Below are positions 1-64,000 of a stretch of 64,000 bases of DNA, in pieces. Positions within the stretch are counted from its first letter, which is position 1. The number at the start of each line of letters is the position of its first letter. This DNA is from Micractinium sp. NFX-FRZ (taxonomy: Eukaryota > Chlorophyta > Trebouxiophyceae > Chlorellales > Chlorellaceae), in assembly GCA_029339195.1 (NCBI GenBank), contig JAPTJF010000186.1:45994-109993 (forward strand), in the 5' to 3' direction. A program made the position numbers and the translations under genes. The notes below the pieces were generated by a model. That model saw only the letters and a program-made list of their open reading frames with translations. It was not told the DNA's origin and searched no databases.

Positions 1-3000
1 GGCGCCGCGTGGCTGGAAACCTCCATGCAAAAGGGGTGCTTTGACGTGAGAAAGGGGGGGGTGGGGCGCAGGCGGGGGAAGGGGGTTTGGTGAAGCTGGT
101 AGGGAGGCATAGAGGCAGAGGGTGTTGGGATGTGGGAGAGGGAGGGGACCATTGAGGGAGGGGGGAGGTGTGCATGCCTACGCCTCCCAGCCCAGCTCGC
201 AGTGCTGTGCTGTGCCACGCTGTGCCGTGCTGTGCAGGCGATGCTCACCAGGCTCCCCTGTGGCCCGCCCCCTCACGTGCTGCCCCCAGCCTTTTAAGTT
301 TGCTTGCTCATGCTGAGGGCCCCCCTCTCTTCTTATTTTCCTCACCTCCGCTCCTCTGGCCTGCAGGGTGACGACGGCAGATACGAGGGCTACAGTACCA
401 TCAAGTTTTCGTGAGTGCCCCTGTACCGCTGTACTGCCGCCGCTGTACTGCCGCTGCAGCGCATGGCAGTTCACGTCAATGCCCGGGGCAGGCATATCGC
501 TGTGCTGGGGGGGGCCTTCCCCTAGTGCATGTTTCACCTGCCTTCCATTCTCCTCCCCATCGCCTTGTTTGGGCGCTTTGTTGATAAGAGCATGCAATTT
601 GTTGCCCTGGGCAAAGCTGCAGGGCCGGTGCCCGCACATCTAACTTTCATACTCGAATCTTTTTGCAGGTGTGTGGACGGCAAGACGGAGAGTGTGTCGA
701 TCTATGCCAGCGGCAACCTGCTGGGGCGGGAGGCCTGCCCCTGGCCCATGATCCTGCCGGGCAGCGACGGATACGACCCAGCCTTCGACTTCACAAACCA
801 GGTGCGTATATTATATGATTGCATGGCATGCCTCTTGGCGACGCCACTGACTCGCTGCTCACGCATCTGGGTCGGTAGGGCCAGCGCTGTTGGTGGCATG
901 GTACTGTGCACATGCTGCTGGGCTGCTTGTTGGTACCATTATGCGGCCCTGTCGCCGTACCATTTGGCCCTGTTGGCCCCCTCCCCCTTCGCTCGACCTC
1001 ACCTTCCTTCTCTCTTTCCTCCCCGCTTTCAGACCGCCCCGCCGGCCGCGCCCCCCACCCCGGCCCTCCCCCCCGCCGCCGCCACCCTGGACGACTGCCT
1101 GGCAGCTTCCGGCATCGAATTCGTGGACGGCTCGAATCCCAAGGCCCTGGCGCAGGTGGGGGGGGGCCCAAGGACACAAGTTTCGGCTGCCTTGGACGCC
1201 GCTCGCTCCCAAAATATTCCAGCTGTCGCCTCAGGAATGTTGACATTTGAATTCCTGCCCCCCACCCCCCGCCTCCTCCTGCACAGGCGTCCCTCGTGTG
1301 GAACAAGCTGAACACCACCACCCCGGCAGCGGTGGCCTACCCAGCGGACGAGCGGCAGGTGGCGGCGGCGGTGCTGTGTGCGCGGGATGCCGGCGTCAAG
1401 CCGGTGCCACGGTGAGTGCGGCTGGGGGTGGGTGCACGGTCCAAGGGTGGTGCTGGAAGCATTGCCGGCCAGCCGGGGTGTGGTGGGATGTATTCTCGGC
1501 GTTGGGGACAGGGGCTGAGGCGGGGGTGGGCTGGAGGCAGCGGCACGTACCCTGCCAGATCAGCAGTGCCCACTGACATCCCTTAGCTTTCTCAGCCATC
1601 ACGGCAGCTTGCGCCTCTCAGCCGTAGCCCACAACCCCCCTGTGTGACTGCCGCCTCTGGTCCTTCGATCCCAGCCTGCCACATGGCATCCCTGCTTGAT
1701 CGCTGTGCCTGCTGCAATCCCAATAGCGTGCCTGCTGCAAGCCCTGCTGCCCCACGACGTGCCTGCTGTGCCCGCTGTGCAGGAGCGGCGGCCACAGCTA
1801 CATGGGCTACTCGGTCATGCCTGGCCAGCTCACAGTAGACCTGAAGTACATGAGCAGTACCACGGTGGCAGCCGACGGCAAGACGGCTGTCGTGCAGGCG
1901 GGCTCGCGCCTGGGACAGGTGGGTAACACTGTCCCAGCACCCCCTCCCCACTGCTTCCCACCCCCCGACCTCCTGCGCCCCTCCCCAATGCTGCCGCGCC
2001 GCCATCCCCACTGCCCCCCCGTCTCCCATGCCCAGCTGTACTACAGCGTGTTTCAAGTCGCTGTACACCTCCCGTTGTACTGCCCCCTGTGCCTGTGCCT
2101 GAGCGCAGCTGTATTACAACGTGTACAACCAGACGGGCGGCGCCAAGGCGGCCGTTGGCGGCACCTGCCCCCCCGTGGGCGCCGGCGGGCTGCTGACGGG
2201 CGGCGGCATCGGCTACCTGACCCGCCAGTACGGGCTGGCCTGCGACCAAGTGACCGCCCTCAAAATGGTGAGTATGGTGGGTGATTCAATCGAGGCGGGT
2301 AGCAGTGAGGGATTGTGGTGGGGCCAGCTAAACCTACCAACTCAATCAGCGCCCTCCCTGCCGTTCCCGCCGTCCGGCTCAATCGCTAGCACCAGCTCTT
2401 GACACTCCAGACCGCACACCGCCCCTTTCTTTCCTGTTCCCTGTTGCACCCACACCAGGTGGATGCAAAGGGCGCCCTCCTCACCGCCGATTCGACCCAG
2501 AACAGCGACCTACTGGCGGCGTACTGTGGAGGAGGTGGCGGCAACTTTGGTGCGGCGGGGCGATGTTTTCTGTTGTCTTTGTTCTTTTTGGTTTTCTGTG
2601 TGTGTGCGGACTGGGACAGGGAGCGCCGGGAGGGAGGGGCTTGCTGCCTGGGCAGCGCAGGGGGCCAGAGTTAAGGCAGAGGTGGGCAGGGGCCCCTGGC
2701 GCAGGGGCGGCAGCTGGGAACCGCTGTGGGTTTAGGAACCGCGCAGCCTGTGCTTGCCTGTCCCCCCGTCTCCCCCTCTGCTCGCTCCCCATCCCCCTTT
2801 CCAGCGTCCCCGCTGAGCGCATGAAGTTCAAACCATTATCCCACTCACGCCTCCTGCGCCCCTCCACTGTGTGATGCATCATGGTCATGCATGCGTGCCT
2901 TCCAATCATTTGGTGCGCTTGCCTCATAGTGCCTCACAGTACCTCACTGCACCTCATTGTACCTCATTTGTATCGTACAGGTATCATCACGGAGTACACA

Positions 3001-6000
3001 ATTAAGCTGGTTGAGGTGCCGGCCAAGCTGACCCTGGCAGACTTCAAGATTGGTGCGTGGCTGTGCTGTGCCGCCCGTGCTGCGCCGTGCTGTGCCTGTC
3101 GTGCATGAATGTAGTGATGGGCAGGTGTAGGGATGGCGGCAAGGGGTCAGCCTGACCCTGGTGCGTGCTGTGGTCCTGCTATGCTGCGACTCAAGCTCAA
3201 GGGGCGGCAGGGAATCCTGGGGATGCTTGGGCAGCGGTGGGCGCTGTGGCTGTACAGACCTGTGTGACCTGTGGCGCTCGGGCTGGGTGGACGGCAGCGC
3301 CTGGCTGGCCCCCTCTCTGGGTGCACGAACAGGTCCCTTCTGCCCCCTCTCGCGCCCCCGACATGCCACTTCTCCCCTACCCCTGACCCACACACACACC
3401 CCGCAGTCAAGGCCCAGGCGCTCGCGTTCCTGCAGTTCATGCAGGCCAGCTGGGTGCAGAGCCTGGACCCGCGGGTGAGTGCACCTCCCTTTGATTTATG
3501 CATTACTCGCACTTTTTCCCACTATTCTTAGAACTAAAAATGATTGGGCTGCGCGTCATACGGTAAGCGTGGAGGCCAGCTGGGTGAAGAGCCTGCACCC
3601 GCGGGTGAGTGCGCCCCTTCAATCTTATTTGATAAACCATATCAACTAAAAATGACTGGGCTGCAGCCTTATGGAGGTCATGCTGAGCGGCCGGTTGTAG
3701 TGCCGCCGCAAGTTTTGCCACTGTACGCCTTGCCTCTCGGTGCCCTGGTCAAAGGACTGAGGCGGGCCTGCTTGCTCACCAGCACAAGCCGTGGCCGAGT
3801 CACGACTTGCAACTGTGTGCGTTACTGCAGATTGGCATGTTCCTCAACACCGACAGCGACGGCGTGCAAGTGCAGGCGCAGTTCACGGTGGGTTGTGGGT
3901 GAAACGTGGCCTGGGCGGGGTAGGACCGGGGCGGGGCAGGGCAGGGAGGGGCAGGCAGGAGGATGGCGGGTCAGGGCAGGGCAGGGCACGGCGGGCCGGG
4001 CGAGGAGGGCCGGGGGATGGCGGCCCTTTTCAGCCCCGGCGGGCGGAAGGGGACCCGGGGTGCCAGTGCAGTTGAGAGTCACGCCGGTGGGCAATGCGTG
4101 ACAGGGCGTGCACGCGGTGGCACAAGCTCTGTCTGTGGGGCCAGGGAGGGCGGGGCGGGAGGGCGGACCGGCACAGTCGACGGAGGGTGCAGGCTGGCAG
4201 CGTGGGCGGCTGGGACTTGAGCAGCGTGTGCACTGCGTGGGGCCCCACAGGGCACACTGGGAGGGCATGCAAGGGCAGGTGCAGGGCGGGGCAGCTGGCT
4301 GCAGGGCTGGATGGCGACGGTGGGCCGGGTCAGGTAGGGGGCGGGGAGGGCAGGGTGTGCGAGCGGGCGGGCCTCCGCCCTGCGGCCACCAACCCCACGC
4401 TCGGCCACCTTACCCCACACCACACCACACCACCTGCTTCCATTTAACGATGTGATTGCTTCTGGTTCTTCCTTGTGCAGGGCCCCAAGGCGGAGCTGCA
4501 GGCGCTGCTGGAGGCGGACGGCGTGCTGGGCGGCAAGTGGACGCTCACCCGCCCGGCAAGCCTGACAGAGATGCCCTGGATCGACGCCATCATCGCTAAG
4601 TCAGGTGAGAACAGTAACAGTACAGTACTACGCTGGCGTACTGCTTGAGGATCACAAGCCGATGTGTTACAACATGGCGGAGGGCTTGCCGGACAGATAC
4701 ACAGCCCTGCCACTCTTCCATCTGCCCTTCCATCTTTTCTTTCTCTTCCAATGCCCGCAGACTTTGAGTCAATCATCAAGAAGCCGGAGGACATGTTGAA
4801 CATAGAGGCGATGGAGGCCACCGGCAGGTGCGCGCCGCATCGGGCTTCCAAAGAGAGCGCGGCTACTAAGCTGGGGCCGGCGCCCTTCATCGCCCCGCGG
4901 ATCAGCAAAGGGGCAGCAGCTGCCCCTTCCTCTCCTTGCCATCTGAGCGTGTAGTGTCATGTGTCGTGTGCTGCCGCCGGGAGTACTTCAAGATGAAGAA
5001 GAGCTACCTGGTGATGGACCCTCCTACATGATTTGCCTGTCCGCCCCTTGCCACGTCTACCTCCTACTGTATCAATTTCGGGACATGTTGCCAATCTGTG
5101 CTGCCGCAGGGACTGCTTCAAGATGACGAGCTACCTGGTGATGGCGCCACCTAAATGATCGGCCCGCCCTCTCTTTATCGTCCTCACATATTTCACTCCA
5201 CCCCCGCGCTCTTCCAGGGATTACTTCAAGATGAAGAGCTACCTGGTGATGGAGCCGCTGCCGGACGCGGCCCTGCGGGCGCTGCTGGCGTGGGAGCCGA
5301 GCACGGAGAGCCTGGGGGCAGACGGCGGCGGCTTCATCGAGATTGGGGTGCTCGGACCCAAGGTGTGTGGGTGGGGTGGGCAGGGTGTGGGGAGGAGGGA
5401 GGTGTGGGTGGTGGGGCGAGCATGCATCTGGCGTGAGGGAGAAATAACCTTCGTTCTCGGAGGGGTTTGGGTGGGTATGCAAGACGACGGGCAGTTGCAG
5501 CAGCTTCATCGAGATCGGGGTGCTCGGAGCCAAGGTGTGTGGGGAGGGTCAGAGGGTGGAGGGGACAGACCTCTGGGTGTGGGGGAGGCAAAAGATTGGT
5601 TGCAGCAGGGGTGGGGGTGGGAGGGGTGCAAGCGCCAAATGCATATTCTTTGCGGGGCATGCGCGATGCGTGGCACAGAGGCGGTGGCAGTGCGTGCCCC
5701 CGTGACTGGCACAGGGCCTACCAGGCTTGCCAGAGCTTGTACCATCCTGCCCACCCTTTTGTACGGCCTTCCTCGGAAACTCCCCCACTTCCCGCCCCTA
5801 CCCCCATGCCCGCAGAGCGCGGTGGCAGCGGTGCCCGCCAACGCCACTGGCTACGCCCACCGCTCTGCCCTGTACTACATCCAGTACGGCTCCGAGTGGC
5901 AGAGCAGCAAGTACAGCAGCAAGGCGTTTGCCTTGGAGGACGGGCTGCAGCGGCAGATGGACCCCTTCCTCGAGCCGCAGCTGGTGGGTGCGCGCTGTGC

Positions 6001-7660
6001 CGCGCTGTGACGTGCTGTGCTGTGCTGTGCCATGCTGTGCCGTGCTGTGCCTCATGCTGCCGTGCTGTGCTGTGCTGTGACGTGGCACGCTGGCGCTGCT
6101 CAGGGTATGGGGCGGCTGGGCTGGGCAGCACGTTGCAGTGGCCTGGCGCCGACCTGCCGGTCCCTGCAGCACCGTGCAACAAGAAGTTGCCTCCTGCTTG
6201 GCCGCTGCCGGCGCCATACTGCGCCTGCCCTCCCATGCTGCGCCAACTCACCCTGCCCCCCTGACACTCTCTGCCCCTCGCCCCTTGATGCCTGCAGCCC
6301 GCCTAGTGAGTGGGCGCTGGGAGGGATGGAAGGCAGCGGGGAAGGGAAGCGCCCGGGGACGAGGGGGTGCAGCGCAGGGCGGGCGGTCAGCAGAGGAGGG
6401 AGGTGCTGGCGGGGCAGGGCGGGGTGGGATGATGGGTGCACACAAGCATGCATCCCGTGGCTCTCTTGGCACAAAGCAGGGCCGCCGCTTGCTTCGTGTT
6501 GTGGTGTGACAGGTCAGCAGGCCGCGCAGGCTGACATGAGTTGCCGCGGCGCCCGCCCACCTGCCTGCCTGCCCTTCTTGCCTGCCTGCCCGAGCTTACA
6601 CCATCAAGTCAACACCTTCCCGTGTACTTTGCCTTGCAGCATCAACTATATCGACGTTCAAATCGGGCCGAACCCCATGGAGAGCTACTATGGGCCCAAC
6701 GCAGGCTGGCTGTCGCTGGTGAGCATGCTGTGCCTGCTGTGCCCACCCCGCGCCCTGTCGCATCCATGCTGTGCCTGCTGTCGCACATCTCGCGATCGCT
6801 CTTGTCAACCCGCCATCAAATTGCTCCTTCCCGTTCTCTGGCGAGACTGTCAGCCTACTGCTGTAGGCGCCATCGCACGATCCGCCGCCGCTGGGGCCAG
6901 CTGGCGCCGCCTGCTCTTAAGACCGGCACGTCCGCTCTCATCCTCTACTTTTTTCAGTCCCGCCTGCCCAGGCCTCTTCCCATCCAATCCCTATTCTATC
7001 CTCAAAGCCACTTCTGCCACTGCTGCTCCAAATTGCCACTCCCCTTTCGCCCTACCATTTCCTGGTCCAGGTCAAGGCCCGCTACGACCCCGACGGCCTC
7101 TTCTCCTCCAACCCCCTCTCCATCCCCGTTGGCGGCGGCAAGCCCGCCGATGCCCCCCCAGCGCCCTCAGCGTCGCCCGCAGATGCTTCGCCAGCGCCCT
7201 CGGCATCGCCTGACGCGGCGCCGGCGCCCGCTCCCTCGGCGGGCCCCCCGTCTGCCGGGGTCGTTGAGCGCCCGCAGGTGAGACTGGAACCTGAGTAGAT
7301 CGCCTGGGTTGGTGCGCATGCGCTGCTGCCAGCTGTCGTGCGCCCGGGTGCGGTGGCCACATCTTGGGGCAGCCTGCTGGTGGCAGCTGTGGCACATGGG
7401 TTGCTGTGCATGCAGAACTGTGCAGGTCTGGGCGCAGGTGGGCGCGCCAACGGCGGCAGGAGGCCGCATGGGTCGCGCTGCCCTGACCGCGTCGCTGCCA
7501 GCTGGAGTGCGCTTGCAAGCATCCGGACTGGGGCTGATCCCGCCCGCATGCCTCAGCCCTGGCCCTATCATATGATCATCATGCATGCTCACGTGTCCTG
7601 CAGGGCGCCCTCGCCGCGGCGATAGCGCTGGCGCTGGGCGCGCTGGCTCTCAACCTGTGA
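1..7660 (+). CDS. Berberine-bridge-type FAD-linked oxidase, 5' partial, possible GPI-anchored protein
   Basis: Exons: <1-45, 367-410, 669-801, 1033-1155, 1287-1411, 1783-1918, 2109-2267, 2459-2549, 2981-3052, 3407-3474, 3831-3887, 4481-4604, 4761-4827, 5218-5362, 5816-5983, 6298-6305, 6640-6718, 7071-7277, 7604-7660. They give 635 residues; the start lies before the window. Family knowledge: these flavoproteins oxidise alcohols, sugars or alkaloids using O2 or another acceptor. RSGGHSY (His about residue 161 of the partial protein) and GGTCPPVG (Cys about 222) match the two residues that bind FAD covalently. GGGGGNFG and the C-terminal block YYGPN...VKARYDPDGLFSSNP are also typical. N-terminal to the FAD domain is a Cys-containing segment of about 100 residues ending in a Pro/Ala linker. 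After the oxidase an Ala/Pro/Ser linker leads to a hydrophobic end (ALAAAIALALGALALNL), like a GPI-attachment signal. Substrate unknown. Family assignment is firm; GPI anchoring is inferred. Confidence 0.9.
6298..6305 (+). other. 8-nt microexon of the FAD oxidase gene
   Basis: CCCGCCTA lies between the acceptor tgcctgcag and the donor gtgagtgg. Without it the exon ending at 5983 (phase 0) cannot join the exon starting at 6640, which needs two extra bases. With it the join reads Pro-Ala-Tyr-Ile-Asn-Tyr-Ile-Asp, matching the conserved YxNYxD stretch of berberine-bridge enzymes. Confidence 0.75.
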
Positions 7661-8449
7661 GGGCTGGAGACAAATGACGTCGGCACTCCCGCTCCATCCG
7701 GTTTCCGGCCGGCACCGGCCTCCCTTCAGGCCTTTCTTCGTGAGGCAGACACTGGTCAGCCTGGGCGCAGGCCCTATCAAGTTTTGCCCTTCCTCTGTCC
7801 ACCGGATACCACCCTGCCCACCACCACCAAGCAGCCCGTTGACCACGTCTCATTTGTGACCACCAGAACTGACACCCCGCTGTGCCTTACATTTTCCGAC
7901 CCTACCACAACCCCGGTTTGAAATGACATCCGGCAGGGGCTGTGCTTACCGTGTTTTGTACATTGCATTTCGCACACAGCGTGACGCAAGTGAACCCCCA
8001 TGTGTGCTTGCAGACCCAAACATTACTGTAAGCACTGACTGTAACAATACACCCAAGAGTGCAAGCTTGCGGGGCACAGACGTTACGGACCATGTCAGGT
8101 GCATCGCCCTGAAAGGCACCTTCTCTTATGTTTTGAATGCACGCCGCCGCCGCCGCCGCCGCCCCATGGCGCCTTGCTGGGCGGCACCTGCCAGCTAGCG
8201 CCCTGCAACCCGCCCGCGCGTCCCCTGCCGGCGTCATTCACAGGTGAGGGAGTGAAACTCTCAAGCATGACTGCAACAGCCCAGAGGGGACATGGACTGC
8301 ACCGCTGAATTGTACCGCGCAGCAGGCACAGCACATGCACATGTGGCAGGCCTGCATGGCGAAATTGCCGCCCCTAGAGCGCAACCGCAATTCGCTGCCG
8401 TCGAGACTTCCCGATAGCTTGACAAGCCCTTCTCAACTGCACAGCCGCG
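7661..8449. other. Intergenic: 3' UTR of the FAD oxidase and upstream region of the next gene
   Basis: No coding exon recognised. TGTAA signals lie at 8027-8031 and 8040-8044. The block 7930-8070 resembles 11300-11435 downstream of the next gene (shared pieces include cccatgtg and agagtgcaagc). A short CGC trinucleotide run lies at 8143-8162. Confidence 0.6.
8040..8044 (+). promoter_or_regulatory. Putative poly(A) signal TGTAA
   Basis: TGTAA is the usual polyadenylation signal of green algal nuclear genes. It occurs twice here, about 370-380 bp after the FAD oxidase stop codon. Confidence 0.5.
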
Positions 8450-10988
8450 ATGCCAGCCGCCTGGCGGACTGCCTTCTTCCTCTCGCTGCTAGCTTCTGCC
8501 TCTACTGTCGGCGGCACTCGCACCCTGCACCAGATTACAATCGTGAGCAGTGGACCATCAGCGCAGCACTGTTTGGCTTGGGTATCCCGCTCATCGCCCC
8601 AGGGGTGACATGGCGGGGGGCGGGGGGCAGGCCGGCCGCACACGCCACACACATCAGCTGAAAGGTGCAATTGCACCTTCCTGACACACACGTTATCTCT
8701 CAAAGTTGGTTATCGGAAGCTCCAAGAATGATCGTGGGCCATGCAACGAGTGGGGTTGGTGGTGCAGGGGCCACTGTCGGGGCGGTGACGGCATGGGGCG
8801 GCGGCGGGCATGGCTGTGCCCTGCTGGCTGCAGCGTGCACTGTTCTTCCTCTCCACCTTCTCCCACCCATGGGTGGCCAGCAGCCTGCATCCCACACCTC
8901 TGCTGGTACTAGAGCGCCCTGCTGCTACAGTCCACACCCTGCTGGTACTAGAACTGCCAGGCTGACGGGCCGGTATCTCAGCCCACGCCCACGCATGCAT
9001 GCCTCTTCCTCTCTTCCCCTGCAGTCCACCGGTGCCACCAGCTCCAGCACCTCCACAGTGGAGCCCAACTCGTACTTCGAAGCCGCCTCGATTCTCAGCT
9101 CCGCCGCCGCCTCCACACAGGACGACTGCTCCAACCAGTGCCTCGACACCGCCGCCTGCCGCGCCTGGGCCTGGTGCCCGGGCACAGCGACAAGCGGGTG
9201 GGTGGGCGAGGTTGAGGTGAGAGGGCTGCCACTGCCGCGGCTGGCGGAAAGGCGCCGCGCATGCCGGCTCCGGGGTGGCTGTCACTCGGTGCTGTCTAAA
9301 GAAAAGCGTGACAAAAGTGCGCCGCTGGGTGGAAGCAGCAGGCGCCGCAGCACCCACACCCGCCTGGGGCCCGGTGCCGGCACCCGGCGACAGCTGCCAT
9401 TGCCGCAAGCCAAGGGCCACTCGTTGACGTGCCTTGCCCTGCTGTGCCCCGCCCTGTGGCCTCCCGCTGTCGTTATCATGACCATCGGTCCAACCTGCGC
9501 CCTGCCGCAGCTGCCCCATCTACTATGGCGGCATCCGCCCCAACAGCGCCGCCAACGGCACCGGGGCGGCGTCGCCCCCGCCGGTCAGCGCCGCCACCTG
9601 CCAGCTCAGCACCGACAACTCGACCGGCCACTTCTCCATCTTCGCCTCTCGCGGCCAGGACGTGCTTTTCGTGTCCGGCCTGGTCCGCCGGGTCATGGAG
9701 GCGCCAGATGTGCCCAACCCAGACGCTGCCGGCGGCAGCGGCGGCGGCGGAGGCATCGGTACGTAGGCACCCAGCAGCACTTGTGCGTCGTGCGGAGCTT
9801 ATAAGAGGGTGCAGGGTGTGTGCCTCCCCGCCTCCCCGCCCACATGTACAAGCAGTGGACCCGGATACCGCCTCCCTTCATATGAGGGAGTCCCTTTCAT
9901 GGCTCCCCAGATTGGAAATGTACTGATGATGGTGATAATGATGGTGCCATCCCCTGCTGCCGCTGCAGTCAAATTCTTTCCAGTGGTGCAAGATGACTGC
10001 CTGCTGACGTGTCAGGGCCAAGGGATGACCGCCATCGACAATGGCGTGCAAAAGGAGCAGCTGTGCTCCACCGTACTCAACAACGAAACAATCTATGGTG
10101 GGCGCCTTTCCGCCGCTGACCCAGCAGTGCACCCTCCTGCCGCTGATGCTGGGGTGCACCCTCCGGAGGCGTCCTGTGCACCCTCCGGAGGCCTCCTGCT
10201 GCTGCCGCGGCGGCACCTGCTGGTGCTGTTGTGCGGAGCAATCTGCCTCGCTTGTGGGGCTGGCAGCAGCACCTTCGCATCCTCGAACATTCCGCTGCCC
10301 ATATGCATGCCTTTCCCACACCTTGCACCCTCACCCCGGCCCCGGCCTTTGCCCGTGCCCCTGCCGCTGCTCAACTCCCGCCCAAGACCAAGCCCATACC
10401 TGTGCCCATGCCCACATGCCCATGCAGGCGTGCACTATCTGCCACGAAAACCTGCGCCTACACAGACAGCGCTCCCGAAAACCAGGAGGCAGCGTCCAAC
10501 CCTAACCTGGCAGACGGCGGCTACCAGTGTGGGTGCATCAAGGAGGCTGAGAAAGCCAGGATTCAGTATGCAAAGTACGCTGCTTTCGGCGACAAGTGCC
10601 CAAATGGGACGTCCCCTGTGTCTCCAGCCATCCACGTCTGCCGCGTCTCTCCCAACGACGGCTCCACTGCGGACTACAGCTTCGGCTGGCTGAAAACAGG
10701 TGCGTACCATTGGCCCCCCCTACCCTGCGCCGGATGCGGAGAAGGACGGACGTGGCCGGAGGATGCCAGGCGTTGCATTTCAGCTCAATCCGTCACTGGC
10801 AACCCAGAATAATGATAAAGCGCAACGCTCCCCGCTGCCCTGCAGATGCCTGCTACTTTGCTTACAATGTCGGCATGGGGAGGCCGTCCGGGCAGACTGG
10901 GTATTACAAAATGGCGGTGGCTGGCGAGACAACAGGGCTGGAGATCATGTGCCAGCTGGCAGTGCGAAGGTCGGCGACGGCAGGTTGA
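8450..10988 (+). CDS. Secreted Cys-rich protein with PAN/apple-like segment
   Basis: Exons 8450-8542, 9025-9197, 9511-9758, 9969-10097, 10466-10699 and 10846-10988 give 339 aa. Residues 1-22 form a clear signal peptide (AFFLSLLASAS core). A Ser/Thr-rich stretch follows, then a Cys cluster DDCSNQCLDTAACRAWAWC...GCPIYYGG that resembles PAN/apple or similar disulfide-rich extracellular modules. A Gly-rich hinge (GGSGGGGGI) precedes a second Cys-rich part (DDCLLTC, YQCGC, C-terminal DACYFAYN). Possible N-glycosylation sequons include NGT, NST and NET. The protein is probably extracellular or cell-wall associated. The start of exon 5 (10466) was chosen because it is the only nearby acceptor keeping the frame, and it could be off. 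No enzyme motif seen; function unknown. Confidence 0.65.
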
Positions 10989-11756
10989 ACGGGAGTCAGA
11001 AGCAGGGGTTCAAAATTTGTGTGTCACCCTCAGATGCGCCATTCACACAGCAAATCATTGCACCTTGCTGCCCGCATTGCCGGCTTGCCCGCTTGCCGCT
11101 CATCTCCCGTCAGTCAATGCCAGGCCACACGCGGGGGTTAGGGTTTCAACCCACCCATACCATTTGCCAGCCAGTGCCAGCCTTCTTCTTAGTTCAATTT
11201 TGGTGCTTTGATAACAGCACGCCCACCATCTCCCAAGTTTTCAGCATCGGTTTCCTTTCTTTATGTGCGCTAGCCACAAAACCCACGCTGCACGCCAGCA
11301 CGGCCTGTGCCTGTCGTGGGATACTTAGTTGTACATCACACACAACATCATGCAAGGGAACTCCCATGTGCGTTTGTGAATTCAGCTGAGCAGGGACTGT
11401 GACAGGGCGTTGTAAGAGTGCAAGCACGTGCAGTGCCTGAAATTGCGCCCTTGTCATCATGTTGACATCAGATGGCGCACCCATGCCCTGCAGGCAGCAG
11501 CAGGCGGCGGCGCCCTGCACCACTGCCATGCGGTGGTGCATCAGCAGGCTCTACTGCAGTGAGACCGTCTTCAGAACTCAAATAGGGACTAGAGGCCCAG
11601 TGATTATGCATCCCCGCGGCGGCCGCCGACGAGCGGCGTGTTCGTCGCGGCGCAGTGTCGGCCATAAAGTTCCGTCCGCTCTGCGCTCGCATCACCCTTG
11701 TTCACTTTCTGATTCCCGCCCCCCGCTCCCGCCTTCAAGCTTCATCCGGGACACCG
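10989..11756. other. Intergenic region
   Basis: Contains the 3' UTR of the preceding gene, with TGTAA at 11411-11415, and the upstream region of the next. Positions 11300-11435 match the block after the FAD oxidase gene. No other gene seen. Confidence 0.6.
11411..11415 (+). promoter_or_regulatory. Putative poly(A) signal TGTAA
   Basis: Lies 423 bp after the stop at 10988, inside the block shared with the 3' region of the FAD oxidase gene. Confidence 0.45.
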
Positions 11757-13412
11757 ATGGACATGTCGCGCGCCCTGGCCTGCACGGCTCTCTTTGCCGC
11801 CCTGCTGCTGTCAAGCGGTGAGTCTGTATGGGATGCGTCATCCAAAAGGCCCCTCTTCCGACAGCTAGCCCCGCTTGTGGCTTGGCAGGCATTTGCCGCT
11901 CCCGCCCTGCGGCGCCACCGACCGACTCAGCGACTGGCGGCAGCGGCAAGTGGCATGCCCCTGGCAGCAGCAGCAGCGCCAGAGGCTGCTTGCCCCAACA
12001 CAAGTAGCCTCGGCCCGCTGTGCTGTCCCGTGCATCAGCACATGGTCAGCGCTCCCCCTTGCCCCCGCCCTTTGACCCTGCCCTCGCCCCGCCTGCCGCA
12101 GGCGCCTGGCTGGCGGCAGCTGCCCAACCCGCTTGCGTGGAAGATGCAGAGAACTGGGGCACCGGAAGCGGGTGCTACACCTGCCAGGGAGACGTGTGCG
12201 TGGAATGCTGGGGCGGCTACAGCCTGAACGCCGAGGGGCACTGTGTGAAGGTGGGTTGGGCGGGCCAGGGAGCTGGGTGCTGCGGGGCCGGGGTGTGGAG
12301 GGTACAGGCGGTGCGCGCACAGTTGCAGCCGGCACGCGCGCTGTGCCTGCGCCCGCCTCTTGCAGCAGCAACCACCATCCCTCACTCCCTCCCGCCGCCG
12401 ACGCGCCCCCCAAACCCGGCCGTCCACCCCCCATGCAGTGCTCCTCCCCCATCCGCACCGGGGCTCTGGAAGACGAGGATGTGGAGGTGGTGTGTGATGC
12501 CTGTGACCCCGAAGACCCCACCTTCTGCCTCTCCTGCTGGGCAGCCGGCCGCTTCACCCCCGCCCTGTATGCCACGGCAGAGGGCCTGTGCAGCAAGTGC
12601 GAGGACGAGGCGTGCGGCAGCTGCGCCAACCTGAACGGCACATGGTGGGTGGGCGGGTGGGCGGGTGGGTGGGGAAGCTGCGCCGACCTGAACGGCACAT
12701 GGTGGGTGGGCGGGTGGGTTTGTGGGTGGGTGGGCAGGTGGGTGGGTGGGGCCAGCACGCTGGCAGATTGCACATGCCGCCACTCATCTCGACTCCAGGC
12801 ATGGGCTCCCGCCCTGCTGCTTGCAGAGGAATGTTCAGGATTGTAGGCAAGTGCTCGCACCCCGCCCTGCACCGTCCAGCCCCTGGGGCCCTTTGGACAC
12901 ACCAACTGTGCCCACCCCCAATGACTGTCGATCCTCCGTCACGCACCTTCCAACTCTGTGCAGCACCGGCTGCGCCGCTGGCAAGGGCTTTGTTACCGAC
13001 GCTGACGGTCGCACCTCCTGCCAGGCGTGCGAAGACGACAGCTGCACCGTGTGCGACGGAGACGTGTCTGTGTGCACCGCCTGCCACAGCAAGAGCCACA
13101 GCTACGCCGACCCCGCTTCAGGACGCTGCCTTCCGGTGAATGAGCTGTGCTGCGCATGCTGTGCTGTGCTGTGCTGCGCTGCGCCGCGCTGGGCTGCCAA
13201 GAGCCACAGCTGCCCCGACCTCGCCACGAGACGCTGCCTTCCAGACACCACATGCCCTTTGCACCTGCCCCAACCTGCAGTGTCCCAAGGGCTGCGCGGC
13301 ATGCAGCGCCAGCACCTCTGGGCAGGGCGTGGTGTGTGAGGAGTGTTTTGTGGGGTTCGAGATGCAGCGGCGCAAGTGCGTGCCTGCTCCACATGCCGAG
13401 GTGGCCGAATGA
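11757..13412 (+). CDS. Small secreted protein built of CxxC modules
   Basis: Exons 11757-11817, 12102-12250, 12439-12644, 12964-13135 and 13281-13412 give 239 aa. The N-terminus is a signal peptide (MDMSRALACTALFAALLLSSG). The mature protein is a chain of short CxxC units: CYTCQGDVCVEC, CDACDPEDPTFCLSC, CSKCEDEACGSC, CQACEDDSCTVC, CPKGCAAC and CEEC. The pattern is like furin-type, EGF-like or variant-surface-protein Cys repeats, probably disulfide-bonded outside the cell. No transmembrane segment or GPI-like tail, so it is probably released or wall-bound. Two introns carry echoes of exon edges (12676-12715 and 13195-13245). A tiny extra exon between 13135 and 13281 cannot be excluded. Function unknown. 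Confidence 0.7.
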
Positions 13413-14763
13413 TTCATCTGGGATGCACGGGCTTTGAGCGAACCGGAAGCCTGCCTCTGCCGAACACTTCGAGCAAGCACCCTTGTTCCGTCCACCTGCC
13501 GCCCATCATCGCCCGTGCCTCCTCGCCTCCCCCCACCCGCCTCTGCACACTGCCCCTCCCCCCACCCTCCCCACCACCCGCCTCTTCGACCCTTTCCAGA
13601 GCTATTACGGCGCCGGTACTGCTCTTCTTTTCCCCCTCCACATGATTCTTGACTCTTGATTCGTCATTCCTTGATTCTTACTATCCCCTGCTCGACCTTT
13701 TTACCTGCTGATGCCATTTCTGGCAGACACCGATTGACAGTGTGGCTGTCCGCCTCCCCGCACTTGACAACAGAGGTGACCCTGGCTGGCCGCACAAGAG
13801 GAGCAGGGGTGGTGGGTGCCTGGCCGGTGCCAACTGGGATTCTGGTGCCATGACACTGACAAAGGGGAACTTGCCCCCTCAGCCCCCAACCCCCAAAAGG
13901 GGGCAGGGCTTTGGGGGGTGGCGCTGCCCAACCTGCCTAGCTCCCCCGCCCTCCTGTCCCCTCCACCCACCTCTGCTTGGTTCGAGGGAGCAGGCTGCTT
14001 GGCACAGGCTGCTTACATGGCACGAGCAGGGTGCAAGTGTGCCGGCAAGGACGGCGCACAGCATGCAATCGGTTCGTCAGCGGGGGTGTTGATGGTTATC
14101 ATGTGCAGGGGTACCAGAGAGGGCTGTACAAGAGAAGGAGTGCACCGGAGAGGCTCAGAAATGTGTGTGCAGGCGTACTGTGGGAGCGTGCAGGCATAAC
14201 AGGCGCAGCTGTTCCCATGTCCCCCATGATTCGCGCAGCACACAGGTGTGCGCCGCCACATGTGCGGCCCAGACAAGAGGCCGCTGACAGCGAGGGGTTG
14301 TCAACAGAAGGAGGGCGGCATCGGTGGGGCGCCAGAGCGTCAGTGCAGGCGCCACACGAGCCAAAGATCCTGGGACTGAGCTGAGGCCCTCCCTGAGCCA
14401 CGGAAATACAAAACTGGGGCTGACCTGGATGCAAAAAACCATCAGCAAAAAACTGGAGCTGGGCTGGGTGCCAGCTGTACTTCAAACTGAAAACATAGTC
14501 CTGCTGGCTCCGTGGACTTGAAATGTAATGATGATGATGATGCACATAGTATTGGCTGGCTCAAGCCGTGAGTCGCTGGCCAGGGCTCACTGAGCTCTGG
14601 CCGTGCACAGACCGTTCATCACGCTGCCAGCAGCGCGCCATGTCTCAGCGCGCTGCCAGCTCAGCACGCTGCCAGCAGCGCACGGAGCTCAGTGCACTCC
14701 ACCGCTCAGCGCTCCCGCCAGCTCACCACACTGCCAGGTCAGCACGCCGCCAGCTCAGCACGC
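13413..14763. other. Convergent intergenic region
   Basis: Lies between the CxxC-module gene (+) and acetyl-CoA synthetase (-). The plus strand has TGTAA near 14522 and the minus strand has TGTAA at 14013-14017, so the two 3' UTRs may overlap. Positions 14625-14763 hold a degenerate repeat around CCAGCTCAGCACGCTG. No gene recognised. Confidence 0.5.
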
Positions 14764-14775
14764 TCACTTGCCGCG
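14625..14775. repeat. Degenerate CAGCTCAGCACGCTGC minisatellite
   Basis: The core CTCAGCACGCTGCCAG recurs several times with changes just past the end of acetyl-CoA synthetase. A related array lies at 16225-16350, inside an intron of the same gene. Confidence 0.6.
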
Positions 14776-17700
14776 CATCTCCAGCAGGACCTGCATGGCA
14801 CGAGGGATGTGCACAGAGGGCACAGGTATGTTGCACATCTGTCTCTGGATTCTTCTTCAGGCCTGCCCGCCTGCTGCACAACACCTCGCGTGCAGTGCAC
14901 CAGCCAGCGAGCCAGCCAGCCAGCGAGCCAGCCAGACTTTGCTCCCGGCAACAGCAGCCAGCAACAGCGCGCTCCATCCAGCAATCGTAAGGGAGGGGAG
15001 GGGACCCACCGTCACAATGCCGGGATCTGCCAGGGTGGAAATGTCGCCCAGCTGGTCCTCGGCGTGCGCCGCAATCTTGCGCAGCACGCGGCGCATGATC
15101 TTGCCTGCGGAAGGGGTGGAGGCAGGGTGGGGGGAGGGGAGAGGGGAGGTGGTGTGGCCGGAGGGAAAGGGTGGGGCGGTAAGTGGCAGCGCAGAGCAGT
15201 GAAGGGCTATCCTGCGCAGCGCACGGCGCATGCTCTTGCCTCAGCGAGGGGGTGTGCACAAGAGGTGTGTTGTGTGTGGTGTGGTGTGGATGAAGTGCTT
15301 GCACCGGAGCTTGAGTGCTTGGGTGAGGGCGACGGGGAGAGAGACGGCAAGGGTAACTGAGGAGGGCCTGACTGGCTGCCGCTCTGCCAGCTGCATTCTG
15401 TGCTCCACCACACAGCGCGCAGCGGGCAGAGCGTGCTTGGCCAGCAGCCCTGCTGCCCACCCACCTACACCCCTCGCCAGAGCTCCGATCCACTTAGCTC
15501 CACCTGCCGGGCCTGACCCCCCAAGCCGACAACGGCGAAGCCCAGCAGCCCGGTCAAGAGGCCAAGCACCTCTCCCGCTTTGAAAGTCGACTTGTACCCC
15601 CCGCCCCTCCCCTGGCGGTGCAGGCTATCCAGATCGAAAGAAAAAGGGCCTCACCGGAGCGAGTCTTGGGCAGGCCGGGGGCCCAGTGGATGACATCAGG
15701 TGTGGCAATGGGACCAATGGCCTTGCGCACCTGTGCACACAGGAAAGGGGACAAGGCTTGTTCTCACCACCCTGACTGTACGTGACGCCAGGGCACACCC
15801 GCAATGCAGCCCAAACATGGAGCTGCCAGGCACAACCTGGTTGGTCAGCTGCTTGCACACCCTGCCGCCAGCTGGGCACACCGTCACAAAATGCAACACA
15901 AAATGCAACACAAAATGCAGCAGCCCCACCTGGTTGATCAGCTGCTTGCGCACGCTCTCGGCCGGCGGATAGTCGTAGCCCTCCATCAGGGTGACAAAGG
16001 CGTAGATGGCCTGCAGATTGGGCGTATTGGGCGTCCAATTGATTTAGACCACTCGTTGGGTTGCGATTAATAGGCAACATGCCCCCCTCCATCAGGGTGA
16101 CAAACGCGTAGATGGCCTGTGCAAGAAAAAGGCGATTGAATAAAAACAGTGTAAGCGTTGTGAGAACGTGCACGGCGAGGGTTTGAGGGGCCGTGCCGCC
16201 GCTGAATCGGCACATCATGGTGCCTGCTCTGCCTGCTCAGCACCCACGGTCCCTTTACAAGGCTCCCTCCACCGGCACCCCGTCCGCCTGCACGCCAGCT
16301 CAGCGCCTGCAGCCTGCCAGCTCAGCGCCCTCCTGCCAGCTCAGCACCCACCTGGCCCTTCACCGGGTCCTCCACCGGCACGACCGCCGCCTGCATGGGG
16401 CAGCAGGCAAAGCAGTTGGCCAAGGGAGGAACGCTCGTTCACCAGCACTCACCTGCAGTCCTCCTCGGCCCACGCCCTCGTGCTGTAGCATTCTCCGCCC
16501 CTTCTCTCGGCCAAGAACAATGCAACACAGCTGCTGATGCTCACCGCCAGTGCGCTCCTCACCCTGCCGCCACCCCCCTAACCGACTCAAACCAAAGCAT
16601 GTGACCTCTCAAATCCAAGGCACAGGCCCTGGCCACCGTAAGAAATGCTTGGTCAACAAAACTGCCACTACTGCTCACCTCTGCGCACAGGTGGTGCCCC
16701 ACCAGGGCGCTCTCCACCTCGGCGGTACCGATGCGGTGCCCACTCACATTCATCACGTCATCCACACGCCCCATGATCCAGTAGTACCTGCAGTAGCACA
16801 TGCAGGCAAGGTTGGGGCATGGGAAGCTGGGGTCGGTGTGCTAGCCTCCTGCCGCCTGCCTGTGGGTAAAACGGGCCCAGCGACCCTGCGCATGACGCCC
16901 AACCAGCGGGGTTTGCTGCACCTGTGTGTCGCGTGTTCCTGCAGCGCCAGCCTGGCAGGGGCGTGCAGTACCATGGCAGTGCCCTCTGATGGTGGTTGGC
17001 ACAACAACCCACTGTTCACCCAGCAGCAGCAAACAAATACAACACATCTCCTGCTGAAACAGAGCACGGCACTCAGTCCTACTTAAAACACCCCTCACCC
17101 ATCCTCGTCGCGGCGGGCGCCATCTCCCGTGAAGTAGTACCCCTTGTACTGCAGGCGGGACGGATGGAAGCTGATTGAGATGGGGCATTCCCAACGGCTT
17201 CATGGAGCGCATGCCGGTTGAAGGTGGCCCTGCTTGGGTGTACGCAATCGACCCATCAGCCCCCCTTCCTCTGCTGCTGTGTTCGACATCGAATGGAAAG
17301 GAACACTCACGATGTTGAAGTAGGCCTGCTCGAAGCGCGGGTGATCCCCCGCCAAGGTGCGGAACATGGCGGGCCAGGGGCGCTTCATCACCAGGTAGCT
17401 GTAGGGGGGTTGGGAATGAGGGTGGGGAGAGAGCATGTGTGTGTGAGCGTACAGAGGTGGGTAGTCATGAGGAGTGCTGGAGCCCAGGCGGGCCAGCTCC
17501 GCTTCCACGTTCTGTTGGTGCCAGCCCGCACCGGGCACTCACCCCTGGCCCACCCCCTCCACTTCGTTGCCCTTGTCGTCCAGAATGGCCGGCTCCACTC
17601 CAAAGAAGGGCAGCGTGGCTGCAGGGGCATTCATATAGGAAAATGAAAAGGGTGTGCCGATGTGAATCAACAGGGGATGGCGGGCCGCGCGCCATGTAAA

Positions 17701-20700
17701 GGCAGGGTGGCTGCAGGGAAGAAAGTGGAAACACAAAGGGTGTCGTGAAGACAGAGAGAACAAACGGTGTACCGTGTGTAAATCGAACAGGCAGGGCGGC
17801 TGCCCAGATAGGGGGAGGTGTGATGCAGGAAGGGGAGGAGGGTTCAAACAGAGGGGTAAAAGGCGGGGGGAGCTGGGGGCGGGGGGAGGCGGGGCGGGCA
17901 AGTTTAGCGCGCACCCGGCCCCTGTCCAAGGAAGGGCGTGCCAACCTGTAGCCCACCTGTACATCAGCAAGCAGCACCCCCCTCAAGCTTCGCCACACGT
18001 GCCGGTACCTTGGCGTGCAGCACCTGGGATGGGAGCCTCGGGATTGGAGCGCCCCCCTCAAGCTTTAGCACACACGCAGCGCCAGCACCCCCGCCTGGCC
18101 TGCCCACGCGCTCGCCCCACCCCACCCCACCCCACCCCACCTGACCCTGGCTTGGTCGGGATGGCGCCCGGCAGCGGGGAGATCATGGCGGAGCCGGTCT
18201 GCAAACGAAATGAATCGGAATTGAAACGAATAATTGGACGGGTTGGGTTTTGGGTCAAGAAGGGACCCCACCAAACAACGTCGAGATCAAAACGGAGCCG
18301 GTCGGCACTTGAATCAATTATAATCGACTTTGATGCGCATTGGGTTTGGGTTTGGGTACGGGTTTTGGGGATGAATGTGCCCAACTGACGCGAGGCCATG
18401 CCTCCCCCCAAAAGGGGGCCACCGCTGCAGCCAGGGTGTCGCGACATCCCCCTCAAGCACAGCACAGCGTGTCATGCACAGCTTCCTGCACGGCGCTTCC
18501 TGTGCACCCGCCAGACAGGCATGCACATCGTGCCTGCCTCATCCCATTGCCTTGCCTCATGCCTTGCGTCCACCCCCACAGCCACACAAACTCTCTGAAG
18601 GGCTGCCTGCCTGCCCAGCAGACAGGCATGATGTGCCTCATCCCAAGCCTTGACCTCCACGCGGCTTGCACCCCGGCCCCGGCCCCCTCAACGCGGCCTG
18701 CCCGCCAGACAGGTCAGCCTAGGCATGTTGTAACAACAACGGTCCTCACACCTTGCCTCACCTCTGTCTGCCACCATGTGTCCACCACCGCCACGTTTGA
18801 GCCGCCCACCACCTGCCCAGGGGGGTGGTTGCCACCAGTGAAGGGGAGCGTGAGCAGTGTGTTTGGTCACCAGAGTGGCGAGAGCCAGGGGTCTGGTTTG
18901 CCAGCAATGCGGGCAGATTGAGGAGCGGTTAGATCACCACCAACACGGGAAGAAGATGAAGGGGTTGTGCAGCGGGCAGCGGCGCACATGCAAAGCAGAG
19001 GGGGAGGGGTAGAAGGGGCGACCTGCGGGGAGACCAGCGGGCACTGCCAATCGCCCCATGCCTGCAAACCGTGTCCAGCCAGCCACTGTGCCAGCGCCCG
19101 ACAGCTGCAGCGCGCGCACGTGGCCTTGCATGCTACCGCTGCTGCTGACTGTGTGGTTACGTAATCATGGGTGGGACCGCACCTTGTAGTACCACAGCCA
19201 GGCCTCTGGGTTGATGGGCTCCCCCACCGTGGCCAGGATGCGGATTGTGTCGCGCCTGCAATGGGTGGGGGGGTGGCATCGTCGGCACCAACAGGTGGCC
19301 AGCAAGCCGATCGACCGACCATGTGTATTACCTTGTTCATGCCCCCCACCCATCCCGCCCAGCGTGCGCCTCGTGGTGTGCCTGCCACGTGCCGGCGTTT
19401 TTTCAAAGAGAGATGGCCATTTGAATCGTGGGGCTATGTTTGAGGAGGGTGCAAAGGTTGGCCACCTCTGCGACAACCAGCCTCACTCGCTTGTGCTGGT
19501 GCGGTGAACCAGCCACACCCAGTCCATGCGCTGCCAGGCAACACCTCATCCCCTCTCAGTCGCTGACTCACTGAGTCGGTCAATGAGTCATCCCCACTCA
19601 CTCTTGTGCTGTGCAGCATCTCATCCTCACGTACTGGCACTGTGTGGCCCATCGGCCCCACTCACTTGCGCTGCGGGACAAGCCGGCCCCACTCACTTCC
19701 TCTACACGGCCAATCGGCCCCACTCACTTGTGCTGCGTGACAAAGTAGTCGCCGCGCGACATGAGCGTGCGGATGAGCGTGGGGGCCGTGTAGAAGATGG
19801 TCACGCCGTACTTGTCGCACACCTGCGGTGGGGAGGGGACAGAACCACCACTCCACAACTTCAGCCGGACACTTTCCGCATGGGGGCGTGAGGCGCCAGG
19901 TACCGTGCTGGCCGTGCCTGCTGCTGCACCTCTTGCTGCTGTGCCTCTTGCTGCTGCGCCTCCTGCTGCAGTGCCTCCTACTGCGGAGCCTGCTGCTGCG
20001 GAGCCTCCCGCTGCTGTGGCACCCCCCTCGGACTGCACGTGTGTTCCAGTCCCACCTCCCAGCAGCGTCCGGCATCTGGGAAAGTGGGCACGCCCTCAAA
20101 CAGGATCTGGGTGGCCCCCTCCAGCATGGGCCCAAATGTGACGTACGTGTGCCCTGCAGTTTGCAGCAGCAACGGAAGGGAGGGAGGAGAGCGGCATGCC
20201 CAGCAGGGTCAATTTTCGTCAGCAACGGTGGCGCCTTCAGCAGCGGGCCAGGCGTGACAACAGGTGCTGCCTGCGGCACAAGGGAGGGCTTGCAGCTGAT
20301 GGGATGCGGCCCTGGGACGTGGTGGGGAAAGCGTTCCTTTTATCTGTATTGATGCAGGGGCGGGGGACTAGCTGGCACCATGCGTGCATACCTATCCCCT
20401 GCAACAAACCGTCATCCCGCTGCGGCCAACTCCGCATGGGGTGGGCACTCCATCCCTGATGCGCATGCAAGATCTACTCCTGACACTGTGCTTATTGCCC
20501 AGACCACTGTGCTGACCTCTGAACCCTGCCCCAACTGCCACACTCTTCCCCTTGCACCCTTCCCTGCCAGCATCCGCCCACCTCTGTATCCTTCGATGAC
20601 CACGCATGCATGCTTCCCTCCACGCCTTCCATCTGTACGTGGCGCCCTGCGCCACCCCCCCCTCACCGGTGATCCAGCCGCAGTCGGCGGTGCACCAAAA

Positions 20701-23700
20701 GATGTCCTCCGGCTTGTGGTCAAAACAGTACCTGTGGGTGAAAACAGTACCTGTGGGTCAAAGCAGTACTTGTGGGTCAGAGCAGTAACTGTGGGTCAAA
20801 ACAGTACCTGGGGGCCAGGGGGGCAAGCAAGGATGGACTGGACTTTTTGCTTCCCTGTACCAGCAGCGGTTAGCAGTCGGGTGGCAGCGGGTGGCAAGCA
20901 GCCAAGGTTTGGTCGAGGCAGAACCTGCCGGTGAGCAACACGTAACACTGACTCATGATTTCCTGTGCCAGCACATCAGCCTGCACACTGTGCCACCCAC
21001 TGAAGGGGAGCGGCTGGGATCAAGGGGGGCAGGGCCTACCCACACACCCACCCACCCACCTGAAGGTGGCGGCGGCGCCACACATGTAGCCGGCGGTGGT
21101 GTGCAGCACGCCCTTGGGCTTGCCGGTGGAGCCAGAGGTGTAGAGCTGCGGGGTGGGCGGAGGGGCGGGCAGGGGTGTGTGGTGTGAGGGTGGGGGAGGG
21201 AGGGAAGGAACGCACTGCACTCATCATGGGTTTGCCACTGAAGCCAGAGATGCAGAGCTGTGGGGTGGGTGGAGGGAAGAGGCAATGGAAAGTTGAGATC
21301 CAGGTGGTTGGAAGCTGCCGCAACGCTGCGGTGTCAGCCCGCGTGCAGCTGCGGCCCTGGCTCCCCAACCGGACAGCACAGCACAACACAGCACAGCACA
21401 GTGCACCAAATCCCCAAGCGCGCCTGCCTGCCTATCCACCTCACCTGCTACCTAGGCCCTCTGCTCCCCGTTGCACCGCCCTGCACCCCTGGGGCAGCTT
21501 TGCACTGCACCGCACGACACTGTGCCCAGGCAGCGCAAAGGAACCAGGGAAGGTTCGAGCCCCTGCCCGCATGTAGGCGGGTGGGTCTGCAAGCACAGCA
21601 TCGACAGCTCTCACCCTGGACAGCGGGTCCTCCGCCCCCTCTAACCACAGCAGGCACAGCAGGCACAGCAGCAGCGGCTTTCACCCAGAACAGCGGGTCC
21701 TCCTCCTACCTTCACCCACAGCAGGCAGCAGGCACGGCAGCGGCGGCTCTCACCCGGAACAGCGGGTCCTCCGCCTCCACACCACAGCGTGCACAGCAGG
21801 CACAGCAGCGACGGCTCTCACCCTGAACAGCGGGTCCTCCGCCCCCCTCCACACCACGTCGCACTCCTTGGGCTGCCCCGCCACCGCATCCTGCCACCAC
21901 ACGTCTCGACCCTCCTGCATCGCAATGTCTTCCCGGGCGGCGCCCGACCCAGTGTGGTCGTACACCAGCACACGGCCAGGCACCGGCTCTCCCTTGATGT
22001 ACTCCAGGGCCTGCAGTTCCGGGTTAGCAAGAGGGGGCCGGAGGGGCGGGGAAAGAAGGGGTGCCAATGTCGAAGGTGCAGTCCAGGGCCCGCGGTTCCG
22101 AGTAAAGAAGGGGAGGAGGGAAGAGGGGTACCAGTTTCAGAAGGAGGGGGGAGGAGAGGGGTGCCAGTTTCAGAGAATGGGGCAGGAAAGGCGAGGGACA
22201 CTGCATGTTGCGACGCCTCGGCTCCCTCTTGATGTAATCCAGGGCCTGCGGCACCCAGGATGCCAGAAGAAAGGGGAAGGAGACGGGTGCCGGTTTTAGG
22301 AGCGGGGGGAGGAGAGGGGTGCCGGTTTCAGGAGCCAGGGGAGAGAGGGGTGCCGGTTGCAGGTGAGGAGGCTGCCGCATCTCAGGCTGCCCAGGTGGAG
22401 GGCATGAGCCGTGACAACAATTCTTTACCTCACGCACCGCCCACCTCGTCCACAATCATCTTGAGCTCAATCGTCTTTGGGCCGCGCTTGACCGCGGAGC
22501 AGGTGAGCACGGCCTTGGGTTGAGAATCGTCGATGCGCCCCGCCAGGCTCTCGGAAGAGAAGCCGGCAAATACCACGGAAAAGACGGCACCGATGCGGGC
22601 ACAGGCGAGCTGCGCACCGGGGAGGGGGCGGGGAAGGAAGGGCAGAGGGGGGAGAGAAGCTTGAGTGAGGTGGGGACGCCGACAACACCTCAGAAACGAC
22701 GGCGCCGATGCGGGCGCAGGCGAGCTGCAGGGGGGCGGGGGCGGGGGCGGGACAGACGGGTGGGTGAGAGACACTCGCTCTGAAACTTCTCCCTCTGACT
22801 CACCATGGCGATGGGCAGCTCCGGGATCATGGGCATGTAGATGGTGACTGCGTCGTCCGGCCCCACCCCCTCGCTCTTCAGGTAGTTGGCCAGCTGCGGG
22901 GAGGGAGGGGAGGGGAGGGGAGGGGAGGGTTCAGGTGCAGGGAAGCGGTCAGGTGACAGGCAGCACAACGGCAGAGGCAGGGAAAGAGCGTTTGTGAGCA
23001 ATGGCAAGGTGTTGAGGAAAAAAGGATGCAGCGGCGGCGTCGGGGCCCCCCACCCCTCGCTCTACAAGTGGCTGGCCATCTGAGAGGAGTGAACGAGGAA
23101 TGGGCCGGGATAGACAAGGGGACTGGAGGAACAGAGAGGGCACACAACTGGGTGGGTGGGTGGGTGGGTGAGCTGGACAATGCAGGTAGCTGGCATGCAG
23201 ACGTAGGGGGGCTGTTTGCCCAACGTGCTTGCAGCGTGGCCCCTGGCGGATGGGCACGGCATGCACTACAGCCCCACCCCCGGCGCTGCATGCCCAGCAG
23301 AGCGCACAGCATGCACAGCACACACAGCACGCACAGCACAGCCAGCGCGCCCACCTGGCACACGCTCTCCAGCATCTCCTTGTAGGTCACCTGCGGGGGG
23401 TGATGACGGGAGGCAGTGGCGCCCTTCCTCAGCTTAGCGGCTGTGCTGTGCTGTGCTGTGCTGTGCTGTGCTGTGCTGTGCTGTGCTGTGCGGCACGAGT
23501 TATGCACAAGTGGTGGAGCGCCCTCCTCACTTCCTGAGCTCAGCTGCCACACGGAAGGTAAGTGGGGTGGTGCCCTCCCTGAGTTCAGCGGCTGCACGCA
23601 GTAAAGCAGGACTGGTGGGAGCGGCCCCTTTGTCACCGGCCACAAAGGCAGTGCACCTCGAGCATTCCAAGCTGATCACAGCCCCGGCTCCAAAGGGCTC

Positions 23701-25052
23701 AAGCCTCTCCTTCATTGCTCTCCATACGCCACGCATGACTGTGGACAACAAACACAGCGCTCGCCGTGCGCCCCTCCTCCCCATAATACGCAGTTGAGTA
23801 GCAGTACAAACAACATCGCTCAACGTGCGCCCCTCCTCAGTTGAGTAGCAGTTGAGATAGCAGTTGGCAGTTGAGTAGGCAGTTGAGTACAGAGAAGCGC
23901 TCACCGTGCGCCCCTCCTCCCCCGAGTCGTTTGGCTCAAACAGGAAGCAGGCCTTGTCGCCCCGCCCCGCCTCCACGTGGCGGTCCAGGCAGTTGTAGCA
24001 CTGCAGGGTGACAACCGGAAACATGTCAGTCGAAAGAGAAGGGTGGGCAGCGGGGCGGGTGGCAGGCTGCGCCATGACGCGCGCTGCAGGGCAGCATGCA
24101 TGCCGCGCTGCGCTGCGCTGCGCTGCCGAGGCGACACCGGGGAAGGCGGGGCGCTGCGGGTGGCGACAGCACGATCAGCAGGGGCGAGCGCGCAGGCGCC
24201 CCGGCCTGCCTGCCTGCCTGCAGCTGCCGCTGGGAGGCAGCCCAGCGCACAAGCACTGCCAGCCACAGGCCCGCCCCCGGGGCACTTTACTAGATCCGGG
24301 CGGCTGGCGGGGCGGCGAGAGGCGGGGCAGGGCGGGGCCGCCACTCACCACGTTGGTCTCTGCCCCGTTGAAGAAGGAGACGTGGATCCCTCCCTTATCC
24401 AGGTCGAAATTCCATCTGGTTGGGCGGCAGTTTCAGGGACAAGCGGGGTTGAGGCTTGGACAGGGGAGCCAGGAAGCCAGGTGGCATGAGCGGGAGGCGG
24501 GCAGGGACCTTCCGACTCAGGTTCTCCACACGGCAGATGGCCGGCTGCGGCTGGGGCTGGTCGGGGGTGGCACGCACATCTGCACAGGCAAGGCTGCTCC
24601 AGCAGGCGGCACGGCGCCAACGAGCAGCATCCCTTCATGAATACAAATAAAGCTGCCCAAAGCGGTCTCTTTGCGCTGCCAGCCCTGGCGGAAGGAAGGG
24701 TGGCGGCGGACCGGCGGGCACCCCCAGGGCACCCACTTGGAGAAGGCCTCGCCGGTCTCCCAGGGTTTGTTGAACTTGAAGTCCTTCATAAACTCGCCCC
24801 AGAAGCCCTGCATGCGGCGCGCGGGAGGCAGCGGGGGGCAACTCCGACCGAGGCTGGGTGCCGCCCTGTCGGGCGTGCATTGGACGGCCGGCGTTTGCGC
24901 CTCGGCGACATTTTGAGGCTCGCGCGTTACGGTTTTCGGCCCACCTCGGGATCCTTCAGGCTCCTCTCATACATCTCCCGATACTGCTCCATAGAGCGCA
25001 CGTGTGAGCCCTCCACCACATGCTTGGGAGGCTGGAAGACGTGGTCCGTCAT
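14764..25052 (-). CDS. ACS: Acetyl-CoA synthetase (AMP-forming)
   Basis: Converts acetate, ATP and CoA to acetyl-CoA. Exons in coding order: 25052-24945, 24807-24722, 24415-24349, 24000-23905, 23390-23355, 22893-22804, 22609-22445, 22010-21822, 21145-21060, 20731-20667, 20153-20056, 19822-19728, 19255-19183, 18812-18762, 18198-18141, 17618-17543, 17398-17311, 17148-17099, 16787-16679, 16390-16352, 16010-15930, 15730-15655, 15104-15010, 14790-14764. They total 667 aa, close to the usual 650. Motifs: ATP loop [12 protein letters not shown] (about 280-291), TWWQTETG (about 430), [27 protein letters not shown], and PKTRSGKIMRR with the catalytic, acetylatable Lys near 629. Two small departures: EDPLFR before the ATP loop (usually a hydrophobic residue), and TETGS for TETGG. 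The first exon follows an apparent acceptor (ttttag just before the ATG), so a 5' UTR intron or an upstream targeting exon is possible. No peroxisomal tripeptide at the C-terminus. Confidence 0.95.
16225..16350. repeat. CCAGCTCAGCGCC-type minisatellite in an ACS intron
   Basis: The motif (C)CTGCCAGCTCAGCRCC recurs about five times directly before the 39-bp exon at 16352-16390. It is related to the array at 14625-14775. Confidence 0.55.
20715..20815 (-). repeat. Tandem repeat of a splice-acceptor edge in ACS
   Basis: About five copies of a 19-bp unit, AAAACAGTACCTGTGGGTC on the plus strand. The first copy contains the exon edge and acceptor of the exon 20667-20731. Each copy therefore presents a possible AG acceptor. 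Confidence 0.75.
21600..21850 (-). repeat. Four tandem copies of an exon 3' edge plus splice donor in ACS
   Basis: Plus-strand units of roughly 60-75 bp, each with ctctcaccctg(g/a)acagcgggtcctccgcc or a close variant, start near 21608, 21680, 21749 and 21815. The last is the true end of the exon 21822-22010. Each unit encodes EDPLF and keeps a donor-like site, and GCACAGCAGGC spacers lie between units. Confidence 0.8.
23440..23492. repeat. (TGTGC)n microsatellite
   Basis: About ten perfect copies of the pentamer TGTGC in an ACS intron. Shorter or imperfect runs of the same pentamer lie at 205-240, 3060-3100, 6009-6080, 13145-13180 and 41865-41900. Confidence 0.8.
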
Positions 25053-25804
25053 GGCTAAAACGTGTGCAAAAACAAGGGGTTCCGACACGGGTAGGGCTCT
25101 TGCAGCGGCGGCGCCAGCCTGGCGGCGGAGGCCGCCTGTTGATGCTGTCGTGGCCCGCCCTCTTGGCCCTCAGGGCCACTCTGCCGCGCTCAGTTTTGCA
25201 CCCGTGAAGAATGCGGCACCCCATCAAGGGCAGGGCAGTGCGGCGGTGCAGTTGCAACATCACAAGTTGCCTTGCGCTCCCCCCGCACTCCCCCTCATGG
25301 TCCTGACCAGCTGAGCGCTCCCTGGGTGCCTAGCATGGTCTGGCTAGACCCGGCAGGGCCTGCAGGCATGCGCGAAACGACACCCCACCATAACCCGCAA
25401 AGCGGTATGCTCAAATCAATTGCCGCATAGAGCAGCTCCGGCTGCCGTTCTCTTACCCACCACTTAAACAGGCGCTGTTGGTTGCTGGCTCTGGCAGCCG
25501 CGTTGAGTTCAACTTTTTTGTTTAGGGCATGTATGACATTGCTCAATTGAGGTACTAAAAGCTTGCACGATGCATGCCGAGGCACGGAGAAGTGTTCAGA
25601 CTGGGTGCATTTTGAACAAGGCCCCGGGCTCCACTCAACCGCTCCACCTGCCGCTGCCATGTCAGCGGCGCAACTTGCTGACGATGCCAGCTTTCTCTCC
25701 GGCACTCCCGGGAGAGCAACTCTAGACTGCGCTAGGGTCCTGCACACCGGCTCTGCCCGCAAGGTCGCGCCTGGCCCGGCACTTGAAGACTCTCCGACAG
25801 CCCA
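25053..25804. promoter_or_regulatory. Divergent intergenic region between ACS and MCC beta
   Basis: 752 bp separate the two start codons, so the promoters are shared or adjacent. Positions 25300-25700 are less GC-rich than the surroundings. There is no clear TATA box. On the minus strand the ACS exon is preceded by an acceptor-like site, so part of this region may be a 5' UTR intron. Confidence 0.5.
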
Positions 25805-28800
25805 ATGCTCGTGGGGCCGGCGCTGCGGCGCGGCTGGGCGCGCTGCGGGGCGGACCTCGTCGCGTCGCAATGCCGGGCGGCAGCTGCAAGCCTGGCGCCG
25901 ACAGAGTCTAGCAGCGGTGCGCCCCTCTGCCGCTGGCGCGGCGTTGCGGGGCTGGCTCTGACCGACGTCAGCACTGTGCTGGACAGCTGCGGGGTGGAGC
26001 CCTATTCGGACAGCTTCAAAAAGAACGCCGCACAGATGGACGGGCTGCTTGGCCAGTTAGACGCAGGTGGGGCAGGGGCGGGGTTGCTTCCCCTCGCCAC
26101 GTCGTGCGTGCCGTTCTGCTCACGCTGCACTCTGCCGTGTCTGCCGACCTGCCGCCCGCTGCACAACGCTGCATCCCCTAATACCAAGCCAGTGCGCCAT
26201 CTCCCGCTCCAATCTGCTGGTGTTTCATTTGGCTGCCCCCCCGGCCGCAGACATCGCCCACGTGCTGCAGGGGGGAGGGGCCAAGGCGGTGCAGCGGCAC
26301 CACTCGCGCGGCAAGCTGCTGCCCCGGTGCGCGTGTGCTGTCATCATGTGTGTTTGAAGGCATGGTCAGTACTACGGGGGCCCGAGGCGGTGCGGTGCCA
26401 CCACCCACGCGGCAAGCTGCTGCCTGGGTAGCTAGTGTCGATAGTACTTGCGCGTGCAGACATCTTGTTGTTTTGGGTTTGGACTGAGGTTGGGTGGGGA
26501 GCCCCACCTCCCTGCCCTGCTTTTGCCCGGCAGGGCACAGCTGAGCTGCCTGCCAAATGGGGCCGTGCGCTTTCCACCCAGGGCGGACCCTGGCAGCAGC
26601 TGCCTGTGTTCCGCTCGTGCATGACACGTATTGTGTGACCAGTGGTACTGCACACATCCCTGGGTGTGTGGTACTGCACACGTCTCCCCCCTGGGTGTGT
26701 GCAGGGAGTGCGCCAGGCTGCTGCTGCTGCACCCAGGGTCCCCCTTCCTGGAGCCGTCGCGTGCATCTCCGCACACATGCCGCGCTGGTCCTTACCTTTT
26801 ATTGATTCGTTATTAGCGCAGGGAGCGCATCGAGCTGCTGCTGCACTTGGGGCCTTCCTGCCTTTAGTCACGTGCTCTCCACGCAAATGTGCTCGGTTCC
26901 TTTCCACTTTCTTGTACCATGAGTGCAGGGAGAGGATCAAGTTGCTTCTGGACCCCGGGTCCCCCTTTCTGGAGCTGTCCCAGCTGGCAGGGAAGGGCCT
27001 TTACGGTGGGTGGCCTCCTTTGCTCTTCTGGCGGTATCTGGCTCTGCATTGTGTGTGTGGCCATTGTAGGAGGCTGTTGTGTCATCGCACTGGGTGGTGC
27101 TGGGGTGCGGTGGGCACATATGGGGGAAGTGCGAGGTGTGCGGTCCAACCCCGCCCTGCCGCTGTGTGGTGTGGTGCGCAACGGCCTTTTGACCCTAGGT
27201 ATCAAAGCGGTGTGTGGTGCGGTGCTGTTGGGACCAGGTCCCCACAGCGGAGACAGGGCGAGGGTGGGGGAACTGTTGAGGGGCGCCGGTGTGCCCGCTG
27301 CAATCCCGCTGCCGCTCCTGCCCCAGTGCCTCTTCGCCTCCTGCGCCCCCTGCCTGCCCGCCCACCCACAGGGGAAGCTGTGCCAGCTGGCGGCATTGCC
27401 ACAGAATGTGCTGCTCAATGCTACCTCCCATCTCTGTGCTCCTATGGCGTGTGAGGTTCAGTGGTCCACTGCCACTCAACTTGTCAGCTTCCTGCCTGCC
27501 TGCTGCCTTGCCCCCCGCCGCTGCAGGGCAGGAGGATGTGCCAGCTGGCGGCATCGTCACCGGCATCGGCGCAGTGCACGGCCGGCTGACGGCGGTTGTT
27601 GCCAACGACGCGACCGGTGGGTGCTGGGTCGCTTGCTGTGTGGGCTGCGGCGGCTGTGGGGCTGTGGCTCATGTGCTATGACGCTGCCTCCACACGCACA
27701 CACACACCTTGCCCCGCCTGGCAGCTGACGCCCCGCAGTGAAAGGCGGTCACGGTTTGATAACCCAGCCCCACCTGCCTCACACCAGCAAAATGCCGGTG
27801 CACACAACCGCTCCCAGCCCCCTTGTGCTGCCGCACCCATTGCCCTGCCCCGCCCCTTCCCGTCCCGCAGTCAAGGGCGGCACCTACTACCCGGTCACGG
27901 TGAAGAAGCACCTGCGGCTGCAGGAGGTGGCGGCACGCTGCCGCCTGCCCTGCGTATACCTCGTCGATTCAGGTGTGTGCATGAGTGTTGTGTGTGGGCA
28001 CACCTTGACGCCACCTGGCTCTGTCCGCCACCGCCAATTCGCGCCCTCATCCCTCCCCCATCTGGACTTCTTTCCCTTCCCAGTCACCACCACACAGTCC
28101 CTCACGGCCAGCTTACGTCCTCACCCCACCCCACCTGATGTTGTCTCTCTTGTGATGTGCACGGCGCACAAAAACGCTCCCCAACCCCTGACGCCCCCCG
28201 CAGGCGGCGCCAACCTGCCGCGCCAGGCGGATGTGTTCCCCGACAGGGACCACTTTGGCAGGATCTTTTACAATCAGGTGCGGGGCTGAAGCAAGCGTGT
28301 GAACATTGGTGTTACGGGGCACCCGCAACTGTTTTGCATGGACAGGGGCTTGGGGTGGCGTGGGGGTGGGTGGGATGGGGGAGATTGGGGGCCGGGGGCG
28401 GCCGCGGCCCCGGGGCCCCGCACACATGGGGGCGGGCTACTGTAGCACTGAGCGAGCGTGTCGGGTTGAGCGCACATATCTCCCCCCGGGGACAAAGTTC
28501 CCCCTCCCCTTCCCCTTCCTCGCCCCCGTCCTCATGCCCAGAGGTTCGTTCCCCTCCTCACTCCCACCCCCTCCTTCCCTCGCCTCCTGCTTAGGCCCGC
28601 ATGTCCTCCGAGGGTATCCCCCAGCTGGCAGTGGTGCCTCCCCTGCCTACCCTTGGGTTCGAATCCCCAAGGGTGACAGCTGAGTTGTCTAACAGCCACC
28701 TGCCCTCCTCACCCCACCCCCCTCCCCAGGCCCGCATGTCCTCCGAGGGTATCCCCCAGCTGGCAGTGGTGCTGGGCTCCTGCACAGCGGGCGGCGCCTA

Positions 28801-31263
28801 CGTGCCCGCCATGGCCGACGAGAGCATCATCGTGCGGTGCGCGCGAGGGGCTGCAGCCAAGAGTTGTGGCGAGGGGCCTGAAGCCGGGGATCCCTGGAAC
28901 GGAGTGCGCTTGCGTGGTGCAGCGGGGCGTGGGCACGGGCATGGGCGCCGATGTGCCGGCAGCGGCTGCACGAGAGCGTCATCGTGCGCGGTGGGAGTGG
29001 GATGGGCGGGGTCCAACCAACCTCACTGCCTGTCTTTTCTCGACCCTTTGACTACCATTTGACTCTGTCGGCTGTCGTGCGCCCGCCACCCTCCCCCAAT
29101 CTCCCCCGCCCCTCCTGCTTTGCAGCGGCAACGGCACCATCTTTCTGGGGGGCCCCCCGCTGGTCAAGGCGGCCACAGGGGAGGACGTGAGCGCCGAGGA
29201 GCTGGGGGGGGCGGAGCTGCACTGCACCACCAGCGGTGAGCCGTGCTTCTGTATGGTTTGGCTGGTAATGCTGTACCGTTGGCGTTGTGATGCATGGTGT
29301 CGGTGCATGAGTGCTTGGGGGGCTTTGAGCGCCGAGGAGCTGGGCGGGGGCGGAGGTGCACCACACCAGCGGTGAGCCTTGCTTGTGCACTGCCGCCAAC
29401 AGTACCATGGTACTGCTGTACTGCTGGTGCTGTACTGTCTGGTGTCGGTGTTTGAGGGGCCCCGAGTGCCAAGGAGCTGGGAGGGGCGGAGCTGTACTGA
29501 GCACCCCCAGCAGTGAGCGAGGCGCCCCCTCCGCACAGCGTGCGCCATTGCTGCCTGCCTGCATGCCCGCCTGCCTGCCTGCCTGCCTGCCTAGCATAAC
29601 GTCGGGTGTGCTTGAGCATGCACGCACTTCTCGCCCACCCCACACAGCCGCAACCCCCCTCCTTCCCCCCGCCGTCCCACCCCACTGCCTGCCCTGCCAG
29701 GCGTGACCGACCACCTGGCTGAGAACGAGCAGCACGCCCTCAGCCTGGCACGAAGCGTGCTTGCCGGCCTCAACCTGGACGCTCACCCGGCGGCGGCCTC
29801 GCCCTGGCAGTCGCAGGCAGCGGCAGGCAGCGGCGGGGGGGGCTGGGAGGAGCCCCGCTTCTCGCCAGACGAGCTCCGAGGTGAGCCAGGGCGCATGGTA
29901 ATGAATCAGTCAATCAATCAGCCAATCAATCAGTCGGTCAATCAATCACTCGATCAATCAGTCGATCGATCAATCAGTCGATGAATCAGTTGCATTCAGA
30001 GTCCACGGGGAGCCAGCAGCGGCCTCATGTGCGCGGGCTGTGCTGAGTTGGAGTTTGGAGGGCGGGGCTAGGAGGAGGGGCTGGCAGGGAGGGGCTGGCA
30101 GGGGCCTGGGCCTCCGCTGCCAGAGCACACATGGGACGCCCCTGCCCCTGCCTGCCTCCATGCCGGCGCCGCACGTTTCAAACCTCCCAGAGCACCTCAC
30201 CCATCCCCGCTCCACCCCACCCCCTTGCCACACCCACGCACACGCACCCCAGGCGTCATTCCCGCCGACCCCAAGCAGCCCTTTGACGTGCGGGCGGTGC
30301 TGGCCCGCCTGCTGGACGGCTCTCGCTTCCAGGAGTTCAAGGCGCAGGTGGGTGCTGGTAGCTGGGCAGGGTGAGGGGGAGGGCAGCAGTTGAGCGGGGG
30401 CGGCGTATGCTAGTTGTTGGGCAGGGGTAGCAGCTTTCTTACTCTGTATCTCTCCTTGCCCAATAGAAATAGAAACCCCATTTTTTCGCTTCTCCAAATG
30501 CTGGGACGACGCATCTGAGGCACACATTTGTGTTGCTGCAGCGCTGTTTAATGAATGAGTGAATGAGGGGTGGACGGAGCAGTTTAGCGTGAAATTTTCG
30601 CAGGTGGTCGTGTATGGTTGGCAGGCAGGTGTTCAAGGGTGCTTCCAGGAGTTTCAGGTGCAGGTGTGAGTGTTGGGCAGGGTGAGGGTGCTACGACAGG
30701 TACAAGAAATCCGGCCTTTCCTCAAACTTGTGAGCAGGGCATTGGGCAGGGGTGACAGGAGCTGTGTCAGCAGGCGAGCGTCTATGGTTGGCAGGCAGGT
30801 GTTCGAGGGCGCAGGTGGGGTGGAGGGGCGCAGGTGGGGGGGGCGGCGGTTGGCAGGCGAGCGCCTGTGGTTGGCAGGCAGGTGTTCAAGGGCGCTTCCC
30901 AGGGTGCCAGGTGCAGGTGGGAGGGCCAACCGCTTGCCCCGCGCTCCGGCCCCGGCTCGTGGTAGGGCGCAAACCTGGCCCCGGGTTGGGCCTCCGGTCC
31001 GGCAGTACAGTGCCACCCTAAGCAGTACAGCTTACGCGCTCCCCTCCCTCCCAACCCCTCCCCCCCGCAGTACGGCAAGACCCTGGTCACCGGTTTCGGC
31101 CGGCTGTGTGGCATGCCGGTGGGGGTGGTGGCCAACAATGGTGAGAGGGAGGGTGGGTGGGGACCGCCTGCTTTCCACCTGGGGCTTGCTGCCACTGGGT
31201 GCTTGTGGGGTTGAGCTGCCGGTGTTGTAGACTGCCGCTTACAGGGCCCCTACTGCAGTCACT

Positions 31264-31295
<32 letters not shown>

Positions 31296-34184
31296 CAGGC
31301 GGCAGCAGCAGGCGCACCCCATGTGCCCTCACGCGTATGTCCTTCCCCACCAGCCTCCCCCGCTCCCAACACCCCCCCTGCAGGCGTGCTGTTCTCCGAG
31401 GCCGCCCTAAAGGGCGCCCACTTTGTGCAGCTGTGCAGCCAGCGGGGCATCCCCCTCCTCTTCGTGCAGGTCTGTTACTCCAATGCTTGCCCACCGCGTG
31501 CTTTGAAGTGTGGGTGTGTGTTGCCAACCGTTGTCTTCTGAAGCGTTGGGGCGGGGCGGGGTGGAGGGGATGGCGGCGCGGAGGTGGGATTGGGCAATGG
31601 AAGGAAGGCGGGAAGGAAGGTCTGGGCATTCCGATGCCCTTCCCGCCCGTTGGAGTTGCCGGAAAAAGCAAGGCCGGGGCTGGCCTGCCACGCAGGGCAG
31701 GAGGGTGCCGACGCAGAGCGGTCCCCCCGCGGGGCGTACGCCGCTTCCTTCATGTTCCTCCCGTCCTGCTCACCCCTGCCTTCGCTCTTTGCACAGAACA
31801 TCAGCGGCTGCATTTGCCTGCCTGCAGCTCACGTCATCCACACCCCTGCCTCCAGTCTTGTTCCGCACATCTGCCCCTGCCTTCGTTTTCCTCCCGTCAC
31901 ACGTACCCCTGCCCCCACCGTGCGCCGTGTACCCTGGCCCCCCCACCGGTGCATACGCCCCTCCCTACACACATTCCTCCCCTCATGCTTGTCCCTTCCC
32001 TGCCCTTTGCTCTGCACAGAACATCAGCGGCTTCATGGTGGGCAAGCGCTACGAGGCGGGCGGCATCGCCAAGGACGGCGCCAAAATGGTCACCGCCGTG
32101 GCCTGCGCCGAGGTGGGCTCCTGTGTGTTGCAGTGGCGTGCGTGTGTGTTTTTTTGGGTGTGTGTCAGTGTGTGCCGGCAGCAGGGGGGCTTAGCCAAGG
32201 GCAGCGCTGAGGTGGGCTCCTGCGTGTGCGTGCGTGTGTACCTGTGTGCATTGTGCAATGGCTTGCGTCAGTGTGTGTGCCATTGTGTGCCGGCGGCAGG
32301 GGGGCATTGCCAAGGGCGGCGCTGAGATGGTGTCTGCCGTCGGATGGGCCAACGCCTGACCCCGAATTGACTGGCGTTAAACAACCAACCACCCTTCGGC
32401 AAGTGCCCAAGCCGACGCTGGTCATCGGCTGCCCAACTCCCATGCCAATTCACGCTGATAACAAGGGTTTTGAAAACAAGAACAACTGAAAAGCAGCCAC
32501 CCCGCGGCAGGTGCCCAAGCTGACGCTGGTCATCGGCGGCTCCTTTGGTGCCGGCAACTACGGCATGTGCGGCCGTGCCTACAGCCCCGACTTTCTGTAC
32601 ATGTGGCCCAACGCGCGGTGCGTGGGGTGGTGGTGGTGGGTGGGGGTAGGGGACTGTTCAGGGCCAGGGTGTTGCTCCCAGCTCTAGTACAGTGCACTCG
32701 GGACCAGCGCTAGGGCAAGGGAGTTTCTGGCATGTTGCGGCAAGGCCCGCAGCCATGGCACTCGTTCGTCTTCCTCGCTCTTCCTGGGAACCGGAGGGGT
32801 GGGCGGCGAGCGGGCGCCCGTGGTGCTGCACCCACCTTTGCACTCACATCGCCATGGGCGCCAAGCAGCCTGCGGTGTTGTTGCATGTTCCTTTGCACCA
32901 CGGGCGCCAGCCAGGCGGCCGTGGCGCTGCCCCTACATTCCCGCTTGAACCACCCCCGTACACATGTGCCTTTGCACACCCCTTGTGCTGCCGCTTTCTG
33001 TGCAGGATTGGGGTGATGGGTGGCGAGCAGGCGGCCACTGTGCTGCACCTTGTTGAACTGGAGAAGCGGCAGAGGGAGGGGCGCGAGTGGGCGGCTGAGG
33101 AGCAGGAGGAGTTCAAGCGGCGCATCCGGGAGCGGTGGGTGGGGTGGGGGACGGCGCAGTGAGGGTGGCGGACGGCGCGGGGACGACAGCGGGGGGGTGG
33201 TAATGACAAGGGGCAGCTACGCACGGGTGCATGGCTGGGAGGGTGCTGCTTGCATTGCAGGACAGAGCAGAGGAGCGTCAGATGTGGAGGGTCAGTTTTA
33301 TGCAGCTGCATCTTCGTTTTGGGTTGAGATTGGGAAGCGGCAGAGGGGGCGGGGGTGGGCAGGCGAGGGGCAGGAGGGTGTCAAGCACGGGCGGCGTGTG
33401 TGTTTGTCTTTGTGCAGTGGGCTGCATGTCGCTGTTGGGAAAGGGGAGGGAGGCACAAGAGGTGGGCGGGCAAACGGGAGAGGGAGCCGGGTGGGCAGGC
33501 AGGCAGCAGAAGAGGAGGTGCCCTGGCGCTGCCTGCAGTTGCGGGTGTGGGGTGCCCGGGGAGGGAGGCGGGGGGCCACGGCAGAAGAGGCGAGGGGCAG
33601 GGGGGCAAGCCGCCTCCGCCCGCTGATGACCACTCAAGGTGTGAGGCGCCCACCCGGCCCCCTCTGCCCTCCATCCCTCGATCCTCATCCACATCATCGC
33701 CAGGGCGTGTGAAGGCACAACGACAGCAAGCGCAGTCCACTTCCTTAAGCCGAGTGCTGTGACTCAACCCATTCCCCGCCCCCCTTGCAGGCACGACGCC
33801 GGTGCCAACAAACTGAATGAATCATTTGGAGGGTTCAACCACACTTCCACGCCCCCCTTGCAGGTACGACGCCGAGGCGGAGGCCTCCTATGCGTCCGCC
33901 CGGCTGTGGGACGACGGCGTCATCCGGCCGCAGGACACCCGCGCAGGTGCGCTCACAGGTGTACCCCCTTGGTGTGTGTCACCCACCCAGAATGCTTCCA
34001 AGGATGCAGCGCCGTGGGCGCCCGCAGGCCGTACACCTGGCGACCTGACTTGAGCCTAACCACACGGCTTGCCTGAGCCACTTTGTACCCCACATAAACC
34101 CCCGGTGCAGTGCTAGGGCTGAGCCTGGCTGCGGCGCTCAACCGGCCGCCCAGGCCCAGCCGGTTTGGCGTGTTCAGGATGTAG
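25805..34184 (+). CDS. MCCB: Methylcrotonyl-CoA carboxylase beta subunit, mitochondrial
   Basis: Carboxyltransferase subunit of the biotin enzyme that carboxylates 3-methylcrotonyl-CoA in leucine breakdown. It works with a biotin-carrying alpha subunit not present here. Exons 25805-26066, 26251-26326, 26929-27005, 27527-27616, 27871-27972, 28204-28277, 28730-28836, 29126-29235, 29701-29880, 30253-30347, 31071-31140, 31384-31469, 32020-32112, 32511-32617, 33006-33134, 33864-33946 and 34111-34184 give 604 aa, of about the family's usual length. The Arg/Ala-rich N-terminus fits a mitochondrial presequence. Diagnostic blocks: [93 protein letters not shown] and [14 protein letters not shown]. The exon starting at 26929 was chosen over two upstream look-alike acceptors because it alone carries [16 protein letters not shown] in full. 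Nearly every intron holds an echo of an exon edge. Confidence 0.95.
28595..28771 (+). repeat. Exact 42-bp duplication of an MCCB exon start
   Basis: The first 42 bases of the exon at 28730 (encoding [14 protein letters not shown]) are repeated exactly at 28595-28636, behind their own acceptor (cttag). The upstream copy ends without a donor and is non-functional unless used as an alternative acceptor. Confidence 0.9.
29190..29525 (+). repeat. Three copies of an MCCB exon 3' edge with donor
   Basis: The true exon end at 29190-29240 (gccgaggagctgggg...accagcggtgagc) is followed by two degenerate copies at about 29325-29380 and 29465-29522. The third copy has lost the donor consensus. Confidence 0.85.
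29905..29992. repeat. Tetranucleotide repeat of the AATC/AGTC type
   Basis: Imperfect run of CAATCAATCAGT-like units in an MCCB intron, just after the donor at 29881. Confidence 0.8.
31258..31312. repeat. CAG trinucleotide repeat in an MCCB intron
   Basis: About eleven CAG units in the intron between the exons ending at 31140 and starting at 31384. Not coding in the model. Confidence 0.8.
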
Positions 34185-35438
34185 GGGGGCGGACCATCCA
34201 TGCGAGAGAGGGGTCATGGGGCGGCGCCATGCACGCGGCCCACTCGGGGCAAGCAAAACCCAAGAGAGCACACCGGTACCAGCGCTTTGCCACACCCTGT
34301 TTACTGTTGTTGTACGTTTGTAGAAGGGGCTCGGGTTTGCGTCGGCACCCTTTCCATCTGCCCACCCCCAAACCACCCCACTCTCCCCTGTACCCCCACT
34401 CACGGTCATTGCATTAGAGCGGGCAGCCAACTTGTATCTCCTCGCTGCCAGCTGCCCGTCAGCCTGTACTTCCTCGCTGCCAGCTGGCAGCCAATTGTTG
34501 CAACCAGTATTGCACAACCCGTGCCGTGTGCCCTGGGCAGCGGGCTGCCGGCCCCATACCATTCTGGCCCTCAAAAGTGTTCAACATTTGCTGCGCATGC
34601 CACATGATGACAACGAGTGAGTAAAGAGTGACGAGCCTGTAACCTACAATCTCCCCATGAGGCGGTGCCACGCCTGCTGCCGCCGCTGCCCGCGCCCACC
34701 CAACTTCTGGCAGGCTTTCCCCGCCCGGACGAGGGTTTTCTGTCGGGCCGGGAGCTTTGCTGTCGCTGCTGAGGCGGCAGGGGTGCCCAGGTCCAGGTGG
34801 GGGCAGGGCGTGTGCCCCACTGGGAGGCAGGCAGGCAGGGGACCGTGGACTCGGGGACCGTGGCAGGCAGGGGACCGTGGACTTACGGTGCCCGACCGGG
34901 TTAGCAGCCCGGCAGAGGTGTCCCCGCCAGGCATCAAGTGTGGGCTGTGCTGCCATCGCTGTATCTCTCGTCAGTTGCATACAAAGCAGCGTCTTCATGC
35001 CAAAGAAGGTCCCCAGAGGAGGGCACCTTGGCAGCGGCGGCGGCGGCGGCGGTGACACGGCCGTTATGCCCTCACCTGGAACGCCCCCATGCCACGCAAT
35101 CGCGATCAATACAATTGCCATATACAAAACTCGCCACAGAGGCCCCAGTGCCCGCTTTGTTGTAGCGGTGCTGGCCAGCTTGCTTTGCAAACGAAACAGC
35201 CTGCCGGGGCCTTTGGGTGTGTTGCTCTGCCGGATAAATACTAGGAGCATCCTGCCGTGCGAATGGACCGCTGCAATGCCGGCCGGGAGGCTGCCACTTC
35301 TGGGAATGCCACAGCTGACGTGGCGTCCGACCTCCTGGCATAAGACCTCCTACACTGTCGTATGCGGCTGTAGCAACGAAGCGGCATGCCCGGCATAAAC
35401 CGAGTTTGTTGAGCACACGCAGCCGTCAGTGCAGCGCC
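34185..35438. other. Intergenic region between MCCB and the receptor-like kinase
   Basis: No gene recognised. The MCCB 3' UTR probably ends after TGTAA at 34638-34642. The rest is the likely upstream region of the kinase, with ataaatac near 35236 and a GGC trinucleotide run at 35034-35052. Confidence 0.5.
34638..34642 (+). promoter_or_regulatory. Putative poly(A) signal TGTAA
   Basis: First TGTAA after the MCCB stop codon, 454 bp downstream, in a locally less GC-rich stretch. Confidence 0.45.
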
Positions 35439-38400
35439 ATGGGGAGACTGCGGCCCGTTCAGTCCTCCGCCTCTCTGCTTCTGTTGGCGCTGCTGATCTT
35501 TTGCGGTTCACATGATGCTCGCGGCGAGTCGCCAGGTAGGTTTTAACGCGGCGGTGTCGTCCACCAAACGAGCACAGGTCCGCGGTGGTTCCTACCAACC
35601 GCGGGGCACTTGGCGGGCTTGCAGGCCCGAAGCGAGTTCCCGCAAGTGAACGAGGTCCAGCGAGAGGCTCTGCCAAGCCCGGTGCAGCAAATACGCGGTT
35701 GCGGCGGGCCGCCCGGCGCGCAAGGGACACACAGCGAGCCCGCAAACCTCCCCCCCGCTGCCGCCGCCCCCGCCCCCTGCAGAAAAGGCCGAAGCCGCTG
35801 CCTGCGCATTGTACTTTCGAGGCATCAAGCCAAAGCTGGTGAACTGCAGCAGTGCACTGGGCAACGCCTCCGATGATGGAGCCTGCCCCAAAGGGTCATG
35901 CGGCGACCTCTTTCAGGTGAGCTGCGAATTGGGCCACCTCGCACCAGAACAATGTTGCCGTCCCCAGCAGAACGCAAGTGGAGCAGAGCAGGAGGACCTC
36001 TGTAGCCTGCCATGGGTCCACGCATGGATGGATGCTGCCGCCCCCGCTGCCACCACCGCTGCTGTTGCTGCTGCCGCGTGCCACTGCGCACTGCGCTGCA
36101 CGCTATATTGCCACATCCCACGCTGCACTGTGCTGCCACGTACCTCCCTACAATGTGCCGATGGGTATCTCTCAGCCCGATCATCGGCCCCCCGCCACAA
36201 CCAGCGCCGGACGCTCAACCAACCGATTGGCCGCACGCGTTTGTGCCGCAGGGCCTGCCCCGTCCCTGCGTGCACTTCATCAACATCTGGTTGCCACGCG
36301 ACTACCAGATCTCCCCCGCCGCCAGCAACGGAACCAAGGCCTTGTGAGCGGGCTGGGCTGGGGGTCGGCTGCGGGTTGGCCCAAGACAGGCAGGGGGAAC
36401 CTCCTGCCCTTACTGCGCCCTCCCCAGACATGACATGCGTGTGGTGGGCCTGCCTCTGCATCCTTCTCATCCCGCCAAACTTGTGGCAGGGTTTGGTGTG
36501 TGGGACGATCGTGTGTGGGGGGGCTGCCTCTGCACCCTGCCATCTTTCTAATGATGTGCCAGGGTTGGTTGCATGGGACGCATGCTCCTGCCGCACCACC
36601 AGCCCAGCCACACTTCTGCCGTTGTTGAAAGGGGGAGGACAGCAAGGGGGACGTGTGGAGCGCAGCGGCGGATACAGCTTGTCCTCTGCCCGTCGCTGTG
36701 GCCTGCGTGGCCCGCCTGCGCTGCTCCCCCAGTCGCCCGCGTGCCTGCCCGCCTCCCACCTTGGCTGCCCCTCCCCGCGCCCCCCTCCCCGCAGCGACCT
36801 CTGTGACACGCTCCTCTGCACCCCAACTGCCGCCAACTCAAACGCGGCCGAGTGCGAAGTGCCTGTCAGCGGTGGGTGGGTGGGCAGCGGGCGACTAGGG
36901 GGGTGGGGGGCGTGCTTCCCCGCACGACTGCCCTCTGCCTTCCGCTGCGCTTGCCTGCCTGTCTGCCCACGCCGCCGGCCAGCCCACTGGGCATCCTTCT
37001 TTTTGGCACCAGGAGCGCGTGAAAGTGCACTCCATCCCTGGGCTTCGCCTGCCGTGCCGTACCACCTGCCAACCAAACCCGGCAGTGCTGCGCTCCCTCA
37101 ACCCCTTTCTTTAAGCTCCGATCCCCCCTGCAGTGCTGCGCTCCCTCAACCTCTTTGAACTGGAGGTGATGGCCGACACATGGAGCCGGCAGGACGGGGG
37201 CAGCAGCAGCAGCACAAACGTGGCCGCAATCGTCGGGGGCGTGGTGGCGGGCAACGGTGAGCGCGCTTGCTTGCGCCGCAGCCAGCCTTGCTTCCTGCTG
37301 AAAGATGCCGGTCGTTTTCTGTGTGCTTTCTTCCCCGTGGCTCGTGTGTGGGGTGCACTGCGCCGCCTTGGAAGGGGGTGCCTTGCGGCGGGCATCAGCA
37401 CCCACACGCGTGGCCGCTGTTGTATGGCAACCCAGGGTGTTTCAAACAGGAGCAGCCGTGCGCCATGCGTTGCCGAGTCAACCTCCCCCTGCTTACTCAC
37501 TGCGTTTGCCTGCCCCCCTGCCTGTGCACCTCGCAGCCGTGATTGTGGGGTTCGTGACTGCCGGCATCTGGCTGCAGCGCCGGCGCCGCCGCCGCCGTCA
37601 GCTGCAAGAGCTCTCCAAGCCCTCAGCGGGCAGCCTGCGCAGCGGCGGCACCGGCGGGGACCCGGAGGCTGGCGGGGCGGCGCACGGCAGCGGCCCGCTC
37701 AAGTTTGACTCAATGGATAGCTCGGAGCTGTATTTGGGTGCCAGCAACGTGGGCAGCGGCGTCAGCAGCAAGCAGGGGCCGGCGGGGGTGCACATCTCCG
37801 CGGCAGCAGCAGCGGCGGCGGCGGCAGCGGGCGGCGGTGGTGGCGCCAGCGGGGCAAGCTTCGGCAGTCTGGCAGCGGCAGCAGGAGGAGGAGGAGGAGG
37901 AGGAGGTCAGGCGCAGCCGGGCGACGGCGTGCACGGCGTGGCGGCGCTGTGGGCGTCGGCCGCTGCCCGTGGCGCGGCCGCTGGGCCGCCGGGCCTTGCC
38001 AGTGCGGGCGGCGGCACGCATGCCTCGGTGGCGAGCCTGCAGTCGGCAGCAGCAGCAGACATGGCGGCTGATGAGCACGAGATCATGTGGCTCGGCAGCG
38101 CCGGGATGGCGCCGCCGGCAGAGGCGGGGGCGGCGCATGGGTGAGCGGGAGGCCCCCCAGCCGCTGCCGTGCGTTTAGTTAGGGTGGTGCATGCAGTAGA
38201 GGTAGCGGCAGGTCGTGGGGTGTATGGGCAGGGGGTGTGCAGGCTGCCGCCGCCTGCAACCTGGCGCGCCGATCCTCTGCTTGCTGTGTGTGTGCAGCAT
38301 CCCTAGGCATGCTCTGATGATGAACAATCCTACATACTATGAGTCAATCTGTTGCTGTGCCCATCTGCTGCCTGCAGCACGCTGGTCCGCAGCCTGGCCG

Positions 38401-41400
38401 ATGACCCGCTGCTCGCCTGGGTGCAGAGCACGCTGCAGCCGCAAGCAGCCCCGCTTCAAGGCGGCGCAGCAGGGGCCAGCAGCTGTGAGGGCGCTGCAGC
38501 ACCAGCCGCGGGCAGTGGGAGCGGCCCGCAGCTACCCGCGGCCGGCAGCAGCGGCGGCACACAGCCCGGCCCGCTGGCGGCGCCGCAGCACAGCGGCGGC
38601 GGGAGCGGCGCCTCCACTGGAAGCGCCGGCGGCTCTGGCCTCATCCTCAGCGGCAGAGGCAGCGGCGTCTCGCTCAGCGCCACTGCGGCATCATCGTCGG
38701 CGGCATCAGGGGAGCCCTCGCTGCCCAGGCGCGCCAGCAGCGGCGGTGGCCTGCTGAGCGCCAATGCGCAGCGGCTCAGCAGCGGTCTTGTGGACCTCAC
38801 GCCCTGGCTGCTGCCCTATGCTGAGCTGGACCTGCAGCGCCCGCTGGGCGAGGGCAGCTTTGGCAAGGTGGTGCTGGCAAAGTGGAGGGAGACGCTGGTG
38901 GCGGTCAAGCTTCTTATGACGATGGATGATGCGGCGGCGGCGGCGGGCAGCGGCTCCCTGTGCCTCCCCACCTCCCCCACGATTGAGGCGCTCTGCCGGG
39001 AGGCGGGGCTGATGGCAGCGCTGCGGTGAGCTGGGTGGAACAGATTTTGTGATGTGCTTCAAGAACTGTATGTTGGTGGTGGGGGTGGGTCAGCAATGTG
39101 AGCTTGTGTGCATGGTTTTAAGTGTGTGTGTGTGTGTGTGCGTCGTTGGGTTGGTCAGGAAGGGGACAGTGTTGTGTGTTGCCCGGGGTGCACGGACTGC
39201 TGTGCAAAAGGGGGCGGCGGCTTGGTGAGCCCGCTGTGGTGAGCAGGAACATACCTGACGCTGGTTGCACGGACAGCCTGTGTTTGTGTGCCATGTGCCA
39301 GCGGTGGCCATTTTGTAAGGCCGGCAGTGCTCTTGGTGGTGCTGCGGTGGGCGGGACAGCCGGGGGGCAGCGGGAGGCTAACGTGCGCATGGGCTGTCAC
39401 ACACTGAGGCGCACTCTTCCCTCCCCTGCTTGTTGCAGGCACCCCAACGTGGTGCAGTTCATCGGGGTGTGCACCGCCCCGCCCGCTGTGGTCACAGAGT
39501 ACTGCAGCAAAGGTGGGGCGGGCTGCCAGCTTGTACCGCTCACGTGGCGTGGCTGCAGGCAGTGCCGCAGTGGCGGGGCAGGGCCAGCAGGTGCTGCCCA
39601 CGTGCCGTGGCAGTCGGTACGGTAGTGCCGCAGTGGTGGGGAAGCCCAGCAGGCAATGGCAGGGCGGCCATCAGATAGCCCTTCCCCCTCGGCAAGAGCC
39701 CGCCCCGCTAATGGTCTCATCTGCAAACAGCCAAGCCACCAGCAAGAGCAGCAATGCAAGAGCACCACCACCCCCTCCCCCACCCCCCGCCGCCGCACAC
39801 CCTCCTCCTGGTGGTCTCACCACGATCAGCCAGGCCACCCAACAAGACAAACAACCTTCCCCGCCGCTGCCGCCGTCCTCCCTCCCCCTGGCAGGCTCGC
39901 TTCTGGACGTGCTGCGCGGCGCACGCGCGGCGGAAGCGGCGGCCGCCTCCCTCACCTGGGTGCGCCTGAGCGTGGTTGCTGTCTCCAGCGTGCTTGCTGG
40001 CGGGCGGGCGGGCAGGCGTCCCTGTGTTGGCTGCCGGTCTGGCAACGCAAAGCAGGACTTGCCTCGAGGCAGCAGTCTGGTCGGGCGCTGCTGTGTGGAT
40101 GGGTCATAAAACCCGGCACACTCCGCACACGCCATGCACACCTGCTGCAGGCCGCGCTGGGGCTTGTGCCCGCCTCGAAATGTGGAGGCCTTCACAGCCT
40201 GCCTGCCTGTACTGTTGCCCTAACGCCTTCTTGGTTCTGTTCCGTGGGTGGGATGTGCAGGTGCGGCGCCTGTCGATGGCGCTGGATGCGGCCAAGGGCA
40301 TGCTGTGCCTGCACGCCCACTCCCCGCCCATCGTACACCGCGATCTGAAAAGCCCCAACCTGCTGGTGGACAGCGCCTGGCGGGTCAAGGTGGGCTGCCA
40401 CGCTTCATCCGCTTGTATTTTCCACCGCCTGCCGGCCGCACGGGGCTCGAGAGGAGCCACGCGCAGTTTGGCAGGCTGCCGGCGCCACATGTCCCGCCAC
40501 TGCGCTGAGCTGGCGCAACCGCCAGCAGCCCCCCTTCGCGAGCAAGCCATGCCCACCAAACCAGCAGCAGCAGCAGCAAACCCTGCCCCTGCCCCTCCCT
40601 CCCTGCCTGCCTGCCTGCCTGCCTGCGCGCCCGCAGGTGTGCGACTTCAACCTGTCCAAGCTGCTGGATGCGAGCCGCTCTCAGTCCTCCACCACGGGTG
40701 CCATGAACCCACGCTGGCTGGCGCCCGAAATCTTGACGGGCCAGAGCGCCACCGCCGCCAGCGACGTCTTCTCATTCGGGGTCGTCCTGTGAGCTGGCTG
40801 CCTGCCTGCCTGCCGCCCATCTCTTGCTCTCCGACCTGTTGCATTCCGCCACACGCGTGCTTCCCTCTCTCCTGTGCTGTGTTGCTTTCGTCGCTCGCCT
40901 GCTTCCCATCTCCCTTCTCAATAATGCCCGGTGCATGCGGCGGGCGACCAACCGGCCGGGCAGGCTACCCTTGTTTTCAGATTGTCTCTCACAGGCTGCG
41001 GCGCGTGTTGTCGTGCCATGCTGGGCATGCAGGTGGGAGCTGCTGACGTGGCGGGTGCCGTGGGAGGGCGCCAACCTGTACCAGGTGAGGCTCGGCGGCT
41101 GGCTAGTGGTGAATTTGGGCTTTTAGCATTGTGCTCTAACAATCTGTACCAGTGAGGCCTGTGGCTGGGTGAATTCCAGTTACACTGCATGACTCGCATG
41201 GGCTGTATGGCTAGCAGTTGCACACTGCACCAGGTGAGGCCTGTGGCTGGCTAGCAGTGAAGTATTATCACACTATGAGCATGGATGTGCTCCTTCAATC
41301 AATTGCGTCGCCACAAATATTGCCGGAGGACATGCATTCCTGGGTGTGCTTATCACTGCCTCTCCTTGCCTCTCCTCGCCTCGTCTCGCGCCGCCTGACG

Positions 41401-42192
41401 CCAACTGGCTTGCTCCGGCCTCCTCCCCGCCCCGCCGCAGCTCGTGTTCAATGTGGCGCGCGGCGACCGCCTGCCCCTGCCCCCTCGCGACCAGCTGCCA
41501 GGCCCTGACCAGGTGGGCACTCTCGAGCGCCAAAATGGCCCCAGAAAGGCAGCGGGTTCAGACCAGCACCAGACTGGGCCATGCACGGCCTGGGGGCATA
41601 TGCCTTGCCACAGCGCCTGCACCAAGCTCACACGATCTCTCTGACCCAATGCACTTGCACACACGCTGTGCTACCACCTCATGCTGCCCCACCTGCCCCA
41701 CTGACACTGCGCACCGCCGCCCTGCCCCCCCATCCCCCCCGCCACGTCTCGCCAGCTGGGCGAGCACGATGCCTATGTGGCGCTCATTCATCGCTGCTGG
41801 GCGCAGCGCCCTGAGGAGCGCCCCCCCTTTGCTGACGTCATCGCAGACCTACGGTGCGCTGCGCCTGCTGTGCCCTGCTGTGCTCTGCTGTGCTTGCTGA
41901 TGCTGCCAACCTTGCCGATGGCTTGGTCGCGGAGCGGTGGGGTTGCTGCGCATGCTGCGTGCGCAGTGTTGCCCGCTGTGCCACGCCATGCTGTGCCACG
42001 CCATGCTGCGGTGAGCTGCTGCTGCGCCTGCTGCGCCTGGCTTGGGCGCGAGCGCGCCGGATCGCGCCGTGGGGCCAGCCCACTCAACACATGCCCCGCC
42101 CCTCCCTCCCTCGTGCCTGCTGCAGCGGCATCCTCAGCAGCACCCTGGCTGCCAGCGCTGCCAGCGCTGCTGCCGCCAGGCAGGAGGCTTGA
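35439..42192 (+). CDS. Receptor-like protein kinase, TKL/Raf-like, single-pass membrane
   Basis: Exons 35439-35535, 35783-35916, 36252-36343, 36795-36871, 37134-37256, 37537-38140, 38378-39025, 39439-39512, 39895-39959, 40261-40389, 40637-40788, 41033-41084, 41441-41512, 41756-41853 and 42126-42192 give 827 aa. Signal peptide ([11 protein letters not shown] core), then an ectodomain of about 130 residues with eight Cys and several sequons. The membrane span ([19 protein letters not shown], about 157-182) is followed by a run of Arg. A long Gly/Ala/Ser-rich linker leads to a kinase domain from about residue 525: [22 protein letters not shown] (about 664), the activation-loop start DFNLS in place of DFGLS, and APE as LAPEIL. 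The catalytic Lys and Asp are present, so it is probably active despite the Gly-to-Asn change. The ligand is unknown and the ectodomain matches no family I recognise. Confidence 0.88.
39119..39143. repeat. (GT)n dinucleotide repeat
   Basis: Short GT run in the kinase gene intron 39026-39438. Confidence 0.8.
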
Positions 42193-43201
42193 CTAAGGTT
42201 TTTGACCAAGGCTTAGCCAAGGATGCACCCAAGGGCGCTCTCTCTCTCCACTCCAGGCATCATGAGCGCCCCTGCCTCCTATGGCCCACCTCCTGCCTGT
42301 CAGCCCCTCCTGAGCCTGGGGCCAGACCGCCCCAAGGCTCGGATCTGTGTGTCCCACCCACTGGTGTAACCCATATGCCCATGCACCACAGCTGGCTTGT
42401 TCCATCCCATGCACCCCGGGTGTGCCCCGCCCGCCCCACGGCGCACCCCTCCCTCTCCCTCCTTTTTGTCTAGAGTGTGACTGTTCCTCAACGAACGAGA
42501 AATTTGATTGTGATTTACATAAACCTCTCTTCCTCCACCCCGCAAGCTTGTAGCACCACCCCTGTCATGTCCCTGCCCCGCTGTCGAATCAAGCACCCCC
42601 AGATACTCTCCCGCCCTTGATTCCAGTTGCACCCACGAGTCCCCACAGCACATTGTAGCCCCCGCCCTATGTCCAGCACACCGCCAGGGGATGCGCACCC
42701 CGGCCTGCAATTTTCCCGCATCTCTTAGCCCGCCGCAAGCATTGTGCGGGCGCGCCCCCAGGCAGGGTGCCCTGCTCCGCCCTGCTGCCGCTCGCCAGCT
42801 CCCTCGTCACCGCCACCACCCCGCACTTGGCGCTGCTCTCCCTGACATTCCAACAAATGAAGCACATTAGCACATTCACTGCTTATTAAGATTGTAGCTT
42901 TGTCGCGGACTTGGTCAATACAGGATGCACGGTGGGCCAGCATAGTGGGGTGGCGTGTGGCCGGGCCACGGCGGGGCGCCACCCGCCAGCGCATGCCCAG
43001 CGCGCAGCGCCGGGTATCCCATCTCCAGGCCTCCAGTACGCGTGCCCAGCGCATCCGTTCATGCGTGTCTCAGCTTTGACTTATGAAGCCGTGTGTGATC
43101 ACTTTGAACGCCTGCGCGCGTCATAAGCTCGCCCCGCGTCTAGCCAAGTCCGTCCAGGCGCGTGTGTGAGGACGAAGCGCTTTCACAAACTACAAATCTC
43201 T
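42193..43201. other. Intergenic region
   Basis: Kinase 3' UTR with TGTAA at 42365-42369, then the upstream region of the SGNH hydrolase. A minus-strand frame of 109 codons (43054-42725) is open but matches nothing I recognise and has no splice or codon support, so it is not called. Confidence 0.5.
42365..42369 (+). promoter_or_regulatory. Putative poly(A) signal TGTAA
   Basis: First TGTAA after the kinase stop codon, 173 bp downstream. Confidence 0.45.
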
Positions 43202-45277
43202 ATGGGAAGACGAATTCAGTTCGCGTTCGCGCTTGCTGTGCTCTCCGCTGCCGTGTTCGTGCACAGTGAGGCGGCCCGGTGAGTGCAGCCCTGGCCGCCC
43301 CAAAGCAGCTTGGCGCGCTGAAAAGGTCCCCTAATGCCGGCTAGATGGGCGCACAGAATTGGAGAGAGGTCTCCCCTGCGGGCAGCGGGCGGCGGCGGCG
43401 GCGTGAAACCCCCCCTGCCCGGCACGCGCAGCTCCTGCCCTGCAACTGAAGGCAGGAGCCCACAAACGCTTGGCATCAGTAGCAACCATCCTGAACAGCC
43501 CTCCTGCCACTTACTTCGCCTGCAGGCCGCAGCAGCAGAGGGCCTCTCGCCGGCAACTCGCCCCCGCCCCTGCCCCGGCAATCGGCGAGGATGCACCCGC
43601 TCCCGCCCCAGCCCCCGACGCTGATGAGCCACCTGCCCCGGTGCCCAGCCCTGTCAGTGACAGCGAGCAGCAGAAGCAGCAGCAGCAGCGGCAGAGGCGG
43701 AGGGAGGCTGCTCGTTGGGCAGCGCAGACGGCGCCTGTGCCGCCCGACTGGGTGCAGCTGGGTGAAGTGGAGGACGGCTGGCTGGAAGGGCACGAGGCCA
43801 ACGTAGAGGCTGTGGCAGCGCTGAATGCGCAGGTGGGGAAACAAGGCTGTCGGCATGTGTGGACCCTCGGTTAGGTTTGGGGTATGCTGGTTGCTTGGGT
43901 TGTGCGCTCCTTGCCTCCCCCCCTGCAACCAGCTCTGGCTTGGCGGCAGCCCCGCCCCGCCCTGGGGTTGAGCCCCCACCCCCCGCACCGCACCGCATCC
44001 GCGCCCCCTCGGCCCTGCAACTCACCCCAATGCATGCCACGCGCAATCCAGGGGGCAGCTGGATACCACGCCGTATCATGCGCGCGCCAGCGCCGACGCG
44101 GCCACCGCCCAGCTCCCAACACCGCCCTCCTGAACCCACCGCACCCTCCCACACTTGCTTTGCGGCCTGCAAACTTCCCTTGTGCAGGAGCCACCTGCGC
44201 AGCTCGACTTTATTATGTATGGAGACAGCATCACGGCCTGGCACTCGCTGGTCACCTGGCCCTGGGACGCGGCGTTTGGCGACCTGGCAGCGCTCCCGCT
44301 GGGTATGAGGGGGTCCACGGTGGAGAGCCTGGCCTGGCGCATGATCCAGGTAATACTTTAGTTTTGCTCTCTTTGTTGTCGCGGTTCCTGGTAGCTGGCC
44401 TGGGCAACGGTGGAGGCAGCCTGGCCTGGCGCATGATCCACGTAACCCCTTTGAAGCTAAGCTGTTGACCGATCGGTCAACAGCAAGTCATGGGCACAAA
44501 GGCTGACTGCCCTCTTCCGCAAGGGGGGGTGGCTGCCAGCGGCGCCCCCTCCCCCTGCACTGTGCACCGCATGGCCACCTGACCACACTCCAAGCACAAA
44601 CACGGATCATCTCTCGTCTCCTCCGTGCCTGATCCTCTGAGCAGGGCGGCGAGCTGCCGGCGGCGCCCCCCCGCGTGGTGCTGTTTGAGATCGGCATAAA
44701 CAATGTGTATAAAGGGCTGGAGCCGCCGGCCGAGCGGCTGGACTGGCTGCTGGGATGGGTGAATGCCACCTGGGGGGCAGACACAAAGGTGAGAGCAGGG
44801 GCGGGTGTAAGGGGATGGCGAGGGTGCTTGCTCTTGTAGCAATGTGTGCAGTGCACGTATGTTGTGGTTGTATAAATAGTGCAGAAGATGGCAAGAGCTT
44901 GTGAGCCGAAGCACCTGTCGCCTCCTTGCGCATGTTCTCCTGCCGGCTCCTCTTTCCCGCCAACGGGGGGGTGCTGACGTGGCGCCGAGAGATGCCTCAT
45001 CACCCTGCTGCAGGTTGCCCTGCTGGCGCTGCTCCCCACGACCGAGGCTGACGTGGCGCCTACCAACCAGCGCTATGCTGAGCTGGCGGCACGCAGGGGG
45101 GTGCCCCTGCTGACGTGCGGTCAAAGGTTGGATCCAACAGATGGAGAGCTCTTCCCTGATGGGCTTCACCCCGCAAGGGCCGGGCAGGAGCTCATTTTGG
45201 CCTGCCTGCGTGCCGCGCTGAGCCCTTGGCTGCGCGAGGCGCCGGCGGCAGGCACGCCGCCAGCAAGGTCGCTGTGA
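43202..45277 (+). CDS. Secreted SGNH/GDSL-type hydrolase
   Basis: Exons 43202-43278, 43526-43832, 44188-44349, 44645-44788 and 45014-45277 give 317 aa. The N-terminal signal peptide (FAFALAVLSAAVFVHS) is followed by a Pro/Ala-rich and Gln-rich linker (residues 27-85, with APAPAP runs), typical of cell-wall proteins. The hydrolase core has block I MYGDSITAWHS (Ser about 142), block III EIGINN (Asn about 202) and block V DGLHP (His about 282). These are the catalytic Ser, the oxyanion Asn and the catalytic His of SGNH esterases or acyl-hydrolases. The spacing resembles the PAF-acetylhydrolase gamma branch. Probably an extracellular or wall esterase; the substrate (polysaccharide acetyl groups or lipid) cannot be told from sequence. 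Confidence 0.85.
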
Positions 45278-45559
45278 TCACGCTGCGCGATGCGCCCCTG
45301 TTTGTATTGTTTGTGCGTAATGCCGCACTGGGATGTGCAGCATGGCACAACATGTATACCTTCCCGTCATCTGTCCAGGCAGGGCATCCGCCCCGTTCTG
45401 CGCCTCTGCTTCCCTTCTTCCGAAACCCAGGACCGCCTGCGCACTCCAAAGTGCGGCAACTCCCCTTTGCTTATACTGCGCCCCTACCTCTCCCCTTTTC
45501 AACGTTCCCCGGTTTGCGTCTATTCGCATGCTTTTCAAGCTCCAACCCCTCTGCTTGCT

Positions 45560-45810
45560 GCGCCCCCCCTCATGCTTCACACCTCCTCAAGCTCCACCCA
45601 CATGCTGTACCCCTCTTCAAGCATCACCCCTCCTCATGTTGCATCCCTCTTCGTGCCTCACCCCTCCTCATCCTTCACCCCTTCTCATGCTCCACGCCGT
45701 CAGCATGCCTCACCGCTCTTCGTACTTCACCCTCCTCATGCTACACTCACACCGCTCTGTATGCAACACCCCTCCTCATGCCACAACCACACCCCTCTGC
45801 ATGCCTCACC
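45560..45810. repeat. Pyrimidine-rich minisatellite, CACCCCTCCTCATGC type
   Basis: Many imperfect copies of CACCCCTCCTCATGCYNCA (plus strand) in the 3' flank of the SGNH hydrolase. Confidence 0.65.
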
Positions 45811-46108
45811 CTCTGCTTGCGCCGTCAGAGCGTGCACAGCTCCCATCCAGTCCAGGCAGCCTGGATCCCCCCGCCCATTGCGCCCATCCCCCGCTTTGTG
45901 CCGCGCCTTCACTCTCTGTGTACACACCCTTGCCCCCCTTGCGGGCCTTTCTCTGCCGCCAGTGCATTCGTGATTCACCCTGCTCCCCACCTTGCTATGC
46001 GCCATTCGTGCATCCCTGGCCTTTGAACTTGTACTGCAATTCCTGCACCCTCCAATCATCAACCAACCGCTCCCCTCCCCCGCGCCCGCCTACTTTTGAG
46101 TGGCCTGC

Positions 46109-46426
46109 TCATCTCACCAGGCGCGCCTTGTTACCCCAGGCAGGCAGGCAGGCAGGCGTGCCGCATGTAAATCGTGCGCGGCAGCAGCTCAAACGGCCAG
46201 GTGCCGGTTCTCTGAGTGCGGTGTTTGCTACTTTGTAGTGAAGTTCTTGCTCATCAGGCGGATGCTTGAGAATCAGCGATCGCACCAGGCGGCGCAGGCA
46301 AGTGGCCAGTGCCTTGGCAGTGACGGCGCAGGGAGGCGGGGTGGGGCACGTGGGTGCGTGGTTGGCTGCAGGGGGCAGCAGGGCCGTACCTGTGCTGCGC
46401 GCGCACACTCTCGCAAAACGTACCAT
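46109..46426 (-). CDS. Doubtful small ORF, possibly spliced
   Basis: Open frame of 105 codons starting MVRFARVCARST. The central part (TCLRRLVRSLILKHPPDEQE) looks more like folded protein than the flanks: it is amphipathic and rich in Leu and Arg, distantly like an LYR-type helix. A GT (gtacgg) after codon 12 could be a splice donor. The C-terminal end runs into a CAGG repeat and does not look coding. No family assigned. Confidence 0.2.
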   Translation of the reverse strand: MVRFARVCARSTGTALLPPAANHAPTCPTPPPCAVTAKALATCLRRLVRSLILKHPPDEQELHYKVANTALREPAPGRLSCCRARFTCGTPACLPAWGNKARLVR

Positions 46427-47141
46427 AGAAGCCAGGTGGGTGTGGTTGCTGTTCAGTCGGGCATGCCGCCTTGGACACGCTGTGCTGTGAAGCACCGAAG
46501 CTGGCCCGTGCAACAGGAGCCATGGATGCCTATACCGTCTGTATTGATATCAAAAGGCTCCTGCATGGAGTAGTCGATGCGAGTGTGGGTATTTATCAGT
46601 CCTAGCCAAGCCCTCACCAGTTAGCTATCGAATGTGGTTGAACAGCCCGTCTCCTCAGCTTTGCGAGGGAACTGCCATTCAAAAGGTGTTGACAAGAGTC
46701 GGAGTTTGTGCAGGATGCTTCGTACCTGCTTGCACACCCCCTACCCTGGTAGACCCGTACTTCACTCAATGCACTTGGGCCCACACTGCCCCTGTGCCTG
46801 GTGCTGTGGCGGTGGTGCAGTGCGGGTCACTGCTTGCACGCTGCACTTTTATACTTGCAGACAGCACACATGAACCAGCACCAAACGACTTCGCCTCTGC
46901 CTCTGTTTGTGGAGGGTTGGCAATTGCAAGCAGCGGGTTTTCGGCCTGGTTGGTGCTGCGGGTTTCACACGCACCACAGGCCGCCGCCCGCCGCCATGCT
47001 GTGCTGTGGCGCCGCCGCCACAGCACGCATTCAACCGCTCCGCTCCTTGCGCAGGCGATTGGCACATTTACAGCGCGGGCATTGACAGCAGCCCTTCGCA
47101 GTGGAGACGCTCGGTTCGGGCTGGGCTGCACCCCAACTCCG

Positions 47142-50100
47142 ATGGCGGTGACCGCCGCAGAGGAGCAGAATGCTGCGTCAGCGGTAGAGGAGGAGCGGCC
47201 GGTGGGCGATGCCGAGAGCGAGGAGGAGGCGGAAGAGGAGCGCTCGGCTGGCAGCGAGACGGACAGCCCTTCGGAAGGGGACGGGCAGGAGGGCGCCCAG
47301 AAGCGCAAAAAGAAGAAGGTGAGGCGAGCGGCGATGTGGGAGCGAGAGGTAGGGTGCCAGGTTTGGGTTTTTGGTGGGTGAAGCGCCCCTGTCCCTAGCG
47401 TGGAGCGTAAATGGGTGCCATTGTGGAGCCGATGCCCGGGAACCGGGCGGTGCCACCCCTGATGCAGAAGAAGAAGAAGTCTGGCGGCGGCGGCGGAGCG
47501 GCCGGCGGCGGCGGCAGCTCGCAGCCCCCCGTTGACCCAGCAGCCCGAAAGGAGGGCGACCGCCGCTTCCAGGCAAGCGGGCTGGGTCCACCCATGCGGG
47601 AGGGTACGGGAGTTGGGTAAAGCAAGCCTGCACAGTGCTGGAAGGCCGCCGCGCCGTTATTCAACCTGCCGAAGCGTGGCGCACTGCGCTGCTGGCGCCC
47701 ATACCTTCACCTCTCCTGCTTCACCCACTCCTGCCTGCTGGTGCTCTGCAGGAGGCAGTTGACCAGCTGTCGCACAACAGCGAGGACAGCATGTGGGTGA
47801 AGCTGGGTGGGTGCCTGCTGGCAGACGGCAAGATGAAGAAGGTGGGTGCTGGCCGCCTCACCTGCGGTTGGAGGGTGGCCTGGCTCCGCATGCTGCCCCG
47901 TGCCTGCGTTCCCGCTGCCTGGTTGTCTCACCGTTGCTGCTGCGTTGCTGCTGCGATGTCGCCTCATCTCTGCCTGCTGCGGTGTGGCGCTCTCTCCCCG
48001 CCGCAGCTGTGCAGGGCCTGAAAGGCCACTTGCTTGTTTGTGTTTGCAGTCCGTTTCTCCGCAATGAAACTTGCGATACAGACCCCCAAGAGGCAGCCAC
48101 TTCTGGTGCGTCAGCCAACCGTCCGCTTTACTGAATGCTGACGTCACGCCTGCTTTTTGCTTTGCCCACCTGCAGCTGTGCGAGGCGCTGAAGGCCAACA
48201 CCACAGTCATTTCACTGGATCTCTCAGCCAACAGCCTGACCGACGAAGGTGGGTGCTGCACTGCTGATGGGTGCTGAGCGGGCAGCGGTCGCGCTGTGCG
48301 GGTGCTGCACTGCTCATGGGTGCTGAGCGGCCAGCGGTCGCGCTGTGCGGGTGCGGGTGCTGGCACCCACGCAGCACAGCACCTTTACAATGCAGCCATT
48401 GTTGCAGCATCCACATCATGCAGCACCGATCAGCTAGATGCTGCGCGGGCTGCGCTGCGTTGATTCTGCGCCGCCACGCCGGTGCTGCGCAGCCCTAGCG
48501 GGACGCAGGTGGGGGGCCCAGCCCAGCAGGGAGAGTGGGCCTGCCTGCCCAATGCAGCCACCCCGCACTGCCTGTCCACCATGTGCCTTCCTGCTGCCCA
48601 CCCCGCTGGCTCTGGCGCAGGTGCCAAGCTGCTGGCAGCAGCGCTCAGTGATGGGCGGGCGCCCGACCTGATTGACTTGGACCTGCAGGTGGGCATGCTG
48701 TGTGCTTTGCATAAGCAGCAGCCGGTTCTTGCTGTGCAATGTGTGCAGTTCTGTGTGGTACTGGGCGTGCTGTGCGTGCTGCGTGCCCGGCTTGATGAGC
48801 TTGTAGCTGGATGGCGCCCTGCTTGGCAGGCACGGAACTCTGATTCAAAATGTGTCCTGACTGTTGCTGAATGGGTTGGGTGTGCGACACCGCATTGGAG
48901 CGCAGCCACTGTAGCAACAGCTATTGGATCAATGCAACAACACCCCCTGAGCCCTGCAGGACAACCCTCAGATCAAGGAGGCCGGATCCTTGGCACTGGT
49001 GAGCCGCCAGCCAGCTGCTGTCTAGCCTGTTGGTTTATATGGGCAAATGGGCGTGCCAGTGCGGTCGGCCAATGCCTTTGTCCACCTGGCGTGCGCTCCA
49101 GCCTATGGCCGCCTACGTGTGCCTACAGGCTTATACAAGCAGTGCCCGCTGCCTCATCTAAGCAAATGCCTGCATGCTGACAGGCCGCCATCAACATGCC
49201 TCGTCGGCTTGTGTCGCTCAGCTGGTTTGCCTCACCCAGCTGCCCACATCCTGCCTGCCCGCCTGCCTGAGCAGGAGGAGCTGCAGCAGCACCGCAAGAC
49301 GCTGCGGGTAGCGCTGGGCCCCTCGCAGCCGCCGGCGCCGCCGCCGCAGCAGAAAGCTGCAGGCGGCAATGGCGGGCAGCGGTCGCCCAAGCACTCGCAG
49401 CAGCAGCAGACGCAGCAAGGCGGCGGCGGGCAGCCGCCGCCCCCGCAGCAGCAGCAAGAGCAGCAGAATGGCGCGGGGGGCGGGAGCCTGGCAGACACGG
49501 TGAAGAACAACCCGGTCATCTCAAAGTACTTCGCGGTGGGTGCTGTGCATGCTGTGCTATGCGTGCTGCACGGGGACAGAGATGCGCTGCTCTGCGTCAG
49601 TGTATTGATGCGTCCTGTGTTGTGCTCGACGCCCAGTCCGCGGACACACCATGCTGCCTGCAACGCCTTCGCCCAGGGCCCGCAGGTGGGGAACGATGAA
49701 GCTGTCTCAACTTTCTCTTTTTGCCGGTACTGCTGCAAAAACCACCCTGCGACAAGCTGCATGCTGCACCGTGCCCTCCCGTCTTCTCTGGTGTGCCTGC
49801 AGGTGGGGAATGATGAGGCTGACGAGGCTGAGGAGGAGGCGCAGCAGGCGGCGGGTGCAGGGGCGGCAGGCGAGGAGGAGCACTTGGGGGGGCTGACGGC
49901 TGCTGAGCTGGCGCAGATCCTGTGGGACCAGGTGCGGTGAAATAACCTGGGTGGTGTGTGGGCAGGTGATCTGTGGGACCAGGTTCGGTTAGTCGACGTG
50001 GCTGGCGTGTGTGTGTAAAGGCAAAGGTTGGGATGGGCATACTTGGTGCTCTGAGGTGGCGGCTTGGCTCAAACACTTTGAGGCCAGGTGGGATGGGGCT

Positions 50101-51734
50101 GCAGGAATGTTGTTGGAGGTGGCATGTGTAGCATGGATGGCCATCCTCTTGCGCCATGTTGAAGAATTTACTACAAACGTTTTGTTCTTGTCTGGGTTAT
50201 CCGTCCCATCCCGCAGCTGGAGCAGTGCCTGGACGCCCCGCAGCCCGACATCCCCGCTGTGTCAGAGCCGCTGCGCGCGATTGCGGAGCAGGTGGAGCAC
50301 GAGATGGACAACTGCGCGGTGAGCCTCCGTTCCTTTGTCATGTGTTGTTCTGAAATGGTTTGGAGGAACGGGGGTGCAGTGGCGATGGGCAGGGGCCTGT
50401 GTAGCACAGCTGCCCCCATTGCAGCTCCCACCCCACCTCATACAACCCCTCCTGCACCCGTGGTTCTCACTGTGCAGCTGCCGCTGCCTGCGGGCACGGA
50501 GATGGGAGATCTCAAGACCTTCACGCAGTGGGCACTGCGCAAGCTGCACGTGCTGCACAGGTGCGAAAAACGACGGCACAATGTGGTGCCTGAAGTGGGT
50601 TAAACTCAAAGGATGCTACGAGTGTGAAACGAAAATTTGCCACGCATGCTTGGTGCTGCCACATTCAGTCACCAGCCCACACCGCTGCCGGTGCCCCCCG
50701 GCAGCGGAGCCTGCTCCCCGCCTACTGGGGCGTGCTGCGCGCTTGGAATGGCCGCTGTTGGTTGCTGCAAGTGCCATTGCTGCCACGTCGCCACCAGCTG
50801 AATTTGTTTCTGCTGCCTGCCTCCGCCTGCCTCCGTGCCTGCCTGCAGTGTGCTGGACTTGGTGCCCCCCCCACTTCTCACGCCCTACTCCAAGACCAAG
50901 CCCGTGGTAAGCGCCTGCCCGCTGCTGCGCCTGCTTTGCGGGGATGTGGCCGCCTGCTGCGCCTGCTGTGGTGGCGAGACTGGTCGTGCTGCCACTTGCG
51001 CTTTGCTGTGCTGTGCTCACAGGTGCGTCCCTGCTGAGTCCAGCAAGGCAAACGCCCAGCCCCGCTGCCCCTCACACCCACACCATGGAACCCCCGCCCT
51101 TTTCCACGCCTCACTTCGTCCTGCTTCTCCCTCCGTGCCCTCCCCGCCTGCCCTCTACCTGCCCCTCCCTGCAGCCTGCAGTGGGCACCCACCGTGCAGC
51201 CGTGGCCGAGCTTCTGGCCCAGCTGCTGCGGGGGGAGTGCCCGCTGATGGTGCAGCTGGTGGCGGCTTCCGGCGTGCTGCGGCGCTGCGCTGTGATTGCG
51301 GTGGAGCACCCCAACTGCTCCGCCATCCACGGCGCCGTGTTTCGCTGCCTCAAGTTTGCCCTGTCCAAAGCGGTGGGCCAGGTGGGCCTCTGGCAGCAGC
51401 TGCTGGGGTCGGCGCCTGTGGCGGCGCCAGCCGGCGCCGTCAGCGCCGACCGAGGCGGCTCCCTCAACCTGGCCATTGAAGCAGCAGGCATCGCGGCTGC
51501 TGCTCGGGAGGCCCCCACCATTGGCAAGCGCACCGCCAACGTCGGGTTTGCGCTGGCTGTGGGGCAGCTGCTGCACGCGGCGGCCACCGGGGAGCAGCTG
51601 GGCGCGGCGGCTGATGGCGACGGCGACGCGGCGGCGGCGGCGGGGGCGCCCCCACAGAGCGGCAGCAAGAGCAGCAGCAGCGGCGGCGGCGCAGGTGTGG
51701 GATCCACGCCGCAGGGCAAGGCCCAGGACGAGTC

Positions 51735-51766
<32 letters not shown>

Positions 51767-52860
51767 TGGAGGGGGCGTCGCCGCCTCCAGAGGCGGCGGA
51801 GGATGCCATGCGGGCGGGGGAGCAGCTGCTGGCAGAGAAGCCTGAGGAGCACACGGGCCTGCCTCGGGTGCCCTCCCAGTCTACCATCCCGCGGGTCGCC
51901 TCAGCTGCCGTTTCGGGTGAGCGTGCGGGTGCACGGGGTCGGGGGAATGTGAATTGCTGCCAGGGTGGGCGGTGTGATGGCCACTGTTGAGAGCAGCAGG
52001 GTGCACACGATGTGAGCCACTTGCACAACATGCCGGGTCACCCCAGGCTTCCCTACCCTGGGCTCTGGTTCGACCTTGTGAAGGCGGTGAGGGTCGGGAG
52101 CTGCAGCCGCACACATGGCGCTTGCCAGCGCAACAAAACAAAACCTCGGAAGCAACCTGTGACCGTAACCTAAGCTCATCCCCATCCTCTCTCCCCTCCC
52201 TGCAGACCTTCCGGAGGAGGGCGAGGGGTGGGAGCGGCAGCTGCAGATGGCCCTGACCACGGCAGAAGCCTGGTCCGACTTCTCCTCCGGCCCCGACTGC
52301 CTGCTGCGCACGCTGCTGGCGGAGCACAACGGCGTGCTGGGCGGGCCGCGGCCGCGGCCGGGGCAGGAGGCGGAGCCAGACAGCGATGAGCAGGACGTCA
52401 GCCAGGGGCAGATCATCAGGTGGGTGGGCGGGTGGCAGGCAGGGGCAGAGATGCTTGCAGCCAGGCAATGCGGGTGCTGAGTTTGGGCCGGGGCAAGGGC
52501 AGGGCCGAGGGTTGCGCTGGAGCACGGGCCCATTGCAAGTACTGAGTAATGCCGGGGCAAGCCAGGGCTGAGGGTTGCGCTGGGGGGGGAGCCGGAGCTC
52601 GCTAGCAGGGACGACCAGGATGTCAGCTGTGGGCAGATCATCATGTGGCTCCTTTCTCTTGTGCTGCCTCTCCTGAGGCCGCTTTCTTGTTCGCAGCTGG
52701 CAGCTGCCTGCGTGCTCACCCGCCTGCCTCCCGACAGCCCTCCATCCGATCCTGCGCACTCGCCTGACCTGCCCGCCGTGCCTGCTGTGCCTGCAGTGGT
52801 CAGGAGCTGCTCATGATGCTGCGAGGCCTCAACCTGGGCGGGTTCAGCGGCGGCATCTGA
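47142..52860 (+). CDS. Leucine-rich-repeat protein with helical C-terminal region
   Basis: Exons 47142-47318, 47468-47572, 47752-47841, 48176-48248, 48621-48688, 48960-48998, 49275-49535, 49803-49931, 50217-50318, 50478-50560, 50849-50906, 51175-51916, 52206-52419 and 52797-52860 give 734 aa. An acidic N-terminus ends in a Lys cluster (QKRKKKK). Ribonuclease-inhibitor/tropomodulin-type leucine-rich repeats follow: LCEALKANTTVISLDLSANS and GAKLLAAALSDGRAPDLIDL. A Gln/Pro/Gly linker separates these from a long, mostly helical region (VLDLVPPPLLTPYSKTKP, then AAVAELLAQLLRGECPLMVQ). That region vaguely recalls SAPS/PP6-regulatory or armadillo-like proteins. A poly-Gln tract (about ten) lies near 51740. 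The end is LLMMLRGLNLGGFSGGI. No signal peptide; likely a cytosolic or nuclear scaffold. The SAPS-like link is weak. Confidence 0.75.
47573..47751 (+). other. GC-AG intron
   Basis: The exon ends TTCCAG followed by gcaagc, and the acceptor is ctctgcag. The frame joins QxxFQ to EAVDQL without a break. It is the only non-GT donor needed in any model here. Confidence 0.7.
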
Positions 52861-53328
52861 GCGCAACTGCTTCCTTCAGCCTAGAAGCAGGCAGGCAGGC
52901 TGGCAGGCATCTGAGGCCCTTGTTGTGAGCAGGGCCTGGTTGCCTGACCGCTGGCTACCTGTCACATGGATTTGCGGCGGCATCTTTCTCGTACCACACA
53001 TGCCTTCCTCTATCCCATCCTTGATTTTTGCCGCACACACTCCACACCACCCCTACACAGTTTTGAGCCCCCCTGTTGCTTTGCTGTGACCCGCCCGGCC
53101 CTCCGGCCGCGCGCTCCTGTTTGCTGTATTGCTGTCATGCGCTGCTCGTTTGCCTGTTTGTCCGTTCCTTTCTCGAAGCCGCTGTGCCTGTGCGGCGCTC
53201 TGCCGGCGGGCACGCACCCGTCTGCCGCCGAAATTCTTTCGCACCCCTCCCTTGTTGCCTCCTGTTTGCCCGTGCCCCTCGCTGCCTCCCCCCGGCATAG
53301 CTGCTGGCCGTGACTGCAGTGAGACCGA

Positions 53329-53333
53329 TTACA
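53329..53333 (-). promoter_or_regulatory. Putative poly(A) signal TGTAA (minus strand)
   Basis: First minus-strand TGTAA noticed after the F-box/WD40 stop, about 365 bp downstream. Confidence 0.4.
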
Positions 53334-53604
53334 AACATGCTAGCGCTCGCTGCGGCTCGGTACCCTCTGCTCTGTGGCAGCTCCTGCTGCACTGTTGCTG
53401 CTTTCTATCCTCACAGAGTGGCACTCGTACTGTGCTCCCGCTGTGCCGAGCGGAATCAACCAGACCACACTGCCAACGTGGCCGGCGCAGCGGCGGCCCT
53501 CCTCACCTGCAGCGCGCACACACCTCACACCCCTACTTGTTTTCTCCCCTGTGACGGATTGCGGCACTGGCAGCAGCGGGTCCCCTAAGCGTGCACGATG
53601 TGCT

Positions 53605-53609
53605 TGTAA
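53605..53609 (+). promoter_or_regulatory. Putative poly(A) signal TGTAA
   Basis: Plus-strand signal about 745 bp after the LRR gene stop. If used, the transcript reaches to within 90 bp of the F-box/WD40 stop. Confidence 0.35.
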
Positions 53610-53695
53610 TGCGGCCTGTTGATCACAAAACGACGCGCACCTTGCACGGGAGGAAAGCGACACCGGTGCCTACATGCTGTGCCTGCTGAGCTCCC

Positions 53696-56600
53696 CTATG
53701 CATGCTGCGCCGCCGCCGCCTCACGCGGGCGCCACCTCCAGAAGCACAGCGTCCCATCATCAAACCCAGCCACAACGGGCATGCTGCTGGCGCTCAAGCA
53801 GGTGCAGCGCAGCCCAGGCGCGGCCGGCAGCTGCCCCGGAAGCTGCGCCTCCGCCGGCGCCCGGCCCGAGGGCAGCTGAGAGGCGCCGGATGGGCGAGCA
53901 CAATTTGTAGTCGCGCCAGCAGCGGCCACCAAGGATCGTGCTGGCGGGGCGGTTGTGGAGGCTGCTGCCTGCTGCGTGGGTCCCCGTAATGCAGGCCCAG
54001 TATGAGCAGAGCCAGGCGGCTGAATGGCGGGTGGGCTCATGCTGAGGACGGTCGCCCCCGACTGCAGGAAGGAGCAAACCAGAATCACAGCATTAGGCAG
54101 CACATGTGGTGTTCAACAGCCCCGCTACCTTAGTGTGAGAGCCGCAAGTACCTCGCAATCTAGAACCAGCACCCTCCCAACTGCACCTCTACGCCACACA
54201 CATCCACAGCCCTAGGCACAGCAAAACCTGTCGACCCAAGTGTGAATCACCAAGCACCCTGACCACTTTACAGCGCGTTTGCGACATCTAGTACCCTGAC
54301 CGCCCTACGGCGCGCCCTTGATCAAGCTACCTCTTACCACCCTGCAGCGCGCCATAACACCCAGCACCCTGCCACTCCCGCAGTACACCTGAACAAAGCA
54401 CCCTGCCACCCCCACAGCGCACCTCGCAATCCAGCACCAGCACCCTCCCCAGCGCATCGCTTGCCAGGAGGTGCCTCCTGCCCCCAAAGGCGGGCAGGGC
54501 GGCTGCAAGGAGGGGCGCCGCCTGCGCAGGGTGGGGATGCACCCAAGCCAACGGCAGCCGCGCATTCCCCGCCTGCAGCGCGGGGGGAGGCTTTCCTGGC
54601 CCTTCAGCTGTCGTCAAGAAAAACCTTTGTCTTTCCAATAGCCCTTCCCTTCTCAACTCCCTCCCTTGAGCCTCCACGTCTGCAGCCTTGCATCAGATGA
54701 GACCCCATCAGATTCTAATGTCGGTAGCTTGCAGAGCTTGAGGGGGCCTGTTGCCCTGTTGCCCTGCCCACTGCCCTGCCCTTCCCTGCCCGCCGCCGCC
54801 AGCCTGGCCTCACCATCTGCAGCCTGGCCTCTGGTGTGGGTAACTCGCTCAGCCCCGGCCCAGCAGACCAGCAGCGGTGGCCCACGCCCGGTGCGGTGCT
54901 GCTGCCCAGCAGCCGCCCGGAAGCCGGCTCGAGCAGCACGGCAGACACGCCTGCAGCAGGCAAGCACACGAGGGCAAAGCGGGCGAGGTGGTGGTGCACC
55001 GTAGTGGGCAGGGGCAGCGGGTGGGCGGTGGGGAGCCTGCCACGAGGCGTGGGGTGCTGCCAGGCAGGTGCAGCCTCAAGCAAGTAACGTGGCCTGCACC
55101 AGAGACAGCCATGCCAATGGGGAGGCGGCGGAGGGGGCCCACAGGTGGGGGCCACGGGGCCAAAGCGCGGCGGCATGGGGTCTGTGTGTGGCAGAGTACA
55201 ATTGTTTGCAGGGCGCAGACTGGGATGCCAAGGAGGCCCCCGCACGCGACGCAGCACGCACTGCCAAGCAGAGCGATCGTGCCAGCCCGGTGTGCCCGCT
55301 CACCTCCCCGGGGCAAGCGTGCCTCCGCCAGCGTCACCGCACTGACGGCATCGGTTATGGCCACTCGGCCATCGCCCCCGCCACTGCACATCCCACGGTG
55401 GGAGGCCAGCAAGCGCACGGCTGTGTGTAGAAGCGCAGGCATGCATCAAACGTTGTTGTCCAGGCCAGCAGCATGGGAGAGCGGCGGCAGGCCCACAGCA
55501 CTTCAGCAGCACTACGACGGCCGCACTGCCTCGGCATGAGCGCAGCGGCTTGTGGTGCATTCATGCAGTAGAAGAGTGCTTGAGGTGCACGTCACGCACA
55601 ATTCCGGCACTGCCCGCGTGCAGCAGCGCCCTGCATCCACCTCTGCCCCAGACCCGCCTCAGCTTGACACAATGTATGCACTATGCAAGTAAGCAAGGAA
55701 AAGGGAGGGAGGAGGCGCACCTGACCAGCAGGTCCAGCCCTCCCGCCTGCACCGCCTGCAGCGCGCACACCCCATGGCTGTGAAGGCGCAGCAGCTTGGA
55801 GCAGGCGCCGCTGAAGGTGTCGTACACGCGCACCGCCCCATCGCCTGCCAGGGATGACAGGTTGAGGGCACAGGGTTCAAGGTTGAGGGCACAAGGTTCA
55901 TGGTTGAGGGCAAAAGGTTGAGGGCACAAGGTTCACGGGCAGGCGGGAGGCAGGCAGACAGGCGAGGCATTGCGCACAAGGACGCTCACGCCCAGTGCAG
56001 CGCTGCATCAGGGAACAACGGCACGATGGCTGACGGTCAGCTTTTGAACTAAAGGTCGAGCGATTGTGTGGAGGCATGCCAGCGAAGCAAGCAGGCGGCA
56101 TCCTGGGCAGATCCCCAGCCAGGCACACTCACTGCATCCCGCTGCCACAAACTGGTCCCAGGCTGCCGCGCACAGCAGGCGGGCACCGCCACGCGACGAG
56201 CTGCTGCTGCTGGATCCGGCGACGGCGCTGCCTGCATCCACGGCTATTCTGCGCAGCAGGCGGCACTGTAGCAGCTGGGCGCTGCCTGCGCCGCCACCGC
56301 CACGGCCGCCGCTGCTGCTGCCAGCTCCACTGCTGCCAGCCCCACTGCTGCCAGCCTCGAGCCTCCACACAAAGATGGCGGCAGCTGTGGCGCTGAGGGC
56401 GAGCTCCGGCGAGAGCAGCTGCACAAAGAGCGCCGGCCCTGGGTGCTGCGCGCTGCCCAGCGGCTGCGGGCGGGGAAGCGCGCGGGCGCCGGGGCCGGGC
56501 GCCAACGGCAGGCGCCAGAGGCGCAGGCTGCGGTCGAAAGAGGCGGTGGCTAAGAGGGCGCTGCCGGGCAGCACAGAGAGCGACGTGATGGCGCCGGCAT

Positions 56601-57226
56601 GCGCGCCTCGCTCCGCTCTCAGTGTGCGTACGTGGCCCTGGGGTTGGAACCATACGTGGGACCACTGCAGGGTCGCATGGAGCGGGGCGGGGGCAGGATT
56701 GCAGTGGGAAGGCACCAAGACGGCAGCAACAGAGGCGAGGGGCATTGCTTGCAAGCCCTGGCATGCTGCCTCGGTGCACAATCAAACAGCAGGGATGTAG
56801 GCAGGCTGACAGCACGTGCAGCCTACCTTGGCATGGAGATAGTGTTGTTTGTCCAGCAGCGGTGGTATTGACGGGGGCTCGTGCGCCCGGGCGTCCGGCT
56901 GCCGCCGCTCCCCGTCGCCAGCCCATCCTCCTCGTGCTGCTGCGGCATTCTGTTGCCGCTGCTCCGTACCGGCTGCTGCTCGGGCTGCTGCTGCGTGTCG
57001 CTGCCACAGGCCGTGGCTGCTGCAGAGGGTGCGCCACTGGCGGCAGGCGGCAGAGGCGGCTGCCAGGTCTGCGGGAGGGAGGCGGGAGAGCACCAACGCC
57101 AGCAACTCCTCGCCTGCAGCGGTTGCAATCACACGTGAGTTTGTTTCAGGCAGCGCTGCGTTCGCAATACCGGCCTGCAGGAGTTGTGCTTCTGTCTCGC
57201 TCACCCAGCGGTAGGTCGCTCGCCAT
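53696..57226 (-). CDS. F-box and WD40-repeat protein
   Basis: Exons in coding order 57226-57205, 57113-56827, 56664-56133, 55844-55721, 55383-55304, 54950-54814, 54572-54423 and 54061-53696 give 565 aa. Starting at the ATG at 57226, the first intron splices MASDLPLG to EELLALVLSRLPPADLAAAS...ACRQWRTLC, a typical F-box at residues 8-40 (Skp1 binding in SCF ubiquitin ligases). WD40 blades follow: GAITSLSVLPGSALLATASF with DRSLRLWRL, SDGAVRVYDTFSGACSKLL, SGGGDGRVAITDAVSAVTL, HLLASDALGRVLVLDCE and VVAGFDDGTLCFWRW. By family analogy it would be a substrate receptor of an SCF complex. The substrate is unknown and the blades are divergent. Repeats in the 54130-54480 intron echo the exon edge at 54423. 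Confidence 0.82.
54130..54425 (-). repeat. Tandem echoes of a WD40 exon 3' edge
   Basis: In the intron 54062-54422 the plus-strand motif CCCTGCAGCGCGCC/ACACC...CAGCACCCTGCC recurs about four times. One copy at 54152-54185 (ctcgcaatctagaaccagca) repeats the coding end at 54423-54450. Confidence 0.65.
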
Positions 57227-57652
57227 TAGATATACAATGCACAATTGACAGATAAGACCACAAGAGGTCAAACCACTTTCACCGCTGCCGAATGCCGCCC
57301 AGCATGACGAAGCAGGAAAAAAGCAAGGGGAGCTACCATAAAGACGGGCAGCGCTACCAACCATGGCGAGGGTGCCTTTGTTCGCATTTGCACTGCAGGA
57401 CGCACGCGAGACACCTCGGTTTCCACGTTCCCAGCGGGGGTCCAGCTGGTCCTGCTCTTCTCCCGCCCGCCCGCCCTGCTGGAGCAGCACCAGCATTTGC
57501 TTTCAAATACCGCCGCGGTGCCGGGCCACAAGCAGCCCTGCGGTCGTGAGCAACAATTCGAGGACCAGATTCCGCGTCCCCCGCAAGCTTAGCGCCTATA
57601 GCCTGCACGGCCACAAGGTGCGCCGTAACAGGAGCATACCGCTACGCGCACC
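57227..57652. promoter_or_regulatory. Divergent promoter region
   Basis: 426 bp between the start codons of the F-box/WD40 gene (-) and the armadillo-like gene (+). A less GC-rich patch at 57225-57300 lies next to the F-box start. No clear TATA box. Confidence 0.45.
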
Positions 57653-60296
57653 ATGCTGCTGCCGGCACAGTGCAGAAGTCCCGCCGGTCCGCTGCCGCTG
57701 ACCGCCGCCTCCGCCGCTGCGCACACGCCTGCTATGCCCTGCAGGCCGCCAGCCACGCCCCTGCAGCGGCCTGGCACAATGTCCAGCCTGCGCCAGGCAG
57801 CGGGCAAGCCGCCACGGGCGAGCTCCTCCACCTCTCTGGGCGGCAGCAGCAGCAACGGGGGCAGCGGCGCCGGTGCGCCCCCGCCGGCACCCACCGGTTT
57901 CCCACGCACGCCAGAGCGCACGCTGACAGGTGGCAGCACCCGCCCACGCAGTGCGCGCAGCACTCACAGTGGCAGCGCCACGCCCACCCCCTCTGACGAT
58001 TTTGACGCCCACTCCCTCTCCATGTCTGCCGCGTCGGGCGCCACCTCCTTCAGCTCTGCCGCCGATGCCACCCTGTTTGCACCGGCGTCCACTGAGGACG
58101 CTGTGCATGCTGTGCCCTCCCTGCTGAGCCTGCTGCTGTCGGGGCGCACCGACGAGCAGGTGGGCGGGTGGCTGGCTGGCCTGGGTGGGCAGGCAGGGCT
58201 GCTGGGCGGGCCGGGGTGTGCGAGCCGCGGTGGCGTGCGGTAGGCAGCAGCGGCAGCCGTGCAGTTACAGGGGATGAGGTGTAGCGGACGAGGTGATTCT
58301 TGCCCTCTTGTTCAGTTCTCTGTGTGAGTGTACACTGCCTGAAGCTTGCGCCCCTGCCCCCCGCCCTGCCGCAGGTGCTGGCCGCGCGCAAGCTGCACGC
58401 CTACTGCCGGCACAGCGGGCGGCCCGTGGAGGCCGCGATCGCGGCGGCGGGCGGCGTGCACATGCTGCTCATCATGCTAGATAGCCTGGACCGGAACCTG
58501 CGGGACCTGTGCACCCGCATTCTCACCGACCTGGCAGCCGACGACCGCGTGCGGTGAGGGGGAGCAGGGGCAGGGGAGAGAGTGTGTGTGTGTGAGTGTG
58601 TTTTGGTGTAGCAGCATGCTACTGAGCGCCAGACCTTTGCCGCGCCCGGTTATATACTGCCACGCAGCTCACCCAGCTCACGCACCGCCCCTTCTCACAT
58701 GCTTCTCACATGCCCTTCTCACATGCTTCTCACATGTCCCTGGTGCAGCGCCGAGATCTTTGCCGCACCCGGCGGTACCGCCAAGGTCATCCAGCTCATG
58801 TACCGCGGGATACTGGACGGCCAGGCCTCTGCCGGGCGCTTCCTCGAGCTGCTGGCCACCAGCAAGGAGGAGGCGGTGCAGGTAGGTCCATAGGCTTCGT
58901 TGCTTACACATCTGTTTGTACCCAGAGTGACCATCCTAGCGTCCACCGGCGCTGGTGAAACAGAGCAGCCATCAGTGTGCTGTGTGCAGTGAGCACTTGG
59001 AGCTGCCGCTCAACAGTGAGGACCGGGAGGAGGAGAAAATTCAGGAGCGCTGACGGCCTGCCTGCTTCTCCCCTGTTGTGTGCCCACGCTGCAGGCGGCG
59101 CTGTGCCACAGCAAGGTGGTGCGCATGCTGTGTGAGACCCTGGGGGCGGCCCCCACCCTGCGCGCACGCGGCGCCGCACTCTCGGCCCTGCAGGTAGGCA
59201 GCGAGAAGCAGCACAGCACAGCACAGAGCAGCATGCCCGGGCCATGGATTCTCTGCAGCAGCAAACGGCTGGGCTGGAGCAGCCAGCGCAGCAATTCATG
59301 CTTTGCTGCTGGCTGCTCTGAGCAGCCTGGCCTGGTCAGCACAGCATGCCAAGCGGACGTCGCACAACTGCACAACCCAGTTGCTCTCCCAGGGGCTTCA
59401 CATGCACAGTGCTGTGCCGCCGCCGCAGGCCTTTTGCCGGCAGGACGCCGCCAACCTGCGCAAGCTGGCGTGGAGCGGCGGCTGCGACTCCCTGCTGGGC
59501 CTGCTGCAGTCGGGTGCGCCGCCTTGTGCTGCCTGCCATCACTCCGTTTGGGGGACTGCTTGTGCGGCATCGGCGGCACTCTGTTGGTCTGTTGGTGCAC
59601 CTCAAATTGTTACGAGGCCAAGCCAGGCGTTCACTGAGCTGTCAGCCCCCCTGTTGCTGCCCGCCTGCTGCAGGCGAGGCCATGCCCGCGCAGCACGCGT
59701 CGGCGCTGCAGCTGCTGGCGGCGGCGGTGGCGCTGCAGCCAGATGCAGCCGGCGTGCTGCGCACCCCCGAGGCAGTGGCAGCGCTGGCCCGATTTGTGGG
59801 GGCGCCCGAGGCGGCGCTTTTGGTGCAGGCGGAGGCTGCCGACCTGCTGTGCGCCGTGGCCGCTGCGCCAGTGAAGCGGGCGGGAGTGCAGCAGGCACTG
59901 ACAGACCTGGTGCTGCCACGCGCGCTGGAGATTGTGCACGAGGCTGCAGCCTGCTCCTCCGCTGACCAAGGCGCGGCAGGGGGTGGCGGCGGGGACGCTG
60001 AGGTGGCAGCGGAGGCGGCGCAGCGGAGGCGGCTGCAGGCCTCGTGCGCCGCTGTGGTTGCGCAGCTGGTGCAGCAGGACCGGGAGTGCTGCCACTCCAT
60101 CCTGTTCCACGCTCAGCTGCTGGGCCCCGCGGTGCGCATGCTGGTGGCGGGCGGGCGGTACGCCGCTGCGCAGCAGCTGCTGGCGGCGGCGCGCAGCTAT
60201 GCAGAGAGCCTGGCGCCCAGCAGCGGCGGCACCGCCTCGGCAGCGGCAGCAGGCGGCGCGGGCGGCAGCAGCGAGGCCGCGGCTACGACAGCGTGA
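57653..60296 (+). CDS. Armadillo-like helical-repeat protein
   Basis: Exons 57653-58159, 58375-58553, 58749-58881, 59095-59193, 59429-59513 and 59674-60296 give 541 aa. The first ~140 residues are a disordered Ser/Pro/Gly/Ala-rich tail with TPxR/STRP pieces (possible phosphosites). From AVPSLLSLLLSGRTDEQ onward the protein is a series of paired amphipathic helices typical of ARM/HEAT folds: EAAIAAAGGVHMLLIMLDSL, TAKVIQLMYRGILDG, VVRMLCETLGAAPTLRARG, LRKLAWSGGCDSLLGLLQSG and HASALQLLAAAVALQPDAAG. It ends in an Ala/Gly/Ser-rich tail. No signal peptide. Probably a binding scaffold; no specific family assigned. ATGs at 57734 and 57779 are alternative starts. Confidence 0.75.
58684..58740. repeat. 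TTCTCACATGC tandem repeat before an acceptor
   Basis: Four or five copies of (CC)TTCTCACATG(C) fill the end of the intron just before the acceptor at 58748. Confidence 0.8.
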
Positions 60297-61081
60297 GCAT
60301 GCAGCTGGCATGCCCATGGTCGTTAGCATGTACGCAGGCCCGGGCAGAATGCGCAGGCTGGCTCCGTTGCGACAGCATTGCTTTGGAGGCTCTCAGCTGC
60401 AGCCATAGCAGCCAGCAGCCTGGTGCAGCAAGAGTGAGCCTGGCCACATGCGTAAATATGCCTTTTTGTTTTGCTTTCAACGGCAGCGCCCCCTCCCCAC
60501 AGCGTCGCAGCATTCTGGTGGCATGTGCCGCCACCAACCGCTGTTCCTGTGCGTTGTGTTGTACTACACCATGCCCTGTTCCCACACTTATTTCGGCCCC
60601 GCCGCACCCCTTTCAACTGTTCTGTGAAAAGATGTTTGAACCGCCACCCCACACCACGATTGCTTCTGGCTCAATTGGTTGCCCCCCTGCTGATTCTGTC
60701 CTCTCCCTCTTGCTTTCACTTATTATTAGTACAACCAACCCAAAACGTGGCTGCCCCCTGGGGGTCCAGCCGTCAGCAAGCAAGTGTTGAGCTCCACATG
60801 TAAATACACGGAGCACAGATACCGTTTGGACACAGGACAATGCCCTCGCACAATGGGTGGCCAGCGCCGAACTGGGATTTGAAAATCACAGCATGAACCT
60901 TTCATCGAAATGGCTGGGACGGTGCACATGGGACTAAGGACGGCCGACAGCGGCTGGCTGGCACGCCCACGAGTGATGAGCGCCCTCAGAGCGTGGCTGG
61001 CACAAGGTCCCTCCCTGTTGTGCTTCTCCTCGCCTAGCTTCCATGCCAAGGGGCCAAGCATGTCGCCCAGCCAGGCAGCCC
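60297..61081. other. Convergent intergenic region
   Basis: 3' flank of the armadillo-like gene with TGTAA at 60799-60803, and the 3' flank of the 80-aa gene. Positions 60440-60740 are less GC-rich. No gene seen. Confidence 0.5.
60799..60803 (+). promoter_or_regulatory. Putative poly(A) signal TGTAA
   Basis: About 500 bp after the stop of the armadillo-like gene, in the sequence acatgtaaatacac. Confidence 0.45.
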
Positions 61082-61614
61082 TCACTGGCCGCCGGCGGGC
61101 GGTGCGCCGCCCCTGCTGCTGCCGCCGGTGGGCGCCCAGCCGTTGCCGCGCGGTGCCACATTGCTGGCGGCGGGGCGGAAGGTGCTGTCTCGCCCGCTGC
61201 TCCTCACCGCCCAGTGCTTGAGGCCGGGCTTCTCGGCTTCCAGAAAGCCCTCCGCATCAGAGTTGGCGGGCACTGCAGGCGAATGGGGGAGGGAGGGAGC
61301 GGTGAAGGGGGCGGGTGAGGTTCCCCATACAGTGGGTGTGGGCATGGTGGGTGCAGCTCTGAATCCCACCCCATCAGCTGCCCTAAATAGTGCTGGTTGC
61401 GCTGCAGAGGTGGCACTTGGCAACGGAGTTGTTACTCAGCAACACCGTTATGGCTGACGCTGTCCAGCAGCGGGGGTGCAAGGCACGGGGGAAGTTTGGC
61501 GCTGGTGGCGGTTGGTATGCTGACCAGCCCCGGGGTTCCACCAGGCATGCTGGGCCGCTCACCGTACGGCTTGAGCAGGGGCGAGCCAAAGCGCCTGGCC
61601 AGCTCGTAACTCAT
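61082..61614 (-). CDS. Small 80-aa protein, unknown
   Basis: Two exons, 61614-61563 and 61272-61082. They splice MSYELARRFGSPLLKPYV to PANSDAEGFLEAEKPGLKHW at phase 1, with good donor (gtgagc) and acceptor (gcctgcag). The C-terminal half is Gly/Ser/Pro/Arg-rich (APRGNGWAPTGGSSRGGAP), probably disordered. The first half is more ordered and has a mixed composition, arguing for a real gene. No family recognised, no signal peptide, no membrane span. A ctataaaag sequence lies 12-20 bp before the ATG. It is too close to be a TATA box for this ATG unless transcription starts inside the frame, so an upstream exon or a later start is possible. Confidence 0.55.
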
Positions 61615-62543
61615 GCTGGCGGCTTTTATAGCAGCGGCAGTGTGCTGGGCTGGACTAGCGGGCAGCGGCGGCGGTGGTGGGCTGCTCCTGCCTCGAGCTT
61701 GCCGAGGGAGTGGTGGGCGTTGAGGGGGTATCCAAGGGTTTGCAGTGCCGTCCACTACTTGGATTTCCGCTGCAGGGAAGCAAGGGGAGCAGGGCAGCAG
61801 CAGGAAGGCGGTGCCAGCCAGGGTTGAGAGGCGGGCCTAGGGAGCGCCACAGGCGGACGGCGCCGGCTCAGCAGCAGAGGCCTCACCTACCGGTGGGGGA
61901 GACTGTCGGCGGGGCACAGAGCAGAACCTAGTTCATTGGTTGACGCCGCGCATTGGGGTTGTGGTGATCAAGAGGCTGCGCTGTAAACCTCGGGGCCTGC
62001 ATGGGGCCTCGAGGCAGTGCTGTGAGGCGCGCCGCCGCAGGGCACCCCGCTGCACCCATGCTGCGAATGCGCTCCATCGGGCCCCCCATCACACGCTGAG
62101 CTGCAAACCCTCCCCATCCAATTTGTTAGGGGCCGGCGCGAGCTCTTCTGGCCATTCAGGCCACTCAAGGCTCAACTCTGCCCCCAACGGAGCTTGCAGA
62201 GACATCGTGCAGGGTGGGTGCAATTTCGTTTGTTGTCACAAGCCCCAGACCTGCGAGGAGCACGTATGCGGGCCCCCGACCTTGCGCCGCCGCCACTCAC
62301 CCGCACGTTCCCGCTTGACCAGCCCCTCCTCCGCCGCTGTGCAGGAATTTTGGACCTAGAATTCCCACCAATCGACGCGGCTAGGCCGGGGGCGGGGCCC
62401 TGGAGGCGGCGGAAGTGGCGGGGCCGAGACGGCCAGGCGGCCAGGAGCGACTGCGGCGGCGGAACAAGGCTCAGAGACACACGATCCACCGGCAGTAGGA
62501 ATCCAGCTTTCCCTGCCAGAGCAGTGCAGCCCTGCAGCGAGGC
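61615..62543. promoter_or_regulatory. Divergent intergenic region
   Basis: Between the 80-aa gene (-) and the Gln/Ala-rich gene (+). No coding exon is supported. A plus-strand open frame at 62194-62754 is out of frame with the long open frame and is treated as a shadow. Confidence 0.45.
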
Positions 62544-64000
62544 ATGCCCCGCCAGCCGGAGGCAGATGGGGAGGAGGCAGAGACGCCACGTCGGCGGCGC
62601 CAGCGGGCCGTGTCCCCCTGCCCCTCCGGAGGCTCCTCCGATGCCGCAGCTCCCGCAGCCACTGCAGCCACAGCACCACCTGTTGAGCAGCCACTGCCCG
62701 GCAGCGGCGACGCCCCACGTCCCAGCGCCAAGCGGCAGCGTGGGAGCGCTGTAGACGGTGCAGACGCAGGCGACGGCGAAGGCGAGGGGGCAGTCTGCGC
62801 TGTGCTGCCCTTGTCGCCAGGGGCGGGCGCGGCTCTCCAAGCCAGCGTTAGCGGCTCCCCGTTTGCTGCAGCAGCCAGGCAGCATGCATGCCAGCCGGCA
62901 GCAGTAGCAGCTGCTGTCGGTGCAGCAGCTGCAGGAGCAGCGGTGGCAACGGGAGCAGCAGCGGGACACGCTTCAGCATCGCTGCCCGTGAGCTTTATGA
63001 ACACTGAGCAGGCTCAGGCAGCAGCGGCTGGGGCACACTGCAGCCAGCTGGCTGCACCCCTGCCGCAGTCACAGCCAGAGCAGCAGCAGCAGCAGCAGCA
63101 GCAGTCAGCAGCAGCAGCAGGACAGCTGCAGGTGCCTGAGGGGCCCACACATATGGACCTTGATGCCTGCGACCCGCAGCAGTCTCAGCAGGCGCAGCAC
63201 GCGCCCCAGCCAGCGGTGCCAGCGCAGCAGCTGCAGCCGCAGCAGGCGCAGCCGCACCAGTTGGACCACCGCCCGCCGCTGCCACTGGGTGCCGCCGCCG
63301 CTTTGAAACACGAGCGCCAGCAGCAGCAGCAGCAGCAGCAGGTGTCGGCTGCCACCGCACAGGGAGCAGGCGAGGCGGCAGGGGTGGCGACACGGTTGGG
63401 GGGCGGTGCGGCGCTGTCCCGCACCGCCTCACAGCTGTCTCTCAATCAGCCAGCTGGCTCAGGTGCCTCCCGCCTGACCAGCCTAACTGATGCGGAAATA
63501 CTGCTGGCACTCAGCTCCGCACCGGAAGCACCCACAGCAGACACAGCAGCGGCGCAGCAGCCAGGCGGCGGCGGGGAGCGCGAGCAGGGCGGCTTCGGCG
63601 GGCCGGCGCCGCGCTCTGCCGCGGCTGTGGCGGCCGCCGTGGCGGCTGCTGCAGCGGAGCACGAGGCGGCGGAGCAGGCAGCAATGGCAGCGGCCGCGGC
63701 AGCGCTCCTCCCCCCTCCGCCGCCCCGCATCTCAACTGCCCGCACAACTTCCAGCCCGCTTCTGGCCCAGCGGGCAGCAGCAGCCGCAGCAGCAGCTGCG
63801 GCGGCTTCATTTGCGGCAGCACTGGCGGTGGAGGGAGGCGGCGAGACGCCACGTGCAGCCAGCACGCCGCGCGCCGGCGGTACGCCCCGCGGTGCCGGCA
63901 CGCCCCGCGGCGCTGGCACACCCAAGGGCAGCCGCACCCCCACTGGGAGCCGGACGCCGAAAGGCAGTCGACGGACGGCGCAGTCGCCGCGTGCAGCGGC
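62544..64000 (+). CDS. Gln/Ala-rich nuclear-type protein, 3' partial
   Basis: An uninterrupted frame runs from the ATG at 62544 to the window edge (485 codons). An in-frame TAG lies about 55 bp upstream, which supports this start unless an acceptor near 62537 (cctgcag) is used. Composition is low complexity: poly-Gln runs (near 63075-63120 and 63315-63345) and poly-Ala stretches. Basic clusters (RRRRQR, SAKRQRG) could be nuclear localisation signals. A short helix, SLTDAEILLALSSA, is the most structured piece. The last visible part is a run of GTPRGAGTPRGAGTPKG and SRTPTGSRTPKGSR, basic Thr-Pro-Gly repeats that look like proline-directed phosphorylation or DNA/RNA-binding tails. Perhaps a transcriptional or chromatin protein; any conserved domain lies beyond the window. 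Confidence 0.6.
   Translation, partial: MPRQPEADGEEAETPRRRRQRAVSPCPSGGSSDAAAPAATAATAPPVEQPLPGSGDAPRPSAKRQRGSAVDGADAGDGEGEGAVCAVLPLSPGAGAALQASVSGSPFAAAARQHACQPAAVAAAVGAAAAGAAVATGAAAGHASASLPVSFMNTEQAQAAAAGAHCSQLAAPLPQSQPEQQQQQQQQSAAAAGQLQVPEGPTHMDLDACDPQQSQQAQHAPQPAVPAQQLQPQQAQPHQLDHRPPLPLGAAAALKHERQQQQQQQQVSAATAQGAGEAAGVATRLGGGAALSRTASQLSLNQPAGSGASRLTSLTDAEILLALSSAPEAPTADTAAAQQPGGGGEREQGGFGGPAPRSAAAVAAAVAAAAAEHEAAEQAAMAAAAAALLPPPPPRISTARTTSSPLLAQRAAAAAAAAAAASFAAALAVEGGGETPRAASTPRAGGTPRGAGTPRGAGTPKGSRTPTGSRTPKGSRRTAQSPRAA
63847..63970 (+). repeat. Coding repeat: Thr-Pro-Arg/Lys-Gly units
   Basis: Tandem coding units of 15-18 bp (gccggcacgccccgcggc and similar) encode [GA]GTP[RK]G then SRTP[TK]G. 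About eight units are visible and the run may go on past 64000. Confidence 0.8.

Follow-up and report, generated by a model that had tools for sequence, protein, structure and literature searches.

Tandem duplication has been described in a 2012 review as the sole route of intron gain demonstrated in vivo (PMC3443670). In potato RdRp, a tandem genomic duplication crosses an intron-exon boundary (Ma, Lan and Niu 2016, PMC4974935), and the duplicated unit comprises the 3' end of the intron and the 5' end of the exon, inheriting the pyrimidine tract and the 3' splice site (PMC4974935). Many introns of the green alga Micractinium sp. NFX-FRZ analysed here carry short, decaying copies of their adjoining exon edges, which we call echoes. 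The duplicated unit in potato resembles the algal echoes in spanning a junction, splice site included. It is a single case that gave a new intron, whereas the algal cases are many, the mRNA is apparently unchanged and most spacers between the copies show no detectable homology. Rogers-type intron gain likewise produces paired splice sites by local duplication. There, however, exon sequence with AGGT is duplicated and the intron lies between the copies, whereas in the alga it is an already existing intron that contains the copy; alignments of the MCCB and ACS echoes place them inside introns and not at intron ends.

The echoes are also akin to the templated insertions of Pol theta and MMBIR, which are short templated copies at repaired breaks. 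To our knowledge, anchoring at splice junctions is no part of that class. Introners are multi-copy families. They share intron-associated sequence gain with the echoes, whereas the algal spacers that were tested are single-copy. No description of a genome-wide exon-edge echo pattern was found among titles and opening lines of abstracts, within a partial coverage of the literature. Single junction-spanning duplications are already known from potato RdRp; the density of the echoes and their splice-site-bounded copies look new. The lengthening of introns and the origin of decoy splice sites are seldom visible in sequence, and here the constrained source exon is a ruler for the copy, making birth, decay and splice choice measurable intron by intron.

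We sampled 314 kb of an assembly of 66 Mb in 838 contigs: the window, which is the whole stretch of 64,000 nucleotides under analysis, and 250 kb elsewhere. Reference junctions were taken from 22 introns of two genes read by homology. These are the gene for methylcrotonoyl-CoA carboxylase beta (MCCB; 25952..33134, + strand), modelled with 15 exons, and nine exons in the 5' part (25052-21060) of an acetyl-CoA synthetase-like gene (ACS; 14767..25052, - strand). All other junctions, including the 3' part of ACS, for which three paralogs were used for comparison, were predicted by a gene finder trained on those two genes. It recovered 22 of 23 known exons, also called two echoes as exons, and predicted the consensus (C/A)AG-GTG(A/G)G for donors and TGCAG-G for acceptors (hyphens mark the junction). 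The MCCB model aligns without gaps at every modelled junction to four relatives (P0001, P0002, P0004 and P0005), so the echoes are absent from the protein. Its closest match is P0001 (93%), with Micractinium and Chlorella vulgaris proteins at 83-86%. Gene names from the first-pass annotation were examined for MCCB, ACS and one kinase; the AMP-binding match of ACS and the kinase both fall under their Pfam cutoffs.

Exon-edge echoes in the introns are real, and the observation is confirmed. Comparison of the window with itself (score at least 44) yielded 31 direct repeats 100-250 bp apart against three inverted ones and none at 500-1000 bp, and the same comparison of five dinucleotide shuffles of the window yielded none. 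In MCCB and ACS, the 50-nt exon edge scored higher against its own adjoining intron than against all 200 shuffled introns at 9/22 donors and 10/22 acceptors, with scores of 27 and up, and it beat all 200 draws of other introns at 8/22 donors and 11/22 acceptors. Among 40 wrong-side comparisons (40-nt edges) the top score was 21 and none reached the level of the significant edges. The edges of other genes gave 0/256 when set against 256 introns. On the strength of these shuffles and other-gene controls we reject simple chance and low complexity. The first-pass annotation had named similarity no higher than in shuffled introns, or equal to that with unrelated exons, as contrary to its claim that introns carry copies of adjoining exon edges; echo similarity lies above both controls, so neither outcome was found.

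At a score of at least 32, the 336 exons examined in the 314 kb have 71 echoes at 60 junctions. Thirty of these, at 26 junctions, lie in the window, which agrees with the more than 25 cases counted in the first-pass annotation. The distance from echo to source is 75-175 bp in 48 of the 71, in direct order, with exon ends copied on their downstream side and exon starts on their upstream side. As in a junction-spanning tandem duplication, the exon edge and its splice site recur in direct orientation and on the same side. Six of 20 ten-kb pieces are free of echoes. In the 250 kb outside the window, 62 direct repeats and one inverted repeat are separated by 50-300 bp; the peak is again at 75-150 bp and the density is lower than in the window. 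Unlike the window, this sequence has a further set of direct repeats, 37 in number, 500-1000 bp apart.

Ten spacers were searched against the 66-Mb assembly with very common words skipped, and they had no match elsewhere and two weak matches to their own neighbourhood. The tested spacers are single-copy and therefore not introners, an explanation that is unsupported. Together with the other-gene edges, this upholds the earlier description of the copies as local and gene-specific rather than introners or transposons. Introns that are partly low-complexity, and many low-complexity repeat pairs, would suit an origin in chance or in mobile elements, be they introners or transposons that duplicate their target, but this reading is already contradicted by the spacer search, the other-gene edges and the shuffles, and we give it hardly any credence. 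A spacer derived from a ncRNA or tRNA, which the tRNA-arm-like motif TTCGAATC in one spacer might suggest, was rejected, as nothing reached the Rfam gathering score and the window yielded no tRNA.

The MCCB echoes lie on the + strand. The end of exon 2 (26277-26326) has a donor echo at 26378..26424 (score 59, exon part 41/50) after a spacer of 51 bp. Two acceptor echoes precede exon 3, which starts at 26929: the first (26696..26758) keeps its CAG intact, and the second (26818..26865) is a whole-unit tandem copy of it with a unit of ~112 bp. The start of exon 7 (28730-28772) recurs at 28595..28637 with 43/43 identical positions and an intact AG, and the spacer homology of this echo is non-significant in two of three tests (p=0.040, 0.083 and 0.056). 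Echo and real exon have a common serine codon where the four relatives have alanine, so the echo is young or was recently copied over. The end of the same exon (28793-28836) has a donor echo at 28944..28988. Exon 8 (end at 29188-29235) is followed by two donor echoes within 29326..29518, both with GTGAGC, the first being a whole-unit tandem copy. Three further acceptor echoes belong to the starts of exon 13 (31723..31813, real copy 31940-32036, unit mostly intronic), exon 14 (32383..32432, real copy 32491-32540, AG changed to AA) and exon 16 (33764..33801, other copy 33835-33874, a largely intronic echo containing 11 nt of exon).

ACS, on the - strand, has two donor echoes (23756..23838) of the exon end at 23905 (GAGGAGGGGCGCACG), in which the donor GT has become GC and TT. 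The exon start at 22609 has an acceptor echo at 22675..22746 that keeps CAG intact and was called as an exon by the gene finder. A donor echo array (21589..21785) next to the exon end at 21822 is a whole-unit tandem with a period of ~70 bp, and acceptor echoes accompany the exon starts at 21145 (21227..21276) and 16010 (16085..16119). In the last of these, 31/32 positions of the exon part are identical and no spacer homology was detected. Elsewhere in the window, on the + strand, two acceptor echoes (4967..5148) belong to an exon start at 5218, and donor echoes belong to exon ends at 5362 (5497..5584; real copy 5325-5416, part of the intron included), 13135 (13198..13242) and 44349 (44407..44445). 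Both copies of the latter have a GTAA donor, and spacer homology was again not detected. An intronic copy at 3570..3615 (+) reproduces 3440-3485, which the gene finder divides into 35 nt of exon and 11 nt of intron.

Aligned echoes and real exons differ at 304 of 2546 sites (~12%), with rates of 0.098, 0.118 and 0.142 at the three codon positions. Synonymous changes number 104/301 against 25% expected at random, non-synonymous changes 197/301, and 35/41 indels shift the frame. Because changes are spread over the codon positions and indels break the frame, the echoes are untranslated and drifting. Coding constraint on the echoes is ruled out by the synonymous share and the frameshifting indels, and a divergent haplotype or assembly join is disfavoured by the predominance of non-synonymous changes and of frame-breaking indels.

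Splice sites are often retained: where the alignment of the echo comes within 1 nt of the junction, AG is kept in 19/22 acceptor echoes and GT in 17/24 donor echoes. As the echoes carry the splice site, the decoy splice sites proposed earlier do exist in the sequence. The AG retention, and the acceptor-like tract in front of acceptor echoes, could mean that echoes are functional decoy or alternative sites under RNA-level selection. This is very improbable, given the ~12% differences with frame-breaking indels, the GT gone from 7/24 donor echoes, and the near absence of echoes from the sister ACS paralogs.

We consider it fairly probable that the echoes arose by junction-anchored local duplication in general, mechanism detail apart. 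The process would be a short-range, direct, order-preserving duplication of the DNA around splice junctions. A duplication spanning a junction would create two splice sites, and use of the site nearest the intact exon would keep the mRNA unchanged. The inner copy would fall to the intron and decay neutrally, and the outer copy would be held by protein-level selection. Tolerance of such a duplication would follow from the loss of the additional copy in splicing, and exon definition, in which the short exon is recognised as one unit, may contribute to it. Replication slippage or break repair may be the origin.

The first-pass annotation had proposed repeated tandem duplication across junctions, and this holds for part of the set. 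Whole-unit tandem copies occur, for example in MCCB introns 2 and 8 and ACS intron 8, and the intron part aligns as well in MCCB introns 2, 8 and 12 and ACS introns 7 and 8. Most spacers, however, lack detectable homology between echo side and real side: 12/49 reach p<=0.05 (49 of 54 echoes were within the length limits of this test), as do 3/13 where the exon part is at least 92% identical. Other settings gave 20/54 at p<=0.05 and 12/54 at p<=0.01, the latter with a flank that is too short and misses at least one homologous spacer (L013). When duplicates were simulated at 3-12% divergence per copy, spacer homology was detected in 57-60 of 60; the simulations, like the shuffles, assume uniform mutation. 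Plain tandem duplication with uniform decay therefore probably fails for most echoes.

The extent of the copied part points the same way. The exon part of an echo is 18-78 nt long (median 38.5; 50/54 at most 58 nt), the source exons have a median length of 124 nt, and many longer copies would be expected from random breakpoints in a ~110-bp unit, which argues against plain tandem duplication. The copied exon part often terminates at the splice site, and homology past its far end is at chance level (2/54 at p<=0.05). Many copies thus consist of the splice site and ~25-50 nt of exon, so that the copying or its aftermath probably exceeds plain tandem duplication with uniform decay.

One possible but rather unlikely account is that an intronic break or stalled end primes on a junction motif ~100 nt off, copies 25-50 nt of exon and rejoins. 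Priming would, just as tentatively, use the pyrimidine tract-CAG or the GTG-rich donor, and the copy would be either a templated insertion of the kind made by Pol theta end joining or an RNA-templated equivalent. This would explain why the near boundary lies at the splice junction and the far boundary varies, why copies are short and the tested spacers unique, and why several spacers lack detectable homology though the exon part is 96-100% identical. Inverted local templating of spacers was, however, found in only 2/54 at p<=0.05, and exon middles are copied in 0/81 and 2/81 (score 32). In front of edge-bounded acceptor echoes, moreover, the tract is acceptor-like, with a mean score of 0.65 (n=15) compared with -2.47 at background AG and 2.67 at real acceptors, which is unexpected at random break sites. 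Upstream bases in common with the real site extend no further in these echoes than between unrelated acceptors, which counts against junction duplication. With low confidence, then, we propose that a copying process other than ordinary tandem duplication recognises the splice junction, directly or via motif microhomology, and time and again deposits 25-50-nt edge copies, splice site included, ~110 bp into the intron, which would thereby acquire decoy junctions. If the splice site truly is where most copies stop, a process acting on DNA would be tied to splicing signals, with a bearing on the long-standing question of intron gain.

The acceptor-like flank favours a different account, in which the echoes go back to old tandem duplications of whole units. 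Their spacers would have decayed, while gene conversion or repeated slippage from the constrained exon would have kept the exon part exon-like. Copying anchored at the splice site is favoured by the sharp boundary and the shortness of the copies. Refreshment of old duplications would fit the identity of the exon part being independent of spacer homology (rho -0.09, no correlation), the AG mostly kept with tract composition partly kept before echoes, and the serine common to the 28.6-kb echo and its exon. Neutral conversion should, however, keep the spacers alike too, there is no direct trace of conversion tracts, and residual homology at the far end is at the chance level given above. We regard this account as improbable, and less likely than splice-anchored copying.

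Whether edges are copied in excess of intron interiors depends on the method. With a threshold of 28, edges (14/256 donors, 21/256 acceptors) and interior windows (23/416) have near-equal rates, which counts against junction-anchored duplication. With 600-bp flanks and a score of 32, the sequence outside the window gave 27/414 for edges, 10/414 for intron windows, 5/414 for the wrong side and 0/414 for random places; within the window the values are 19/98 for edges, 9/98 for intron windows and 0/98 for the wrong side. Among 123 non-redundant repeat pairs (score at least 40), 72 join an exon or its edge with an intron and 17 are intron-only, the remaining 34 being exon-exon, edge-edge or intergenic, and planted copies were detected about equally in intron and exon. 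Many pairs in this test are low-complexity. Seventeen complex repeats have at least 90% identity, and 13 of these join an exon edge or exon with an intron and two are intron-only.

In three ACS paralogs (L029-L031), echo-bearing edges number 0/16, 1/20 and 0/20 (1/56 in all, score 26) against 6/30 at the same score for the 3' part of the copy in the window, one of the six beside a doubtful predicted exon. This suggests that echoes arise locus by locus. Intron number and position vary among the ACS paralogs as well, but support was obtained neither for an echo origin of the additional introns in the window's copy nor for the suggested route to intron gain or sliding. The claim that echoes feed intron growth fares better in part. 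Gene-finder introns with echoes measure 398 bp and those without 264 bp, a difference mostly covered by size bias, which alone predicts 366 bp. In MCCB and ACS, introns with echoes are likewise longer (476 versus 261 bp, or 110 bp per echo), which suggests that echoes lengthen introns.

The ACS paralogs, namely the acetyl-CoA synthetase-like gene of the window (14767-25052, minus strand) and the three copies L029, L030 and L031, differ strongly in both the number and the position of their introns. At several places, two or three exons in the window copy correspond to one exon in L029, from which, for example, the 563-bp and 522-bp introns of the window copy are missing. The internal introns of L029 are short (141-228 bp). 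There is intron gain and/or loss among these paralogs.

A single intron in the sequence L006 (5235-5583 in its own coordinates) carries two exon-related copies that almost abut. The first is a copy of a downstream stretch that resembles the following exon together with its splice sites; after it comes a copy of the end of the preceding exon. This order and near-adjacency would be expected if the duplicated unit comprised the whole intron and both exon edges. The offsets of the two copies are unequal (153 versus 242), so they did not arise in one clean duplication event.

The density of echoes, the decayed intronic copies of adjoining exon edges and splice sites (score of at least 32), is uneven, with 30 in the 64-kb window versus 41 in 250 kb elsewhere in the assembly; 6 of 20 ten-kb pieces lack any echo. 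Direct repeats spaced 500-1000 bp apart number 37 in the 250 kb outside the window, and local self-comparison recovered none at this spacing within it.

Several stretches recur across the genome. An approximately 47-bp stretch (14497-14547) has at least 20 near-identical matches and a GCTGTGCCGT-type tandem array (5980-6100) at least 48 related ones. A stretch of approximately 70 bp (48027-48097) has at least 41 near-identical matches (91-99%), and several of those listed sit at contig ends.
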